A DNA stretch of 46,211 nucleotides from Alistipes sp. (GTDB taxonomy: Bacteria > Bacteroidota > Bacteroidia > Bacteroidales > Rikenellaceae): the NCBI GenBank assembly GCA_017646625.1, contig JAGCMF010000023.1, forward strand, positions 1 to 46,211, written 5' to 3'. The translations under genes and the position numbers were made by a program. A model generated the notes under the pieces. It did no database searches, was not told the DNA's origin, and saw only the letters and a program-made list of their open reading frames with translations. Each line of letters opens with the position of its first letter. The stretch's first letter is position 1. Below, piece by piece: positions 1-46,211 of the stretch.

Positions 1-59
1 AGGGCATCCAGTATGGTCGTGTTGAGGATGTACACAACTGGAATGTTATTGTAGAGTAA
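1..59 (+). CDS. 3' end of an unrecognised gene (partial)
   Basis: Reading from base 3, an open frame of 18 codons (GIQYGRVEDVHNWNVIVE) ends at a TAA stop at 57-59. The other two forward frames close within the same stretch or give less plausible composition. The gene begins left of the window and I do not recognise its family from this tail. Its stop codon overlaps the first bases of repeat copy A, whose T-tailed hairpin at 100-145 could terminate its transcript. Confidence 0.55.
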   Translation, partial: GIQYGRVEDVHNWNVIVE

Positions 60-185
60 TTTCTTGTTAGAAGGGGTCATCTTCGACTCTTCAATCAACG
101 CCACCAATGGGACGTACGTCAAGTACTACCCATCGGTGGCTTTTTCATGTCAGAGCCAAATCTGACGCCCTTCTAACAAGAAATT
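58..185 (+). repeat. Intergenic repeat family, copy A (class I core, full length)
   Basis: An 18-bp perfect inverted repeat (58-75 with 168-185; arm AATTTCTTGTTAGAAGGG) closes the element. Inside is a small hairpin, GTC (76-78) pairing GAC (85-87) around the loop ATCTTC. A long hairpin follows at 100-140: GCCACC pairs GGTGGC, then an A.C mismatch, ATGGG pairs CCCAT, a 2x2 internal loop, GTAC pairs GTAC, apical loop GTCAA. TTTTT follows at 141-145, so it can act as a terminator on the plus strand. The left arm starts on the TAA stop of the upstream gene. Related copies are at 187, 5680, 31033, 31171, 34651 and 34836, with a core-only relative at 44683. Confidence 0.85.
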
Positions 186-186
186 T

Positions 187-275
187 AATTTCTTGTGATA
201 GCGGCGCATCTGCGACGCTTCAATCAAACGACAGAATGGAATGTACGTCAAGTACTACCCATCCGGGGCTTTTTC
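187..275 (+). repeat. Intergenic repeat family, copy B (class I core, 3' arm missing)
   Basis: This copy starts one base after copy A with the arm AATTTCTTGTGATA. It carries the small hairpin CGC-ATCT-GCG, the CTTCAATCA segment and a degenerate class I hairpin (ATGG 236-239 with CCAT 259-262; GTAC 243-246 with GTAC 252-255; loop GTCAA). It lacks the expected CCCTTCT...ACAAG closing arm. The sequence runs instead into the long inverted repeat that starts at 269, which suggests truncation or replacement at that junction. Confidence 0.7.
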
Positions 276-463
276 ATTGTCGGGTACCAAAGGGCATAAA
301 AGGGCAGAAGGGTCACAAGGGTCAGAAAAGGTAAAAACAAAAGTCCGCGTCAACGCACAACCTTTTATGCCCTTTTATGACGCTTTATGCCCTTTGGCGC
401 CAAACACAGCATCCGCGACAACGCCCTACCTTTTATGCCCTTTGGTACCCGACAATGAAAAAG
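269..463. repeat. Perfect 35-bp inverted repeat around a 125-bp loop
   Basis: Bases 269-303 are the exact reverse complement of 429-463. The loop (304-428) and flanks carry several more copies of the motif TTTATGCCCTTT or its complement AAAGGGCATAAA. A direct repeat of AGGGCAGAAGGGTCACAAGGG type occurs just inside the left arm (about 301-321) and, with one extra A, just outside the right arm (about 462-484). No TAnnTTTG promoter is seen in the loop in either orientation, so an invertible promoter is not supported. It could be a strong hairpin, a small RNA, or a relic of recombination. Confidence 0.85.
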
Positions 464-617
464 GGCAGAAAGGGTCACAAGGGACATTGTCTCATTGTCC
501 CAAAAATTGTCCGCCAGGCCCCATTTTCAAAAAAAAATTATCTCACTGCTCCCCATCTGCAATAGTGCCCTGTAGATAAAAATTAACTAAAAATTTCGTC
601 GTTAGGAAAATTTTGCT

Positions 618-625
618 TAACTTTG
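618..625 (+). promoter_or_regulatory. Bacteroidetes -7 box for the ior operon
   Basis: TAACTTTG matches the Bacteroidetes -7 consensus TAnnTTTG. It is the only good match in the 270 bp before iorA. A -33 box is weak (TTTCG near 594). If used, the transcript has a leader of about 100 nt containing the alternating tract at 651-680 and a small hairpin. Confidence 0.6.
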
Positions 626-650
626 AAGATGCGTAATTGCGCCTATACGA

Positions 651-680
651 ATATGTATGTGCATGCGCGCGTATACACAC
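651..680. other. 30-nt perfectly alternating purine-pyrimidine tract in the ior leader
   Basis: Every base from 651 to 680 alternates purine and pyrimidine (it begins ATATGTATGTGCATGCGCGC). The tract is AT-rich at the ends with a GCGCGC centre, a composition able to adopt left-handed Z-DNA under negative supercoiling. It sits about 26 bp downstream of the -7 box and 50 bp before iorA. Any role is inference. Confidence 0.75.
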
Positions 681-692
681 TCGTGGAGTGTG
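676..692 (+). other. Leader hairpin before iorA
   Basis: CACACTC (676-682) pairs perfectly with GAGTGTG (686-692) around the loop GTG. No T-run follows, so it is not a terminator. It overlaps the end of the alternating tract and lies 39 nt before the iorA start, where it could affect transcript stability or translation. Confidence 0.5.
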
Positions 693-731
693 ATGCTGAT
701 ATAAGTTAAACAACCTAAAAACTATACCGAT

Positions 732-2351
732 ATGAAAAAACTACTTCTCGGTGACGAGGCTATTGCACAGGCTGCTATCGACGCAGGTCTGTCGGGAGTA
801 TATGCATATCCCGGTACGCCATCTACCGAAATTACAGAATTCATTCAGCTACGCGAGGAGAAGCGTGGCGATGCAGACAACAAGATTTGCTGCCGTTGGG
901 CAACAAATGAGAAGACAGCGATGGAGGGTGCTCTCGGCATGTCATACATGGGTAAGCGTGCCCTTGTATGTATGAAGCATGTGGGTATGAATGTTGCTGC
1001 CGACCCATTCGTTAACTCGGCGATGACAGGTGTGAATGGTGGTCTTGTAGTTGTTGCTGCTGATGACCCCTCTATGCACTCATCGCAGAACGAGCAGGAC
1101 TCACGCTTCTATGGTAAGTTCGCCCTCATGCCTATCTTCGAGCCATCATCACAGCAGGAGGCTTACGACATGACTCATGCGGCATTCGAGCTCTCGGAGG
1201 CTGTTAAGCTCCCTGTGCTCATGCGTGTTACAACACGTATGGCGCACTCACGTGCTGTTGTTAACATCACCGAGGAGCCACGCAAGCAGAATGATATATG
1301 CCGTCCCGAGGATGTGCGTCGTTGGATCCTTCTTCCAGCCTTCGCCAAGAAGCGCTATGTGGAGTTGCTCGCACAGCAGGATGACCTGATGAAGGCTGCC
1401 GTAGAGTCGAAGTATAACCTCTACCGCAAGGGCACAACACCCGAGAGAGGTGTCATCTGCACAGGTATCGCCTACAACTACTATATGGAGAATGCTGCTG
1501 GCTGCCAGGAGCGCAGCGTGCTCAAGGTGTCACAGTATCCATTGCCCGTAGAGCTCATCGAGAAGATGGTTGAGGATGGCGCAAAGGAGATCCTCGTCAT
1601 GGAGGAGGGTCAGCCTGTTGTTGAGGAGATGGTACGCGCCATCGTGCCTTCAACAGTTGAGGTTAAGGGCCGTCTCACAGGTGATTTGCCACGTGTTGGT
1701 GAGCTTACTCCCGACAGTGTGCGTAAGTCATTGGGCATGGCGGCGTTGGAGAACCTTGAGGCTGACGACATCGTTGTGGCACGTCCACCTGCCTTGTGTC
1801 AGGGTTGTGGCCACAGAGATATGTACAAGGCGTTGAACGAGGTTGCTGCGGAGTACGAGAATCCACGTATCTTCGGCGATATCGGCTGCTACACACTTGG
1901 TGCTTTGCCTCCATTCCAGGCGTTGCATGCATGTGTTGAGATGGGTGCTTCAATCACCATGGCGAAGGGTGCTGCTGATGCTGGTCAGTTCCCATCATTT
2001 GCCGTTATCGGTGACTCTACATTCACACACTCGGGTATGACAGGCCTCTTGGACTGCGTTAACTCTAATGCAAATGTTGTTGTTGTAATCTCTGATAACC
2101 TCACTACAGGTATGACCGGTGGTCAGGACTCTGCAGGTACAGGTAAGATTGAGGATATCTGCCGTGGCGTGGGTGTTAACCCCGACCATGTACGTGTTGT
2201 TGTGCCATTGCCAAAGAACATGGAGGAGATCAAGAGCATCTTGCGCGAGGAGATTGAGTACAAGGGTGTATCAGTCATCATTCCACGTCGTGAGTGTATC
2301 CAGACCGCGAAGCGTCATGCAAAGGCGAGAGCAGCAGCAAAGAAGGAGTAA
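732..2351 (+). CDS. iorA: Indolepyruvate:ferredoxin oxidoreductase, alpha subunit
   Basis: This TPP-dependent subunit oxidises aryl-pyruvates (indolepyruvate, phenylpyruvate, hydroxyphenylpyruvate) to arylacetyl-CoA with reduction of ferredoxin. The 539-residue protein opens with the pyrimidine-binding domain (GVYAYPGTPSTEI) and has the CQGCGH motif (Cys356, Cys359, His361). The TPP-binding segment follows, with GDIGCYTLG and then GDSTFTHSG ... NLTTGMTGGQDS. It ends in a basic tail about where many archaeal IorA proteins continue into a C-terminal ferredoxin domain. No CxxCxxC cluster is present, so the Fe-S relay must be external or absent. The start follows an A-rich leader. iorB follows after 28 bp. 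The arrangement with an aminotransferase and a CoA-transferase supports aromatic amino-acid fermentation. Confidence 0.93.
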   Translation: MKKLLLGDEAIAQAAIDAGLSGVYAYPGTPSTEITEFIQLREEKRGDADNKICCRWATNEKTAMEGALGMSYMGKRALVCMKHVGMNVAADPFVNSAMTGVNGGLVVVAADDPSMHSSQNEQDSRFYGKFALMPIFEPSSQQEAYDMTHAAFELSEAVKLPVLMRVTTRMAHSRAVVNITEEPRKQNDICRPEDVRRWILLPAFAKKRYVELLAQQDDLMKAAVESKYNLYRKGTTPERGVICTGIAYNYYMENAAGCQERSVLKVSQYPLPVELIEKMVEDGAKEILVMEEGQPVVEEMVRAIVPSTVEVKGRLTGDLPRVGELTPDSVRKSLGMAALENLEADDIVVARPPALCQGCGHRDMYKALNEVAAEYENPRIFGDIGCYTLGALPPFQALHACVEMGASITMAKGAADAGQFPSFAVIGDSTFTHSGMTGLLDCVNSNANVVVVISDNLTTGMTGGQDSAGTGKIEDICRGVGVNPDHVRVVVPLPKNMEEIKSILREEIEYKGVSVIIPRRECIQTAKRHAKARAAAKKE

Positions 2352-2379
2352 GCCGATAAACAACAAAAAAGAGACTATC

Positions 2380-2961
2380 ATGAAGAAAGATATTATTTTG
2401 GCAGGCGTCGGCGGACAGGGTATTCTGTCGATTGCTACGGTTATTGGCGAGGCAGCCTTGGCCGAGGGTTGGAACATCAAGCAGGCGGAGGTTCATGGCA
2501 TGAGCCAGCGTGGTGGCGATGTGCAGAGTAACTTGCGACTCTCAACAGAGCCTATCGCTTCGGACCTCATCGCGAAGGGTGGTGCCGACATCATCATCTC
2601 GTTGGAGCCTATGGAGGCGTTGCGCTACTTGCAGTATTTGAAGAAGGATGGTTGGGTTGTTACATCTAATGTCCCCTTCATCAACATCCCTAACTACCCA
2701 GCAGAGGAGGAGCTTGGCAAGCATCTTGCGGCACTCCCTAACTGCGTATCGTTGAATGTTGAGCAGTTGGCCAAGGATGCTGGTGCGCCACTTCAGGCTG
2801 CCAATATGGTGCTCCTCGGTGCTGCCATTCCTATGCTCGACATCGAGTTCGAGAAGATTGAGGCGGGTATTCGTCGTATCTTCGCACGTAAGGGCGAGGA
2901 GGTCATCGAGAAGAACCTCGCAGCGGTACGTGCTGGTTACGATAACTCAATAAAGAGATAG
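2380..2961 (+). CDS. iorB: Indolepyruvate:ferredoxin oxidoreductase, beta subunit
   Basis: This is the gamma-type (POR/KOR gamma) subunit that pairs with IorA. The 193-residue protein starts MKKDIILAGVGGQG, whose glycine-rich motif is characteristic of the family. It continues with AEVHGMSQRGGDVQSNLR, which matches the conserved CoA/TPP-interface segment of these subunits. The ATG at 2380 fits the family start and the A-rich leader. An upstream in-frame start at 2119 would lie deep inside iorA and is rejected. The stop abuts the ATG of the next gene (TAGATG), so the two are translationally coupled. Confidence 0.93.
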   Translation: MKKDIILAGVGGQGILSIATVIGEAALAEGWNIKQAEVHGMSQRGGDVQSNLRLSTEPIASDLIAKGGADIIISLEPMEALRYLQYLKKDGWVVTSNVPFINIPNYPAEEELGKHLAALPNCVSLNVEQLAKDAGAPLQAANMVLLGAAIPMLDIEFEKIEAGIRRIFARKGEEVIEKNLAAVRAGYDNSIKR

Positions 2962-4284
2962 ATGGATATGGAGAGACCATTGGATAAGCAGACCGTAGAT
3001 AACATATGTATTGCTAACGGTTTGCGCAACGCCAAGGAGCTTGGTGCTGCATCTATACGTCAGTTCGTCAGCGTCGTGAAGGATATCGAGGCGAAGATGG
3101 GCGTGGAGTATATACGTATGGAGATTGGTGAGCCTGGTCTCCCTGCCGAGATGATTGGTATCGAGGCGGAGCATGAGGCGTTGCTTGCGGGCGTAGGCTC
3201 GAAGTATCCCCTCATCACAGGTATCGAGCCCCTCACAAAGGAGGCATCGCGCTTCGTTAAGGCCTTCATCAACCTCGACATTCCTCCTGTATGCTTTGTG
3301 CCTACGGTAGGCTCTATGCAGGGTGCCTTTGCGGCGTTCATGGCGTTGAATCAGATGCGTGACGACCGCGATACAATCCTCTTTATCGACCCAGGCTTCC
3401 CTGTGCAGAAGATGCAGTGTAAGGTTCAGGGCATACGCTTCGAGTCGTTCGATGTCATCGACTACCGTGGCAAGGCTCTCGAGGCGAAACTCGAGGAGGT
3501 GTTGTCGTCAGGTCGCATCAGCGGTATGATATACTCTAACCCTAACAACCCTACATGGATGTGCCTCAACGAGGAGGAGTTGGAGATTATTGGTCGTATG
3601 GCTACGAAGTATGATGTCGTTGTCATCGAGGATTTGGCATACCTCAACATGGACTTCCGTGAGGATAGATCGAAGCCTTTCGAGGCACCATACCAGCCCT
3701 CTGTAGCGCGCTACACAGACAACTGCATGCACCTGTTGTCGGGCTCGAAGATGTTCTCATATGCTGGTCAGCGTATCGCCGTTGTTGCACTCAACCCTGC
3801 GCTTGCTGAACGCTGCTATGAGGGCTTCGCACAGCGCTATGGCAACGATGGTCAGTTCCGCCGTAACTTCATCTTCAACATCCTATATGTCCTCTCATCG
3901 GGTGTTCCACACTCTGCGCAGTATGCCTTGGCGGCTATGTTCCGTGCGGCATCTGACGGCAAGCTCAACTATGTGGAGCACACACGTGAGTATGCACGTC
4001 GTGCGCAGCGCGTGAAGGAGATTATGGTTAAGAATGGCTTCCATATCGTCTACGATAAGGATTGCGACCAGGATGTCAGCGATGGCTTCTTCTTCACATT
4101 CGGATATAAGGATATGACTGGCGAGCAGCTCATCAACAAGCTCATCTACTATGGCATCTCGGCCATCACACTATCACCTACGGGTAGCTCACGCGAGGGT
4201 CTTCGTGGTTGTGTGTCGATGATCTCGGACTACCAGTATGATGAGTTGGATAAGCGTTTGCGCCTCTTCAGCCAGGACTATTAA
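2962..4284 (+). CDS. Class I/II PLP-dependent aminotransferase, probably aromatic
   Basis: A fold-type I aminotransferase of 440 residues. NPNNPT lies at 193-198, the cofactor-binding Asp at 224 (VIEDLAY), the Schiff-base lysine at 263 (SGSKMFSYAGQR), and a C-terminal Arg region near SREGLRGCVSM. It directly follows the iorB stop. A second ATG two codons downstream (2968) is also possible. In an operon with iorAB its natural role is to convert aromatic amino acids to the 2-oxoacids that IorAB consumes. That substrate is inferred from context; the sequence alone supports only an aminotransferase. A hairpin with a T-run follows at 4347-4378. Confidence 0.87.
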   Translation: MDMERPLDKQTVDNICIANGLRNAKELGAASIRQFVSVVKDIEAKMGVEYIRMEIGEPGLPAEMIGIEAEHEALLAGVGSKYPLITGIEPLTKEASRFVKAFINLDIPPVCFVPTVGSMQGAFAAFMALNQMRDDRDTILFIDPGFPVQKMQCKVQGIRFESFDVIDYRGKALEAKLEEVLSSGRISGMIYSNPNNPTWMCLNEEELEIIGRMATKYDVVVIEDLAYLNMDFREDRSKPFEAPYQPSVARYTDNCMHLLSGSKMFSYAGQRIAVVALNPALAERCYEGFAQRYGNDGQFRRNFIFNILYVLSSGVPHSAQYALAAMFRAASDGKLNYVEHTREYARRAQRVKEIMVKNGFHIVYDKDCDQDVSDGFFFTFGYKDMTGEQLINKLIYYGISAITLSPTGSSREGLRGCVSMISDYQYDELDKRLRLFSQDY

Positions 4285-4346
4285 GCGATTGTCGTACGGG
4301 CTACATAGGCTTGTGACGTACAATTTCGAGTAAATGTAATAAGTTA

Positions 4347-4378
4347 GGGCTGCCCGAAGTCAAAGGACGGCCCTTTTT
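4347..4378 (+). terminator. Terminator-like hairpin inside the ior cassette
   Basis: GGGCTG (4347-4352) pairs with CGGCCC (4368-4373), one G.U pair included. The stem extends through CC/GG past one mismatch and is followed by TTTTT (4374-4378). It lies 13 nt before the ATG of the CoA-transferase with no clear TAnnTTTG promoter between. It may act as a partial terminator that lowers expression of the last gene. Confidence 0.65.
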
Positions 4379-4391
4379 AAAAATAGTGTGT

Positions 4392-5681
4392 ATGAATTTT
4401 GTTAGTGCGGCTGAAGCCGCCAAGCTTATCAAGTCGGGTGACTCGGTATATATCCAGGGCTCGACATCTGTTCCCGAGGTGTTGGTGCAGGCTATGACCG
4501 ACCGTGCTGCGGAGCTCCGTGGCGTGAAGGTATATACTGCCTTTGCCATCGGTCGTTGCGATGCTCCCTATGCCAAGGCCGAGCTACGCGACTCATTCGA
4601 GCCATTGAGCTTCTTCGTTGCCAACAACCTCCGCAATGCCATTAACTCGGGTGTTGCGCAGACCATCCCAGCCTTCCTTGGCGAGATTCCCTTCTTGTTC
4701 CGTTCTGGTCAGGTGCCCTTGGATGTTACGCTGCTCAACGTCTCGGAGCCCGATGAGGATGGCTACTGCTCATATGGTATCTCTGCCGACCTCGCATTCT
4801 CGGCTGTGGAGTGCTCAAAGACTGTCATCGCCCAGGTGAATAAGTATATGCCTCGCACGTTTGGTGACCCTGTCATCCATGTGTCGAAGCTCGCCGCTAT
4901 GGTACGTGGCGATGAGCCTCTTGTCGAGGTGCCTACGGTCATCCCTAACGATGTTGAGAGAGCCATAGGTAACTATATCGCACAGGAGATTCCTGATGGT
5001 GCTACCCTCCAGATTGGTGTTGGTGGCATCCCTAATGCTGTCCTCGATGCGCTTCACGACCATAAGCACCTCGGCCTACATACCGAGGCTATGACCGACG
5101 GTGTTGTGCCCCTCATCCAGAAGGGTATCATCGACAACTCGTTGAAGAAGCTCTATCCTGGTCAGTCGTTGGCATGCTTGTGCCTCGGTAGCCAGCGTTT
5201 GTATGACTATCTCGATGGTAACCGCGATGTTGTCATCCGCGATGTTGCCTGGACTAACGACCCACAGAATATACGCCAGAACCCCAAGGTTATGGCTGTA
5301 AACTCTGCTATCGAGGTTGACCTTACGGGTCAGATATGTGCCGATAGTATCGGTGAACGCATCTTCTCTGGTGTCGGTGGCCAGCACGACTTCATGTATG
5401 GTGGTGCGTTGTCCGAGGGTGGTAAGTGCTTCATCGCCCTTCCATCAATCACTTCGAAGGGTGTATCGAAGATTGTGCCTACTCTCACCAAGGGTGCTGG
5501 TGTCGTTACCACACGCTTCCAGGCGCAGTATATCGCTACAGAGCATGGTATCGTCTACCTACGTAATAAGTCGTTAGCGCAGCGTGCCAAGCTCCTTATC
5601 TCTATCGCAGACCCATCAGTACGTGAGGATTTGGAACGTGCGGCTGTTGAGAGGTTTGGCATAGGATTCCTCCGCGCATAA
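4392..5681 (+). CDS. Acetyl-CoA hydrolase/transferase family CoA-transferase
   Basis: This protein belongs to the acetyl-CoA hydrolase/4-hydroxybutyrate CoA-transferase family, which moves CoA between acyl groups through a glutamyl-CoA thioester. The likely catalytic glutamate is Glu232 in HTEAMTDGVV. The family motifs GVGGIPNAV and SGVGGQHDFMYGG are present, and 429 residues is the normal length. An upstream GTG at 4386 adds only two residues; the ATG at 4392 matches the family start. After IorAB a plausible job is to release arylacetate from arylacetyl-CoA while conserving the thioester on acetate or another acid. The acyl specificity cannot be read from sequence. Repeat copy C begins on its TAA stop. 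Confidence 0.88.
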   Translation: MNFVSAAEAAKLIKSGDSVYIQGSTSVPEVLVQAMTDRAAELRGVKVYTAFAIGRCDAPYAKAELRDSFEPLSFFVANNLRNAINSGVAQTIPAFLGEIPFLFRSGQVPLDVTLLNVSEPDEDGYCSYGISADLAFSAVECSKTVIAQVNKYMPRTFGDPVIHVSKLAAMVRGDEPLVEVPTVIPNDVERAIGNYIAQEIPDGATLQIGVGGIPNAVLDALHDHKHLGLHTEAMTDGVVPLIQKGIIDNSLKKLYPGQSLACLCLGSQRLYDYLDGNRDVVIRDVAWTNDPQNIRQNPKVMAVNSAIEVDLTGQICADSIGERIFSGVGGQHDFMYGGALSEGGKCFIALPSITSKGVSKIVPTLTKGAGVVTTRFQAQYIATEHGIVYLRNKSLAQRAKLLISIADPSVREDLERAAVERFGIGFLRA

Positions 5682-5804
5682 TATCTTGTGATAAGGGGTT
5701 GATTGCGGCCCCTAACAAAAAATGCCGTCAATGGGACGTACGCCAAGTACTACCCATCGACGGCATTTTTGCCGAGTGTAGCACTCGGCGCCCTTCTGAC
5801 AAGA
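5680..5804 (+). repeat. Intergenic repeat family, copy C (class I core)
   Basis: The left arm CTTGTGATAAGGGG (5685-5698) pairs imperfectly with CCCTTCTGACAAG (5791-5803). The central hairpin pairs AAAAATGCCGTC (5718-5729) with GACGGCATTTTT (5759-5770). Then come the conserved A.C mismatch, ATGGG with CCCAT, a 2x2 loop, GTAC with GTAC, and apical loop GCCAA. A second hairpin follows, CCGAGTG (5772-5778) with CACTCGG (5782-5788). The A- and T-runs flanking the central stem make it a candidate bidirectional terminator between the CoA-transferase and convergent gcvH. The copy overlaps the upstream stop codon (TAA at 5679-5681). Confidence 0.8.
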
Positions 5805-5806
5805 AG

Positions 5807-5957
5807 TTAGGGAGTTTAGGGAAATTAGGGAAGTTAGGGAGTTTAGGGAGGATAAGGAGTTTAGGGAAATTAGGGAGTTTAGGGAGTTTAGGGAAGTTAG
5901 GGAATATGTTCTATCCTCCTTAAACTCCTTATCCTCCTTAAACTCCCTAAACTCTCT
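5807..5957. repeat. 9-bp TTAGGGANN tandem array facing an inverted array
   Basis: Eleven 9-bp units run from 5807 to 5905, nearly all reading TTAGGGAGT, TTAGGGAAA or TTAGGGAAG, with one variant ATAAGGAGT. After seven bases, five units of the complementary sense (ATCCTCCTT, AAACTCCTT and similar) run 5913-5957. The two arrays can fold on each other. The G-triplets spaced by six bases could also form a G-quadruplex. Open frames across it on both strands encode only repeated GKLGSLG or LNSL peptides and are not genes. It starts just after copy C and ends next to the gcvH terminator. Confidence 0.9.
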
Positions 5958-5960
5958 AAA

Positions 5961-5992
5961 ACAAAAAAGGCGTCCTGCCGTAGCAAGACGCC
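5961..5992 (-). terminator. Rho-independent terminator of gcvH
   Basis: On the minus strand GGCGTCTTG (5992-5984) pairs with CAGGACGCC (5977-5969), nine base pairs with one G.U, around a six-base loop. TTTTTT then T-rich sequence follows. It lies 23 bp downstream of gcvH. Confidence 0.88.
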
Positions 5993-6014
5993 AATGACGT
6001 AGTATGTACGCCAA

Positions 6015-6395
6015 TTATCCGATAAGAGCCTCGTAAGCTGCTGCGTCGAGAAGCTCCTCAACCTCTGCAGGGTTAGACATCTTAATCTTTACCAACCAAC
6101 CCTCGCCATAAGGATCTTTGTTAACGAGTGATGAGTCTGCCTCTACAGCCTCGTTGAACTCGATAACCTCGCCACTTACTGGTGAGAAGGCGTCAGATAC
6201 AGTCTTTACAGCCTCGATAGAGCCGAACACCTCGTTAGCCTCGATATTCTCGCCTACAGTAGGAACATCAACGAATACGATGTCACCGAGCTGTGACTGT
6301 GCATAGTCAGTAATGCCGATAACGGCAACATCACCCTCTACACGGCACCACTCGTGGTCGTTAGAGTACTTCAAATTAGCAGGTACATTAGCCAT
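6015..6395 (-). CDS. gcvH: Glycine cleavage system H protein
   Basis: GcvH is the lipoyl carrier that shuttles the aminomethyl group among the P, T and L proteins of glycine cleavage. The 126-residue protein has the expected length. It shows the N-terminal strand HEWCRVEGDVAVIGITDYA and the lipoylation site Lys64 in GSIEAVKTVSD, followed by SPVSGEVIEFN. The Bacteroidetes promoter at 6471-6500 and the terminator at 5961-5992 make it monocistronic. The other gcv genes are not in the window. With fhs (32982) it gives two one-carbon genes in this segment, but they are not linked. Confidence 0.96.
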   Translation of the reverse strand: MANVPANLKYSNDHEWCRVEGDVAVIGITDYAQSQLGDIVFVDVPTVGENIEANEVFGSIEAVKTVSDAFSPVSGEVIEFNEAVEADSSLVNKDPYGEGWLVKIKMSNPAEVEELLDAAAYEALIG

Positions 6396-6470
6396 AATTC
6401 AAGTTGTATTAAGTTGTAATTATTGTTGTCTTAACTCCTATTACGCCCTCTATGCGTACTTTCGCAAGTA

Positions 6471-6500
6471 CAAATATACACTTTATTCCGTTCAAACAAA
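6471..6500 (-). promoter_or_regulatory. gcvH promoter
   Basis: On the minus strand TTTG (6500-6497) is followed after 18 bases by TATATTTG (6478-6471), a perfect -7 box. The predicted transcript starts about 65 nt before the gcvH ATG. Confidence 0.72.
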
Positions 6501-6547
6501 AATTTTGGAATACTTTTTTTCGCTGTAGTGTGGTGAATGGGGTGTTG

Positions 6548-7288
6548 TTATGCCTTGTTGTGCACCTTATGAGGCAGCACAAACTCCACCTCCTTGAAGG
6601 CATACTCCCTTACTATGCCATCCTCATGCTCGAGACATAACTCTCCCGAGGGTCGTACACCGCGTATTGTGGCACGGAACTCCACGCCATCGGCATAGGC
6701 GTAGGTGTGCTGCTCGTCGCGGTGGTACATGCTCATGCGGTAGCGGCTCTCTATGGCCTCCTTCTGGCCACTCTCGAGAAGGTCGTATAGCGCAGCTATC
6801 TTTGTGCTAAAGGTATCGAGTATCTCTCGTCTGTCGAAGGTTATGCCTCTCTCCACAGCCATAGAGGTAGGGTTTGGTAGCTCCTCGGGGAACGATAGTT
6901 GGTTTACGTTTAGGCCTATGCCTATCACTGTGCGAGAGAGGTTCATGCCGGCAAGAGTATGCTCTATGAGTATGCCCACAATCTTATTGTCGCCAGCGTA
7001 TATGTCGTTTGTCCACTTTATGCGGCACTCTATGTCATACTCCTTGAGTGTGTCGACGAGGGCGAGGGCAGCAATCTCGGAGATGAGGAACTGCTCGGTG
7101 GCGGGGAGGAAGGTGGGTGTGAGGATGATGGAGAATGTTATGTTCTCTCCGCTATGGCTATGCCACGAGTGTCCACGCTGTCCACGACCCGATGTTTGGT
7201 GCTCGGCCCAGATGATGTCCATATGTCCATATTGCCTATCTCGTGCATCATCATTTGTCGATGTTGTCTCTGTTTTGTAGTAGAGCAT
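6548..7288 (-). CDS. birA: Biotin--[acetyl-CoA-carboxylase] ligase, catalytic-domain only
   Basis: Biotin protein ligase activates biotin to biotinyl-AMP and attaches it to the carboxylase carrier protein. Visible motifs are STN near residue 10, the biotinyl-AMP loop GRGQRG (34-39), KWTNDI (91-96, where most family members have KWPNDI), KIVGILIE, and GIGLNVNQ. At 246 residues it lacks the N-terminal winged-helix domain of bifunctional BirA, so it should not repress transcription. Its promoter lies back to back with that of the plus-strand operon starting at 7373. Confidence 0.95.
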   Translation of the reverse strand: MLYYKTETTSTNDDARDRQYGHMDIIWAEHQTSGRGQRGHSWHSHSGENITFSIILTPTFLPATEQFLISEIAALALVDTLKEYDIECRIKWTNDIYAGDNKIVGILIEHTLAGMNLSRTVIGIGLNVNQLSFPEELPNPTSMAVERGITFDRREILDTFSTKIAALYDLLESGQKEAIESRYRMSMYHRDEQHTYAYADGVEFRATIRGVRPSGELCLEHEDGIVREYAFKEVEFVLPHKVHNKA

Positions 7289-7314
7289 ATATTAAAGTGT
7301 TGTTAAATATCGTT

Positions 7315-7322
7315 CAAAGATA
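7315..7322 (-). promoter_or_regulatory. birA -7 box
   Basis: The minus strand reads TATCTTTG, a perfect TAnnTTTG box 27 bp upstream of the birA ATG. The identical box on the plus strand lies only 21 bp away (7344-7351), so the two divergent promoters share or overlap their -33 regions. Confidence 0.7.
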
Positions 7323-7343
7323 GAAAAAATCCTTGAAAAAGGT

Positions 7344-7351
7344 TATCTTTG
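7344..7351 (+). promoter_or_regulatory. -7 box of the five-gene operon (cyclotransferase to mqnC)
   Basis: TATCTTTG matches the -7 consensus and lies 22 bp before the ATG at 7373. It covers a possible TTG start at 7349, which rules that start out. The -33 region is poor. Confidence 0.68.
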
Positions 7352-7372
7352 CACTCTATAATATATGTTGTT

Positions 7373-8188
7373 ATGAAGAGATTGAGACTATTATCGATAT
7401 ACGCCTTGTTTGTTACGGTGTTCGTTGTGTCGTGTGGCAGTAGGAGTGGTGGTGTTAAGCAGGAGCAGGAGGAGTCCTCTACCTCTGCGACCACGATGGC
7501 AGCCATCTATGACTACCGCATCGTTGCGGAGTATCCCCACTCGTCGCGTAGCTATACGCAGGGTCTGGAGTATAGGGATGGTGTTATGTGGGAGGGCACA
7601 GGCCGCGAGGGTCGTTCTCATCTTCAGCGCATAGATCTTAAGAGTGGTGCTGTGGATGTCGTTGCCACGTTGCCAGATAACGAGTTTGGCGAGGGCATAA
7701 CACACCATCAGGGCTGCATATATCAGCTAACATGGCTCTCGCACGTGGCACATGTCTACGATGCGCAGGGTAGGCCTCTGCGTGATGTCAAGTATCGCGG
7801 TGAGGGCTGGGGTATAACCTCTGATGGTGAGAGCCTATACCTCTCGGATGGCACATCTACGATACGTCGTGTCGACGAGGAGAGCTTCGCTACGGAGGCA
7901 TCTATATGTGTTACTCTGGATGGCATGCCACTCGATATGATTAACGAGATGGAGTGGGTGGATGGTCATATATGGGCCAACATATACCTCACTGACTCCA
8001 TCGTCGAGATAGACCCACTCACGGGTGCTGTTCTGGGATATGTAGACCTCCCGGCGTTGCGTCATAGCCTTGTTGATAACCCCGAGGCCGAGGTGCTCAA
8101 TGGTGTGGCCTACGATGCCAGCACGGGTCACTTCTACGTTACGGGTAAGGATTGGAATCGTATTTTTGAGATTGAGATAATAAGATAG
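7373..8188 (+). CDS. Glutaminyl-peptide cyclotransferase, lipoprotein
   Basis: This is the plant/bacterial-type glutamine cyclotransferase (five-bladed propeller), which cyclises N-terminal Gln to pyroglutamate. A type II signal peptide (MKRLRLLSIYALF ... VVSCG) gives a lipidated Cys around residue 17 and places it in the envelope facing the periplasm or surface. Propeller motifs visible are YTQGLEYRDGVMWEGTGREG, GEGITHHQGCIYQLTW, GEGWGITSDGESLYLSDGT, and INEMEWVDGHIWANIY ... LNGVAYD. A frame extending to a TTG at 7349 is rejected because the -7 box occupies it. It heads an operon with 1-6 bp gaps, and its function seems unrelated to the RNase R and mqnC genes downstream. Confidence 0.88.
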   Translation: MKRLRLLSIYALFVTVFVVSCGSRSGGVKQEQEESSTSATTMAAIYDYRIVAEYPHSSRSYTQGLEYRDGVMWEGTGREGRSHLQRIDLKSGAVDVVATLPDNEFGEGITHHQGCIYQLTWLSHVAHVYDAQGRPLRDVKYRGEGWGITSDGESLYLSDGTSTIRRVDEESFATEASICVTLDGMPLDMINEMEWVDGHIWANIYLTDSIVEIDPLTGAVLGYVDLPALRHSLVDNPEAEVLNGVAYDASTGHFYVTGKDWNRIFEIEIIR

Positions 8189-8192
8189 AGAT

Positions 8193-9089
8193 ATGAGTAG
8201 TGTACAGCAGCGTGTTACCGATATTTTAGCACGCCATATTATAGTTAAGGATTGCGCCATTGGCACGGTGCTCACAGGCTCGCGCCGCGATATTTTGCCC
8301 GATGTGCTCTCCGTTGAGGCACGCGATAGGGTTGTCTCTATGTACGAGGCATCCATCAAGGCGGGTGCTACGATGCTCACCACCAACACCTTTCTCTCCG
8401 ACCCGCTGTCGTTGGCATCATGTGGTGTTACGTATAGCTGCGAGGAGGTTGTCGCCGCCGCCCTCTCGGCGGTGAAGGAGGCGCGCGAGAGGAGTGGTAA
8501 GGATCTCCTCATAGCGGGCTCTATAGGCCCCTCTACGCGCAATATATCATTGGCTGTGGACCTCACGGAGGATGAGTTGCGTAGCTCATATCGCAGGCTT
8601 ATCGAGGCGTTACATAGCAATGGTGCCGACATCTTCCTTGTGGAGAGCATCACAGATATGCGTAATGCCGAGATTGCTGCTGAGGTATGCCGCGAGGTGG
8701 ACCCCGAGACGCCCATCATCTTCTCGGCTACGCTGTCCAAGATAGGAGGTCTTCTTGCCTCGGGACGTTCTGTGGAGAAGTTTGTTGAGGATGTTGAGAA
8801 GTTTTCGCCCATGGCCATAGGCTTCAACTGCTCACATGGCGTTAAGAGTGTTGTGGACAACATCGAACTTCTTACACGCTACACGTCGCTACCAACCTAT
8901 GTAGCACCCTCTGCGGGTATCCCCGATGCTCGTGGTCGCTACCCCGAGACGGTGAAGAAACATACGGAGACGTTGCGCACGGCGGCAGAACGCGGTCTGT
9001 TGAGTATCGTTGGTGGCTGCTGTGGCACAACGGCGGAGTATACACATAGCGTGGCTATGATGGCACGCCACTATAAACCTCGTAAATAG
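8193..9089 (+). CDS. Homocysteine S-methyltransferase family protein (MetH N-domain-like)
   Basis: A 298-residue, single-domain relative of the homocysteine-binding barrel of MetH/BHMT. The zinc ligands are present as Cys213 (NCSHG) and Cys276-Cys277 (GGCCGTT). The N-terminal DGAMGT motif of the family reads DCAIGT (20-25). Also visible are TTNTF at 63-67 and GSIGPS at 109-114. No folate, cobalamin or activation domain follows, since the next gene starts 6 bp later. It may use S-methylmethionine or another methyl donor, or serve as one part of a split methionine synthase. The donor cannot be assigned from this window. Confidence 0.85.
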   Translation: MSSVQQRVTDILARHIIVKDCAIGTVLTGSRRDILPDVLSVEARDRVVSMYEASIKAGATMLTTNTFLSDPLSLASCGVTYSCEEVVAAALSAVKEARERSGKDLLIAGSIGPSTRNISLAVDLTEDELRSSYRRLIEALHSNGADIFLVESITDMRNAEIAAEVCREVDPETPIIFSATLSKIGGLLASGRSVEKFVEDVEKFSPMAIGFNCSHGVKSVVDNIELLTRYTSLPTYVAPSAGIPDARGRYPETVKKHTETLRTAAERGLLSIVGGCCGTTAEYTHSVAMMARHYKPRK

Positions 9090-9095
9090 CCTATT

Positions 9096-10202
9096 ATGAA
9101 TGTTATAGAGTTTCGTCGAGAGTTGCACCGCCACCCCGAGCTGTCGTTCGAGGAGCACCGCACGCAGCGCTTCATCATAGATGCTCTTGAGGCCGAGGGC
9201 ATCACTTGCCGTGCTATTGCTGGCACAGGAGTGCTTGCCATGTTGGAGGGTAGGAGGGGTAACCTGCAGCGTGCCGTGGTGCTACGTGCCGATATCGATG
9301 CCCTGCCCATTGTGGAGCAAAATGCCGTGGAGTATAGGTCGCAGCATGAGGGCATCATGCACGCCTGTGGCCACGATATGCATGCTGCGATGCTCTATGG
9401 TGTGCTCAAGGAGCTGAATAGGGAACGTAACTTCGAGGGTACGCTGTTTGGCATCTTCCAACCTGGCGAGGAGCTGAACCCTGGAGGTGCCTCTATGGTG
9501 CTTGCCGAGAATCCCTTTGAGGGGTATAGTGTTGCGGCGGTCATAGGCCAGCATGTAGATGCACGTATAGATGTCGGCCAGGTGGGCATCTGTCCTGGTG
9601 TCTTCATGGCGTCGAACGATGAGCTACGCTTCACGGTGCGTGGTCGTGGTGGTCATGCTGCCCGTCGTAGCGATATAGATGATAGTGTAAGTGCCATGGC
9701 CGACATGGTGCTTCGTACTACGAGCCTCAATACCCCCGATAGTGTTGTCTCTGTAGGCCGCATCATCGCCGAGGGTGCCACGAATGTAATCCCCAGTAGT
9801 GTATATGCCGAGGGTACGATGCGCACCTTCGATGCCGAGGCAAGAGAACGCATTTATCGTCATATAGATGATAATGCGAGAGCTGTGGAGCAGAGGTATG
9901 GTGTGAGTGTAGATGTAGATATCAGCCGTGGCTATCCCTCTGTTGTTAACGATGTCATGCTCGCCTATGAGGCTATGATTATGGCTGCTGACGAGGGTAT
10001 AGAGGTTGTGGAGTTTGGTCGCATACCTATGGCCGAGGACTTCGGCTACTACACAGAACGCTACCCATCACTCTTCTATAGGTTGGGTGTTGGTGCTGCC
10101 TCGGGAGGCTCACATACGGCAACCTTCCTTCCCGATGAGGCGGCGATGGATGTGGGCTGTAGGATGATGCAGCGCATGGCGCTACATATGTTGAATAAGT
10201 AA
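9096..10202 (+). CDS. M20-family amidohydrolase (M20D type)
   Basis: A zinc or manganese amidohydrolase of the M20D group, which includes N-acyl amino acid and hippurate/IAA-conjugate hydrolases. Metal-site motifs are HACGHDMH (Cys91, His93), the PGEE pair (Glu125-Glu126), GQHVD (His153), and a late His in SGGSHTATF. The lid/dimerisation domain lies at about residues 170-290 and starts with FTVRGRGGHAA. The 368-residue length is usual. It has no signal peptide, so it is cytoplasmic. The substrate is unknown. It sits between the methyltransferase and RNase R with gaps of 6 and 1 bp. Confidence 0.9.
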   Translation: MNVIEFRRELHRHPELSFEEHRTQRFIIDALEAEGITCRAIAGTGVLAMLEGRRGNLQRAVVLRADIDALPIVEQNAVEYRSQHEGIMHACGHDMHAAMLYGVLKELNRERNFEGTLFGIFQPGEELNPGGASMVLAENPFEGYSVAAVIGQHVDARIDVGQVGICPGVFMASNDELRFTVRGRGGHAARRSDIDDSVSAMADMVLRTTSLNTPDSVVSVGRIIAEGATNVIPSSVYAEGTMRTFDAEARERIYRHIDDNARAVEQRYGVSVDVDISRGYPSVVNDVMLAYEAMIMAADEGIEVVEFGRIPMAEDFGYYTERYPSLFYRLGVGAASGGSHTATFLPDEAAMDVGCRMMQRMALHMLNK

Positions 10203-10203
10203 T

Positions 10204-12363
10204 ATGGGAAAGAGACGTAATAATAGGGGTAGGAGCAGAGATGACCGTGCATCGTTCATCGTAAATATGTTCCGTGAGTTCCCCGACAATAGATTTTCAC
10301 TCAAGCACCTTGCAGCAGCCTCGGGTGGCGCTGATAGGGATGGCAGGAATATGACCTTTGCTATCGTACGTCAGCTCGTCGAGGATGGCTTTGTTGAGGA
10401 GGTTGCAAGGAGCAAGTACCGCCTGTCGCGTGCCGCCATGCCCCGCTATGAGGGTGTCGTGGTATCTATCACGCCAGGCACACTATATGTGCATGTCGAT
10501 GAGCTGGAGAGTGATGTCTTCGTTGCTCGCCGCAATGGTGGCGGTGCTCTCGATGGCGATAGGGTTGTTGTCGCTGTTGCCCGCCGTTCGCGCGATGGAG
10601 AGCTCGAGGGCACCATCAGCTCTGTTGTGGAACGTAGCATGAAGCCCTATGTGGGCACCGCGCAGCTCACCTCTAACTCTGTCTTTGTCACGCCCGACAC
10701 ACGCCGCATAGGCACCGATATATACCTCGAACGTAAGATGTGTCGTGGTGTTGAGGATGGCGATAAGGTTGTTGTACGCATCGTCGACTGGCCCGATGGC
10801 GAACGTCTGCCACATGGTGTACTTGTCGAGAGACTTGGCCCTGCGGGAGATAACGACACGGAGATGCACGCCATTCTTGCCGAGTTCGACCTTCCCTACC
10901 ACTTCGAGAAGGAGGTTGAGGCGGCAGCAAATGCCATAGATGGAGAGATTACGAAGGAGGAGATAGCGCGCCGTAGGGATATGCGTGATAGGGTGACCTT
11001 CACTATCGACCCTGCCGATGCCAAGGACTTTGACGATGCTCTCTCGCTGCATAGATGCGACGATGGCCTCTGGGAGGTGGGTGTTCACATCGCCGATGTA
11101 ACACATTATGTAACGCCAGGCTCTGTTGTCGAGGAGGAGGCTCTGCAGCGTGCCACATCTGTATATCTTGTGGACCGCACCATACCTATGCTGCCCGAGA
11201 GGCTATGTAACGAGCTATGCTCGTTGCGCCCCCATGAGGATAAGTTGTGTTTCTCGGCCATCTTCAAGCTCAATGACAATGCCGAGATTGTTGAGGAGTG
11301 GTTTGGTCGCACCGTCATTCACTCCGACCGCCGCTTCACGTATGAGGAGGCGCAGGCAATCATCGAGGGTGCCGAGGGCGACTATGCCGAGCAGGTGCAT
11401 ACGCTTGATGCTCTTGCGCGTAGGCTCCGTGAGGATAGGTTCAAGCATGGCGCCATAGCCTTTGCACGCGACGAGGTGCGCTTCACGCTTGATGATAAGG
11501 GTCGTCCTATAGGCGTATATACGAAGGTGCAGAAGGAGGCTAACCAGCTCATCGAGGAGTTTATGCTCCTTGCCAATAGAAGTGTTGCCGAGTACTGCGC
11601 ATATAGGATGTCTAATGGCCGCCGTGTACCCCGCCCTATGGTGTTCCGTGTTCATGATGAGCCCTCCGAGGATAAGCTATCGCGCTTCAGGGACTTTGCT
11701 CTGCGCTTCGGCCACTACTTCAGGGCGTCGAAGGGTCGTGCCATAGCCAAGGAGATGAACAAACTGCTTGGCTCTATCGCTGGCCGTGCCGAGGCAAATG
11801 CCATCACCACACTTGCTGTGCGCAGCATGGCCAAGGCGGTGTATACTACAGACAACATAGGCCACTATGGTCTGGCCTTCCCATACTATACCCACTTCAC
11901 CTCGCCCATACGTCGCTACCCCGATATGATGGTGCATAGGCTTCTTGCGGGATACCTCGCAGGCGAGAAGAGGGCAGATAAGAAGCTCCTCGAGCAGCTC
12001 GCCGTGCACTCCACAGAACGTGAGATTATAGCCTCGGAGGCCGAGAGAGCAAGCATCAAGTATAAGATGGCGGAGTTCATGAAGGATCGCATCGGCGAGG
12101 AGTACGATGGCGTGGTGTCGGGACTCACGGATTGGGGTGTATATGTAGAGCTCGACGACACGCATGTCGAGGGCATGGCCTTCCTGCGTGATATCGACGA
12201 TAACGACTTCTATCGCTTCGATGAGGCACGCTACGAGGTTGTAGGTAGACTCTCGGGTGTGCGCCTCACACTCGGTAGCCGTGTGAGGGTGCGTGTTAAG
12301 AGTGTAGACATGAACCGCCGTACTCTCGACTTCAAACTCCTTATTAACAGAGAAAAACGATAG
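10204..12363 (+). CDS. rnr: Ribonuclease R
   Basis: A processive 3'-5' exoribonuclease able to degrade structured RNA. The layout over 719 residues is a basic N-terminus, a winged-helix segment (about 15-80), cold-shock domains (about 80-235), the RNB catalytic domain, and a C-terminal S1 domain (about 635-715). RNB begins with ITKEEIARRRDMRD and carries the metal-binding run DPADAKDFDDA (269-279). Its later motif is HYGLAFPYYTHFTSPIRR. S1 is recognised by EYDGVVSGLTDWGVYVEL. The ATG at 10204 starts 1 bp after the previous stop region and fits the family. All catalytic acidic residues expected in RNB are visible. Confidence 0.97.
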   Translation: MGKRRNNRGRSRDDRASFIVNMFREFPDNRFSLKHLAAASGGADRDGRNMTFAIVRQLVEDGFVEEVARSKYRLSRAAMPRYEGVVVSITPGTLYVHVDELESDVFVARRNGGGALDGDRVVVAVARRSRDGELEGTISSVVERSMKPYVGTAQLTSNSVFVTPDTRRIGTDIYLERKMCRGVEDGDKVVVRIVDWPDGERLPHGVLVERLGPAGDNDTEMHAILAEFDLPYHFEKEVEAAANAIDGEITKEEIARRRDMRDRVTFTIDPADAKDFDDALSLHRCDDGLWEVGVHIADVTHYVTPGSVVEEEALQRATSVYLVDRTIPMLPERLCNELCSLRPHEDKLCFSAIFKLNDNAEIVEEWFGRTVIHSDRRFTYEEAQAIIEGAEGDYAEQVHTLDALARRLREDRFKHGAIAFARDEVRFTLDDKGRPIGVYTKVQKEANQLIEEFMLLANRSVAEYCAYRMSNGRRVPRPMVFRVHDEPSEDKLSRFRDFALRFGHYFRASKGRAIAKEMNKLLGSIAGRAEANAITTLAVRSMAKAVYTTDNIGHYGLAFPYYTHFTSPIRRYPDMMVHRLLAGYLAGEKRADKKLLEQLAVHSTEREIIASEAERASIKYKMAEFMKDRIGEEYDGVVSGLTDWGVYVELDDTHVEGMAFLRDIDDNDFYRFDEARYEVVGRLSGVRLTLGSRVRVRVKSVDMNRRTLDFKLLINREKR

Positions 12364-12367
12364 GCGT

Positions 12368-13456
12368 ATGAGCATTAATGATATCCTGGAGAGGGCACTC
12401 GAGAGGGAACCCCTAACACGTGAGGAGGCATATAGACTTTATGATGAGGCTCCGTTGCAGCTGTTGTGTAGTGTTGCCGACACGTTGCGTCAGAGTGCTG
12501 TCCGTGACCCCAAGGTTGTGACATGGCAGATAGACCGCAATGTGAACATCACGAATGTGTGTAAGTCGGGCTGTAAGTTCTGTAACTTCCACTGTAAGCC
12601 CCACGAGGAGGCGAAGGCATATATCACCACTATGGCCGAGTACCGCCAGAAGATTGATGAGGCACTGCGCCTCGGTGCTGACCAGCTGCTCTTGCAGGGA
12701 GGCCTCCACCCACGCCTCGGCATAGAGTTCTACGAGAAGCTCTTCACGCAGATAAAGAGGGAGTATCCCACGTTGCGCCTCAATGCCCTTGGTGCTCCCG
12801 AGGTGGCACATATAGCCTCTATAAGTGGCCTCACAACCCTCGATACGCTTAAGCGCCTCAAGGCTGCGGGCCTCGATACACTTCCTGGTGCTGGTGCCGA
12901 GATTCTCTCGGAGGGTGTGCGTCGTAGGATATCGCCCGCGAAGCCCTCGGCACGCGACTGGGTCGTTGTCATGCATGAGGCACACACCCTCGACATACCT
13001 ACCACTGCCACGATGATGTATGGACATGTGGAGAGACCCCACGAACGTGTCGACCACCTCATCACCATCCGTGACCTCCAGGCACATAAGCCCGCCACGT
13101 CGCGCGGCTTCACGGCCTTCATACCCTGGGTCTTCTGTCCCACAGGCACACAGCTCGAACGTGAGGGCATAGCACCTCGCTTCTCCGCAACCGAGTACCT
13201 ACGTATCATCGCCATGAGCCGCATCGTGTTACACAACATCACCAACATCCAGGCATCATGGCTCACCGTGGGCAAGGAGGTTGCCGAGATAGCCCTGCGC
13301 AGTGGCGCTAACGACATGGGCTCCATCATGATCGAGGAGAATGTGGTATCCTCTGCAGGTGCCACAACGCGCTTCGACCGCGATGCCATGGAGGCAACAA
13401 TACGTCGTGCGGGATTTACGCCGAGACTGCGTGATCAACTTTATAACTATCGATAA
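12368..13456 (+). CDS. mqnC: Cyclic dehypoxanthinyl futalosine synthase
   Basis: A radical SAM enzyme that cyclises dehypoxanthinyl futalosine in the futalosine route to menaquinone. The 4Fe-4S cluster motif is Cys65, Cys69, Cys72 in NVCKSGCKFCNFHC, preceded by TWQIDRNVNITN. MqnC-type motifs further on are LQGGLHPRLG, LPGAGAEILS, ATMMYGHVE, and SGANDMGSIMIEENVVSSAG. The shorter and related MqnE/CofH proteins differ in the middle region, and MqnC fits best. It ends the operon; its stop codon lies inside the stem of the terminator at 13452-13494. mqnB and mqnD are 21 kb away at 34983-36270. Confidence 0.93.
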   Translation: MSINDILERALEREPLTREEAYRLYDEAPLQLLCSVADTLRQSAVRDPKVVTWQIDRNVNITNVCKSGCKFCNFHCKPHEEAKAYITTMAEYRQKIDEALRLGADQLLLQGGLHPRLGIEFYEKLFTQIKREYPTLRLNALGAPEVAHIASISGLTTLDTLKRLKAAGLDTLPGAGAEILSEGVRRRISPAKPSARDWVVVMHEAHTLDIPTTATMMYGHVERPHERVDHLITIRDLQAHKPATSRGFTAFIPWVFCPTGTQLEREGIAPRFSATEYLRIIAMSRIVLHNITNIQASWLTVGKEVAEIALRSGANDMGSIMIEENVVSSAGATTRFDRDAMEATIRRAGFTPRLRDQLYNYR

Positions 13457-13494
13457 GAGAGAGGGCTGATATTGTATCAGCCCTCTCTCTTATC
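13452..13494. terminator. Perfect 19-bp hairpin between convergent mqnC and FNT genes
   Basis: GATAAGAGAGAGGGCTGAT (13452-13470) is the exact reverse complement of 13476-13494, with the loop ATTGT. It contains the mqnC stop codon. A short T-rich stretch follows on the plus strand only. It lies 13 bp from the end of the convergent FNT gene and probably ends both transcripts. Confidence 0.8.
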
Positions 13495-13507
13495 TTTGTA
13501 GTATTAT

Positions 13508-14110
13508 CTACGTAGTTTTAAACTCCTTGCCCATGAACCAACGGGGTAGGTTGCAGCCTATGTAGTTGCCTATAACAGACCATACCCACGCCATAATCAT
13601 CCACGATGCGAAGTCGCCATTTAGTATCGCCATGCAGTAGTAGAAGGCGTCGGCAATGCTGTGTGGTAGTCCGCACATGATGAATACGGGTACACCATAT
13701 AGTAGTGGTAGGTAGGTGCCATTGCGCACACCGTGTACTGCGAGTGTTACGATGATACCCGTGCCTATGGATGTTATGAGGATATTCCATGATGCTGCCT
13801 CGCGTGCCGCCATAATGGTGTCGAGTGTAGCCTGCGCATTAGCATTTGCCTGCACCGTGGAGTATGCTATGCCCGCCATGAGAAGGCAGCCTATAGCATT
13901 TGCCAACACCATAGGTATCAGCTGCAACGACTCCTTATATGGCAGGTAGCCCGCCTTGCCAGTGAAGAGCAACGCCTTGCTTATGGTCACCGACATGAGG
14001 CCAAAGGCGAAGAGCACAGCGCCACCCAGGCCTCCGACATGGAGGAATACGAGGCCGGCAATGCCGATCAGAAGACCGGCAAATACCGACTGCGTAATAA
14101 AGTATCTCAT
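13508..14110 (-). CDS. Small formate/nitrite transporter (FNT) family channel
   Basis: A polytopic membrane protein of 200 residues with about six membrane segments. FNT hallmarks are visible: SKALLFTGKAGYL corresponds to the ELFTG half-helix motif, CGLPHSIADAFYY to the F-E-H-S-x-A-N-M segment that carries the central pore histidine, and GNYIGCN to the GNIIGG motif. Family members usually have about 250-290 residues, so this one has short termini and loops. The residue before HS is Pro, where FocA has Glu. Formate or another small anion is the likely substrate by family; the variant residues leave this open. Its ATG overlaps the leuS stop by one base (TAATG). Confidence 0.82.
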   Translation of the reverse strand: MRYFITQSVFAGLLIGIAGLVFLHVGGLGGAVLFAFGLMSVTISKALLFTGKAGYLPYKESLQLIPMVLANAIGCLLMAGIAYSTVQANANAQATLDTIMAAREAASWNILITSIGTGIIVTLAVHGVRNGTYLPLLYGVPVFIMCGLPHSIADAFYYCMAILNGDFASWMIMAWVWSVIGNYIGCNLPRWFMGKEFKTT

Positions 14111-16866
14111 TACATCACTATGTTGATAATCTTGCCCTTGACAACGATAATCTTCTTTGGCTGCTTACCCTCGAGCCACTTCTGTGCTCCCTCGGTAGTC
14201 ACAATGTGCTTAACGATATCCTCCTGTGTCATGTCGAGGGCATACTCCTGCTTGAAGCGGAGCTTACCATTAATCATGATAGGGTACTCGAATGAGTTCT
14301 CCACGAGGTAGTCGGCATTGAACTTGGGGAAGGCAGCATCGCACACGGTTGTTGTGTGACCCATAGCGTGCCACAGCTCCTCGGCGATGTGTGGTGCAAA
14401 AGGTGCGATGAGGGCTGTCAGCGGCTCCAATATCTCGCGCTTTGAGCAGTCGCCAAGCTCGTTGAGGCATATCATGAATGCCGCAACAGAGGTGTTGAAC
14501 GAGAAGTTCTCTATATCCTCGCTTACCTTCTTAATGGTCTTATGTAGTGTCTTAAGCTCGGCAGGTGTAGCCTTCTCGTCGTTGACAAGAAGCACGCCAT
14601 CACGTGAGTAGAACTTCGCCCATAGACGCTTGAGGAACTTGTGAACGCCATCTATGCCATTTGTGTCCCATGGCTTCGACTGCTCCAAAGGACCGAGGAA
14701 CATCTCGTACATGCGTAGTGTGTCGGCACCATACGCCTCGACGATGTAGTCGGGGTTAACGACGTTGTACATAGACTTCGACATCTTCTCTATGGCCCAG
14801 CCACATACATACTTGCCATCCTCCAATACAAACTCTGCGTCGTGGAACTCGGGGCGCCATGCGCGGAAGGCGTCGAGGTCGAGGATATCATTCTTCACGA
14901 TGTTAACATCTACGTGAATCTCCTGTGTCTCATACTCGCCCTTGAGGCCGAGAGATACGAACTTGTTGGTGCCCACGATGCGGTATACGAAGTTCGAACG
15001 ACCCTGAATCATACCCTGGTTTACGAGCTTCTTGAATGGCTCCGACTCGCATACGTAGCCCAAGTCGTAGAGGAACATATTCCAGAAGCGTGAGTACATG
15101 AGGTGACCTGTGGCGTGCTCTATACCACCCACATAGAGGTCTACGTTGCGCCAATACTCGTTAGCCTCCTTGCCCACGAGACCCTCGTTGTTGTGTGGGT
15201 CCATGTAGCGGAGGTAGTATGCTGACGAGCCCGCGAAGCCAGGCATCGTAGAGAGCTCATATGGCATGCCGTCGGCAGTATGCCAGCCCTCAACACGTGC
15301 CAATGGTGGCTCACCCTCCTCCGTAGGACCGAAGTTCTCGATAGGTGGCAGGGTGAGGGGCAGCTGCTCGTCGCTAACACGGTATGCCACATCATCCTTA
15401 TAGTAGATTGGGAATGGCTCGCCCCAGTATCTCTGGCGTGAGAAGATGGCATCGCGCAGACGGTAGTTCACAAGACGCTTACCGAGGCCGCGACGTTCAA
15501 CCTCGGCAAACATGAAGTCGATAGCCTCCTTCACGTCCATGCCGTTGATGATGTCGGAGTTGATGAGCTTACCCTCCTTTGCGTCGTACGACTCCACCTC
15601 GAGGTTACCACCCTCAACAACAGGTATTATGTCGATGCCGAAGTGACGTGCGAAGGCGTAGTCGCGTGAGTCGTGCGCAGGAACAGCCATGATGGCACCT
15701 GTGCCGTAGCCCGCGAGCACATAGTCCGATATGTAGATGGGTATCTGCTTGCCGGTGAATGGGTTGATGGCATATGAGCCTGTCTTAACGCCACTAACAC
15801 GCTTTGTGTCGGCAATACGTTCGCGTTCTGAACGACGCTTTGTCTCGGCGATATAAGCCTCAACAGCCTCGCGGTTATCCTCCGTTGTGAGCTCTGCAAC
15901 CCACTCATGCTCAGGTGCTATGACCATGAACGTAACACCGTAGATGGTGTCGGGACGTGTGGTGAATATCTCGAGCTTACGGTCGGAGTTTGCCACGTCG
16001 AAGAATACCTGTGCGCCTACAGAACGACCTATCCAGTTACGCTGAATCTCCTTTAGCGAGTCACTCCACTCGAGGCTCTCGAGGCCATCGAGCATACGCT
16101 GTGCGTATGCTGTTACGCGTAGCAGCCACTGCTTCATGCGCTTCTGCTCTACGGGGTGACCACCACGCACCGATAGACCCTCCTTAACCTCGTCGTTGGC
16201 AAGCACGGTGCCGAGTGCTGGGCACCAGTTAACCATGGTGTCGGCACGGAAGGCGAGGCGGTAGTTCTGCAACACCTGTTCGCGTGCCGCCTCACTCATG
16301 TTGTTCCACTCCTCGGCGCTGAAGTCGAGGTGCGCTGTCTCGGCAGCATCAACACCCTCTGTGCCGTGTGCCTCGAAGTGCGCAACAAGAGCTGTGATAG
16401 GCTCTGCCTTTGCTGTGGCGTTGTTATACCAGTGGTCGAACATCTTGAGGAATGCCCACTGTGTCCAGTGATAGTACTCGGGCTCGCATGTGCGTACCTC
16501 GCGTGACCAGTCGAACGAGAAGCCGATCTTGTCGAGCTGCGAACGGTAGCGTGCTATGTTCTCCTCGGTTGTTACTGCGGGGTGCTGACCTGTCTGTATG
16601 GCATACTGCTCGGCGGGAAGACCGAAGGCGTCGTAGCCCATGGGGTGAAGCACGTTGAAGCCCGACTGACGCTTGTAGCGTGAGTATATATCGGATGCTA
16701 TATATCCCAGCGGGTGACCTACGTGTAGTCCTGCACCCGATGGGTAGGGGAACATGTCGAGAACATAGAACTTGGGACGTGATGGGTCTACATCTACACG
16801 GTAGGTGCCCTCCTCACTCCACTTCTGTTGCCATTTTTGCTCAATGGCCTTAAAATTATACTCCAT
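14110..16866 (-). CDS. leuS: Leucine--tRNA ligase
   Basis: A class I aminoacyl-tRNA synthetase charging tRNA-Leu. The HIGH-type signature is HVGH in [17 protein letters not shown] near residue 45, and KMSKSMYN is present in the C-terminal third. The editing (CP1) domain lies between, with [16 protein letters not shown]. At 918 residues it is slightly longer than the E. coli enzyme, with an extra segment around residues 150-190 ([20 protein letters not shown]). It follows hslR by 25 bp and is coupled to the FNT gene, so it is read from the long cell-wall operon. Confidence 0.98.
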
Positions 16867-16891
16867 AACTTATATATTAATTGTTGTTTCG

Positions 16892-17308
16892 TTAATCTTC
16901 ATCATCATCCATAAAGTCGTCGTCGGCAACGAAGAAGCCATCCATCAGAGCATCAATGTTGCGCCTATCCTTCTTTGTTGGGCGGCCCATGCCACGTTCG
17001 CGGAATACGAAGATTGTCTCGTGTGGCACGTGTAGCTTATCCAACTCCTCCTGTGGTGTGCAGTTTAGGCAGTAGGTGGGCACACTCTTTGCTGGCTGGC
17101 GACTCGATACCAACTCGAGCACCTTATAGCTATAGTTAACACGTTCACGGCGCACCGATATCCTATCGCCCACCTTCACCTCGCGTGATGGTTTGGCATA
17201 GGCGTCGTTGACCAAGACGCGGTTGTTGCGTATGGCATCCGCGGCATCGCTACGTGTCTTGAAGATGCGCACAGCCCACAGATACTTATCTAATCTTATC
17301 TCACTCAT
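16892..17308 (-). CDS. hslR: S4-domain RNA-binding protein, Hsp15 family
   Basis: An Hsp15-like protein that in E. coli binds stalled 50S subunits carrying nascent peptide. The S4 domain fills residues 1-60 (RLDKYLWAVRIFKTRSDAADAI, then VLVNDAYAKPSREVKVGD). A C-terminal segment ends in an acidic tail (DDDFMDDDED), where the E. coli tail is basic. The 138-residue length is typical. Its ATG overlaps the ftsW stop by one base. The ribosome role is by family. Confidence 0.88.
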   Translation of the reverse strand: MSEIRLDKYLWAVRIFKTRSDAADAIRNNRVLVNDAYAKPSREVKVGDRISVRRERVNYSYKVLELVSSRQPAKSVPTYCLNCTPQEELDKLHVPHETIFVFRERGMGRPTKKDRRNIDALMDGFFVADDDFMDDDED

Positions 17309-18588
17309 TACTCCTTATGTTTCTTTGTGACTATTGGCATGCGGCTGACGCTGATAATCATGCCTATGGCAAGCGACATGAAGAGCAGCGATGAGCCACC
17401 ACGCGATATTAGTGGCAGTGTCTGTCCTGTCTCGGGTATGAGGTTAACCTGCACAAGGATGTGGAGCATCGCCTGGCATGTTATCAGCAGTCCGAGGCCT
17501 GCAGTCATCAGCGTGGGGAAGGCTGTGTTACAGCGCCTACATATCTCTATCGAACGGAAGGTTATCCACAGGTATAGGAGCATCAGCACGAGGGCGGCGA
17601 TGATGCCATACTCCGAGGTGAAGAAGGCATAGGCGTAGTCACTCTCGGGGTGTATTACCACTGCGCGTGACGAGCTGTGTCCCGCACCCTCGCCCATGAT
17701 GCCGCCGTTGCGTATCGCTATCATGGCGCGTTCCGTGTCCGAGAGCTCATATGTGAAGTTCTTCTCGCCGTCTGTTGTCCACTCCGTAATCCATGTCGAG
17801 AGACGTCCTCCTGCCGTGTCGCCACGTCCTATGCCCACCAGCGAGAGCATGCCGAGGCCGAGTGTGCCCACGATGCCCACAAGGAGGCAGAACTTGAAGA
17901 GCTCGAGCTTCGAGGCACGACCTATGTAGAGCATTATCACCGAGGCGATGAAGATGATGACCGCCGAGGAGGTGTGCGCAGGGAATATCACCATGCATGA
18001 TAGTATCACGGGGCCGAGTAGTGGTCGTGTGTTCTCACGCAATATCTTCTGTTGCTTCGGGCTATTCAGCCTCCACGATGTGGGTAGCAACTTGAGCTTG
18101 TTTATAGAGCTCTGGCGCGTCTCCATGCGTCGTGCGAGCATCAGTATGGTGAATATCTTGAGACCCTCGGAGGGCTGAAACTGTATGGGGCCTATGGGCA
18201 ACCAGCGTGCCGCACCATTTGTTGTGGCACCCACGAAGTATGTAGCCACGGTGAGTATGACAAAGAGGTAGTAGGCCATGGGTGTTATGCGGCGGTAGAA
18301 GGTGTAGTTTATCTTGTGCGCCACAAATATCACGGGCAGCGACATTGTCATCACCAGCATGAGCTGCTGACGTAGCGAGTCTGTCGTTGTCATGTCCGAC
18401 GTAATGTCGTAGGCCATCTTTGCCGTTGAGGAGTATACCACGAGTATGGATACGACGATGAGCACTGCGTATATTATCCACAGTGTCCTGTCACCCTCCA
18501 ATATTTGGCGGTTGCGCTTGAGTGTGTCGGCTGCCGCCTCTGGCCCCGTCGTTCTCTCCTGTATCTCTTCCGACATCGTGTTACTCAT
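17308..18588 (-). CDS. ftsW: Cell division SEDS glycosyltransferase FtsW
   Basis: FtsW polymerises septal peptidoglycan from lipid II with its partner FtsI. The 426-residue protein has about ten membrane segments. SEDS signatures are NGAARWLPIGPIQFQPSE, HPESDYAYAFFTSEYG (including the essential Asp of the extracellular loop), and ETGQTLPLISRGGSSLL. Two starts are possible, 18588 and 18576; the first overlaps the murD end by 8 bp. The cluster position after murD supports FtsW over RodA. murG does not follow, unlike the usual order. Confidence 0.95.
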   Translation of the reverse strand: MSNTMSEEIQERTTGPEAAADTLKRNRQILEGDRTLWIIYAVLIVVSILVVYSSTAKMAYDITSDMTTTDSLRQQLMLVMTMSLPVIFVAHKINYTFYRRITPMAYYLFVILTVATYFVGATTNGAARWLPIGPIQFQPSEGLKIFTILMLARRMETRQSSINKLKLLPTSWRLNSPKQQKILRENTRPLLGPVILSCMVIFPAHTSSAVIIFIASVIMLYIGRASKLELFKFCLLVGIVGTLGLGMLSLVGIGRGDTAGGRLSTWITEWTTDGEKNFTYELSDTERAMIAIRNGGIMGEGAGHSSSRAVVIHPESDYAYAFFTSEYGIIAALVLMLLYLWITFRSIEICRRCNTAFPTLMTAGLGLLITCQAMLHILVQVNLIPETGQTLPLISRGGSSLLFMSLAIGMIISVSRMPIVTKKHKE

Positions 18589-19948
18589 TTATTACGTTTT
18601 GCTTAACCCACTCCTTGAACATGCGGCCTCTCTCCTCGTAGTTGCGGAATAGGTCGAAGCTCGCGCATGCGGGTGATAGGAGCACCGTGTCACCCTCCTG
18701 TGCCACCTCGCGTGCTGCCACCATCGCCTCCTCGAAGGTGTGACAGTCGCGTATGATGGGCACTATGCCCGCAAAGTCGCGTGTTAGCTTGCTGTTGTCC
18801 ACGCCCATGCATATTAGGGCACGCACCTTGCGGCGTGCAAACTCCTTGAGGGGTGTGTAGTCGTTACCCTTGTCTGTGCCACCCGCAATCCACACTGTGG
18901 GTCGTTTCATGCTCTCGAGGGCATACCACACGGAGTCTACGTTTGTAGCCTTCGAGTCGTTAACCCACTCTATGTCATCCCTCTTGCCTGCTGGCTCCAG
19001 GCGGTGCTCCACGGGCGAGAAGTCGTATATGGAACGCTTTATGCTGCGTGGGTCTACGCCTGCTGCGAGTGTTGCGAGTGCTGCCGACATGGCGTTGTAG
19101 ATGTTGTGCATACCCTCAATCTGCATCTTGCGCGTATCTATTGTCACCGACTTTTTGCCCACTGTGGCGGTGAAGGTGTGACCCTCGAGTATGGCATCGC
19201 CCTCACCACTCGCTATTGCGGTGTTTATGGCGAAGGGGAGCTGGCGGGCACGTAGCGTGTCGTCCATCTGGTCGAGCATCACGTTTGTCTCGTGGTCATC
19301 TGCCGAGTATATGAAGAAGTCGGCAGCACCCTGGTTCTGTGTTATGCGCATCTTGGAACGTGCATAGTTCTCGAGCTTATAGTCGTAGCGGTCGAGGTGG
19401 TCGGGGGTTATGTTTGTGAGCACACCTATGTCGGCCTTGAACTTGAAGCATCCGTCGAGCTGGAATGAGCTCAACTCGAGCACATGCCAGAAGTACTTAT
19501 CTGTGGCCACCGAGTAGGCGAAGCTCTCGCCGATGTTACCACCGAGAGATACCTTACGACCGGCATCCACCATTATTTTGTAGATGAGGGATGTTGTCGT
19601 TGTCTTGCCATTCGAGCCTGTGATGCATATTGTCTTTGCCACACCCTTGTATCGTGCTGCGAACTCTATCTCCGAGATCACGGGGATGCCACGTTCGCGT
19701 ATCTTCACCACGATGGGTGCTGTGTCGGGTATGCCTGGTGACTTAATCACCTCGTTGGCATCGAGTATGCGTTCCTCGGTATGCTCTCCCTCCTCATACT
19801 CCACGCCCCACTCCTCGAGACGTTCCTTGAATTTGGGGGCTATCTTGCCCATGTCTGTGAGGAAGGTGTCGAAGCCCTTCTTCTTGGCGAGTATTGCCGA
19901 GCCATAGCCCGAGATGCCACCACCGAGTACTACTATCTTACGTTTCAT
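18581..19948 (-). CDS. murD: UDP-N-acetylmuramoylalanine--D-glutamate ligase
   Basis: MurD adds D-Glu to UDP-MurNAc-L-Ala. The N-terminal domain begins MKRKIVVLGGGISGYGSA. The ATP-binding motif is ITGSNGKTTTTS (109-120). Mur ligase residues follow in LTNITPDHLDRYD, and the C-terminal domain has WVNDSKATN and GGTDKGNDY. The 455-residue length is standard. It follows mraY by 18 bp and overlaps ftsW by 8 bp. Confidence 0.97.
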   Translation of the reverse strand: MKRKIVVLGGGISGYGSAILAKKKGFDTFLTDMGKIAPKFKERLEEWGVEYEEGEHTEERILDANEVIKSPGIPDTAPIVVKIRERGIPVISEIEFAARYKGVAKTICITGSNGKTTTTSLIYKIMVDAGRKVSLGGNIGESFAYSVATDKYFWHVLELSSFQLDGCFKFKADIGVLTNITPDHLDRYDYKLENYARSKMRITQNQGAADFFIYSADDHETNVMLDQMDDTLRARQLPFAINTAIASGEGDAILEGHTFTATVGKKSVTIDTRKMQIEGMHNIYNAMSAALATLAAGVDPRSIKRSIYDFSPVEHRLEPAGKRDDIEWVNDSKATNVDSVWYALESMKRPTVWIAGGTDKGNDYTPLKEFARRKVRALICMGVDNSKLTRDFAGIVPIIRDCHTFEEAMVAAREVAQEGDTVLLSPACASFDLFRNYEERGRMFKEWVKQNVINE

Positions 19949-19966
19949 GTTGTTTATCTATTTCTG

Positions 19967-21214
19967 TTACTGAATCTTGAGTGTTACGAGTGTGAGGGCC
20001 GAGAGGAGCAATGATATGATGAAGAAGCGCATCATTATCTTTGTCTCGAAGAGACCCTTCTTCTGGTAGTGGTGGTGTAGTGGCGACATGAGCAGTATGC
20101 GTCTACCCTCGCCATACTTACGCTTCGTATACTTGAAGTATCCCACCTGCACCATCACCGATAGTGCCTCCACGAGGAATACGCCACAGAGGAGTGGTAG
20201 GAGTAGCTCCTTGCGTATGCATAGAGCAAATACGGCTATTATGCCACCTATTGTCAGCGAGCCCGTGTCGCCCATGAATATCTGTGCGGGGAAGGAGTTG
20301 TACCAGAGGAAGCCTATGAGTGCTCCTGCGAAGGCAGCAGCAAATATCAGCAACTCACCACTGTAGGGTATGTACATGATGTTTAGGTAGTCCGAGTAGA
20401 CGATATGTCCCGAGAGGTATGCCAGGATACCGAGTACGAAGACTATGGGCACCGAGACACCCGTAAGTAGGCCGTCGATGCCATCTGTGAGGTTGGCGCC
20501 ATTAGAGACGGCTGTGATGACGAAGATGGCGACGATGATGTACAGCAGCCATGCTGCCATCTCGTTACCTCCTGTTAGCATCTTATAGTCGAGCATCGTA
20601 TCCTTAAGGAAGGGTATAGATGTCTTTGTGCTCTTATGCTCTGTTGTGCTCACCACAACACGCTGTGTGTAGCTATCCACCTCTTGGCCTGTGGCGTTGT
20701 CTATAACGGTGTAGCTTGCTGTCTCTATCTCCTTCTCGTGTATCACGATGTCGTCGGATAGCCACATTGTCGTTCCCACGATTATGCCGAGGCCCACCTG
20801 ACCCACAATCTTGAAGCGTCCCTTGAGACCCTCTTTGTTGTGGCGGAACACCTTGATGTAGTCGTCGAGGCCACCGATGAAGCCGAGCCATAGTGTAGAT
20901 ATGAGCATCAGCTGAATGTATACGTTGCCCAGGTCGCCAAAGAGGAGCACGGGGATAACCACCGAGAGGATTATTATTATGCCACCCATCGTCGGTGTGC
21001 CCTTCTTCTGCAGCTGTCCCTCGAGGCCAAGGTCGCGTATATCCTCGCCTATCTGCTTGCGCTTGAGCATGCGTATTATATGCTTGCCGAAGAATATGGC
21101 TATTAGCAACGAGAGGATTATCGCTGCGGCAGAACGGAATGATATGTATTCGCCGACACCCATGCCCGGAAGGTCGGTGTTGGCATTTAGGTATTCAAAT
21201 AGACGGTATATCAT
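19967..21214 (-). CDS. mraY: Phospho-N-acetylmuramoyl-pentapeptide-transferase
   Basis: MraY makes lipid I by moving phospho-MurNAc-pentapeptide to undecaprenyl phosphate. Motifs are KKGTPTMGG, the Asp pair GFIGGLDDYIK, SNGANLTDGIDGL, FMGDTGSL, and the cytoplasmic SPLHHHYQKKG. At 415 residues it is longer than the roughly 360 of E. coli. The excess is an inserted loop of about 55 residues (about 160-215, IHEKEIETASYTVIDNAT onward) between two membrane segments, as seen in Bacteroidetes MraY. Confidence 0.97.
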   Translation of the reverse strand: MIYRLFEYLNANTDLPGMGVGEYISFRSAAAIILSLLIAIFFGKHIIRMLKRKQIGEDIRDLGLEGQLQKKGTPTMGGIIIILSVVIPVLLFGDLGNVYIQLMLISTLWLGFIGGLDDYIKVFRHNKEGLKGRFKIVGQVGLGIIVGTTMWLSDDIVIHEKEIETASYTVIDNATGQEVDSYTQRVVVSTTEHKSTKTSIPFLKDTMLDYKMLTGGNEMAAWLLYIIVAIFVITAVSNGANLTDGIDGLLTGVSVPIVFVLGILAYLSGHIVYSDYLNIMYIPYSGELLIFAAAFAGALIGFLWYNSFPAQIFMGDTGSLTIGGIIAVFALCIRKELLLPLLCGVFLVEALSVMVQVGYFKYTKRKYGEGRRILLMSPLHHHYQKKGLFETKIMMRFFIISLLLSALTLVTLKIQ

Positions 21215-21237
21215 CTTACAAAGTGGGGTTAATATTG

Positions 21238-22719
21238 TTATGCGTTTCTCTTTGTGTGTGTTGTGGCAAAGGCGTTGCGCACCTCCTCGCGGTCGTCAAA
21301 GTGGTGCTTCACGGTGCCTATTATCTGGTAGTCCTCATGTCCCTTTCCTGCAACGAGTATTATGTCGCCAGCGTGTGCCAATGCTGCCGCTGTGCGTATC
21401 GCCTCGCGGCGGTCTGTTATGCGTAGGTAGTTTGTCGCCTCGCCCACACCCGCTACCATGTCGTCGAGGATTGCCTCGGGCTGCTCTGTGCGTGGGTTGT
21501 CGGAGGTTAGTATCGCCATCGTTGCGTGGCGTGTGGCTATTGCTGCCATCTCGGGGCGCTTGCTACGATCTCTGTCGCCGCCGCAGCCACATACCACTAT
21601 GAGTCTCTGTGTTGACGTGCGCACCTCCTCGATTGTCTGCAACACATTCTCCAGCGCATCAGGTGTGTGAGCATAGTCCACCACGGCCATCGTGCCATCC
21701 TCGGCGATGATGGTCTCGAAGCGGCCACTCACGGGTGTGAGGGTGCTCAATGTTGTGAGTGCCTCTATCTTGTCTATGCCGAGGAGTGTTGCTGCGGCAT
21801 AGACGGTTGTTAGGTTGTAGGCGTTGAAGCGACCTGTGAACTTCACCCACACCTCCATGTTGTCGATGTATAGGAGCATGCCATCGGGTCGCATCTCCGT
21901 AATCTTGGTGTTGTAGTCGGCAAGCGAACGTAGCGATAGGCGGTGGTGGTGTGCCACACAGTTCTGCAACATAACCTCGCCGTTGCGGTCGTCGATGTTA
22001 ACCACAGCCCATGCCTCCCTATCCAGACCATCGAAGAACGACTTCTTGGCACGAATATACTCCTTGTATGTGCCGTGGTAGTCGAGGTGGTCGTGCGTTA
22101 AGTTTGTGAAGAGGGCACCACAGAAGCGTAACCCCGCTATGCGGTGCTGTGCTGCGGCGTGTGACGACACCTCCATGAAGCAGTAGTCGCAACCCTCATC
22201 CACCATCTGGCGCATCATGGCATTTAGGCGTATGGCATCGGGTGTGGTGTGTGTCGAGGCTATGCTGCGCTCGCCTATGCGGTATACGACCGTAGATATG
22301 AGGCCCGCCTTGCGACCCATCGCCATGAACATGTCGTAGAGGAGTGTCGCAGTTGTCGTCTTGCCATTTGTGCCCGTCACACCCACGAGGTGTAGCTCCT
22401 CGGAGGGGTAGTCGTAGAAGGCTGCCGCCATGGCGGCCATGGCGATGTTGGTATCCTCCACCACAACATATGCCACACCCTGCCTCTGTGTTGTGGGCAT
22501 ATGCTGGCATATAACCGCCACAGCACCCCTCTCTATGGCGGCATCTATGTAGTTGTGTCCATCACTCGCTGTGCCTACTACGGCGAAGAAGCATGCTCCC
22601 TCTGTCACCGTGCGTGAGTCGTACTCGAGGCTCGTGATGTTGGGGTTTATGCCCTCGGTTATCTCTTTAACTCGAACAGTGTCGAGTATGTCGTGTAGTT
22701 GTTTCATGTTATATGTCAT
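21238..22719 (-). CDS. murE: UDP-MurNAc-tripeptide synthetase (meso-DAP type)
   Basis: MurE adds the third residue to the peptidoglycan stem peptide. The ATP motif is TGTNGKTT (115-122), and the substrate segment includes SSHAAAQHRI and NLTHDHLDYHG. The specificity motif DNPR (407-410) indicates meso-diaminopimelate rather than lysine. The C-terminal GKGHEDYQ motif is present. The 493-residue length is normal. Confidence 0.97.
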   Translation of the reverse strand: MTYNMKQLHDILDTVRVKEITEGINPNITSLEYDSRTVTEGACFFAVVGTASDGHNYIDAAIERGAVAVICQHMPTTQRQGVAYVVVEDTNIAMAAMAAAFYDYPSEELHLVGVTGTNGKTTTATLLYDMFMAMGRKAGLISTVVYRIGERSIASTHTTPDAIRLNAMMRQMVDEGCDYCFMEVSSHAAAQHRIAGLRFCGALFTNLTHDHLDYHGTYKEYIRAKKSFFDGLDREAWAVVNIDDRNGEVMLQNCVAHHHRLSLRSLADYNTKITEMRPDGMLLYIDNMEVWVKFTGRFNAYNLTTVYAAATLLGIDKIEALTTLSTLTPVSGRFETIIAEDGTMAVVDYAHTPDALENVLQTIEEVRTSTQRLIVVCGCGGDRDRSKRPEMAAIATRHATMAILTSDNPRTEQPEAILDDMVAGVGEATNYLRITDRREAIRTAAALAHAGDIILVAGKGHEDYQIIGTVKHHFDDREEVRNAFATTHTKRNA

Positions 22720-22740
22720 GCCCTTGTGGGCTTGTTAATC

Positions 22741-25149
22741 TTATCTCTCAAGTGTTAGTTGTATGGTCATGTTGTCACGTATTGTGCGACCTGCAGGTAT
22801 GCTCTGTCTCTTTACTCGTCCCACGCCGCTGTGCGTAACCTTTATCCCCGAGCATTCGAGTAGGTATAGTGCGTCGGTGAGGCCCATGCCCACGACGTTG
22901 GGTACCGTGCCTTCATCTATCGTTATGCCACTTATGGCCACGTTGCCCTCTGCATCTACCGATGCGCTGCTCCATCTGCTGTTGTCGCTGTTGTCTGTTG
23001 TCTGCTGGCCGAGGATGTTGCTCACACGCTTCACGTAGCCCGTCTGTCCCGCCTTGATGCTCACGGGGGAGTATCGCTGTGTGGGGGTCTCTATGGGGGC
23101 ATGCAGCGAGTGGTCGAAAGAGTATATGTACTCCATCATGTCGGCCGCCACAGGACCCGCAAGGTCGATACCGAAGTATAGGATGTTCTCGGGTGTCGAC
23201 TGCTTACATATGGCCACCATGATGGTGTATTTGGGGTTCTCCTGCGGCATTGTGCATATCATCGAGCCGTAGTAGTAGTTATCCTCCTTGCCATTAAGGC
23301 CATTTGCCATATGTATAGAGTCTATGCGCGACCTGCTCACGAAGTTTGTCCACACCTGTGCTGTACCTGTCTTGCAACCAAAGGGTATGGGTAGGTCGCG
23401 GAAGTAACGCCCCGAACGTTCCGATGCTGCAGCCAGGCATGTGTCGAGGATGGCGAGTGTGCGCTGCGAGCACATACGTTCTATGAGTGTCACCACGGGC
23501 ATACGTTCTATCACCTCGCCGTCACGTTCTATGCGGTCCACGAAGCGTGGTGCCACCATGCGGCCCTCGTTTGCTACGCCATTGTAGAAGGTGAGCATAT
23601 GTATTGGTGGAAGCTCCATCTCATAGCCGTAGGCGAGGCGTGGTAGACGTGTTGAGGTGCTACCACGGTGCGACCACTCTGTGGTGTTGGCCATGGGGAG
23701 TTTGCCACGTTCCTCGTTATATGCCTCGAGACCTATGTAGTCGTTGAAGCGTAGGCGTGCCAGGAAGTCGGTATACTCTTCGGGCCTCTCCTTGAAGCGT
23801 TCGTATACGGCCTTTGCGAAGTATACGTTCGAGGAGTGGGCGAAGGCGTCGCGTAGTGTCACATTGCCGTCGCTGCCCTCACCCGCCACGTCGTGTGAGT
23901 CCTCTATCGTGGCGTTGCCCACCTTCACGCCATGACGTGGTCGTGAGTGCTCGGTGTTAACCTTGGTGTCGAGGTCGTAGCCGCCAATCTCTACGAGTGC
24001 CATTGTCGTTGCTAACTTCATCGTAGAGCCCGGGCTCATCTTGGTCCTCAGGGCGTGGTTGTTCACTCGTTCACTATATGTTGTTCCACGTTCTACGCCC
24101 GAGCCGAGGTTTACCATGGCGAGTATGTTACCCGTCTGCACCTCCATGACCATCGCCACGCCGAATGATGCATCTGTGCGTCGTAGCATGCTGTCGAGGC
24201 GTTCATGTGCCATGCGCTGCAGGCCAGCATCTATCGTCGTTATTATGTTGCATCCATCCTCCACGGGGCGGTTGTCGCTGTCGTTTACACGTGCCCAGAA
24301 GCCGTGGGCTATGCGCTGCTCGCGCGCCTTGCCGTCGGTGCCCGCCAGCCAGCGGTTATAGAGACCCTCTATGCCGGCGCCAAAGCGCTTCTCGTCTCTA
24401 ATCACCAGGGTGTCGTAGTGACCTATAATCTGACGTGCCAGGTCGCCAGAGGGGTATATGCGTTCATCCTCCTTCCTGTCATCTATGACATATCCCATGT
24501 TGCCGTTGAGTATCGGGTAGTTCCTCTGCATCATGTTCCACTCATCCTCGGTTATCTGGCGTGGTAGAATGGGGTAGTGGCGCAGTTTCTTGCCCTCTCT
24601 TATGCGTTCGTTAAGTAGCGTCTGTCGATATTGTGCCGCTGTGATGTGTGTGTAGCCATGTTTCGAGGCATCCTTCTCGTCGAAGTGTGAGGCCAGTAGG
24701 CGTGATAGTGAGTCGGCATATGTTATGTAGAGCATGCTGTCTACCTCTGCCATGCCCTGTGATCCGAAGTCGAGGAATATGCTGTAGCGGAGGCTCGATA
24801 TGGCGAGTGGCTCACCGTCGCGCGAGAGTATCGTGCCGCGATGAGCATCTATGTCGCGCATGCGGAATATACCCTCCTCCATCACCTCGGCATTATGTCG
24901 CACCGAGGGGCTTATGGCTATTATCCACACGAGGCGTGCAATGATGGCTATGCCCACAAGGAAGAGTATGGCATATAACGACTTTACGCGCGATATGATG
25001 TCGCGCTTTGTCGTGCCACGGCGTGGTCGAGAGCCCCTCTTCTCGGGCTTGTCGGCAGCCTCACCCTCTATCGTCTGCTGCTCCTCTCGCTGCTCCTCGC
25101 CTCCCTGTGCGGTGGTCTGCTCTCTCTCTATGTTGTCGTTGTTCTGCAT
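22741..25149 (-). CDS. ftsI: Septal transpeptidase PBP3/FtsI with C-terminal PASTA domain
   Basis: This class B penicillin-binding protein crosslinks septal peptidoglycan. A charged cytoplasmic tail (1-50, Glu/Gln- then Arg-rich) precedes one membrane segment (about 57-80). A pedestal domain and the transpeptidase domain follow, with the active-site STMK (Ser375-Lys378), SSN (439-441) and KTGTAQ (593-598). A PASTA repeat ends the protein (about 745-802, PNVVGMGLTDALYLLE onward). The 802 residues exceed E. coli FtsI (588), in line with PASTA-bearing Bacteroidetes and Gram-positive relatives. It lies between ftsL and murE, its usual place. Confidence 0.96.
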   Translation of the reverse strand: MQNNDNIEREQTTAQGGEEQREEQQTIEGEAADKPEKRGSRPRRGTTKRDIISRVKSLYAILFLVGIAIIARLVWIIAISPSVRHNAEVMEEGIFRMRDIDAHRGTILSRDGEPLAISSLRYSIFLDFGSQGMAEVDSMLYITYADSLSRLLASHFDEKDASKHGYTHITAAQYRQTLLNERIREGKKLRHYPILPRQITEDEWNMMQRNYPILNGNMGYVIDDRKEDERIYPSGDLARQIIGHYDTLVIRDEKRFGAGIEGLYNRWLAGTDGKAREQRIAHGFWARVNDSDNRPVEDGCNIITTIDAGLQRMAHERLDSMLRRTDASFGVAMVMEVQTGNILAMVNLGSGVERGTTYSERVNNHALRTKMSPGSTMKLATTMALVEIGGYDLDTKVNTEHSRPRHGVKVGNATIEDSHDVAGEGSDGNVTLRDAFAHSSNVYFAKAVYERFKERPEEYTDFLARLRFNDYIGLEAYNEERGKLPMANTTEWSHRGSTSTRLPRLAYGYEMELPPIHMLTFYNGVANEGRMVAPRFVDRIERDGEVIERMPVVTLIERMCSQRTLAILDTCLAAASERSGRYFRDLPIPFGCKTGTAQVWTNFVSRSRIDSIHMANGLNGKEDNYYYGSMICTMPQENPKYTIMVAICKQSTPENILYFGIDLAGPVAADMMEYIYSFDHSLHAPIETPTQRYSPVSIKAGQTGYVKRVSNILGQQTTDNSDNSRWSSASVDAEGNVAISGITIDEGTVPNVVGMGLTDALYLLECSGIKVTHSGVGRVKRQSIPAGRTIRDNMTIQLTLER

Positions 25150-25162
25150 CGTGGGTTAAGTA

Positions 25163-25654
25163 CTACTTCTCTACAAGTCGGCTATCTTTGGATAGGTCGA
25201 CAAGTGTTATGTTATGGCTCTTTAGTCTCTCTGTTATGGCCTTCTTTGACGACAGGCTGTAGCGCAACTCCTCCTTGAGCACTGATCGTTCGTATAGCAC
25301 CGTGGCATACTTCTCTCTGCGGCGGTACTCTCTGTCGGCATTCAGCGACATGAATGTTAGGAATATGCTCAAGAAGCACATTATGGCTATCGCTATGAAG
25401 TAGCGGGATAGGCGTCTTGTGCCCTCGGTGAGTATGCCGCCAGTGGTGAAGAGCATCCATGTGTGTTCTCTCTTTTTGCTCTGCGCCTCGCCACTCTCAC
25501 CACTCTCGTGTGCCTCATGCTCCTCATCGTAGAATCCCTCCTCCTCGTTGTCGTTGAGGATGTCATCCACAATTATCACCTCACGGCGTATGCGGCTCTC
25601 GAGCTCCTCGTCGTGCATCGTGTCGTTACTCTCTATGTCGTCGTGTTGTCGCAT
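25163..25654 (-). CDS. ftsL: FtsL-like divisome protein
   Basis: A 163-residue bitopic protein: a long acidic cytoplasmic region (1-65, rich in Glu and Asp), a membrane helix at about 85-104 (YFIAIAIMCFLSIFLTFMSL), and a charged periplasmic helix of leucine-zipper type. It is assigned mainly by position between rsmH and ftsI, and by this topology, since FtsL sequences are poorly conserved. The cytoplasmic tail is far longer than in E. coli. The gene starts 2 bp after rsmH ends. Confidence 0.8.
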   Translation of the reverse strand: MRQHDDIESNDTMHDEELESRIRREVIIVDDILNDNEEEGFYDEEHEAHESGESGEAQSKKREHTWMLFTTGGILTEGTRRLSRYFIAIAIMCFLSIFLTFMSLNADREYRRREKYATVLYERSVLKEELRYSLSSKKAITERLKSHNITLVDLSKDSRLVEK

Positions 25655-25656
25655 AT

Positions 25657-26577
25657 CTACTCCTCGGTGTTAAGTTTCTGGGCAACGCGCAACTTCGCAC
25701 TTCGTGATCGTGGGTTGCGTGCTACCTCCTCCTCTGTTGGCACTATTGCCTTGCGTGTTATCACCTTGAATGGTGTTGTTGCGCGGCCAAAGAAGTCCTT
25801 CTCTATGCGGCCCTCGGTGTTGCCACTGCGCATGAAGTTCTTCACTAACCTATCCTCCAACGAGTGGTACGACATTATCACGAGGCGACCTCCGGGCTTT
25901 AGCAACTTGAGGCTCTGCTCGAGGGCCATCTTCAGCGCCTCCATCTCGCCATTTAGCTCTATGCGTAGTGCCTGGAATAGCTTTGTTAGGAACTTGGCCT
26001 CATCCTTTGGTGGCGTGCATGGCTTCACCGCCTCTACGAGGTCTGCTGTGGTCACTATGGGACTTATGTTGCGTGCTCGTTCTATGCAGTTTGCAATCTT
26101 CCATGTGGTCTCCAGCTCGCCATACTCGGCAAATATGCGACTTAAGGCATCATTTGTGTATGTGTTTACTATGTCTGCGGCGGTGCGTCCTGCGCGTGTG
26201 TTCATACGCATGTCAAGGGGCGCCTCGCCACGGAACGAGAAGCCGCGGTGCTTGGCATCGAAGTGGTGTGATGATACTCCGAGGTCGGCAAGTATGCCGT
26301 CGACACCCTCTACGCCACGGTGGCGCAGGGCACCACGCACAAAGCGGAAGTTAGATGCCACGAAGGTGTGGCGGTCATCCTTGGGGCTGTTGGCCACAGC
26401 GTCGGGGTCCTGGTCGAGGGAGTATAGATGGCCCTCTGTGCCGAGGTGGTTGAGTATCTCGCGCGTATGTCCACCACCACCCATCGTGAGGTCTACGTAG
26501 ATGCCGTCAGCCTTGATGTCGAGTGCCTCGATGCACTCATCAAGCATCACGGGAATATGGTATGTTTCGATTGCCAT
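25657..26577 (-). CDS. rsmH: 16S rRNA m4C1402 methyltransferase
   Basis: RsmH (MraW) N4-methylates C1402 of 16S rRNA. The SAM-binding motif is in YVDLTMGGGGHT, preceded by the HIPVMLDECI start typical of the family. ILADLGVSSHHFD and GGRLVIMSYHSLEDRLVK are also diagnostic. The 306-residue length is normal. It is the first gene of the operon; mraZ, which usually precedes it, is absent, since a divergent GNAT gene starts 73 bp away. Confidence 0.97.
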   Translation of the reverse strand: MAIETYHIPVMLDECIEALDIKADGIYVDLTMGGGGHTREILNHLGTEGHLYSLDQDPDAVANSPKDDRHTFVASNFRFVRGALRHRGVEGVDGILADLGVSSHHFDAKHRGFSFRGEAPLDMRMNTRAGRTAADIVNTYTNDALSRIFAEYGELETTWKIANCIERARNISPIVTTADLVEAVKPCTPPKDEAKFLTKLFQALRIELNGEMEALKMALEQSLKLLKPGGRLVIMSYHSLEDRLVKNFMRSGNTEGRIEKDFFGRATTPFKVITRKAIVPTEEEVARNPRSRSAKLRVAQKLNTEE

Positions 26578-26614
26578 AGGGTAAACTTTTTTACTAAAAG
26601 TAAAAATAACTGCG

Positions 26615-26622
26615 CGAAGTTA
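26615..26622 (-). promoter_or_regulatory. Possible -7 box of the cell-wall operon
   Basis: The minus strand reads TAACTTCG, one base from TAnnTTTG, 38 bp before the rsmH start. The context TAACTTCGCGCAG resembles the fhs promoter context TATCTTTGCGGCAG. No clear -33 box is seen. Confidence 0.4.
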
Positions 26623-26649
26623 AGAATTTTTCTTTAAACAACATAATTT

Positions 26650-27579
26650 ATGCGGATGATTTCGGAGCAAAATATTTGGGATGCGGAGAGTGATATTTCG
26701 GCTATTAGGGAGGAGTTACGCGAGGCGCACTACTTGGGGCGTGCTCGAAGGTGGCCTGTGCAGCTATACTCGTTCGATGGTTCTCGCTGCCCGCACCTTA
26801 TGCGCAGGGTGCAGCACTTGCGTAGTCAATCCTTTGGTGCTGTGGGTGTTATGGGTGCGGAGATGGATGGTGCTGACGAGGCAGATGTTGACGGCACCTA
26901 CCGCCAACTTGTGGTGTGGGACGACGAGGCGGGCGACGTTGTCGGTGGCTACCGTTATGCTGTGGGGCGCGATGTCGTGCCCGAGAGGTTGTCGCTGGCA
27001 CGCTATTTTAGTCTCTCTACGCACTTCGTTACGGAGTATCTGCCCTATACCCTGGAACTAGGCAGGTCGTTCGTTGCACCGCACTATCAGCGGGGTGGTG
27101 CTGCGGGTACCATCTATGCCCTCGATGCGCTGTGGGAGGGGCTTGCACGTGTCGTCTGCGAGAGCGATGCTCGCTATCTTGTGGGGCGCGTAACCCTCTA
27201 TCCATCACTCGGTGTGCGTGCTCGTAATCTGCTTGTCGGCTTCTTGCGTTTTGTCTTCCCCTCGAGGGAGGCGCTGGTTGCGGCGCACGAGCCATTTAGT
27301 GTCGGCATCAGCCGTCGTCGCTTCCGTAGGCTCTTTGGCGGTGCGACACCTCGTGAGAACTATAAGATACTCATCTCGCGCATGCACTCTATGCACCGCA
27401 TGATACCTCCCATCATCTCCTCCTACATACGTCTGTCGCCCTCTATGCAGACCTTCGATGTCTACATAAATCACGACCTTGGTGAGGTCGCAGAGATGGG
27501 AATCATGCTCACCGTGGCGGATATTTATGACGATGTTAAAAGGCGATATTTCGCTGATAGCGTAGTCGGTGGTTGGTGA
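26650..27579 (+). CDS. GNAT-fold N-acyltransferase, OlsB/GlsB-like
   Basis: A 309-residue protein of the hemolysin-type acetyltransferase group that includes ornithine-lipid OlsB and the glycine-lipid N-acyltransferase GlsB of Bacteroides. The core strand and motif are YRQLVVWDDEAGDVVGGYRY. ELGRSFVAPHYQRGG follows, the equivalent of the ELxRxxV segment, and then a domain with SLGVRARNLLVGFL. No O-acyltransferase partner is adjacent, though GlsA and GlsB are often neighbours. Making N-acyl amino acid lipids is an inference from family. ATG at 26656 is an alternative start. It is divergent from rsmH. Confidence 0.68.
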   Translation: MRMISEQNIWDAESDISAIREELREAHYLGRARRWPVQLYSFDGSRCPHLMRRVQHLRSQSFGAVGVMGAEMDGADEADVDGTYRQLVVWDDEAGDVVGGYRYAVGRDVVPERLSLARYFSLSTHFVTEYLPYTLELGRSFVAPHYQRGGAAGTIYALDALWEGLARVVCESDARYLVGRVTLYPSLGVRARNLLVGFLRFVFPSREALVAAHEPFSVGISRRRFRRLFGGATPRENYKILISRMHSMHRMIPPIISSYIRLSPSMQTFDVYINHDLGEVAEMGIMLTVADIYDDVKRRYFADSVVGGW

Positions 27580-27612
27580 TACGGCGGCGGGGTTGTTTCT
27601 TCGCTGTGTGGG

Positions 27613-27651
27613 AAAAAGGCTATGGTACTATGTCGTTGTACCACAGCCTTT
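27613..27651 (-). terminator. Terminator of the ROK kinase gene
   Basis: On the minus strand AAAGGCTGTGGTA (27651-27639) pairs with TACCATAGCCTTT (27627-27615) apart from one mismatch, then TT continues the T-run (five Ts in all). It lies 35 bp beyond the stop. On the plus strand no T-run follows, so it serves mainly the minus-strand gene, while also lying just after the GNAT gene. Confidence 0.78.
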
Positions 27652-27685
27652 AGACTCTATGTAATATAGTATGTAAGACTACCTA

Positions 27686-28714
27686 TTAGTAGTTTCCTAT
27701 CACTGCCTCGAGGTGCTGCTTCCAGATGAGTGCTGCGCCACCGAGTATGGCCACATTCTTATCCTGTATGCCACTCATCAAGAGCTTAACCTTACCCTTG
27801 AATACGCCGAGCTGATTCTCCTCCATATGCTTGTATGTTGGGCGGAGGATGTAGTCGCCAGCGTTAGCCAAGCCGCCGAAGAGGATGATTGCCTCGGGTG
27901 ATGTCACGGCAGTGAGGTCGGCAAGAGCAAGGCCGAGGTACTTACCTGTGCGCTCAAATGCCTCGAGGGCTATAGGGTCGTTCTTCGCCGCAGCATCCGA
28001 GAGCATCTTCGCCTCGAACTTGTCGTAAGGTATTGTGCGTAGCTCGCTGTCGCAAGTCATTGTTGCCATAAGGTCGAAGGCTGTGCGCTTGATGCCTGTT
28101 GCCGAGACGTATGCCTCGAGACAACCCTTGCGGCCGCAGCCACACTCACGACCTGTCTCGCGTGACTCGATGGCTATGTGGCCATACTCGCCAGCGAAGC
28201 CGTCGTGGCCGTATACCATCTCGCCGTTACATACTATACCCGAGCCGAGGCCTGTGCCGAGTGTGATCATCGCAAAGTCCTTCATGCCACGTGCATTGCC
28301 GAAGACCATCTCGCCGATGGCAGCAGCATTGGCATCGTTGGTTATCATCACCTTTGTGCCACAGAAGTGCTTGCCGAGGTCCTCAACAAAGTTGAATATA
28401 CGTATTGAGTTGGGGCGTGGGTCTGCGGGGTTCTCGAACTTCCAGAGGTTTGCAGGTATCTCTATGCGGCCGCTGTGTATGTTTGCGTTGGGCGCGCCAA
28501 CGCCTATACCTATGAGGTCGCACTCGGGCTGTGATGCCACGAGCTCCTTCATTGCTGCAGCAAGTGTCTCGATATAAGGGCGATAGTCGTCGAAATACTT
28601 AAACTTATCGGTAGATATTTTGCTCTCGGCAACGACGTTGCCATCCTCATCCACAAGGCCAAAGGCTGTATTGGTACCGCCAATATCGATACCCATAGCG
28701 AGTTTTTTCTTCAT
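27686..28714 (-). CDS. ROK-family sugar kinase (glucokinase type)
   Basis: A 342-residue ROK protein without an N-terminal helix-turn-helix, hence a kinase rather than a NagC/XylR repressor. ATP-binding is GIDIGGTNTAFG (8-19). The catalytic Asp lies at about 127 in TNDANAAAIGE, and LGTGLGSGIV forms the second phosphate loop. The ROK zinc motif is complete: Cys191, Cys193 and Cys198 in ECGCGRKGCLEA, with the His of EYGH. Glucose or N-acetylglucosamine are usual substrates; the choice cannot be made here. It has its own promoter and terminator. Confidence 0.9.
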   Translation of the reverse strand: MKKKLAMGIDIGGTNTAFGLVDEDGNVVAESKISTDKFKYFDDYRPYIETLAAAMKELVASQPECDLIGIGVGAPNANIHSGRIEIPANLWKFENPADPRPNSIRIFNFVEDLGKHFCGTKVMITNDANAAAIGEMVFGNARGMKDFAMITLGTGLGSGIVCNGEMVYGHDGFAGEYGHIAIESRETGRECGCGRKGCLEAYVSATGIKRTAFDLMATMTCDSELRTIPYDKFEAKMLSDAAAKNDPIALEAFERTGKYLGLALADLTAVTSPEAIILFGGLANAGDYILRPTYKHMEENQLGVFKGKVKLLMSGIQDKNVAILGGAALIWKQHLEAVIGNY

Positions 28715-28746
28715 ACGAGTTTAATTATTTTTTGAAAATTATTGGT

Positions 28747-28779
28747 CAAAGTTACCAAAATTATTTTAATCTCTGCAAA
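28747..28779 (-). promoter_or_regulatory. Promoter of the ROK kinase gene
   Basis: The minus strand has TTTG (28779-28776) and, 21 bases on, TAACTTTG (28754-28747), 32 bp before the ATG. It is divergent from the prenyl synthase promoter. Confidence 0.65.
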
Positions 28780-28787
28780 AAAAATCT

Positions 28788-28795
28788 TAATTTTG
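28788..28795 (+). promoter_or_regulatory. -7 box of the prenyl synthase/U32 operon
   Basis: TAATTTTG matches TAnnTTTG and ends 26 bp before the ATG at 28822. The -33 region is only T-rich. Confidence 0.6.
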
Positions 28796-28821
28796 ACCCA
28801 TAATTATGAATATGGTGAATT

Positions 28822-29796
28822 ATGAGACATACGAACAGTGAAATATTGGAGCTTTTTGAGGGTGCGCTCGGCCAGCTGCAGACCCCCGAGGAGCCGGAGT
28901 ATCTCTATGCTCCGATAATCTACTCTATGTCGGGTGGTGGCAAGCGTCTGCGCCCCGTGCTTCTGCTCATCACCGCCGAGGCTTTTGGTGGTAGTGTCGA
29001 GGAGGCTATGCCCGCGGCGATGGCGGTGGAGATATTCCACAACTTCACACTCCTGCATGACGACATCATGGATAATGCCGATGTGCGCCGTGGTAAGCCC
29101 TCGGTGTTTGCGCGCTGGGGAGGTAACGTAGCACTCCTCTCGGGCGATGCCATGCTCATCACCGCTTATAAGCATCTTGCACGTGTTGCTGCTCCCGTGT
29201 TGCCACGTGTCATGCAGCTCTTTGGTGACATGGCGCTGGAGGTGTGCGAGGGTCAGCAGTACGACATGGACTTTGAGCATAAGGCCGAAGTGTCGGTTGA
29301 GGAGTATATGCTCATGATAGAACGTAAGACCTCGGCACTCCTCTCTGGCTCGGCGATGATAGGTGCCACCATGGCGGGTGCTGCGGATGAGGATATAAAG
29401 AAGATATACCGCTTTGCCACAGAGCTCGGTCTTGCCTTCCAGCTTCAGGACGATATGCTCGACAGCTATGGCGACGAGGCGCTGGGCAAGAAGATCGGTG
29501 GCGACATCCTTGAGGGTAAGCAGACATACCTCATGGTGCAGGCTATGAACCGCGCTACGGAGGCGCAGCGTGAGGTGCTGCGCACTACACATCTGCGTGA
29601 TGACCTCACTGCCGAGCAGAAGATTGCTACGGTTAAGGCCCTCTACGATGAGTTGGCTGTTAAGCATGCTACGGAGCAGCAGATAGAGATACGCTTCGAC
29701 CGTGCTCTTGCACTCCTCGAGACACTATCTATTGGCGTTGAACGCACGGCTAACCTACGTGAGTTTGCGCGTAACCTAATCGGAAGAAGACGATGA
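28822..29796 (+). CDS. Trans-isoprenyl diphosphate synthase, short-chain type
   Basis: This enzyme condenses isopentenyl diphosphate onto allylic diphosphates. The first Asp-rich motif is LLHDDIMDNADVRRG (Asp80, Asp81, Asp84), and the second is LQDDMLDSYGD. The fifth residue before the first motif is Phe75. A bulky aromatic there normally limits products to C15-C20, while octaprenyl synthases such as IspB carry Ala. This favours farnesyl or geranylgeranyl diphosphate over the menaquinone side chain. The 324-residue length is normal. Its last four bases (ATGA) overlap the start of the U32 gene. Confidence 0.88.
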   Translation: MRHTNSEILELFEGALGQLQTPEEPEYLYAPIIYSMSGGGKRLRPVLLLITAEAFGGSVEEAMPAAMAVEIFHNFTLLHDDIMDNADVRRGKPSVFARWGGNVALLSGDAMLITAYKHLARVAAPVLPRVMQLFGDMALEVCEGQQYDMDFEHKAEVSVEEYMLMIERKTSALLSGSAMIGATMAGAADEDIKKIYRFATELGLAFQLQDDMLDSYGDEALGKKIGGDILEGKQTYLMVQAMNRATEAQREVLRTTHLRDDLTAEQKIATVKALYDELAVKHATEQQIEIRFDRALALLETLSIGVERTANLREFARNLIGRRR

Positions 29797-31034
29797 TACG
29801 ACGACATGATATAGAGATTATGGCGCCTGTGGGCTCCTACGAGGCACTCAATGCAGCCATCGCTGCGGGTGCTAACTCGGTATACTTTGGTGTTGAGCAG
29901 CTCAACATGCGTGCTGCCTCATCTGTGAACTTCACCCTCGATGACCTCGCCGAGATTGTGCGCACGGCACATGCTGCGGGCGTCAAGACATACCTTACCG
30001 TGAATATCGTCATCTATGATGATGAGATGGAGGTCATGCGTCGCATCATAGACAGGGCGAAGAGTGAGGGTGTTGATGCCATCATCGCTACCGACCTTGC
30101 CGCTATACTATATGCCCGTGAGGTGGGCATGGAGGTGCACATATCCACCCAGAGCAACATCTCGAACATCGATGCCGTTAAGTTCTTCGCGCAGTGGGCA
30201 GATGTTGTGGTGCTGGCACGCGAGTTGTCGTTGGAGCAGATTGCCGCCATCTCGCGCCAGATTCAGGAGCAGAAGATATGTGGTCCTGCGGGTGAGCTTG
30301 TCAAGATTGAGATGTTTGCACATGGTGCCATGTGTATGTCTATGTCGGGTAAGTGCTACCTCTCGGAGCATGAGTCGCACCACTCGGCAAACCGTGGTGC
30401 CTGCCGCCAGATATGCCGCCGTAAGTACACCATCACAGATAAGGATAGTGGCCAGCAGCTCGACATTGACGGCCAGTATGTGTTGTCACCCAAGGACTTG
30501 TGTACTATCGACTTCCTCGACACATTCATCGAGGCGGGTGTCAGGGTGCTCAAGATTGAGGGTCGTGCGCGTGGTGGCGAGTATGTGAAGCGTGTTGTTG
30601 AGAGCTACAACGAGGCGTTGCTGCTCATGGAACGTGGTGAGTTCAATGCCGAGAGTGTTGCTCCCCTCAAGGAGAAGCTACGCACCGTCTTCAACCGCGA
30701 CTTCTGGGGTGGCTACTATGCCGCCAAGACCATGGTTGAGCATAGCCAGCACTACGGCTCGTCAGCAACCCTCAAGAAGGTCTATATGGGTAAGGTTACA
30801 AACTACTTTAAGCGTATAGGCGTTGCCGAGGTTCTCGTTGAGGCATGCGAGGTGCAGGAGGGTGAGGCACTCCTCTTCATGGGCGAGAAGACAGGTGTCG
30901 TCGAGCAGAAGGCCGAGGGCATCATGGTCAAGGAGGCTCCCACAACAATCGCCAAGCAGGGTGACTATATGTCACTTAAGACCGTATCGGAGGTGCGCCG
31001 AGGTGACAAGGTCTATAAAGAGGTAGCTCGTTAA
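29793..31034 (+). CDS. Peptidase U32 family protein (TrhP/PrtC-like)
   Basis: U32 proteins, once called collagenases, include TrhP (prephenate-dependent tRNA uridine hydroxylation) and RlhA (23S rRNA C2501 hydroxylation). The TIM-barrel start MAPVGSYEALNAAIAAGANS and the conserved ARELSLEQI are visible. So is the Cys-rich site: MFAHGAMCMSMSGKCYLS, then ANRGACRQICRR. The C-terminal U32 domain includes KVYMGKVTNYFKR. RNA hydroxylation is more likely than proteolysis, but the target cannot be chosen. Its start overlaps the prenyl synthase by 4 bp. Repeat copy D starts on its stop codon. Confidence 0.9.
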   Translation: MIRRHDIEIMAPVGSYEALNAAIAAGANSVYFGVEQLNMRAASSVNFTLDDLAEIVRTAHAAGVKTYLTVNIVIYDDEMEVMRRIIDRAKSEGVDAIIATDLAAILYAREVGMEVHISTQSNISNIDAVKFFAQWADVVVLARELSLEQIAAISRQIQEQKICGPAGELVKIEMFAHGAMCMSMSGKCYLSEHESHHSANRGACRQICRRKYTITDKDSGQQLDIDGQYVLSPKDLCTIDFLDTFIEAGVRVLKIEGRARGGEYVKRVVESYNEALLLMERGEFNAESVAPLKEKLRTVFNRDFWGGYYAAKTMVEHSQHYGSSATLKKVYMGKVTNYFKRIGVAEVLVEACEVQEGEALLFMGEKTGVVEQKAEGIMVKEAPTTIAKQGDYMSLKTVSEVRRGDKVYKEVAR

Positions 31035-31160
31035 TTTGTTGTGATAAGGGTGCATCTGCGGCATCGAGCTTGTCTGCTAAATGCTCACATACGTTTAGTA
31101 TGCTCCGCTTTATCAGACTGCGACTCGCTGCCACATCTGCAACCCTTCTGACAACAAATT
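31033..31160 (+). repeat. Intergenic repeat family, copy D (class II core, full length)
   Basis: The closing arms are 31033-31051 (AATTTGTTGTGATAAGGGT) and 31142-31160 (ACCCTTCTGACAACAAATT), 17 of 19 paired. The core hairpin (31060-31132) has alternating stems. Outward to inward they are GGCA with TGCC, CGAG with CTCG, GTCTG with CAGAC, AAA with TTT, and CATAC with GTATG, topped by the loop GTTTA. A 6x6 internal loop, TGCTCA opposite CTCCGC, lies just below the top stem. The left arm begins on the TAA stop (31032-31034) of the U32 gene. The core at 44683 has the same layout with different stem sequences. Confidence 0.85.
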
Positions 31161-31170
31161 GGGGGTGGAA

Positions 31171-31240
31171 GATGATAAGGGCGCATCTGCGACACCGAGC
31201 TTGTCTACTACCAAATCTGCAACCCGTTTGATGACAGATT
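31171..31240 (+). repeat. Intergenic repeat family, copy D2 (core deleted)
   Basis: A 70-bp copy keeps the left end (GATGATAAGGGCGCATCTGC), a CACCGAGCTTGTCT segment like copy D, and the right end (ACCAAATCTGCAACCC then GTTTGATGACAGATT). The central hairpin is missing, as if it had been cut out at its base. It lies 10 bp after copy D. With the AT-rich run and the short 9-bp array, it fills the 325-bp gap before the M24 aminopeptidase gene. Confidence 0.7.
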
Positions 31241-31285
31241 AGAGTGGTGATGAAGTGAGATTTTATTGATTTTTAGAGAAGCGAA

Positions 31286-31321
31286 ATCCTCCCTAAACTC
31301 TTTAATTTCCCTAATCTCCCT
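31286..31321 (-). repeat. Short 9-bp array of the TTAGGGANN kind
   Basis: On the minus strand four 9-bp units read AGGGAGATT, AGGGAAATT, AAAGAGTTT and AGGGAGGAT. They are the same unit types as the larger array at 5807-5957. It again lies downstream of a copy of the intergenic repeat family and just upstream of a gene leader. Confidence 0.75.
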
Positions 31322-31359
31322 AAAAATAAAAAAAGTATAAAACCTAAAACTATAAAACT

Positions 31360-32754
31360 ATGTTCAGTAAAGAGACTTATATTGGCCGTCGTGCCGAGTT
31401 GTGCCGAAGAGTGGGTAAGGGTCTTATCCTATTGCCTGCAAACCCAGAGGTGCCTAACAACTATCCTAACAACACATACTACTACCGTCAGGACTCAACC
31501 TTCCGTTACTACTTTGGTCTTGACGTGCCATCGCTTATCGGCCTCTTGGATGCCGAGACAGGCGAGGCTATGCTCTTTGGTGATGACTTCACCGTAGAGG
31601 ATATCATCTGGACAGGTCCTATGCCTACCATCGCTGATCAGGCTGCCGAGGTGGGTGTGGAGAAGAGCTATGCTCGCAATGCCATCCGTGATGTGTTGCG
31701 CAAGGCGATAGAGCAGAATCGTCCTGTACACTACCTTCCTCCCTACCGTGCGGAGCTAAAGATTGAGGTTGCCGACTGGTTGGGCATACGTCTTGGCATG
31801 TTGCACGAACGTAAGTCGTTGGACCTCATGTTTGCTGTTGCCGAGATGCGCGAGAAGAAGTCGGCAGAGGAGATTGAGGCATTGGAGCGCGCCTTCAAGA
31901 TTGGCTACGAGATGCACATGACAGCTATGCGTATGTGTCGTCCAGGTGTTGTTGAGAGAGAGATTGCTGGTCGTGTTGAGGGCATTGCCAAGTCATACGG
32001 CCAGGGCGTGTCATTCCCAACGATCGTGACACAGCATGGTGAGATTCTCCACAACCACAACCATGACGGTGTGCTCGAGGCGGGTCGTCTGTTGTTGGTA
32101 GATGGTGGTGGCGAGTCTGTTGAGGGCTACTGCTCTGACCACACACGTACTTATCCTGTGAATGGTAAGTTTACAGATGTGCAGCGCGACATCTACAACA
32201 TTGTGTTGCGTGCTCACAGCCAGGTTAAGGATATGATTAAACCAGGCACCATGTATACCGATATACACCGTGCTGCATACCTCTCGTTGGCCGAGGGTCT
32301 CAAGGGCATGGGTCTTATCAAGTCTACACCCGAGGATGCTGTAGATGCTGGTGCTCTCTACCTCTTCATGCCTCACGGCTTGGGTCACGGCATGGGTATG
32401 GATGTTCACGACCTCGAGAACATTGGAGAACGTTCGTTCGACTTCTCAACTGTTGCAGAACGTGCTGCCAAGTCGGCAACATGCATCCACCGCAGCACAT
32501 GGCGTGTTGAGCCAGGCACGGTGATGTCTGATGAGCCAGGCATATACTTCATCCCAGCACTCATGGATAAGTGTCGTGCCGAGGGTAAGTTCGAGGGTAT
32601 CGTAGACTACGAGGCGCTCAACGCCTACCGTAACTTTGGCGGTATACGTATCGAGGACGATGTCCTTGTTACAGAGACAGGTAGCCGCTTTATTGGTGAC
32701 AAGCTGCTGCCACTCACTGTCGAGGAGCTCGAGGCTGTCATCGGCAAGGAGTAG
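31360..32754 (+). CDS. M24B-family aminopeptidase (Xaa-Pro aminopeptidase type)
   Basis: A dinuclear-metal aminopeptidase that removes an N-terminal residue ahead of proline. The creatinase-like N-domain (1-170) is followed by the pita-bread fold with all five metal ligands visible. They are Asp248 (VDGGGE), Asp260 (SDHTRTYP), His343 (GLGHGMG), Glu392 (DEPGIYF) and Glu432 (GIRIEDDVLV). The 464 residues match bacterial PepP. It is cytoplasmic, with no signal peptide. It stands alone between two non-coding gaps, and its promoter is not evident. The A-rich leader ends in ACTATAAAACT before the ATG. Confidence 0.93.
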   Translation: MFSKETYIGRRAELCRRVGKGLILLPANPEVPNNYPNNTYYYRQDSTFRYYFGLDVPSLIGLLDAETGEAMLFGDDFTVEDIIWTGPMPTIADQAAEVGVEKSYARNAIRDVLRKAIEQNRPVHYLPPYRAELKIEVADWLGIRLGMLHERKSLDLMFAVAEMREKKSAEEIEALERAFKIGYEMHMTAMRMCRPGVVEREIAGRVEGIAKSYGQGVSFPTIVTQHGEILHNHNHDGVLEAGRLLLVDGGGESVEGYCSDHTRTYPVNGKFTDVQRDIYNIVLRAHSQVKDMIKPGTMYTDIHRAAYLSLAEGLKGMGLIKSTPEDAVDAGALYLFMPHGLGHGMGMDVHDLENIGERSFDFSTVAERAAKSATCIHRSTWRVEPGTVMSDEPGIYFIPALMDKCRAEGKFEGIVDYEALNAYRNFGGIRIEDDVLVTETGSRFIGDKLLPLTVEELEAVIGKE

Positions 32755-32780
32755 TCGAGCAAGGATTATCTCGGTTGATA

Positions 32781-32823
32781 GTAAGGGCATGTGTGACCAC
32801 AGGTGGTAGCATGCCCTATTACT
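32781..32823 (+). terminator. Hairpin after the M24 aminopeptidase gene
   Basis: GGGCATG (32785-32791) pairs with CATGCCC (32810-32816). An outer GTAA with TTAC extends it beyond a small bulge. No T-run follows, so it is a weak candidate terminator. Confidence 0.5.
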
Positions 32824-32941
32824 TAAAGTATACCACTCGAATATAGGCTCGATATTTGATGGTATGCAGGATTATCTGTTTTGCTTATACGGATATAAAA
32901 ATATATTATGAAATAATAAGATTAGATATCTATTTTTTATA

Positions 32942-32949
32942 TATCTTTG
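32942..32949 (+). promoter_or_regulatory. fhs -7 box
   Basis: TATCTTTG, a perfect -7 box, ends 32 bp before the fhs ATG in a strongly AT-rich stretch. No good -33 box is visible. Confidence 0.65.
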
Positions 32950-32981
32950 CGGCAGAATAATAACAATAAAAACAGAGAGAG

Positions 32982-34652
32982 ATGAAAACAGATATTGAAA
33001 TTGCTCGTGAGACGAAACTAAAGAATATTCGTGAGGTTGCCGCGCAGGTAGGCTTCCCTGATGATGAGGTATTCAACTATGGTAAGTATATCGCAAAGGT
33101 GCCTTACAAGCTTATCGATGAGCATAAGGTTGCCAAGAATCACCTTATCCTTGTGACTGCCATCACAGCGACAAAGGCGGGTGTAGGTAAGACTACCGTT
33201 AGCATCGGCCTCGGCATGGGTCTTAACCACATTGGCAAGAATGCCATCATCGCACTCCGTGAGCCATCGTTGGGTCCCTGCTTCGGCATGAAGGGTGGTG
33301 CTACAGGTGGTGGCTATGCGCAGGTGTTGCCCTCGGAGGATATCAACCTTCACTTCACTGGCGACTTCCACGCCGTAACATCGGCTAACAACCTCATCGC
33401 TGCGTTGTTGGATAACTACCTATACCACAATCGTTCTACACAGGTGGGCCTCAAGAAGGTTATGTGGCGTCGTGTCCTCGACATGAACGACCGTTCGTTG
33501 CGTAACATCGTATCGGGTCTTGGTGGCTCGGCAAATGGCATACCTACAGAGACGGGCTTCGACATCACTCCAGCGTCGGAGATTATGGCCATCCTATGTC
33601 TTGCGCGTAATGTCGATGACCTATATGCTCGTATCGGTCGCATAGTGCTTGGTGTGCGCTATGACGACACCCCCTTCACTGTCAACGACCTCGGCGTCAC
33701 AGGCGCTGTGGTGGCACTCTTGAAGGATGCCATCAACCCCAACCTTGTGCAGACAACAGAGCACAACCCTGTCATCATCCATGGTGGTCCCTTCGCAAAT
33801 ATCGCCCATGGCTGTAACTCTGTCATCGCAACACGCATGGCAATGACATGGGCCGACTATACTGTCACAGAGGCAGGTTTTGGTGCCGACCTCGGTGCCG
33901 AGAAGTTCCTCGACATCAAGTGCCGCCAGGCGGGTCTCAAGCCAGACCTCACAGTCCTTGTGGCATCAACCCTCGCACTCAAGATGCACGGTGGTGTTCA
34001 CGAGTCGGAGATTAAGCTCCCTAACATGGAGGGCTTGAAGCAGGGCTTCGCCAACCTCGACCGTCATGTTGCTAACCTCAAGAAGTTTGGCCAGACAGTC
34101 CTCGTATGCTTCAACCGCTTTGCCAGCGATACTGACGATGAGATTGCCATGGTCATGGAGCACTGCGAGAGCCTTGGTGTGCGTTGCGTGATTAACAATG
34201 CATATGCCGAGGGTGGTGCTGGTGCTGCTGACCTTGCGCGTGCTGCTGTTGAGCTCATCGAGACACAGCCTTCAGCACCTATCAACTACGCCTACGACCT
34301 TGAGGATAGCATCAAGGAGAAGATTACCAAGGTGGCAAAGAACATCTATGGTGCTGGCTCTGTGGTCTTTGGCCCACGAGCACAGAAGGAGATTGCGCTG
34401 CTCGAGAAGTGGGGCATGGGTAACCTTCCTGTATGTATCGCCAAGACACAGTTCTCCTTCAGTGCTGATGCAAAACGTTATGGCAGCGTTGAGGGCTTCG
34501 AGATTAACATCAAGGATATCGAGCTCAATGCCGGTAGTGGCTTCATCGTGGCTCTTGCTGGCGACATCATGCGTATGCCAGGCTTGAGCAAGACACCACA
34601 GGCTGGTAACATACGTCTTGCTGAAGACGGTAATGTTGAAGGCATCGTATAA
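32982..34652 (+). CDS. fhs: Formate--tetrahydrofolate ligase
   Basis: Fhs makes 10-formyl-THF from formate, THF and ATP. The nucleotide-binding motif is [11 protein letters not shown] (62-72). It is followed by [19 protein letters not shown] and by [15 protein letters not shown], which are near-invariant in the family. The 556-residue length is normal. It is monocistronic, with its own promoter. Repeat copy E1 begins on its stop codon. The FNT-family channel gene elsewhere in the window may move formate, but the two are not co-transcribed. Confidence 0.97.
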
Positions 34653-34776
34653 TTTGTTGTGATAATAGGCCATCTTCGGCCTCTCAATCGCTATGGTGAA
34701 TGGGAAATACATCAGTATGTCCCATCCACCATAGCTCTTAATCGAGACCAAATCTGACCTATTCTGACAACAAATT
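34651..34776 (+). repeat. Intergenic repeat family, copy E1 (class I core, full length)
   Basis: The arms are AATTTGTTGTGATAATAGG (34651-34669) and CCTATTCTGACAACAAATT (34758-34776), 17 of 19 paired. The small hairpin is GGCC-ATCTTC-GGCC (34668-34681). The core pairs GCTATGGTG (34690-34698) with CACCATAGC (34727-34735). Then come the A.C mismatch, ATGGG with CCCAT, a 2x2 loop, ATAC with GTAT, and loop ATCA. The left arm starts on the fhs TAA stop (34650-34652). Confidence 0.85.
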
Positions 34777-34835
34777 GCGAGTAAGTAACTGCAAACTTAT
34801 GGTTTGTTGGACGCAGTGAGTGTTGCGATAGTAGA

Positions 34836-34942
34836 TATTTGGTTGTGATAATAGGCCTCTTCGGCCTCTCAATCGCTTTGGTGAATGGGAAATACGTCAG
34901 TATGTCCCATCCATCATAGCTCTTAATCGAAATCAGATAACA
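34836..34942 (+). repeat. Intergenic repeat family, copy E2 (class I core)
   Basis: This is a near-duplicate of E1 about 60 bp downstream, with the left arm ATTTGGTTGTGATAATAGG, the small hairpin GGCC-TCTTC-GGCC, and core arms GCTTTGGTG (34875-34883) and CATCATAGC (34912-34920). ATGGG, CCCAT, ATAC and GTAT are retained, with loop GTCA. Two stem positions have drifted (one T.T mismatch and one wobble). The right end is shortened to GAAATCAGATAACAA. With E1 it fills the 330-bp gap before mqnB. Confidence 0.78.
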
Positions 34943-34966
34943 AGGGGTATCCATATGGTTACCCCT
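34943..34966. promoter_or_regulatory. 24-bp palindrome just upstream of mqnB
   Basis: AGGGGTA (34943-34949) mirrors TACCCCT (34960-34966), and the centre CCATATGG (34951-34958) is itself a palindrome. Only the T.T pair at 34950/34959 breaks symmetry. It ends 16 bp before the mqnB ATG. It could be an operator or a hairpin over the ribosome-binding region; no protein partner is known from the window. Confidence 0.5.
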
Positions 34967-34982
34967 ATTGCTGTAAAGATAT

Positions 34983-35495
34983 ATGGTCTATATATTTCCC
35001 ACTGAATTGGAGGCGAGTGCGTTTCGTCGTCTATGCCCCGATGCCGAGATTCACATCTCGGGTGTTGGCATGGCTGCTACGGCAGCTACACTTGCACGTC
35101 TTGCGACAAAGCGTCGTGAGGCGTGTTATCTGCTTGCTGGTATAGCGGGTGCATATGGCGATGCTGTTGCCCTATGTGATGTCGTGGAGGTCGTAAGTGA
35201 GAGGTGTGTGGAGCTTCCTGCGCGCTTCGTCAAGGAGTATGCCGTCGTGCCACGCACACATCTTCGCAGTGTACGTTCCAACACGGTGTGTCGTGCTATG
35301 GAGCATGGCGATGGTGCCGAGGTGGAGAATATGGAGGGTGCAGCACTCTTTGCCATGGCCGAGGCTTTAGGCCTTAAGGTCATGCAGATACGTGCCATAT
35401 CGAACCATGTTGGTGATAGCTTTGCAGAGTGGGTTGTGGATGATGCCCTCGAGGCGTTAGCAATAAAACTTTTAGAACTTAAGAATGGAGAGTAG
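34983..35495 (+). CDS. mqnB: Futalosine hydrolase
   Basis: MqnB hydrolyses futalosine to dehypoxanthinyl futalosine and hypoxanthine. The 170-residue protein belongs to the nucleoside phosphorylase/MTAN fold. It opens FPTELEASAF, has HISGVGMAATAATLA, and shows the purine-site segment EVENMEGAALFAMAEALG with the following Ser-Asn-His-Val-Gly-Asp (SNHVGD). It is shorter than many relatives (about 200 or more). Its end overlaps mqnD by 11 bp, and this pairing, together with mqnC elsewhere, makes the assignment firm. It is an early step; mqnA and mqnE are not in the window. Confidence 0.88.
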   Translation: MVYIFPTELEASAFRRLCPDAEIHISGVGMAATAATLARLATKRREACYLLAGIAGAYGDAVALCDVVEVVSERCVELPARFVKEYAVVPRTHLRSVRSNTVCRAMEHGDGAEVENMEGAALFAMAEALGLKVMQIRAISNHVGDSFAEWVVDDALEALAIKLLELKNGE

Positions 35496-36270
35496 AGTGA
35501 TACGATTGGCAATATCGCCATGTCCGAATGACACCTTTATGTTTGATGCCATCATCAACAGTCGCATAGACCTCGATGGCTTTGATGTTAAGGTCGACTA
35601 CATGGATATCGAGCAGCTCAATGCTGCGGCACTGCGTGGCAGTTACGACATCACGAAGTGCAGCACAGCGCTGCTACCGGCCATATGCGATGGCTACACG
35701 CTTTTGGATAGTGGTTCGGCGCTGGGTCGTGGCAATGGTCCACTGTTGGTGCGCCGTAGGGGTGAGAGTGAGCCTTTGACCCACATAGCGGTGCCGGGTG
35801 AGCATACCACGGCAAATGCCCTTGTGCGCACACTCTTTCCAGATATTCAGAGGCGCACGCCACGCCTCTTCTCGGAGATTGCCGAGGCTGTGGCTGCGGG
35901 AGAGTATGATGGTGGTGTGCTGATACATGAGGGTCGCTTTGTATATGACAGGCACAATCTCGAGCTTGTTGCCGACCTCGGTGTTGAGTGGGAGAGTCGC
36001 ACGTCGTTACCCCTGCCGCTGGGTGCTATTGTGGCATCACGACGTCTCGAGGAGGGTGTAGTGCGTGACTTCGAGGCTCTGCTGCGTAGGAGTGTGGAGT
36101 ATGCCTTCGACAACCCCATGCTCTCGCGCGAGTTTGTGCGTAGCCATGCCCGTGAACTCGACGACAGGGTCATAGAGAGCCACATAGCACTATTCGTAAA
36201 TGACTTCTCGCTGTCGTTAGGCACCGAGGGTAGAGAGGCGGTGCGTAGACTCACATCTATAGAGTTGTAG
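35485..36270 (+). CDS. mqnD: 1,4-dihydroxy-6-naphthoate synthase
   Basis: MqnD turns cyclic dehypoxanthinyl futalosine, the MqnC product, into 1,4-dihydroxy-6-naphthoate. The fold is periplasmic-binding-protein-like but cytoplasmic. Signatures are SPCPNDTFMFDA near the start, STALLPAI, GRGNGPLLV, and DGGVLIHEGRF. The 261-residue length is usual. The ATG lies inside mqnB (overlap ATGGAGAGTAG), so translation is coupled. Together with mqnC it shows that this organism makes menaquinone by the futalosine route. Confidence 0.94.
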   Translation: MESRVIRLAISPCPNDTFMFDAIINSRIDLDGFDVKVDYMDIEQLNAAALRGSYDITKCSTALLPAICDGYTLLDSGSALGRGNGPLLVRRRGESEPLTHIAVPGEHTTANALVRTLFPDIQRRTPRLFSEIAEAVAAGEYDGGVLIHEGRFVYDRHNLELVADLGVEWESRTSLPLPLGAIVASRRLEEGVVRDFEALLRRSVEYAFDNPMLSREFVRSHARELDDRVIESHIALFVNDFSLSLGTEGREAVRRLTSIEL

Positions 36271-36273
36271 GCC

Positions 36274-36302
36274 TTTGTATTTATCTTTTTTTTGTATATT
36301 TG
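36274..36302 (+). promoter_or_regulatory. Promoter of the envelope operon (36329-41847)
   Basis: TTTG (36274-36277), a 17-base spacer and TATATTTG (36295-36302) form a consensus promoter. Transcription should start near 36309. This rules out the upstream in-frame start at 36275 and places the first ATG at 36329. Confidence 0.75.
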
Positions 36303-36328
36303 CGCGATTTTATGTTATATCATTAAAT

Positions 36329-37276
36329 ATGGAATATTTAATTGTTATTGCGGCTCTTGCCATGATTATCGTCGGTGCCATGTTGCTCACCGATGGCTCT
36401 GTGGCTCTCGCCAAGCGTCTGCGTGTGCCAGAGTTTATTGTAGGTCTCACGGTGGTGGCTGTGGGTACCTCTATGCCCGAGTTCACCATAAGCATGATAT
36501 CGGCGCTGGGAGGTCATGGTGACATGGCTATAGGTAATATTGTGGGTTCTAACACATTCAACATATTCATGATTCTTGGCATATGTGCCATCTTTATGCC
36601 TATATCCTTCAGCAAGAGCAATATACGTCGTGATATACCGATATGTATAGCTGCGACCCTCGCCCTTGTGGGTGTCACACTCACGGGTGGTAGCATAACA
36701 CGCTTGGAGGGTGTTGTGTTACTTCTGGGCTACATCGCCATGATTCTCTTCACCATACGTGCTGACCGTAAGGCTATGCTTAAGGAGGGAGCTGATCAGG
36801 TGCATGACGAGAAGGGGAATGAGAAGCAGATGCCGCTGTGGCGTGTGCCTATATGGATTATCTTGGGTCTTGCGGGTCTCATCTATGGTGGTGACCTCTT
36901 TGTTGGTGCTGCCACGAAGATAGCCCAGGCATGGGGTGTCTCGGAGGCTGTCATCGCCATCACGCTGCTTGCTGGTGGCACATCGCTACCCGAGCTATCG
37001 TCAAGCCTTGTATCTATCATCAAGGGTAGCCCCTCGTTGGCTCTCGGTAATGTCCTGGGCTCGAACATAGCCAACATACTCCTTATCCTGGGCACATGTT
37101 CTACGGTGACGCCTCTAACCATGGGTGGCATCACCATGTTCGATATATATGTCGCTGCGGCAGCCACTGCGGTGCTCATGCTCTCGGCACTCATCATAGG
37201 TCGTGATAAGCTCACTCGCATCGAGGGTGTACTCTTCGTTGCTTGCTACGTGGCATATATCTATACGTTGATTTAA
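36329..37276 (+). CDS. Sodium/calcium exchanger family antiporter (YrbG-like)
   Basis: A calcium/cation antiporter with the two inverted alpha-repeats typical of the family. The first is GTSMPEF (46-52) with GNIVGSNTFNIF (69-80). The second is GGTSLPELSSS with GNVLGSNIANIL. About ten membrane helices are split by a charged loop (RADRKAMLKEGADQVHDEKG). The 315-residue length from the ATG at 36329 is normal. It leads an operon of envelope proteins. The ion cannot be fixed by sequence; Ca2+/Na+ exchange is the family default. Confidence 0.9.
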   Translation: MEYLIVIAALAMIIVGAMLLTDGSVALAKRLRVPEFIVGLTVVAVGTSMPEFTISMISALGGHGDMAIGNIVGSNTFNIFMILGICAIFMPISFSKSNIRRDIPICIAATLALVGVTLTGGSITRLEGVVLLLGYIAMILFTIRADRKAMLKEGADQVHDEKGNEKQMPLWRVPIWIILGLAGLIYGGDLFVGAATKIAQAWGVSEAVIAITLLAGGTSLPELSSSLVSIIKGSPSLALGNVLGSNIANILLILGTCSTVTPLTMGGITMFDIYVAAAATAVLMLSALIIGRDKLTRIEGVLFVACYVAYIYTLI

Positions 37277-37288
37277 TCGCCCCACGCT

Positions 37289-38047
37289 ATGCTTCATCTC
37301 TTGCAGGTAGATACTACGGTTGTTGCTACGGTGAGGTCATATGGTGCCATCATGACCAACTCGGTTACTATGGTCGTGACACTCATCCTGTGTGCTGTAC
37401 TCATGGGCATCCTTGTGATGTTGCACCAGAGGCGTGCTGTGCGCCGTTACTCGCGTATGACTACGAGCAAGATGCTCTCGGGGGGTGCTGTGGCGCAGCG
37501 ACTGCTCCGCGACCATGGCATCTACAATGTGCGCGTTAAGCGTGTGTCGGGCGATAAGGAGTCGTGCTTCAACCCCCGCACCATGACCGTGAACCTGAAT
37601 GACGATGTATATGACATATGCTCCATCATGGCCATCGCCACGGCGGCACACGAGTGTGGTTGCGCTGTGCAGTATGTCACGGGGTATAGACCCGCATATA
37701 TGCGCCTACGCCTGCTGCCTGTGATGCAGTATGCCGCCTACCTTGTGGGCCCTGTAATCCTCGCTGGCGTGGTGCTTATGCTCTTCTCCGAGGGTCTTGT
37801 GCTCTCGTGGGTGGGCATCATACTCCTGCTTCTTGCCGTGCTTCTTGCCGTGCTCATGCTACGTGTGGAGCTTAACGCTGTGAAGCGTGCTGTGGCATGG
37901 TTTGAGGATTGCGGTGAGCTTGTGGCAGATGATCTGGACAATGTGAACGAGGCGCTGCGCTGGTCGGCACGCAGACACCTCATAGATGCCACATCGGCAC
38001 TTATGCAGTTCATCTTTAGCATAGCACTAATAAGAAGTCGTAAATAG
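37289..38047 (+). CDS. YugP-like zinc metallopeptidase family, active site degenerate
   Basis: A 252-residue membrane protein with an N-terminal helix (about 25-45), a cytoplasmic domain, and a hydrophobic pair (about 135-190), as in the neutral zinc metallopeptidase (YugP) family. The expected HECGH zinc motif reads HECGC (121-125), because codon 125 is TGC. The upstream DHYDP-type segment reads ESCFNP (91-96). Loss of the second zinc histidine suggests it is inactive as a protease or uses a Cys ligand. Its remaining fold is intact, with no frameshift. It sits 12 bp after the exchanger and 15 bp before the SGNH gene. Confidence 0.72.
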   Translation: MLHLLQVDTTVVATVRSYGAIMTNSVTMVVTLILCAVLMGILVMLHQRRAVRRYSRMTTSKMLSGGAVAQRLLRDHGIYNVRVKRVSGDKESCFNPRTMTVNLNDDVYDICSIMAIATAAHECGCAVQYVTGYRPAYMRLRLLPVMQYAAYLVGPVILAGVVLMLFSEGLVLSWVGIILLLLAVLLAVLMLRVELNAVKRAVAWFEDCGELVADDLDNVNEALRWSARRHLIDATSALMQFIFSIALIRSRK

Positions 38048-38062
38048 TAAGAACACCCATAT

Positions 38063-39694
38063 ATGAAGAATACCGATTATTCACGTCGCCTTGTATGGCT
38101 CACCCTTGTTGTCTGCCTCGGTGCGGTGTCGCTGGGTCTCATCCCCTCCTTCGAGCTCTTCGGCATGACCATCCCGAAGGTCGATATGTTGTCGTCGCTG
38201 CGTGACGAGGCTCGTGGCGAGGATGTCGTGGAGTATGAGGCCGATATAGCACGTCTCGAGGAGGAGCTTGCTGCTTTAGCATCACCCGTTGAGGAGGCTG
38301 TGGACACCATGCCCGAGCCTCTGCCTGTGCGCTATGAGTGGATTATTGAGGCCGAGGAGGAGGTTGAGCATGTGGCACTCCGTAGCCTTGATGTGCGCCC
38401 CGAGGGTGTTGTTGTGCCCATCGAGGACTTCGATACATTGGCCTTTACGCGCTACCAGCGCCTTATAGAGAGGCTTGCTGCGGGCGAGGATGTGCGTATC
38501 GCCTTCATGGGTGACTCGTTTGTTGAGGGCGATATCCTCACGTGCGACCTGCGTGATGCGTTGCAGAGCCTTGTTGGTGGCCGTGGTGTGGGCTTTGTTG
38601 CCTGCGACATACCCTTTGCTACGGTGCGTAAGAGTGTTAAGCGTAGCTCGTCGGGTTGGACAGCATATAGCGTGATGAAACCCAAGAGCACGCCAGAGGC
38701 GCTACGTGATAGGTTCTTCATCTCGGGATATATAGCCGATGGCGGTGTGGGTGCTACAACATGCTGGGAGACGACGTCGCAGTATGCTACGCTTGAGGGG
38801 TGTACGCGTGGTCGTGTGCTGCTCTATAGCCGTGACACAAGCCGTGTGGAGGTTGTTGTCAACGACACATTACGTCAGGAGTTTGAGATTGCGGGTGATG
38901 GTAGCGTCAGAGAGATATATGTGGAGATGCCTATGAGTTCTCTGCGCTTGAGGGTGCTCGATGGTAGTGTGCTGTGCTACGGCGCATCGCTTGAGGGTGG
39001 CCGCGGTGTCATGGTCGACAACTACTCCGTGCGTAGCAATAACGGTCACGCCATCTTCGGCACGGGAGCCACGGTGAATAGACAGATAGACGAGATGCTT
39101 GGCTACGACCTTGTGGTGTTGCAGTATGGTCTCAACATCATGCAGCAGGGTCAGCGTGGCTACTCGCGCTACCGTGACCAGCTGCGTGATATGATAGCCT
39201 ATGCGGAACGCTGCTTCCCTGATGCTGCGATTCTTGTTATGGGTGTCAGTGACCGCTGGGTGAAGGGTGATAGTGGCAGCTACGAGCCTATAGGCTCTGT
39301 CGACGCCCTTACATCATACCAGCGTGCTGCGGCAGATAGCACGAAGGTGGCCTTTTGGAATACGTCACAGGCTATGGAGGCCCTTGGTGGCATGCCGGCA
39401 TTTGTGTCTAATGGCTGGGCAGCGAAGGACTATACACATATCAACTTTGCGGGTGGCAAGCGTGTTGCGGGTGCTCTTGTTATGGCGTTGCGACAGTCGC
39501 TGTACGACTACCTTGTTGTGTGTGAGGCCGAGGCTGCACGCCGCGAGGAGGAGGCACGAAAGCGCGAGGCGGAGGCACGACAGCGTGAGGTGGAGGCGCA
39601 GCAGAGACTCGAGGAGCAGATAAATGGTATCCGCCCAATGTTGGATAGTGTTGACATTGGCGTTGATGGTGTGTTAAGTAAGGTGGAGGAGTAG
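38063..39694 (+). CDS. Membrane-anchored SGNH/GDSL hydrolase, O-acetylation partner
   Basis: A 543-residue protein with an N-terminal signal anchor (about 10-28), a charged linker with coiled-coil character (50-75), and an SGNH domain from about 140. The catalytic Ser152 is in MGDSF, the oxyanion Asn358 in YGLN, and the Asp456 and His459 pair in DYTHINFAGG. It ends in a Glu/Arg-rich coiled coil (about 485-520, AEAARREEEARKREAEARQ). It lies 2 bp before an MBOAT gene. SGNH plus MBOAT pairs (AlgI/AlgJ or AlgX, PatA/PatB) move acetyl groups to exported polysaccharide or peptidoglycan. The polymer modified here is unknown. Confidence 0.83.
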   Translation: MKNTDYSRRLVWLTLVVCLGAVSLGLIPSFELFGMTIPKVDMLSSLRDEARGEDVVEYEADIARLEEELAALASPVEEAVDTMPEPLPVRYEWIIEAEEEVEHVALRSLDVRPEGVVVPIEDFDTLAFTRYQRLIERLAAGEDVRIAFMGDSFVEGDILTCDLRDALQSLVGGRGVGFVACDIPFATVRKSVKRSSSGWTAYSVMKPKSTPEALRDRFFISGYIADGGVGATTCWETTSQYATLEGCTRGRVLLYSRDTSRVEVVVNDTLRQEFEIAGDGSVREIYVEMPMSSLRLRVLDGSVLCYGASLEGGRGVMVDNYSVRSNNGHAIFGTGATVNRQIDEMLGYDLVVLQYGLNIMQQGQRGYSRYRDQLRDMIAYAERCFPDAAILVMGVSDRWVKGDSGSYEPIGSVDALTSYQRAAADSTKVAFWNTSQAMEALGGMPAFVSNGWAAKDYTHINFAGGKRVAGALVMALRQSLYDYLVVCEAEAARREEEARKREAEARQREVEAQQRLEEQINGIRPMLDSVDIGVDGVLSKVEE

Positions 39695-39696
39695 CT

Positions 39697-41232
39697 ATGG
39701 GTGAGTACTTCAGCTTTGATGGTGGTGTATGGCAGCGTGTGGTCGCAATGTTGGACTACGACGCCACCTCGCCACTAACACTCACCACAGGCTTCTTTCT
39801 CTTTGCCTTCCTTATCTTCGGCATGGGCTATATGGTTGTGCGTGGTAGGGCAACGTTGCGTACCCTCTATGTGGTGCTCTTCTCGCTATACTTCTACTAT
39901 AAGCTCTCGGGCATATATATATTGTTGTTGCTGGGTGTGGCGTTTAGTGACTTCCTTATCGGTCGCGGTGTGGCACGACGTAGGGAGCAGGGGCGTGGTA
40001 CACGCGGTCTTGTGGCGTTGAGTATCACGATAAATGTCGCCATCCTCGTCTACTTCAAGGCTACGGACTTCTTCGTGGGTCTCATAAACGACCTCTATGG
40101 CTCGGGAACACTCGACTGGGAGAGTGTCGTTGTGCCTGCGGGTGTGTCGTTCTTCGTCTTTCAGTCTATAGCCTATGTTGTCGATATCTCGCGTGGCGTT
40201 ATTCAGCCGCTGCGTAACATCTTTAGTTATATCTTCCTGCTATCGTTCTTCCCCAAGATGTTCCTCGGACCTCTTGTTAAGGCCAAGGATTTCATCCCAC
40301 AGATTGAGGCGTCGCGCCCCGAGCTCTCGCGTGATGACTTCGGCAGGGCTGTGGCCCTCATCACAGGAGGCCTTGTCAAGTATGGCGTCATAGCCAAGGC
40401 TGTGGGCATGCTCTTCGTTGCTCCCGCCTTCGGTGGCGAACTGGGTGATGGCGGCCTTGTGGCGCTGCTGGCCATCTATGGCTTCACGCTGCAGATATAT
40501 TGCGACTTCTCTGGTTACTCCGACATAGCACAAGGTATAGCCCTTCTTATGGGCTTCCGCCTTCCTGATAACTTTAATGCCCCCTACCACTCGGCCACCA
40601 TCACCGAGTTTTGGCGTAGATGGCACATATCACTCTCCACATGGCTCAAGGAGTACCTCTATATCTCGCTTGGTGGCAACCGCCATGGCGCCTTTAGGAC
40701 ATACCTGAACCTCATCATCACGATGTTTCTCGGTGGCCTGTGGCATGGCGTGGGTATGACATTTATCGCCTGGGGTCTGCTCCATGGTGTGGCCCTCGCA
40801 CTACATAAGATGTGGCTGCGCTTCGTGCCTCGTGCCAAGGCTGTGGGCAGCGATATGCACCCCGTGAGTCGCATTTTCGCCACGCTGCTTACCTTCAACC
40901 TCGTGGCCTTCGGATGGCTACTCTTCACCGCCGAGGATATGACGGTGGTTGAAGATATGCTCTCGCGTATCGCCTATAACTTCTCGTTTGCGGAGTTTGA
41001 TGCTCTTGTTAAGGGCTCGGGTGCTGCGCTTATCATCATGGCGGTGGGCTACATTATGCATGCCCTGCCCCGCAAGGTGGATTGTGGTGTGGTGCGTGGC
41101 ATCTCGCGTATAGGCTTCGTGGGTCAGGCGTTGTTGCTTGTTGTTGCCATATGGATGGTCATGCAGTGCGATGCGCTGCTTGCTGTGGAGTGTGGAGCTG
41201 GTGGCGGACTACCTATGTATGCCGCCTTCTAA
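39697..41232 (+). CDS. MBOAT-family O-acyltransferase (AlgI/PatA-like)
   Basis: A polytopic membrane acyltransferase, 511 residues, with about ten to twelve helices. Diagnostic segments are FPKMFLGPLVKAKDFIPQ, LQIYCDFSGYSDIAQGIALLMG, FWRRWHISLSTWLKEYLY, and GGLWHGVGMTFIAWGLLHG, where the His of LWHG is the catalytic residue of the family. AlgI-type MBOATs bring acetyl groups across the inner membrane for a partner hydrolase, here the SGNH protein just upstream. The two probably form one O-acetylation system. Confidence 0.92.
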   Translation: MGEYFSFDGGVWQRVVAMLDYDATSPLTLTTGFFLFAFLIFGMGYMVVRGRATLRTLYVVLFSLYFYYKLSGIYILLLLGVAFSDFLIGRGVARRREQGRGTRGLVALSITINVAILVYFKATDFFVGLINDLYGSGTLDWESVVVPAGVSFFVFQSIAYVVDISRGVIQPLRNIFSYIFLLSFFPKMFLGPLVKAKDFIPQIEASRPELSRDDFGRAVALITGGLVKYGVIAKAVGMLFVAPAFGGELGDGGLVALLAIYGFTLQIYCDFSGYSDIAQGIALLMGFRLPDNFNAPYHSATITEFWRRWHISLSTWLKEYLYISLGGNRHGAFRTYLNLIITMFLGGLWHGVGMTFIAWGLLHGVALALHKMWLRFVPRAKAVGSDMHPVSRIFATLLTFNLVAFGWLLFTAEDMTVVEDMLSRIAYNFSFAEFDALVKGSGAALIIMAVGYIMHALPRKVDCGVVRGISRIGFVGQALLLVVAIWMVMQCDALLAVECGAGGGLPMYAAF

Positions 41233-41244
41233 AATGATTGTAGT

Positions 41245-41847
41245 ATGAATAGTGTGACATGGGATTGGCCTCTCTTCGAGGCGTTGAACTTTAATGGCCC
41301 CGCGTGGTTCGATGGCGTGATGTCTGCCATCTCGGGCATCGTCATGTGGATACCTCTCTATCTGCTTATTATATATCTTGTGTGGCAGAGGTATTCGTGG
41401 CGTGGCATCGTCGCTTTTATTGTTGCTGTGGCCTTTGCTGTTGCCTTTGCCGACATCGTGGCGGGCATCTTCAAGCACTCTGGTCCGTTGAAGCATCTGT
41501 GGCCCGATTTTCCTGTTCGCCAGAGGCCTATGTTTACCGAGGGTCTGGAGGATGTGCATGTTGTCTCTACGCGCCATGGCGAGTATGGCACGGTGTCGGC
41601 ACATGCCGCAACGATAGTCTCGCTGGCGCTGCTCGCCTCATGTGCTGTGCGTAAGGTGTGGTTCACGCTTGTTATGTGCTTCGTGGCACTCATCATATGC
41701 TACTCACGTATATACCTTGCCTGCCACTTCCCACAGGATATACTCCTCGGTGCGGGTGTGGGAGCTGTTGCTGGAGGTCTCGGGGTGTTTATCTTTCGCT
41801 GGATTTCGGGACAGAGCAAGCGAAGAGGTGTGAGGCAGGGGGTGTGA
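41245..41847 (+). CDS. PAP2-family membrane phosphatase
   Basis: A 200-residue integral membrane phosphatase of the type that dephosphorylates undecaprenyl diphosphate or phosphatidylglycerol phosphate. Motif 1 is represented by RQRP (92-95) after the Lys of KHLWPD. Motif 2 reads VSAHA (His120), with Ala where PSGH has Gly. Motif 3 is SRIYLACHFPQD (Ser154, Arg155, His161, Asp165). Five or six helices are visible. It ends the envelope operon and is followed by a strong terminator. The substrate is unassigned. Confidence 0.88.
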   Translation: MNSVTWDWPLFEALNFNGPAWFDGVMSAISGIVMWIPLYLLIIYLVWQRYSWRGIVAFIVAVAFAVAFADIVAGIFKHSGPLKHLWPDFPVRQRPMFTEGLEDVHVVSTRHGEYGTVSAHAATIVSLALLASCAVRKVWFTLVMCFVALIICYSRIYLACHFPQDILLGAGVGAVAGGLGVFIFRWISGQSKRRGVRQGV

Positions 41848-41882
41848 CGTCGGGTGTTGCCCTAACCCTAAAAGTGTAAATG

Positions 41883-41920
41883 TGCGTCACAGAGTGCTGT
41901 GGCGCATGTTTTTGTTTTTT
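41883..41920 (+). terminator. Terminator of the envelope operon
   Basis: TGCGTCACAG (41883-41892) pairs with CTGTGGCGCA (41897-41906), one G.U included, around AGTG. TGTTTTTGTTTTTT follows. Confidence 0.9.
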
Positions 41921-41957
41921 GTGAATAAAGTGTCGAAAAAATAGTGTGTCGATAGGG

Positions 41958-41987
41958 TTGTTATCCCGCGAAAAAACACGAATTTTG
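41958..41987 (+). promoter_or_regulatory. Probable nrdJ promoter
   Basis: TTG (41958-41960) and GAATTTTG (41980-41987) approximate the -33 and -7 boxes, the latter one base from consensus. The leader would be about 85 nt, too short for a typical cobalamin riboswitch. It contains CCCC and GGGG runs (42001-42027) that could form a small hairpin. Confidence 0.5.
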
Positions 41988-42078
41988 TATGCCTGAATTA
42001 TCCCCCTTTTGTAATGCAGGGGTAGGGTGCGGATACGACAATAAGAGGAAAAATAATAACAATAAAAAAGATATAAAG

Positions 42079-44625
42079 ATGACTCAAAAACCTACAAATG
42101 AAAAGCTTACGACGGTTAAGTATGACGATGCTGTTGCCGCTACGAAGGAGTATTTTCGTGGTGATGACCTCGCAGCACAGGTATGGGTTAGTAAGTATGC
42201 GTTGAAGGACTCCTTCGGCAACATCTACGAATCTACACCTACGGACATGCACAACCGTATCACAGCCGAGTTGGTGCGTATCGAGAATAAGTACCCTAAC
42301 CCATTGACCAGCGAGCAGATTTTCGAGCTTCTCGACCACTTCCGCTATGTCATCCCCCAGGGTGGCCCTATGACAGGTATCGGTAATAACCTTCAGGTGG
42401 CGTCGTTGTCTAACTGCTTCGTCATCGGCCATAAGAATCCTGCCGACTCATACGGTGGTATCTTCCGTATGGATGAGGAGCAGGTGCAGCTCATGAAGCG
42501 TCGTGGTGGCGTCGGTCACGACCTCTCGCACATCCGCCCTACAGGTAGCCCTGTGCTTAACTCTGCACTCACCTCTACAGGTATCGTTCCCTTCATGGAA
42601 CGCTACTCTAACTCTACGCGTGAGGTTGCGCAGGATGGACGTCGTGGTGCCCTCATGCTCTCGCTTCTTATCAAGCACCCCGATGCCGAGCACTTCATCG
42701 ATGCGAAGGTAGACACAGGTAAGGTTACAGGTGCTAACGTATCTATCAAGATCGATGACGAGTTCATGCGTGCTGCGCTGTCGGGACAGATGTACCGCCA
42801 GCAGTTCCCTATAGGTGCCCAAAAGCCATTGTACGAGAAGGATATCGATGCGAAGAAGCTTTGGGATAAGATTATCTACAATGCATGGAAGTCTGCCGAG
42901 CCAGGTGTGTTGTTCTGGGATACCATCATCCGTGAGAGTGTGCCCGACTGCTACGCTGACGAGGGCTTCCGCACAGTATCTACCAACCCATGTGGCGAGA
43001 TTCCATTGTGCCCATATGATAGCTGCCGTCTGCTTGCTCTCAACCTCTTGAGCTATGTAGATGCACCATTTACGAAGGATGCGAAGTTCAACTTCGACAA
43101 GTTCAAGGAGCATGTTGCTATGGCTATGCACCTTATGGACGATATCATCGACCTCGAGCTCGAGAAGGTGGAGCTTATCATCGATAAGATTGCTTCAGAC
43201 CCCGAGGATGAGGATGTACGTCGTGTGGAGCTTGAGTTGTGGAAGAAGATTAAGGATATGGCATTGAAGGGTCGCCGTACAGGTCTTGGCATCACCGCCG
43301 AGGGTGATATGTTGGCAGCTTTAGGTATGCGTTATGGCTCGGAGGAGGCTATCGACTTTGCCGTTATGGTGCATAAGACACTCGCTGTTGAGGCCTACCG
43401 TGCCTCTGTTATGATGGCCAAGGATCGTGGTGCCTTCGGTGTCTTTAACTTCGAGAAGGAGGCTGGCAACCCAATGGTTGAACGTATCTTGGAGGCTGCT
43501 CCCGAGCTCCGTGAGCTCATGCAGAAGTATGGTCGTCGTAACATCGCCATGCTCACCATCGCACCTACAGGTACCACCTCGCTTATGTCGCAGACAACAT
43601 CGGGTATAGAGCCTGTATTCCGCCCTGTATATAAGCGTCGTCGTAAGATTAATCCATCGGATAAGGATCAGGTGGCCTCATATGTCGACGAGACAGGCGA
43701 GAAGTTCATCGAGTACTACGTATACCACCACCAGTTTGTTAAGTGGCTCGAGATTAACGGCTACGACATCTCGCGACTACAGACAATCTCGGAGGAGGAG
43801 CTCAACGAGTGGCTTAAGGCCTCGCCATACTATAAGGCTACGGCAAACGATATCGACTGGGTTGCGAAGGTGAAGATGCAGGGTGCCATCCAGAAGTGGG
43901 TAGACCACTCTATCTCTGTCACTGTGAACCTTCCTAATGAGGTTACCGAAGAGCTTGTTGCCGAGGTATACCGCACAGCGTGGGAGTCTGGCTGTAAGGG
44001 TATCACTGTGTATCGTGATGGCTGCCGTGATGGTGTGCTTCTCGACCTTAAGGATAAGGGTAAGAAGGGTAAGTGCGAGATTGGTAGCATCCGTCGTCCA
44101 GAGTCTATCCCTGCAGATATCGTACGTTTCAAGAATGGCTCGGAGGATTGGATTGCCTTCGTTGGTAAGCAGGATGACCGCCCTTATGAGATCTTTACAG
44201 GTAAGATTGAGGAGGATGCTATGTATATCCCCAAGAGCATCACTAATGGTAACATCCTTAAGGTTACCGAGGCTGATGGCACCAAGCGTTACGACTTCCA
44301 GTACCAGGACCGCTATGGTTATGTAAATACCATCGGTGGTATCTCACGCCTCTTCGATGAGGAGTTCTGGAACTATGCGAAGCTCATCTCTGGTGTGTTG
44401 CGTTATGGTATGCCTATCGACAAGGTTGTGCAGCTCGTTGACGGCTTGCACCTCGATAGCGAGACTATCAACACATGGAAGAATGGTGTTGAACGTGCCT
44501 TGAAGCAGTATATCAAGGATGGTACCCGCGGTAAGGGTCGTTGTCCACAGTGTGGTCAGGAGAATATGGCCTACCAGAATGGTTGCTTGACATGTATGGC
44601 GTGTGGCTATTCGAAGTGTAACTAA
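42079..44625 (+). CDS. nrdJ: Adenosylcobalamin-dependent ribonucleotide reductase (class II)
   Basis: NrdJ makes deoxyribonucleotides with B12 and works with or without oxygen. The 848-residue protein has NPCGEIPL with the catalytic Cys, and LQVASLSNCFV with an active-site Cys. RRGGVGHDLSHIRP and IAPTGTTSLMSQTTSGIEP complete the family motifs. A C-terminal region carries a Cys-rich tail, CPQCGQ ... CLTCMACGYSKC, for thiol shuttling or zinc. ATG at 42079 fits the family start and the A-rich leader. A start at 41989 would lie two bases past the -7 box and is rejected. Confidence 0.95.
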   Translation: MTQKPTNEKLTTVKYDDAVAATKEYFRGDDLAAQVWVSKYALKDSFGNIYESTPTDMHNRITAELVRIENKYPNPLTSEQIFELLDHFRYVIPQGGPMTGIGNNLQVASLSNCFVIGHKNPADSYGGIFRMDEEQVQLMKRRGGVGHDLSHIRPTGSPVLNSALTSTGIVPFMERYSNSTREVAQDGRRGALMLSLLIKHPDAEHFIDAKVDTGKVTGANVSIKIDDEFMRAALSGQMYRQQFPIGAQKPLYEKDIDAKKLWDKIIYNAWKSAEPGVLFWDTIIRESVPDCYADEGFRTVSTNPCGEIPLCPYDSCRLLALNLLSYVDAPFTKDAKFNFDKFKEHVAMAMHLMDDIIDLELEKVELIIDKIASDPEDEDVRRVELELWKKIKDMALKGRRTGLGITAEGDMLAALGMRYGSEEAIDFAVMVHKTLAVEAYRASVMMAKDRGAFGVFNFEKEAGNPMVERILEAAPELRELMQKYGRRNIAMLTIAPTGTTSLMSQTTSGIEPVFRPVYKRRRKINPSDKDQVASYVDETGEKFIEYYVYHHQFVKWLEINGYDISRLQTISEEELNEWLKASPYYKATANDIDWVAKVKMQGAIQKWVDHSISVTVNLPNEVTEELVAEVYRTAWESGCKGITVYRDGCRDGVLLDLKDKGKKGKCEIGSIRRPESIPADIVRFKNGSEDWIAFVGKQDDRPYEIFTGKIEEDAMYIPKSITNGNILKVTEADGTKRYDFQYQDRYGYVNTIGGISRLFDEEFWNYAKLISGVLRYGMPIDKVVQLVDGLHLDSETINTWKNGVERALKQYIKDGTRGKGRCPQCGQENMAYQNGCLTCMACGYSKCN

Positions 44626-44645
44626 ATAGTGACTAATAGATATGA

Positions 44646-44678
44646 GGTTGCCCAACAGCGTGTTGGGCAACCTTTTTT
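44646..44678 (+). terminator. nrdJ terminator
   Basis: GGTTGCCCAACA (44646-44657) pairs perfectly with TGTTGGGCAACC (44661-44672) around GCG, followed by TTTTTT. Confidence 0.93.
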
Positions 44679-44682
44679 GTGT

Positions 44683-44748
44683 CGTTACGCTTGCCCTCAA
44701 AATGCTCATTTACGTTCAGTAAACTCCGCTTTTTCGGGCTTCGCAACG
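44683..44748 (+). repeat. Class II core hairpin without outer arms (copy F)
   Basis: Paired stems are CGTT with AACG, GCCC with GGGC, AAAA with TTTT, and TTTAC with GTAAA, topped by the loop GTTCA. The 6x6 internal loop TGCTCA opposite CTCCGC is identical to copy D. Stem sequences differ from D but pair just as well. The outer arms of the family are absent. The next 80 bp are GC-rich (CCGCGAGTAAGCGAGAGCAG onward) with no gene seen. Confidence 0.8.
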
Positions 44749-44858
44749 CCGCGAGTAAGCGAGAGCAGAGGCCGCTTGTGGACTATGCCGAGCGTGAGCG
44801 GTGAAAAGGAACTTAAGCCTAAAACTACATCTTTTTATTCACTCTCTCAACATATGAA

Positions 44859-44894
44859 GGGCTGACTAAATTACTTTTAGTCAGCCCCTTTTTT
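44859..44894 (+). terminator. Second strong terminator, 180 bp past nrdJ
   Basis: GGGCTGACTAAA (44859-44870) pairs perfectly with TTTAGTCAGCCC (44876-44887), then TTTTTT (44889-44894). No gene lies between it and the first terminator, so it may end a short transcript covering copy F. Confidence 0.88.
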
Positions 44895-44936
44895 GTGCTT
44901 TTGGTGTGAAAGTTGAATTTTTTTTTTGCCATTAAT

Positions 44937-44968
44937 TTTGCTTATTTAATTTTTAGTGTTTAACTTTG
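44937..44968 (+). promoter_or_regulatory. Promoter of the orphan lipoprotein gene
   Basis: TTTG (44937-44940), 20 bases, then TAACTTTG (44961-44968). The leader is about 110 nt and holds the C9-A9 run at 44978-44995. Confidence 0.65.
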
Positions 44969-44977
44969 TGAAGCGAG

Positions 44978-44995
44978 CCCCCCCCCAAAAAAAAA
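44978..44995. repeat. C9-A9 homopolymer run in the lipoprotein leader
   Basis: Nine Cs (44978-44986) are followed at once by nine As (44987-44995), about ten bases past the -7 box. A T10 run also lies upstream, in 44918-44927. Such runs slip during replication and near a promoter can vary expression. Confidence 0.8.
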
Positions 44996-45086
44996 TGTTT
45001 GTACTATGAAGAATTTACTCACTTGGTGAATTATTAGTTGGCTACTAAATTATATTGAGTTGATATTTAATTAAATAGTTACAATT

Positions 45087-45740
45087 ATGAAAAAGTTTTA
45101 TATGTTTGCATTGATTGCAATGGGTTTTGCAATGGTGGGTTGTAATGATGATATGTCAAATGGTGAGGTTATGCTCCCTGATGATGTCGTAGAAATGGAG
45201 AGCTGGATTAGTGAGCAGAATGGAGAGTTTAACGATAGCGACTTTATCGAGGTCTTGGTGCACGGCGTATTCGATATTGTTGATCAGGATCTCTACACAA
45301 TTGATGGTAAGTATATCCCTGGTGATCATCATTTCGAGTTTGACGGTGGTCTACCACCATCTCATCGCATAATATTTAATGAGGATGGAACATTCTTGAT
45401 GTGCTACAATTTCCACTCATACTGTGTCCCCGAAATAATGTCTATATCTGATGGCTTCTTGAAGGGTGAGTGGACTTACGATGAAAAGAGTAGGGTATTG
45501 ACATATTCGTGGTTGGACATTCTTTGGGATAAAACAACTCCTCGATGCGTTGACATGGAGGTTAAGTACCTTAAGGGTAATATTGCTATCATGGATGAAA
45601 AGCATACACGACTTGATGGTAAAGGAAATTGGGTTGAAAGAGTAGCTCGTTGTCGTGTGAAATTTGATGTCATAGGTAGAGACGAGGCACTTGCAAAGTA
45701 TGTAAATGATATAAATGCTTTACGAAGCGAGGTTAAATAA
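45087..45740 (+). CDS. Orphan lipoprotein of unknown function
   Basis: I do not recognise a family. The 217-residue protein starts MKKFYMFALIAMGFAMVGC, a type II signal with the lipidated Cys at 19, so it is an envelope lipoprotein. The mature part is acidic (DDMSNGEVMLPDDVVEMESW) and then beta-rich. It includes HRIIFNEDGTFLMCYNFHSY and GEWTYDEKSRVLTYSW, which recall small lipocalin-like domains of Bacteroidetes lipoproteins. Codons are more AT-rich than those of the neighbouring genes. It has its own promoter and terminator. Recent acquisition is possible. Confidence 0.75.
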   Translation: MKKFYMFALIAMGFAMVGCNDDMSNGEVMLPDDVVEMESWISEQNGEFNDSDFIEVLVHGVFDIVDQDLYTIDGKYIPGDHHFEFDGGLPPSHRIIFNEDGTFLMCYNFHSYCVPEIMSISDGFLKGEWTYDEKSRVLTYSWLDILWDKTTPRCVDMEVKYLKGNIAIMDEKHTRLDGKGNWVERVARCRVKFDVIGRDEALAKYVNDINALRSEVK

Positions 45741-45796
45741 CCTACCATAGGCAAACATAATAATTAAAGAAGCTGACTCACGGGTAGCGCTTTTTC

Positions 45797-45826
45797 GGCG
45801 GTGAATTTTATTTCACCGCCTGTTTT
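45797..45826 (+). terminator. Terminator after the lipoprotein gene
   Basis: GGCGGTGAA (45797-45805) pairs perfectly with TTCACCGCC (45812-45820) and is followed by TGTTTT. It lies about 55 bp after the stop. Confidence 0.85.
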
Positions 45827-45970
45827 GTTGATATACATTGCATTAGATTGCTGCGTTGTGAAACGACTTTTTGTGCAAAAATGGTTTAAGCATTGATTTT
45901 GCCCTTTTGTGTGTAGTCTTCTATGTAGTATAAATTAAGTTTAAAGATATAATATGCTAAATTATTTAGT

Positions 45971-45996
45971 GGTCTAAAAAATTAGACCTATATTTG
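45971..45996 (+). promoter_or_regulatory. Promoter with embedded operator-like palindrome, DUF4160 gene
   Basis: GGTCTAA (45971-45977) and TTAGACC (45982-45988) form a perfect inverted repeat with a four-base AAAA centre. It fills the spacer and ends one base before the -7 box TATATTTG (45989-45996). A protein bound there would block polymerase, so this is a candidate repressor site. The gene starts 22 bp past the box. Confidence 0.62.
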
Positions 45997-46018
45997 CATA
46001 GACAAAACAAATACTACT

Positions 46019-46211
46019 ATGCCTACGATTTTTGAAATTTTCGGACTGCGTTTCTTTTTCTACTCTGACGAGCACCTGCCGATCCATGTTCATATTGAGT
46101 ATGGAGGTAACGATGCAAAGGTTGAGATTGCGACTCGCAAGGTTGTTTAAAATCGAGGATTGAAGCCACGAGAGTTGAAAAAAGCAACACAGTTGATTGA
46201 GATGTACGAGC
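46019..46211 (+). pseudogene. DUF4160 gene interrupted by an in-frame stop (runs off the window)
   Basis: From ATG 46019 the frame reads MPTIFEIFGLRFFFYSDEHL and then PIHVHIEYGG, the typical start of small DUF4160 proteins often found in toxin-antitoxin-like pairs. A TAA stop at 46148-46150 cuts it at 43 residues. The same frame then continues without a gap as NRGLKPRELKKATQLIEMYE to the window end. That is the expected rest of the domain, where relatives have ENKGLKPREL-like sequence. A single base change in one codon (for example AAA or GAA to TAA) would explain this. A 43-residue product, readthrough, or a sequencing error are the other options. Confidence 0.75.

Follow-up and report, generated by a model that had tools for sequence, protein, structure and literature searches.

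Analysis of a contig of 46,211 nucleotides from Alistipes sp. (the window, meaning the whole stretch of DNA that was analysed) revealed a structured, modular repeat which lies directly behind genes. The first copy of an array usually begins at the stop codon of the upstream gene, mostly as T|AA, and is in sense orientation. The element has a defined anatomy with covarying arms, and other terminators are scarce behind it. It is a family of one Rikenellaceae-like genus of gut bacteria. Judged from sequence comparisons, a role at the 3′-end of the transcript is likely, and we put the chances at about even that the element is a transcript 3′-end structure which also multiplies as a repeat.

A reading of the window made from its sequence alone (the sequence-only reading) had named seven intergenic copies of a structured, multi-copy family with exchangeable cores. 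Repeats of one family were found at all seven coordinates (Table 1), and the description of the family was supported. The full element is approximately 128 nt long (126–131 nt in full copies) and is made up of a closing (outer) helix beginning with AATTTCTTG or a variant thereof, an internal loop (GTGATAA / TTCTRAC), a region of the form CATCTnCG / CCAnATCTG and a central hairpin with the apex TAC..GTA. Inverted ends (terminal inverted repeats) are present. The apex TAC and GTA were invariant in 26 copies from the genome to which the window belongs (the home genome), where the pattern was mostly TACGNNNAGTA. Across the genus, TAC followed by 3–6 bases and then [AGT]GTA was found in 195 of 199 copies, with loops that were more varied than in the home genome.

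Table 1. Repeat copies in the window
Feature	Position (nt)	Strand	Description
Copy A	58..185	+	Full length; arms perfectly complementary
Copy B	187..303	+	Second copy in tandem; retains left arm and central hairpin
Copy C	5680..5808	+	Full length
Copy D	31033..31160	+	Full length; class II core
Copy D2	31171..31240	+	Degenerate tandem copy without central hairpin
Copy E1	34651..34776	+	Full length
Copy E2	34836..34949	+	Second copy; right end degenerate, without proper right arm
Partial copy of a second, related repeat family (hairpin CTCATTTACGTTCAGTAAACTCCG)	44683..44850	+	

The closing arms had been said to pair in the full-length copies, and did so in A, C, D and E1. The ends thought to be common to the family were shared by these four of the seven copies but not by B and E2, neither of which has a proper right arm, or by the degenerate D2, whose lack of a central hairpin had been correctly read. 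The right part of copy B has been lost into a low-complexity hairpin. The proposed 3′ block (CCAAATCTG or CCACATCTG) was present in A, D, D2 and E1 but was not seen in B and C, and E2 is degenerate at this point. The left arm of copy A, given previously as GTGATAA, is GTTAGAA.

A search of the 1.87 Mb home genome with model R1 returned 119 rows at E ≤ 1, which gave 75 places when merged to the better strand (leaving out the contig-end fragments C9:1–121 and C14:1–26 and the overlapping row C13:32179); 69 of the 75 were at E ≤ 0.001. The expectation of many hundreds of copies per genome was too high, and the window is locally enriched in copies relative to the genome. As several contigs of the assembly end in copies, the true copy number is probably higher. 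The left-arm 15-mer, allowing up to 2 mismatches, matched the genome 31 times in the forward and 13 times in the reverse direction, compared to 3 and 7 matches for a reversed control. Of 36 other genomes of the genus, 24 had R1 matches (E ≤ 0.001); none of 24 genomes from other families did. A pattern scan of named genomes identified at least 114 stretches carrying the element; among the 80 matches listed, all were titled Alistipes sp. or Rikenellaceae bacterium and most came from ruminant hindgut samples.

The predicted RNA folds of full copies A, C, D and E1 had z-scores of −11.2, −8.3, −7.7 and −8.5 respectively, and for each of the four, 0 of 200 shuffles folded as well. The z-scores of the degenerate copies were −0.3 (187–300), −1.1 (31161–31243) and −5.0 (34836–34945). 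Pairing also exceeded shuffled controls when copies were compared with one another. Across the 26 copies of the home genome, 12 of 28 pairs changed on both sides and 95.1% of cells were paired, compared to 85.8% after shuffling and at most 46.8% with slid partners. The 199 copies contained 91 distinct arm pairs, of which 87.8% of positions were paired (shuffled mean 73.2%, maximum 75.9%), with only positions 1–6 giving free evidence in pattern-fetched loci, as the search pattern dictated roughly positions 7 to 16 there. At position 6 the pairs were CG in 95 copies, GC in 67, TA in 17 and AT in 9.

Comparison of copies behind 35 pairs of homologous genes (one pair being paralogous within the home genome) revealed five pairs of orthologues with cores that were 89–95% identical. 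These five differed by paired changes in the arms or apex, several of them two-sided; between loci L158 and L225, for example, G-C at position 6 is replaced by C-G, and L122 breaks that pair. As a group, the homologous pairs had cores no more alike than those of random pairs (medians both 0.66; p = 0.19), which is evidence against general descent of the orthologous copies. The tendency of pairing to persist as the letters change suggests a working gene-end structure and not idle repeat DNA. The matching arms could instead be a product of mutation, namely template switching within an imperfect palindrome (quasipalindrome correction), which could make some paired changes without selection and would leave the covariation as no sign of function. 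The perfectly complementary arms of copy A are what such correction would leave. We consider this explanation improbable for the family, because the two mismatches of the inner loop are retained, with full complementarity at positions 9–16 in only 2 of 199 copies (a stretch partly fixed by the search pattern in pattern-fetched loci), and because the position and orientation of the element behind genes would go unexplained.

That position is evident in the window. Copy C starts on the last two bases of the TAA (5679–5681) of an acetyl-CoA hydrolase-like gene (4386–5681), copy D on the TAA of a peptidase U32 gene (29793–31034) and copy E1 on the TAA of a formate-tetrahydrofolate ligase gene (32982–34652). 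A TAA at 57–59, the putative stop of a frame that exits the left end of the window, overlaps the first two bases of copy A. At 33 of the 75 places in the home genome, a frame of 80 or more codons has its stop no more than 12 nt from where the element starts; 23 of these share the offset T|AA, and the stops are TAA in 31 and TAG in 2. A further 25 places follow another copy in tandem, and the remainder comprise degenerate copies, nested copies and contig ends. The sequence-only reading had noted neither the lock to the upstream stop nor the constant sense orientation.

The relatives were represented by 152 full copies kept from 114 fetched loci. Orientation was sense to the called left gene in 130 of 137 copies, and between codirectional genes there were 70 sense copies versus 3 antisense (binomial p about 1e-17); 45 of the 152 lay between convergent genes. 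For 58 copies the distance from the stop was −1 and for 11 it was 0; 96 copies fell between −11 and +8, most of the others being second copies about 125–130 nt further on. Counting from the first base after the stop, the helix had its base at −3 to −1 in 67 of the 96. The 58 copies at offset −1 followed 54 TAA and 4 TAG codons, and the partner base in the four TAG copies was C in two and T in two, which is too few to claim coupling. Two of these counts speak against a 3′-end reading: 6 of the 152 full copies were inside called frames, and in 7 of the 96 the gene ended at the element's own internal TGA. Stop-codon readthrough was considered and discarded, as 1 of 199 copies had frame 0 open along the whole element and the lengths fell on all three residues modulo 3.

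Long helices at stops (span 85–175 nt, starting −3 to +4 of the stop) were also counted in an unbiased scan of 20-kb stretches that had not been selected for copies. There were 4 per 79 gene ends in genome G017, 6 per 76 in G029 (two at one gene), 1 per 61 in the element-free G023 and 3 per 114 in the home genome, the window included. Such helices were rare away from stops in G017. In the home genome they were as dense 41–80 nt behind the stop as at it, which counts against a 3′-end reading; this zone holds other repeats.

A different explanation of the hairpin is that it is recognised as DNA, as a nucleoid-protein or recombinase site comparable to REP or attC hairpins, and has ended up behind genes. 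A long hairpin with conserved loops and apex in many dispersed copies would suit such a site. We regard this as very improbable, given that the orientation is fixed relative to the upstream gene and that the ends carry few known tags (of 199 copies, 5 had GTAG and 1 had CGTC). The consensus of an attC site places RYYYAAC and GTTRRRY boxes in the two arms. These boxes were present in both arms in 0 of 199 copies in either orientation, and an integron attC site was rejected.

Comparison of orthologues revealed that the stop codon is native to the gene. The peptidase U32 gene had a match in 61 of 61 genomes of the genus, and 30 of these loci were read. The 15 close orthologues all terminate at one shared residue; the element sits at the stop in 7, lies 11 nt further on in 1 and is absent in 7. 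The element is thus gained or lost between species at the same native stop codon. Descent at this particular locus is likely because the class II core was found in 6 of the 8 element-bearing loci, while only two R1 copies of the home genome have that core. Among the other 15 loci (approximately 70% identical), five had a hairpin with very different arms that started at the stop, as judged by eye. For formate-tetrahydrofolate ligase the element was at the stop in 5 of the 10 orthologue loci read, a count that leaves out two loci on the reverse strand.

A further terminator within 120 nt was found at 2 of 41 convergent gene ends with the element compared to 21 of 53 without it (p = 7e-5), and at 5 of 48 codirectional ends with it compared to 37 of 135 without (p = 0.017). 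A U-tract (T-rich, 5 of 7) followed the central hairpin in 125 of 195 copies and in 21 of 195 after shuffling of that segment; T-rich tracts were rare before the central hairpin (7/195) and behind the whole element (29/199). A strict hairpin-plus-T rule placed a terminator within a copy in 13 of 91 arrays; in 72 of the 91 it found none, either within or behind. Arrays without a U-tract were not richer in downstream terminators (convergent, 1/11 vs 1/22; codirectional, 2/21 vs 4/28), which argues against the U-tract as the sole terminator. Moreover, were polymerase to stop at the inner U-tract the right arm would never be made, so that the covariation of the arms would need either read-through or a cause at the level of DNA.

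Movement in trans, in the manner of MITE or REP elements, and action as RNA had both been offered earlier as explanations. The sense orientation at stops and the compensatory changes at some orthologous loci favour the latter, with the element acting as a transcript 3′-end structure. It would be the first part of the 3′ untranslated region in the transcript of the abutting gene, and the long imperfect hairpin, its base on or next to the stop codon, would form or protect the 3′-end of the transcript. Transcription may terminate at the central hairpin, which often has a U-tract after it, and any read-through transcript would be guarded against 3′ exonucleases by the closing helix. If so, replaceable gene ends carried by a repeat would stand in place of many ordinary terminators.

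The element has likely also spread to new loci. In seven composite copies an R1-type element sits inside a second repeat family, at the same junction; copies can therefore land in new places and then be copied with the host repeat. New loci may be reached by means of some enzyme or by recombination between copies. The REP-style route is contradicted, since the Y1 transposase (PF01797) was found in 0 of 37 genomes of the genus compared to 19 of 24 other genomes of the order Bacteroidales, some drafts being incomplete; REP/RAYT mobilisation was ruled out on this basis. Reverse transcriptase (PF00078) was absent from the home genome and from the element-rich genomes G011, G017, G021, G022, G028 and G035. 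Of the 36 other genus genomes, 13 had it, independently of the number of elements, and retro-mobility was likewise rejected.

The element might alternatively be a non-autonomous, MITE-like DNA element which is moved by a transposase acting in trans and whose copies survive behind genes because they are least harmful there; the covariation of the arms would then reflect transposase-specific inverted ends or a folded single strand. Near-identical copies behind unrelated genes, the inverted ends, the tandem and nested copies and the presence or absence of the element between species at one stop codon would all be explained. This possibility is nevertheless on the unlikely side. No target-site duplication was seen, with 3-mers matching in 2 of the 58 copies at offset −1 (shuffled mean 1.9), a comparison in which the degenerate second copies that often follow could hide a duplication. 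The outermost bases vary most and there are several arm types per genome, unlike ends that are read by one transposase, and the Y1 transposase is missing as above. The 70-to-3 orientation and single-base offset would not be expected from insertion plus purging alone. That spread is itself aimed at stop codons, sense copies being placed at the native stops of unrelated genes, seems doubtful. Such a route would read the end of translation or of the transcript, with neither a Y1 transposase nor a reverse transcriptase. The genome would then hold an exchangeable set of gene-end RNA modules, and a process that couples the insertion of DNA to where translation or transcription ends would be new.

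Rfam, suggested earlier as a check, gave 0 matches at gathering scores over the window. At E ≤ 5 there were none over 1–330 and four weak matches over 30990–35000, none of them on a copy; copy C was compared at gathering scores only. Copy A had no match in phages, and the related hairpin had none in phages or plasmids. A single pattern match on a viral contig was inside a coding frame and was read as chance. A K-turn-like internal loop was dropped, there being no asymmetric bulge. A full-text literature search returned nothing on this element, and the full-text matches to short sequence strings, among those listed, were all apparently unrelated by title.

Correia/NEMIS elements are MITEs of around 100–150 nt with inverted ends that are co-transcribed with neighbouring genes and fold in the mRNA. 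The element is similar in size and also has inverted ends, but lacks a visible target-site duplication and its arm sequence is not constant. The uptake-sequence pairs of Neisseria and Haemophilus are dispersed repeats that double as gene-end terminators. The element differs from these in being far longer and modular and in abutting the stop codon, and no uptake role is suggested for it. It is an interspersed palindromic repeat with a probable gene-end function.

The nearest precedent, as described in excerpts of one paper, is that of REP sequences, whose GTAG ends often supply the TAG stop of flanking frames and many of which are transcribed (PMC3733652). Like the element, REPs and REPtrons are palindromic, high in copy number and mostly behind coding regions. 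The REP unit is 20–40 nt, however, whereas the element is about 128 nt, carries no GTAG or CGTC end tag, has no Y1 transposase in the genus genomes searched and lies in the sense direction, with one offset prevailing. Palindromic candidate structured RNAs of the human microbiome include Bacteroidetes examples, and 230 of 250 were terminator-like (PMC8040213). The excerpted text of that paper describes no family locked to stop codons. Palindromes behind genes were already known; a long, modular, stop-locked element with fixed orientation and covarying arms was not found in the literature searched.

The window also contains the partial copy of the second, related repeat family (Table 1). Its left outer arm is missing and an extra stretch has been inserted. 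Of 128 other genomes of the order, 9 contained relatives of the class II hairpin, with up to 29 exact matches in one.

The second repeat family, related to the R1-type element (the stop-codon-docked hairpin repeat) and separate from it, had a unit of ~118 nt with arms GAGAGTGAATAAAAAG and CTTTTTATTCACTCTC and the hairpin CTCATTTACGNNNAGTAAACTSCG. A pattern search gave 43 matches within this genome and two single matches among 294 other genomes of the order. Outside this genome, a looser form of its hairpin recurred in 9 of the 128 genomes of the order that were searched, with 29 matches in one of these (G125); the outer arms around this form differed from those of the second family. Composite copies were also observed, in which an R1-type element was nested within a second-family repeat at a single fixed junction.

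Copies of the element were found at the ends of several contigs of this assembly (C13, C14, C23, C25, C34, C31, C9, C21 and C28), and the assembly was therefore probably broken by the repeats, with copy number probably underestimated.

Some gene frames terminated at a TGA inside the element, not at its edge. Long inverted repeats made up of short low-complexity units (AAAGGGCAT, TTAGGGAGT) lay behind copies or in place of their core.

Repeat-associated features in the window and at single loci (L numbers)
Feature	Window	Loci
Genes ending at element-internal TGA		L138, L135, L124, L149, L145, L196, L200
Second repeat family	44683-44850 (+), partial	L233-L245
Looser form of second-family hairpin		L246-L269
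Composite copies (R1-type in second family)		L065, L062, L045, L037, L069
Low-complexity long inverted repeats	280-470; 5803-5960	L028
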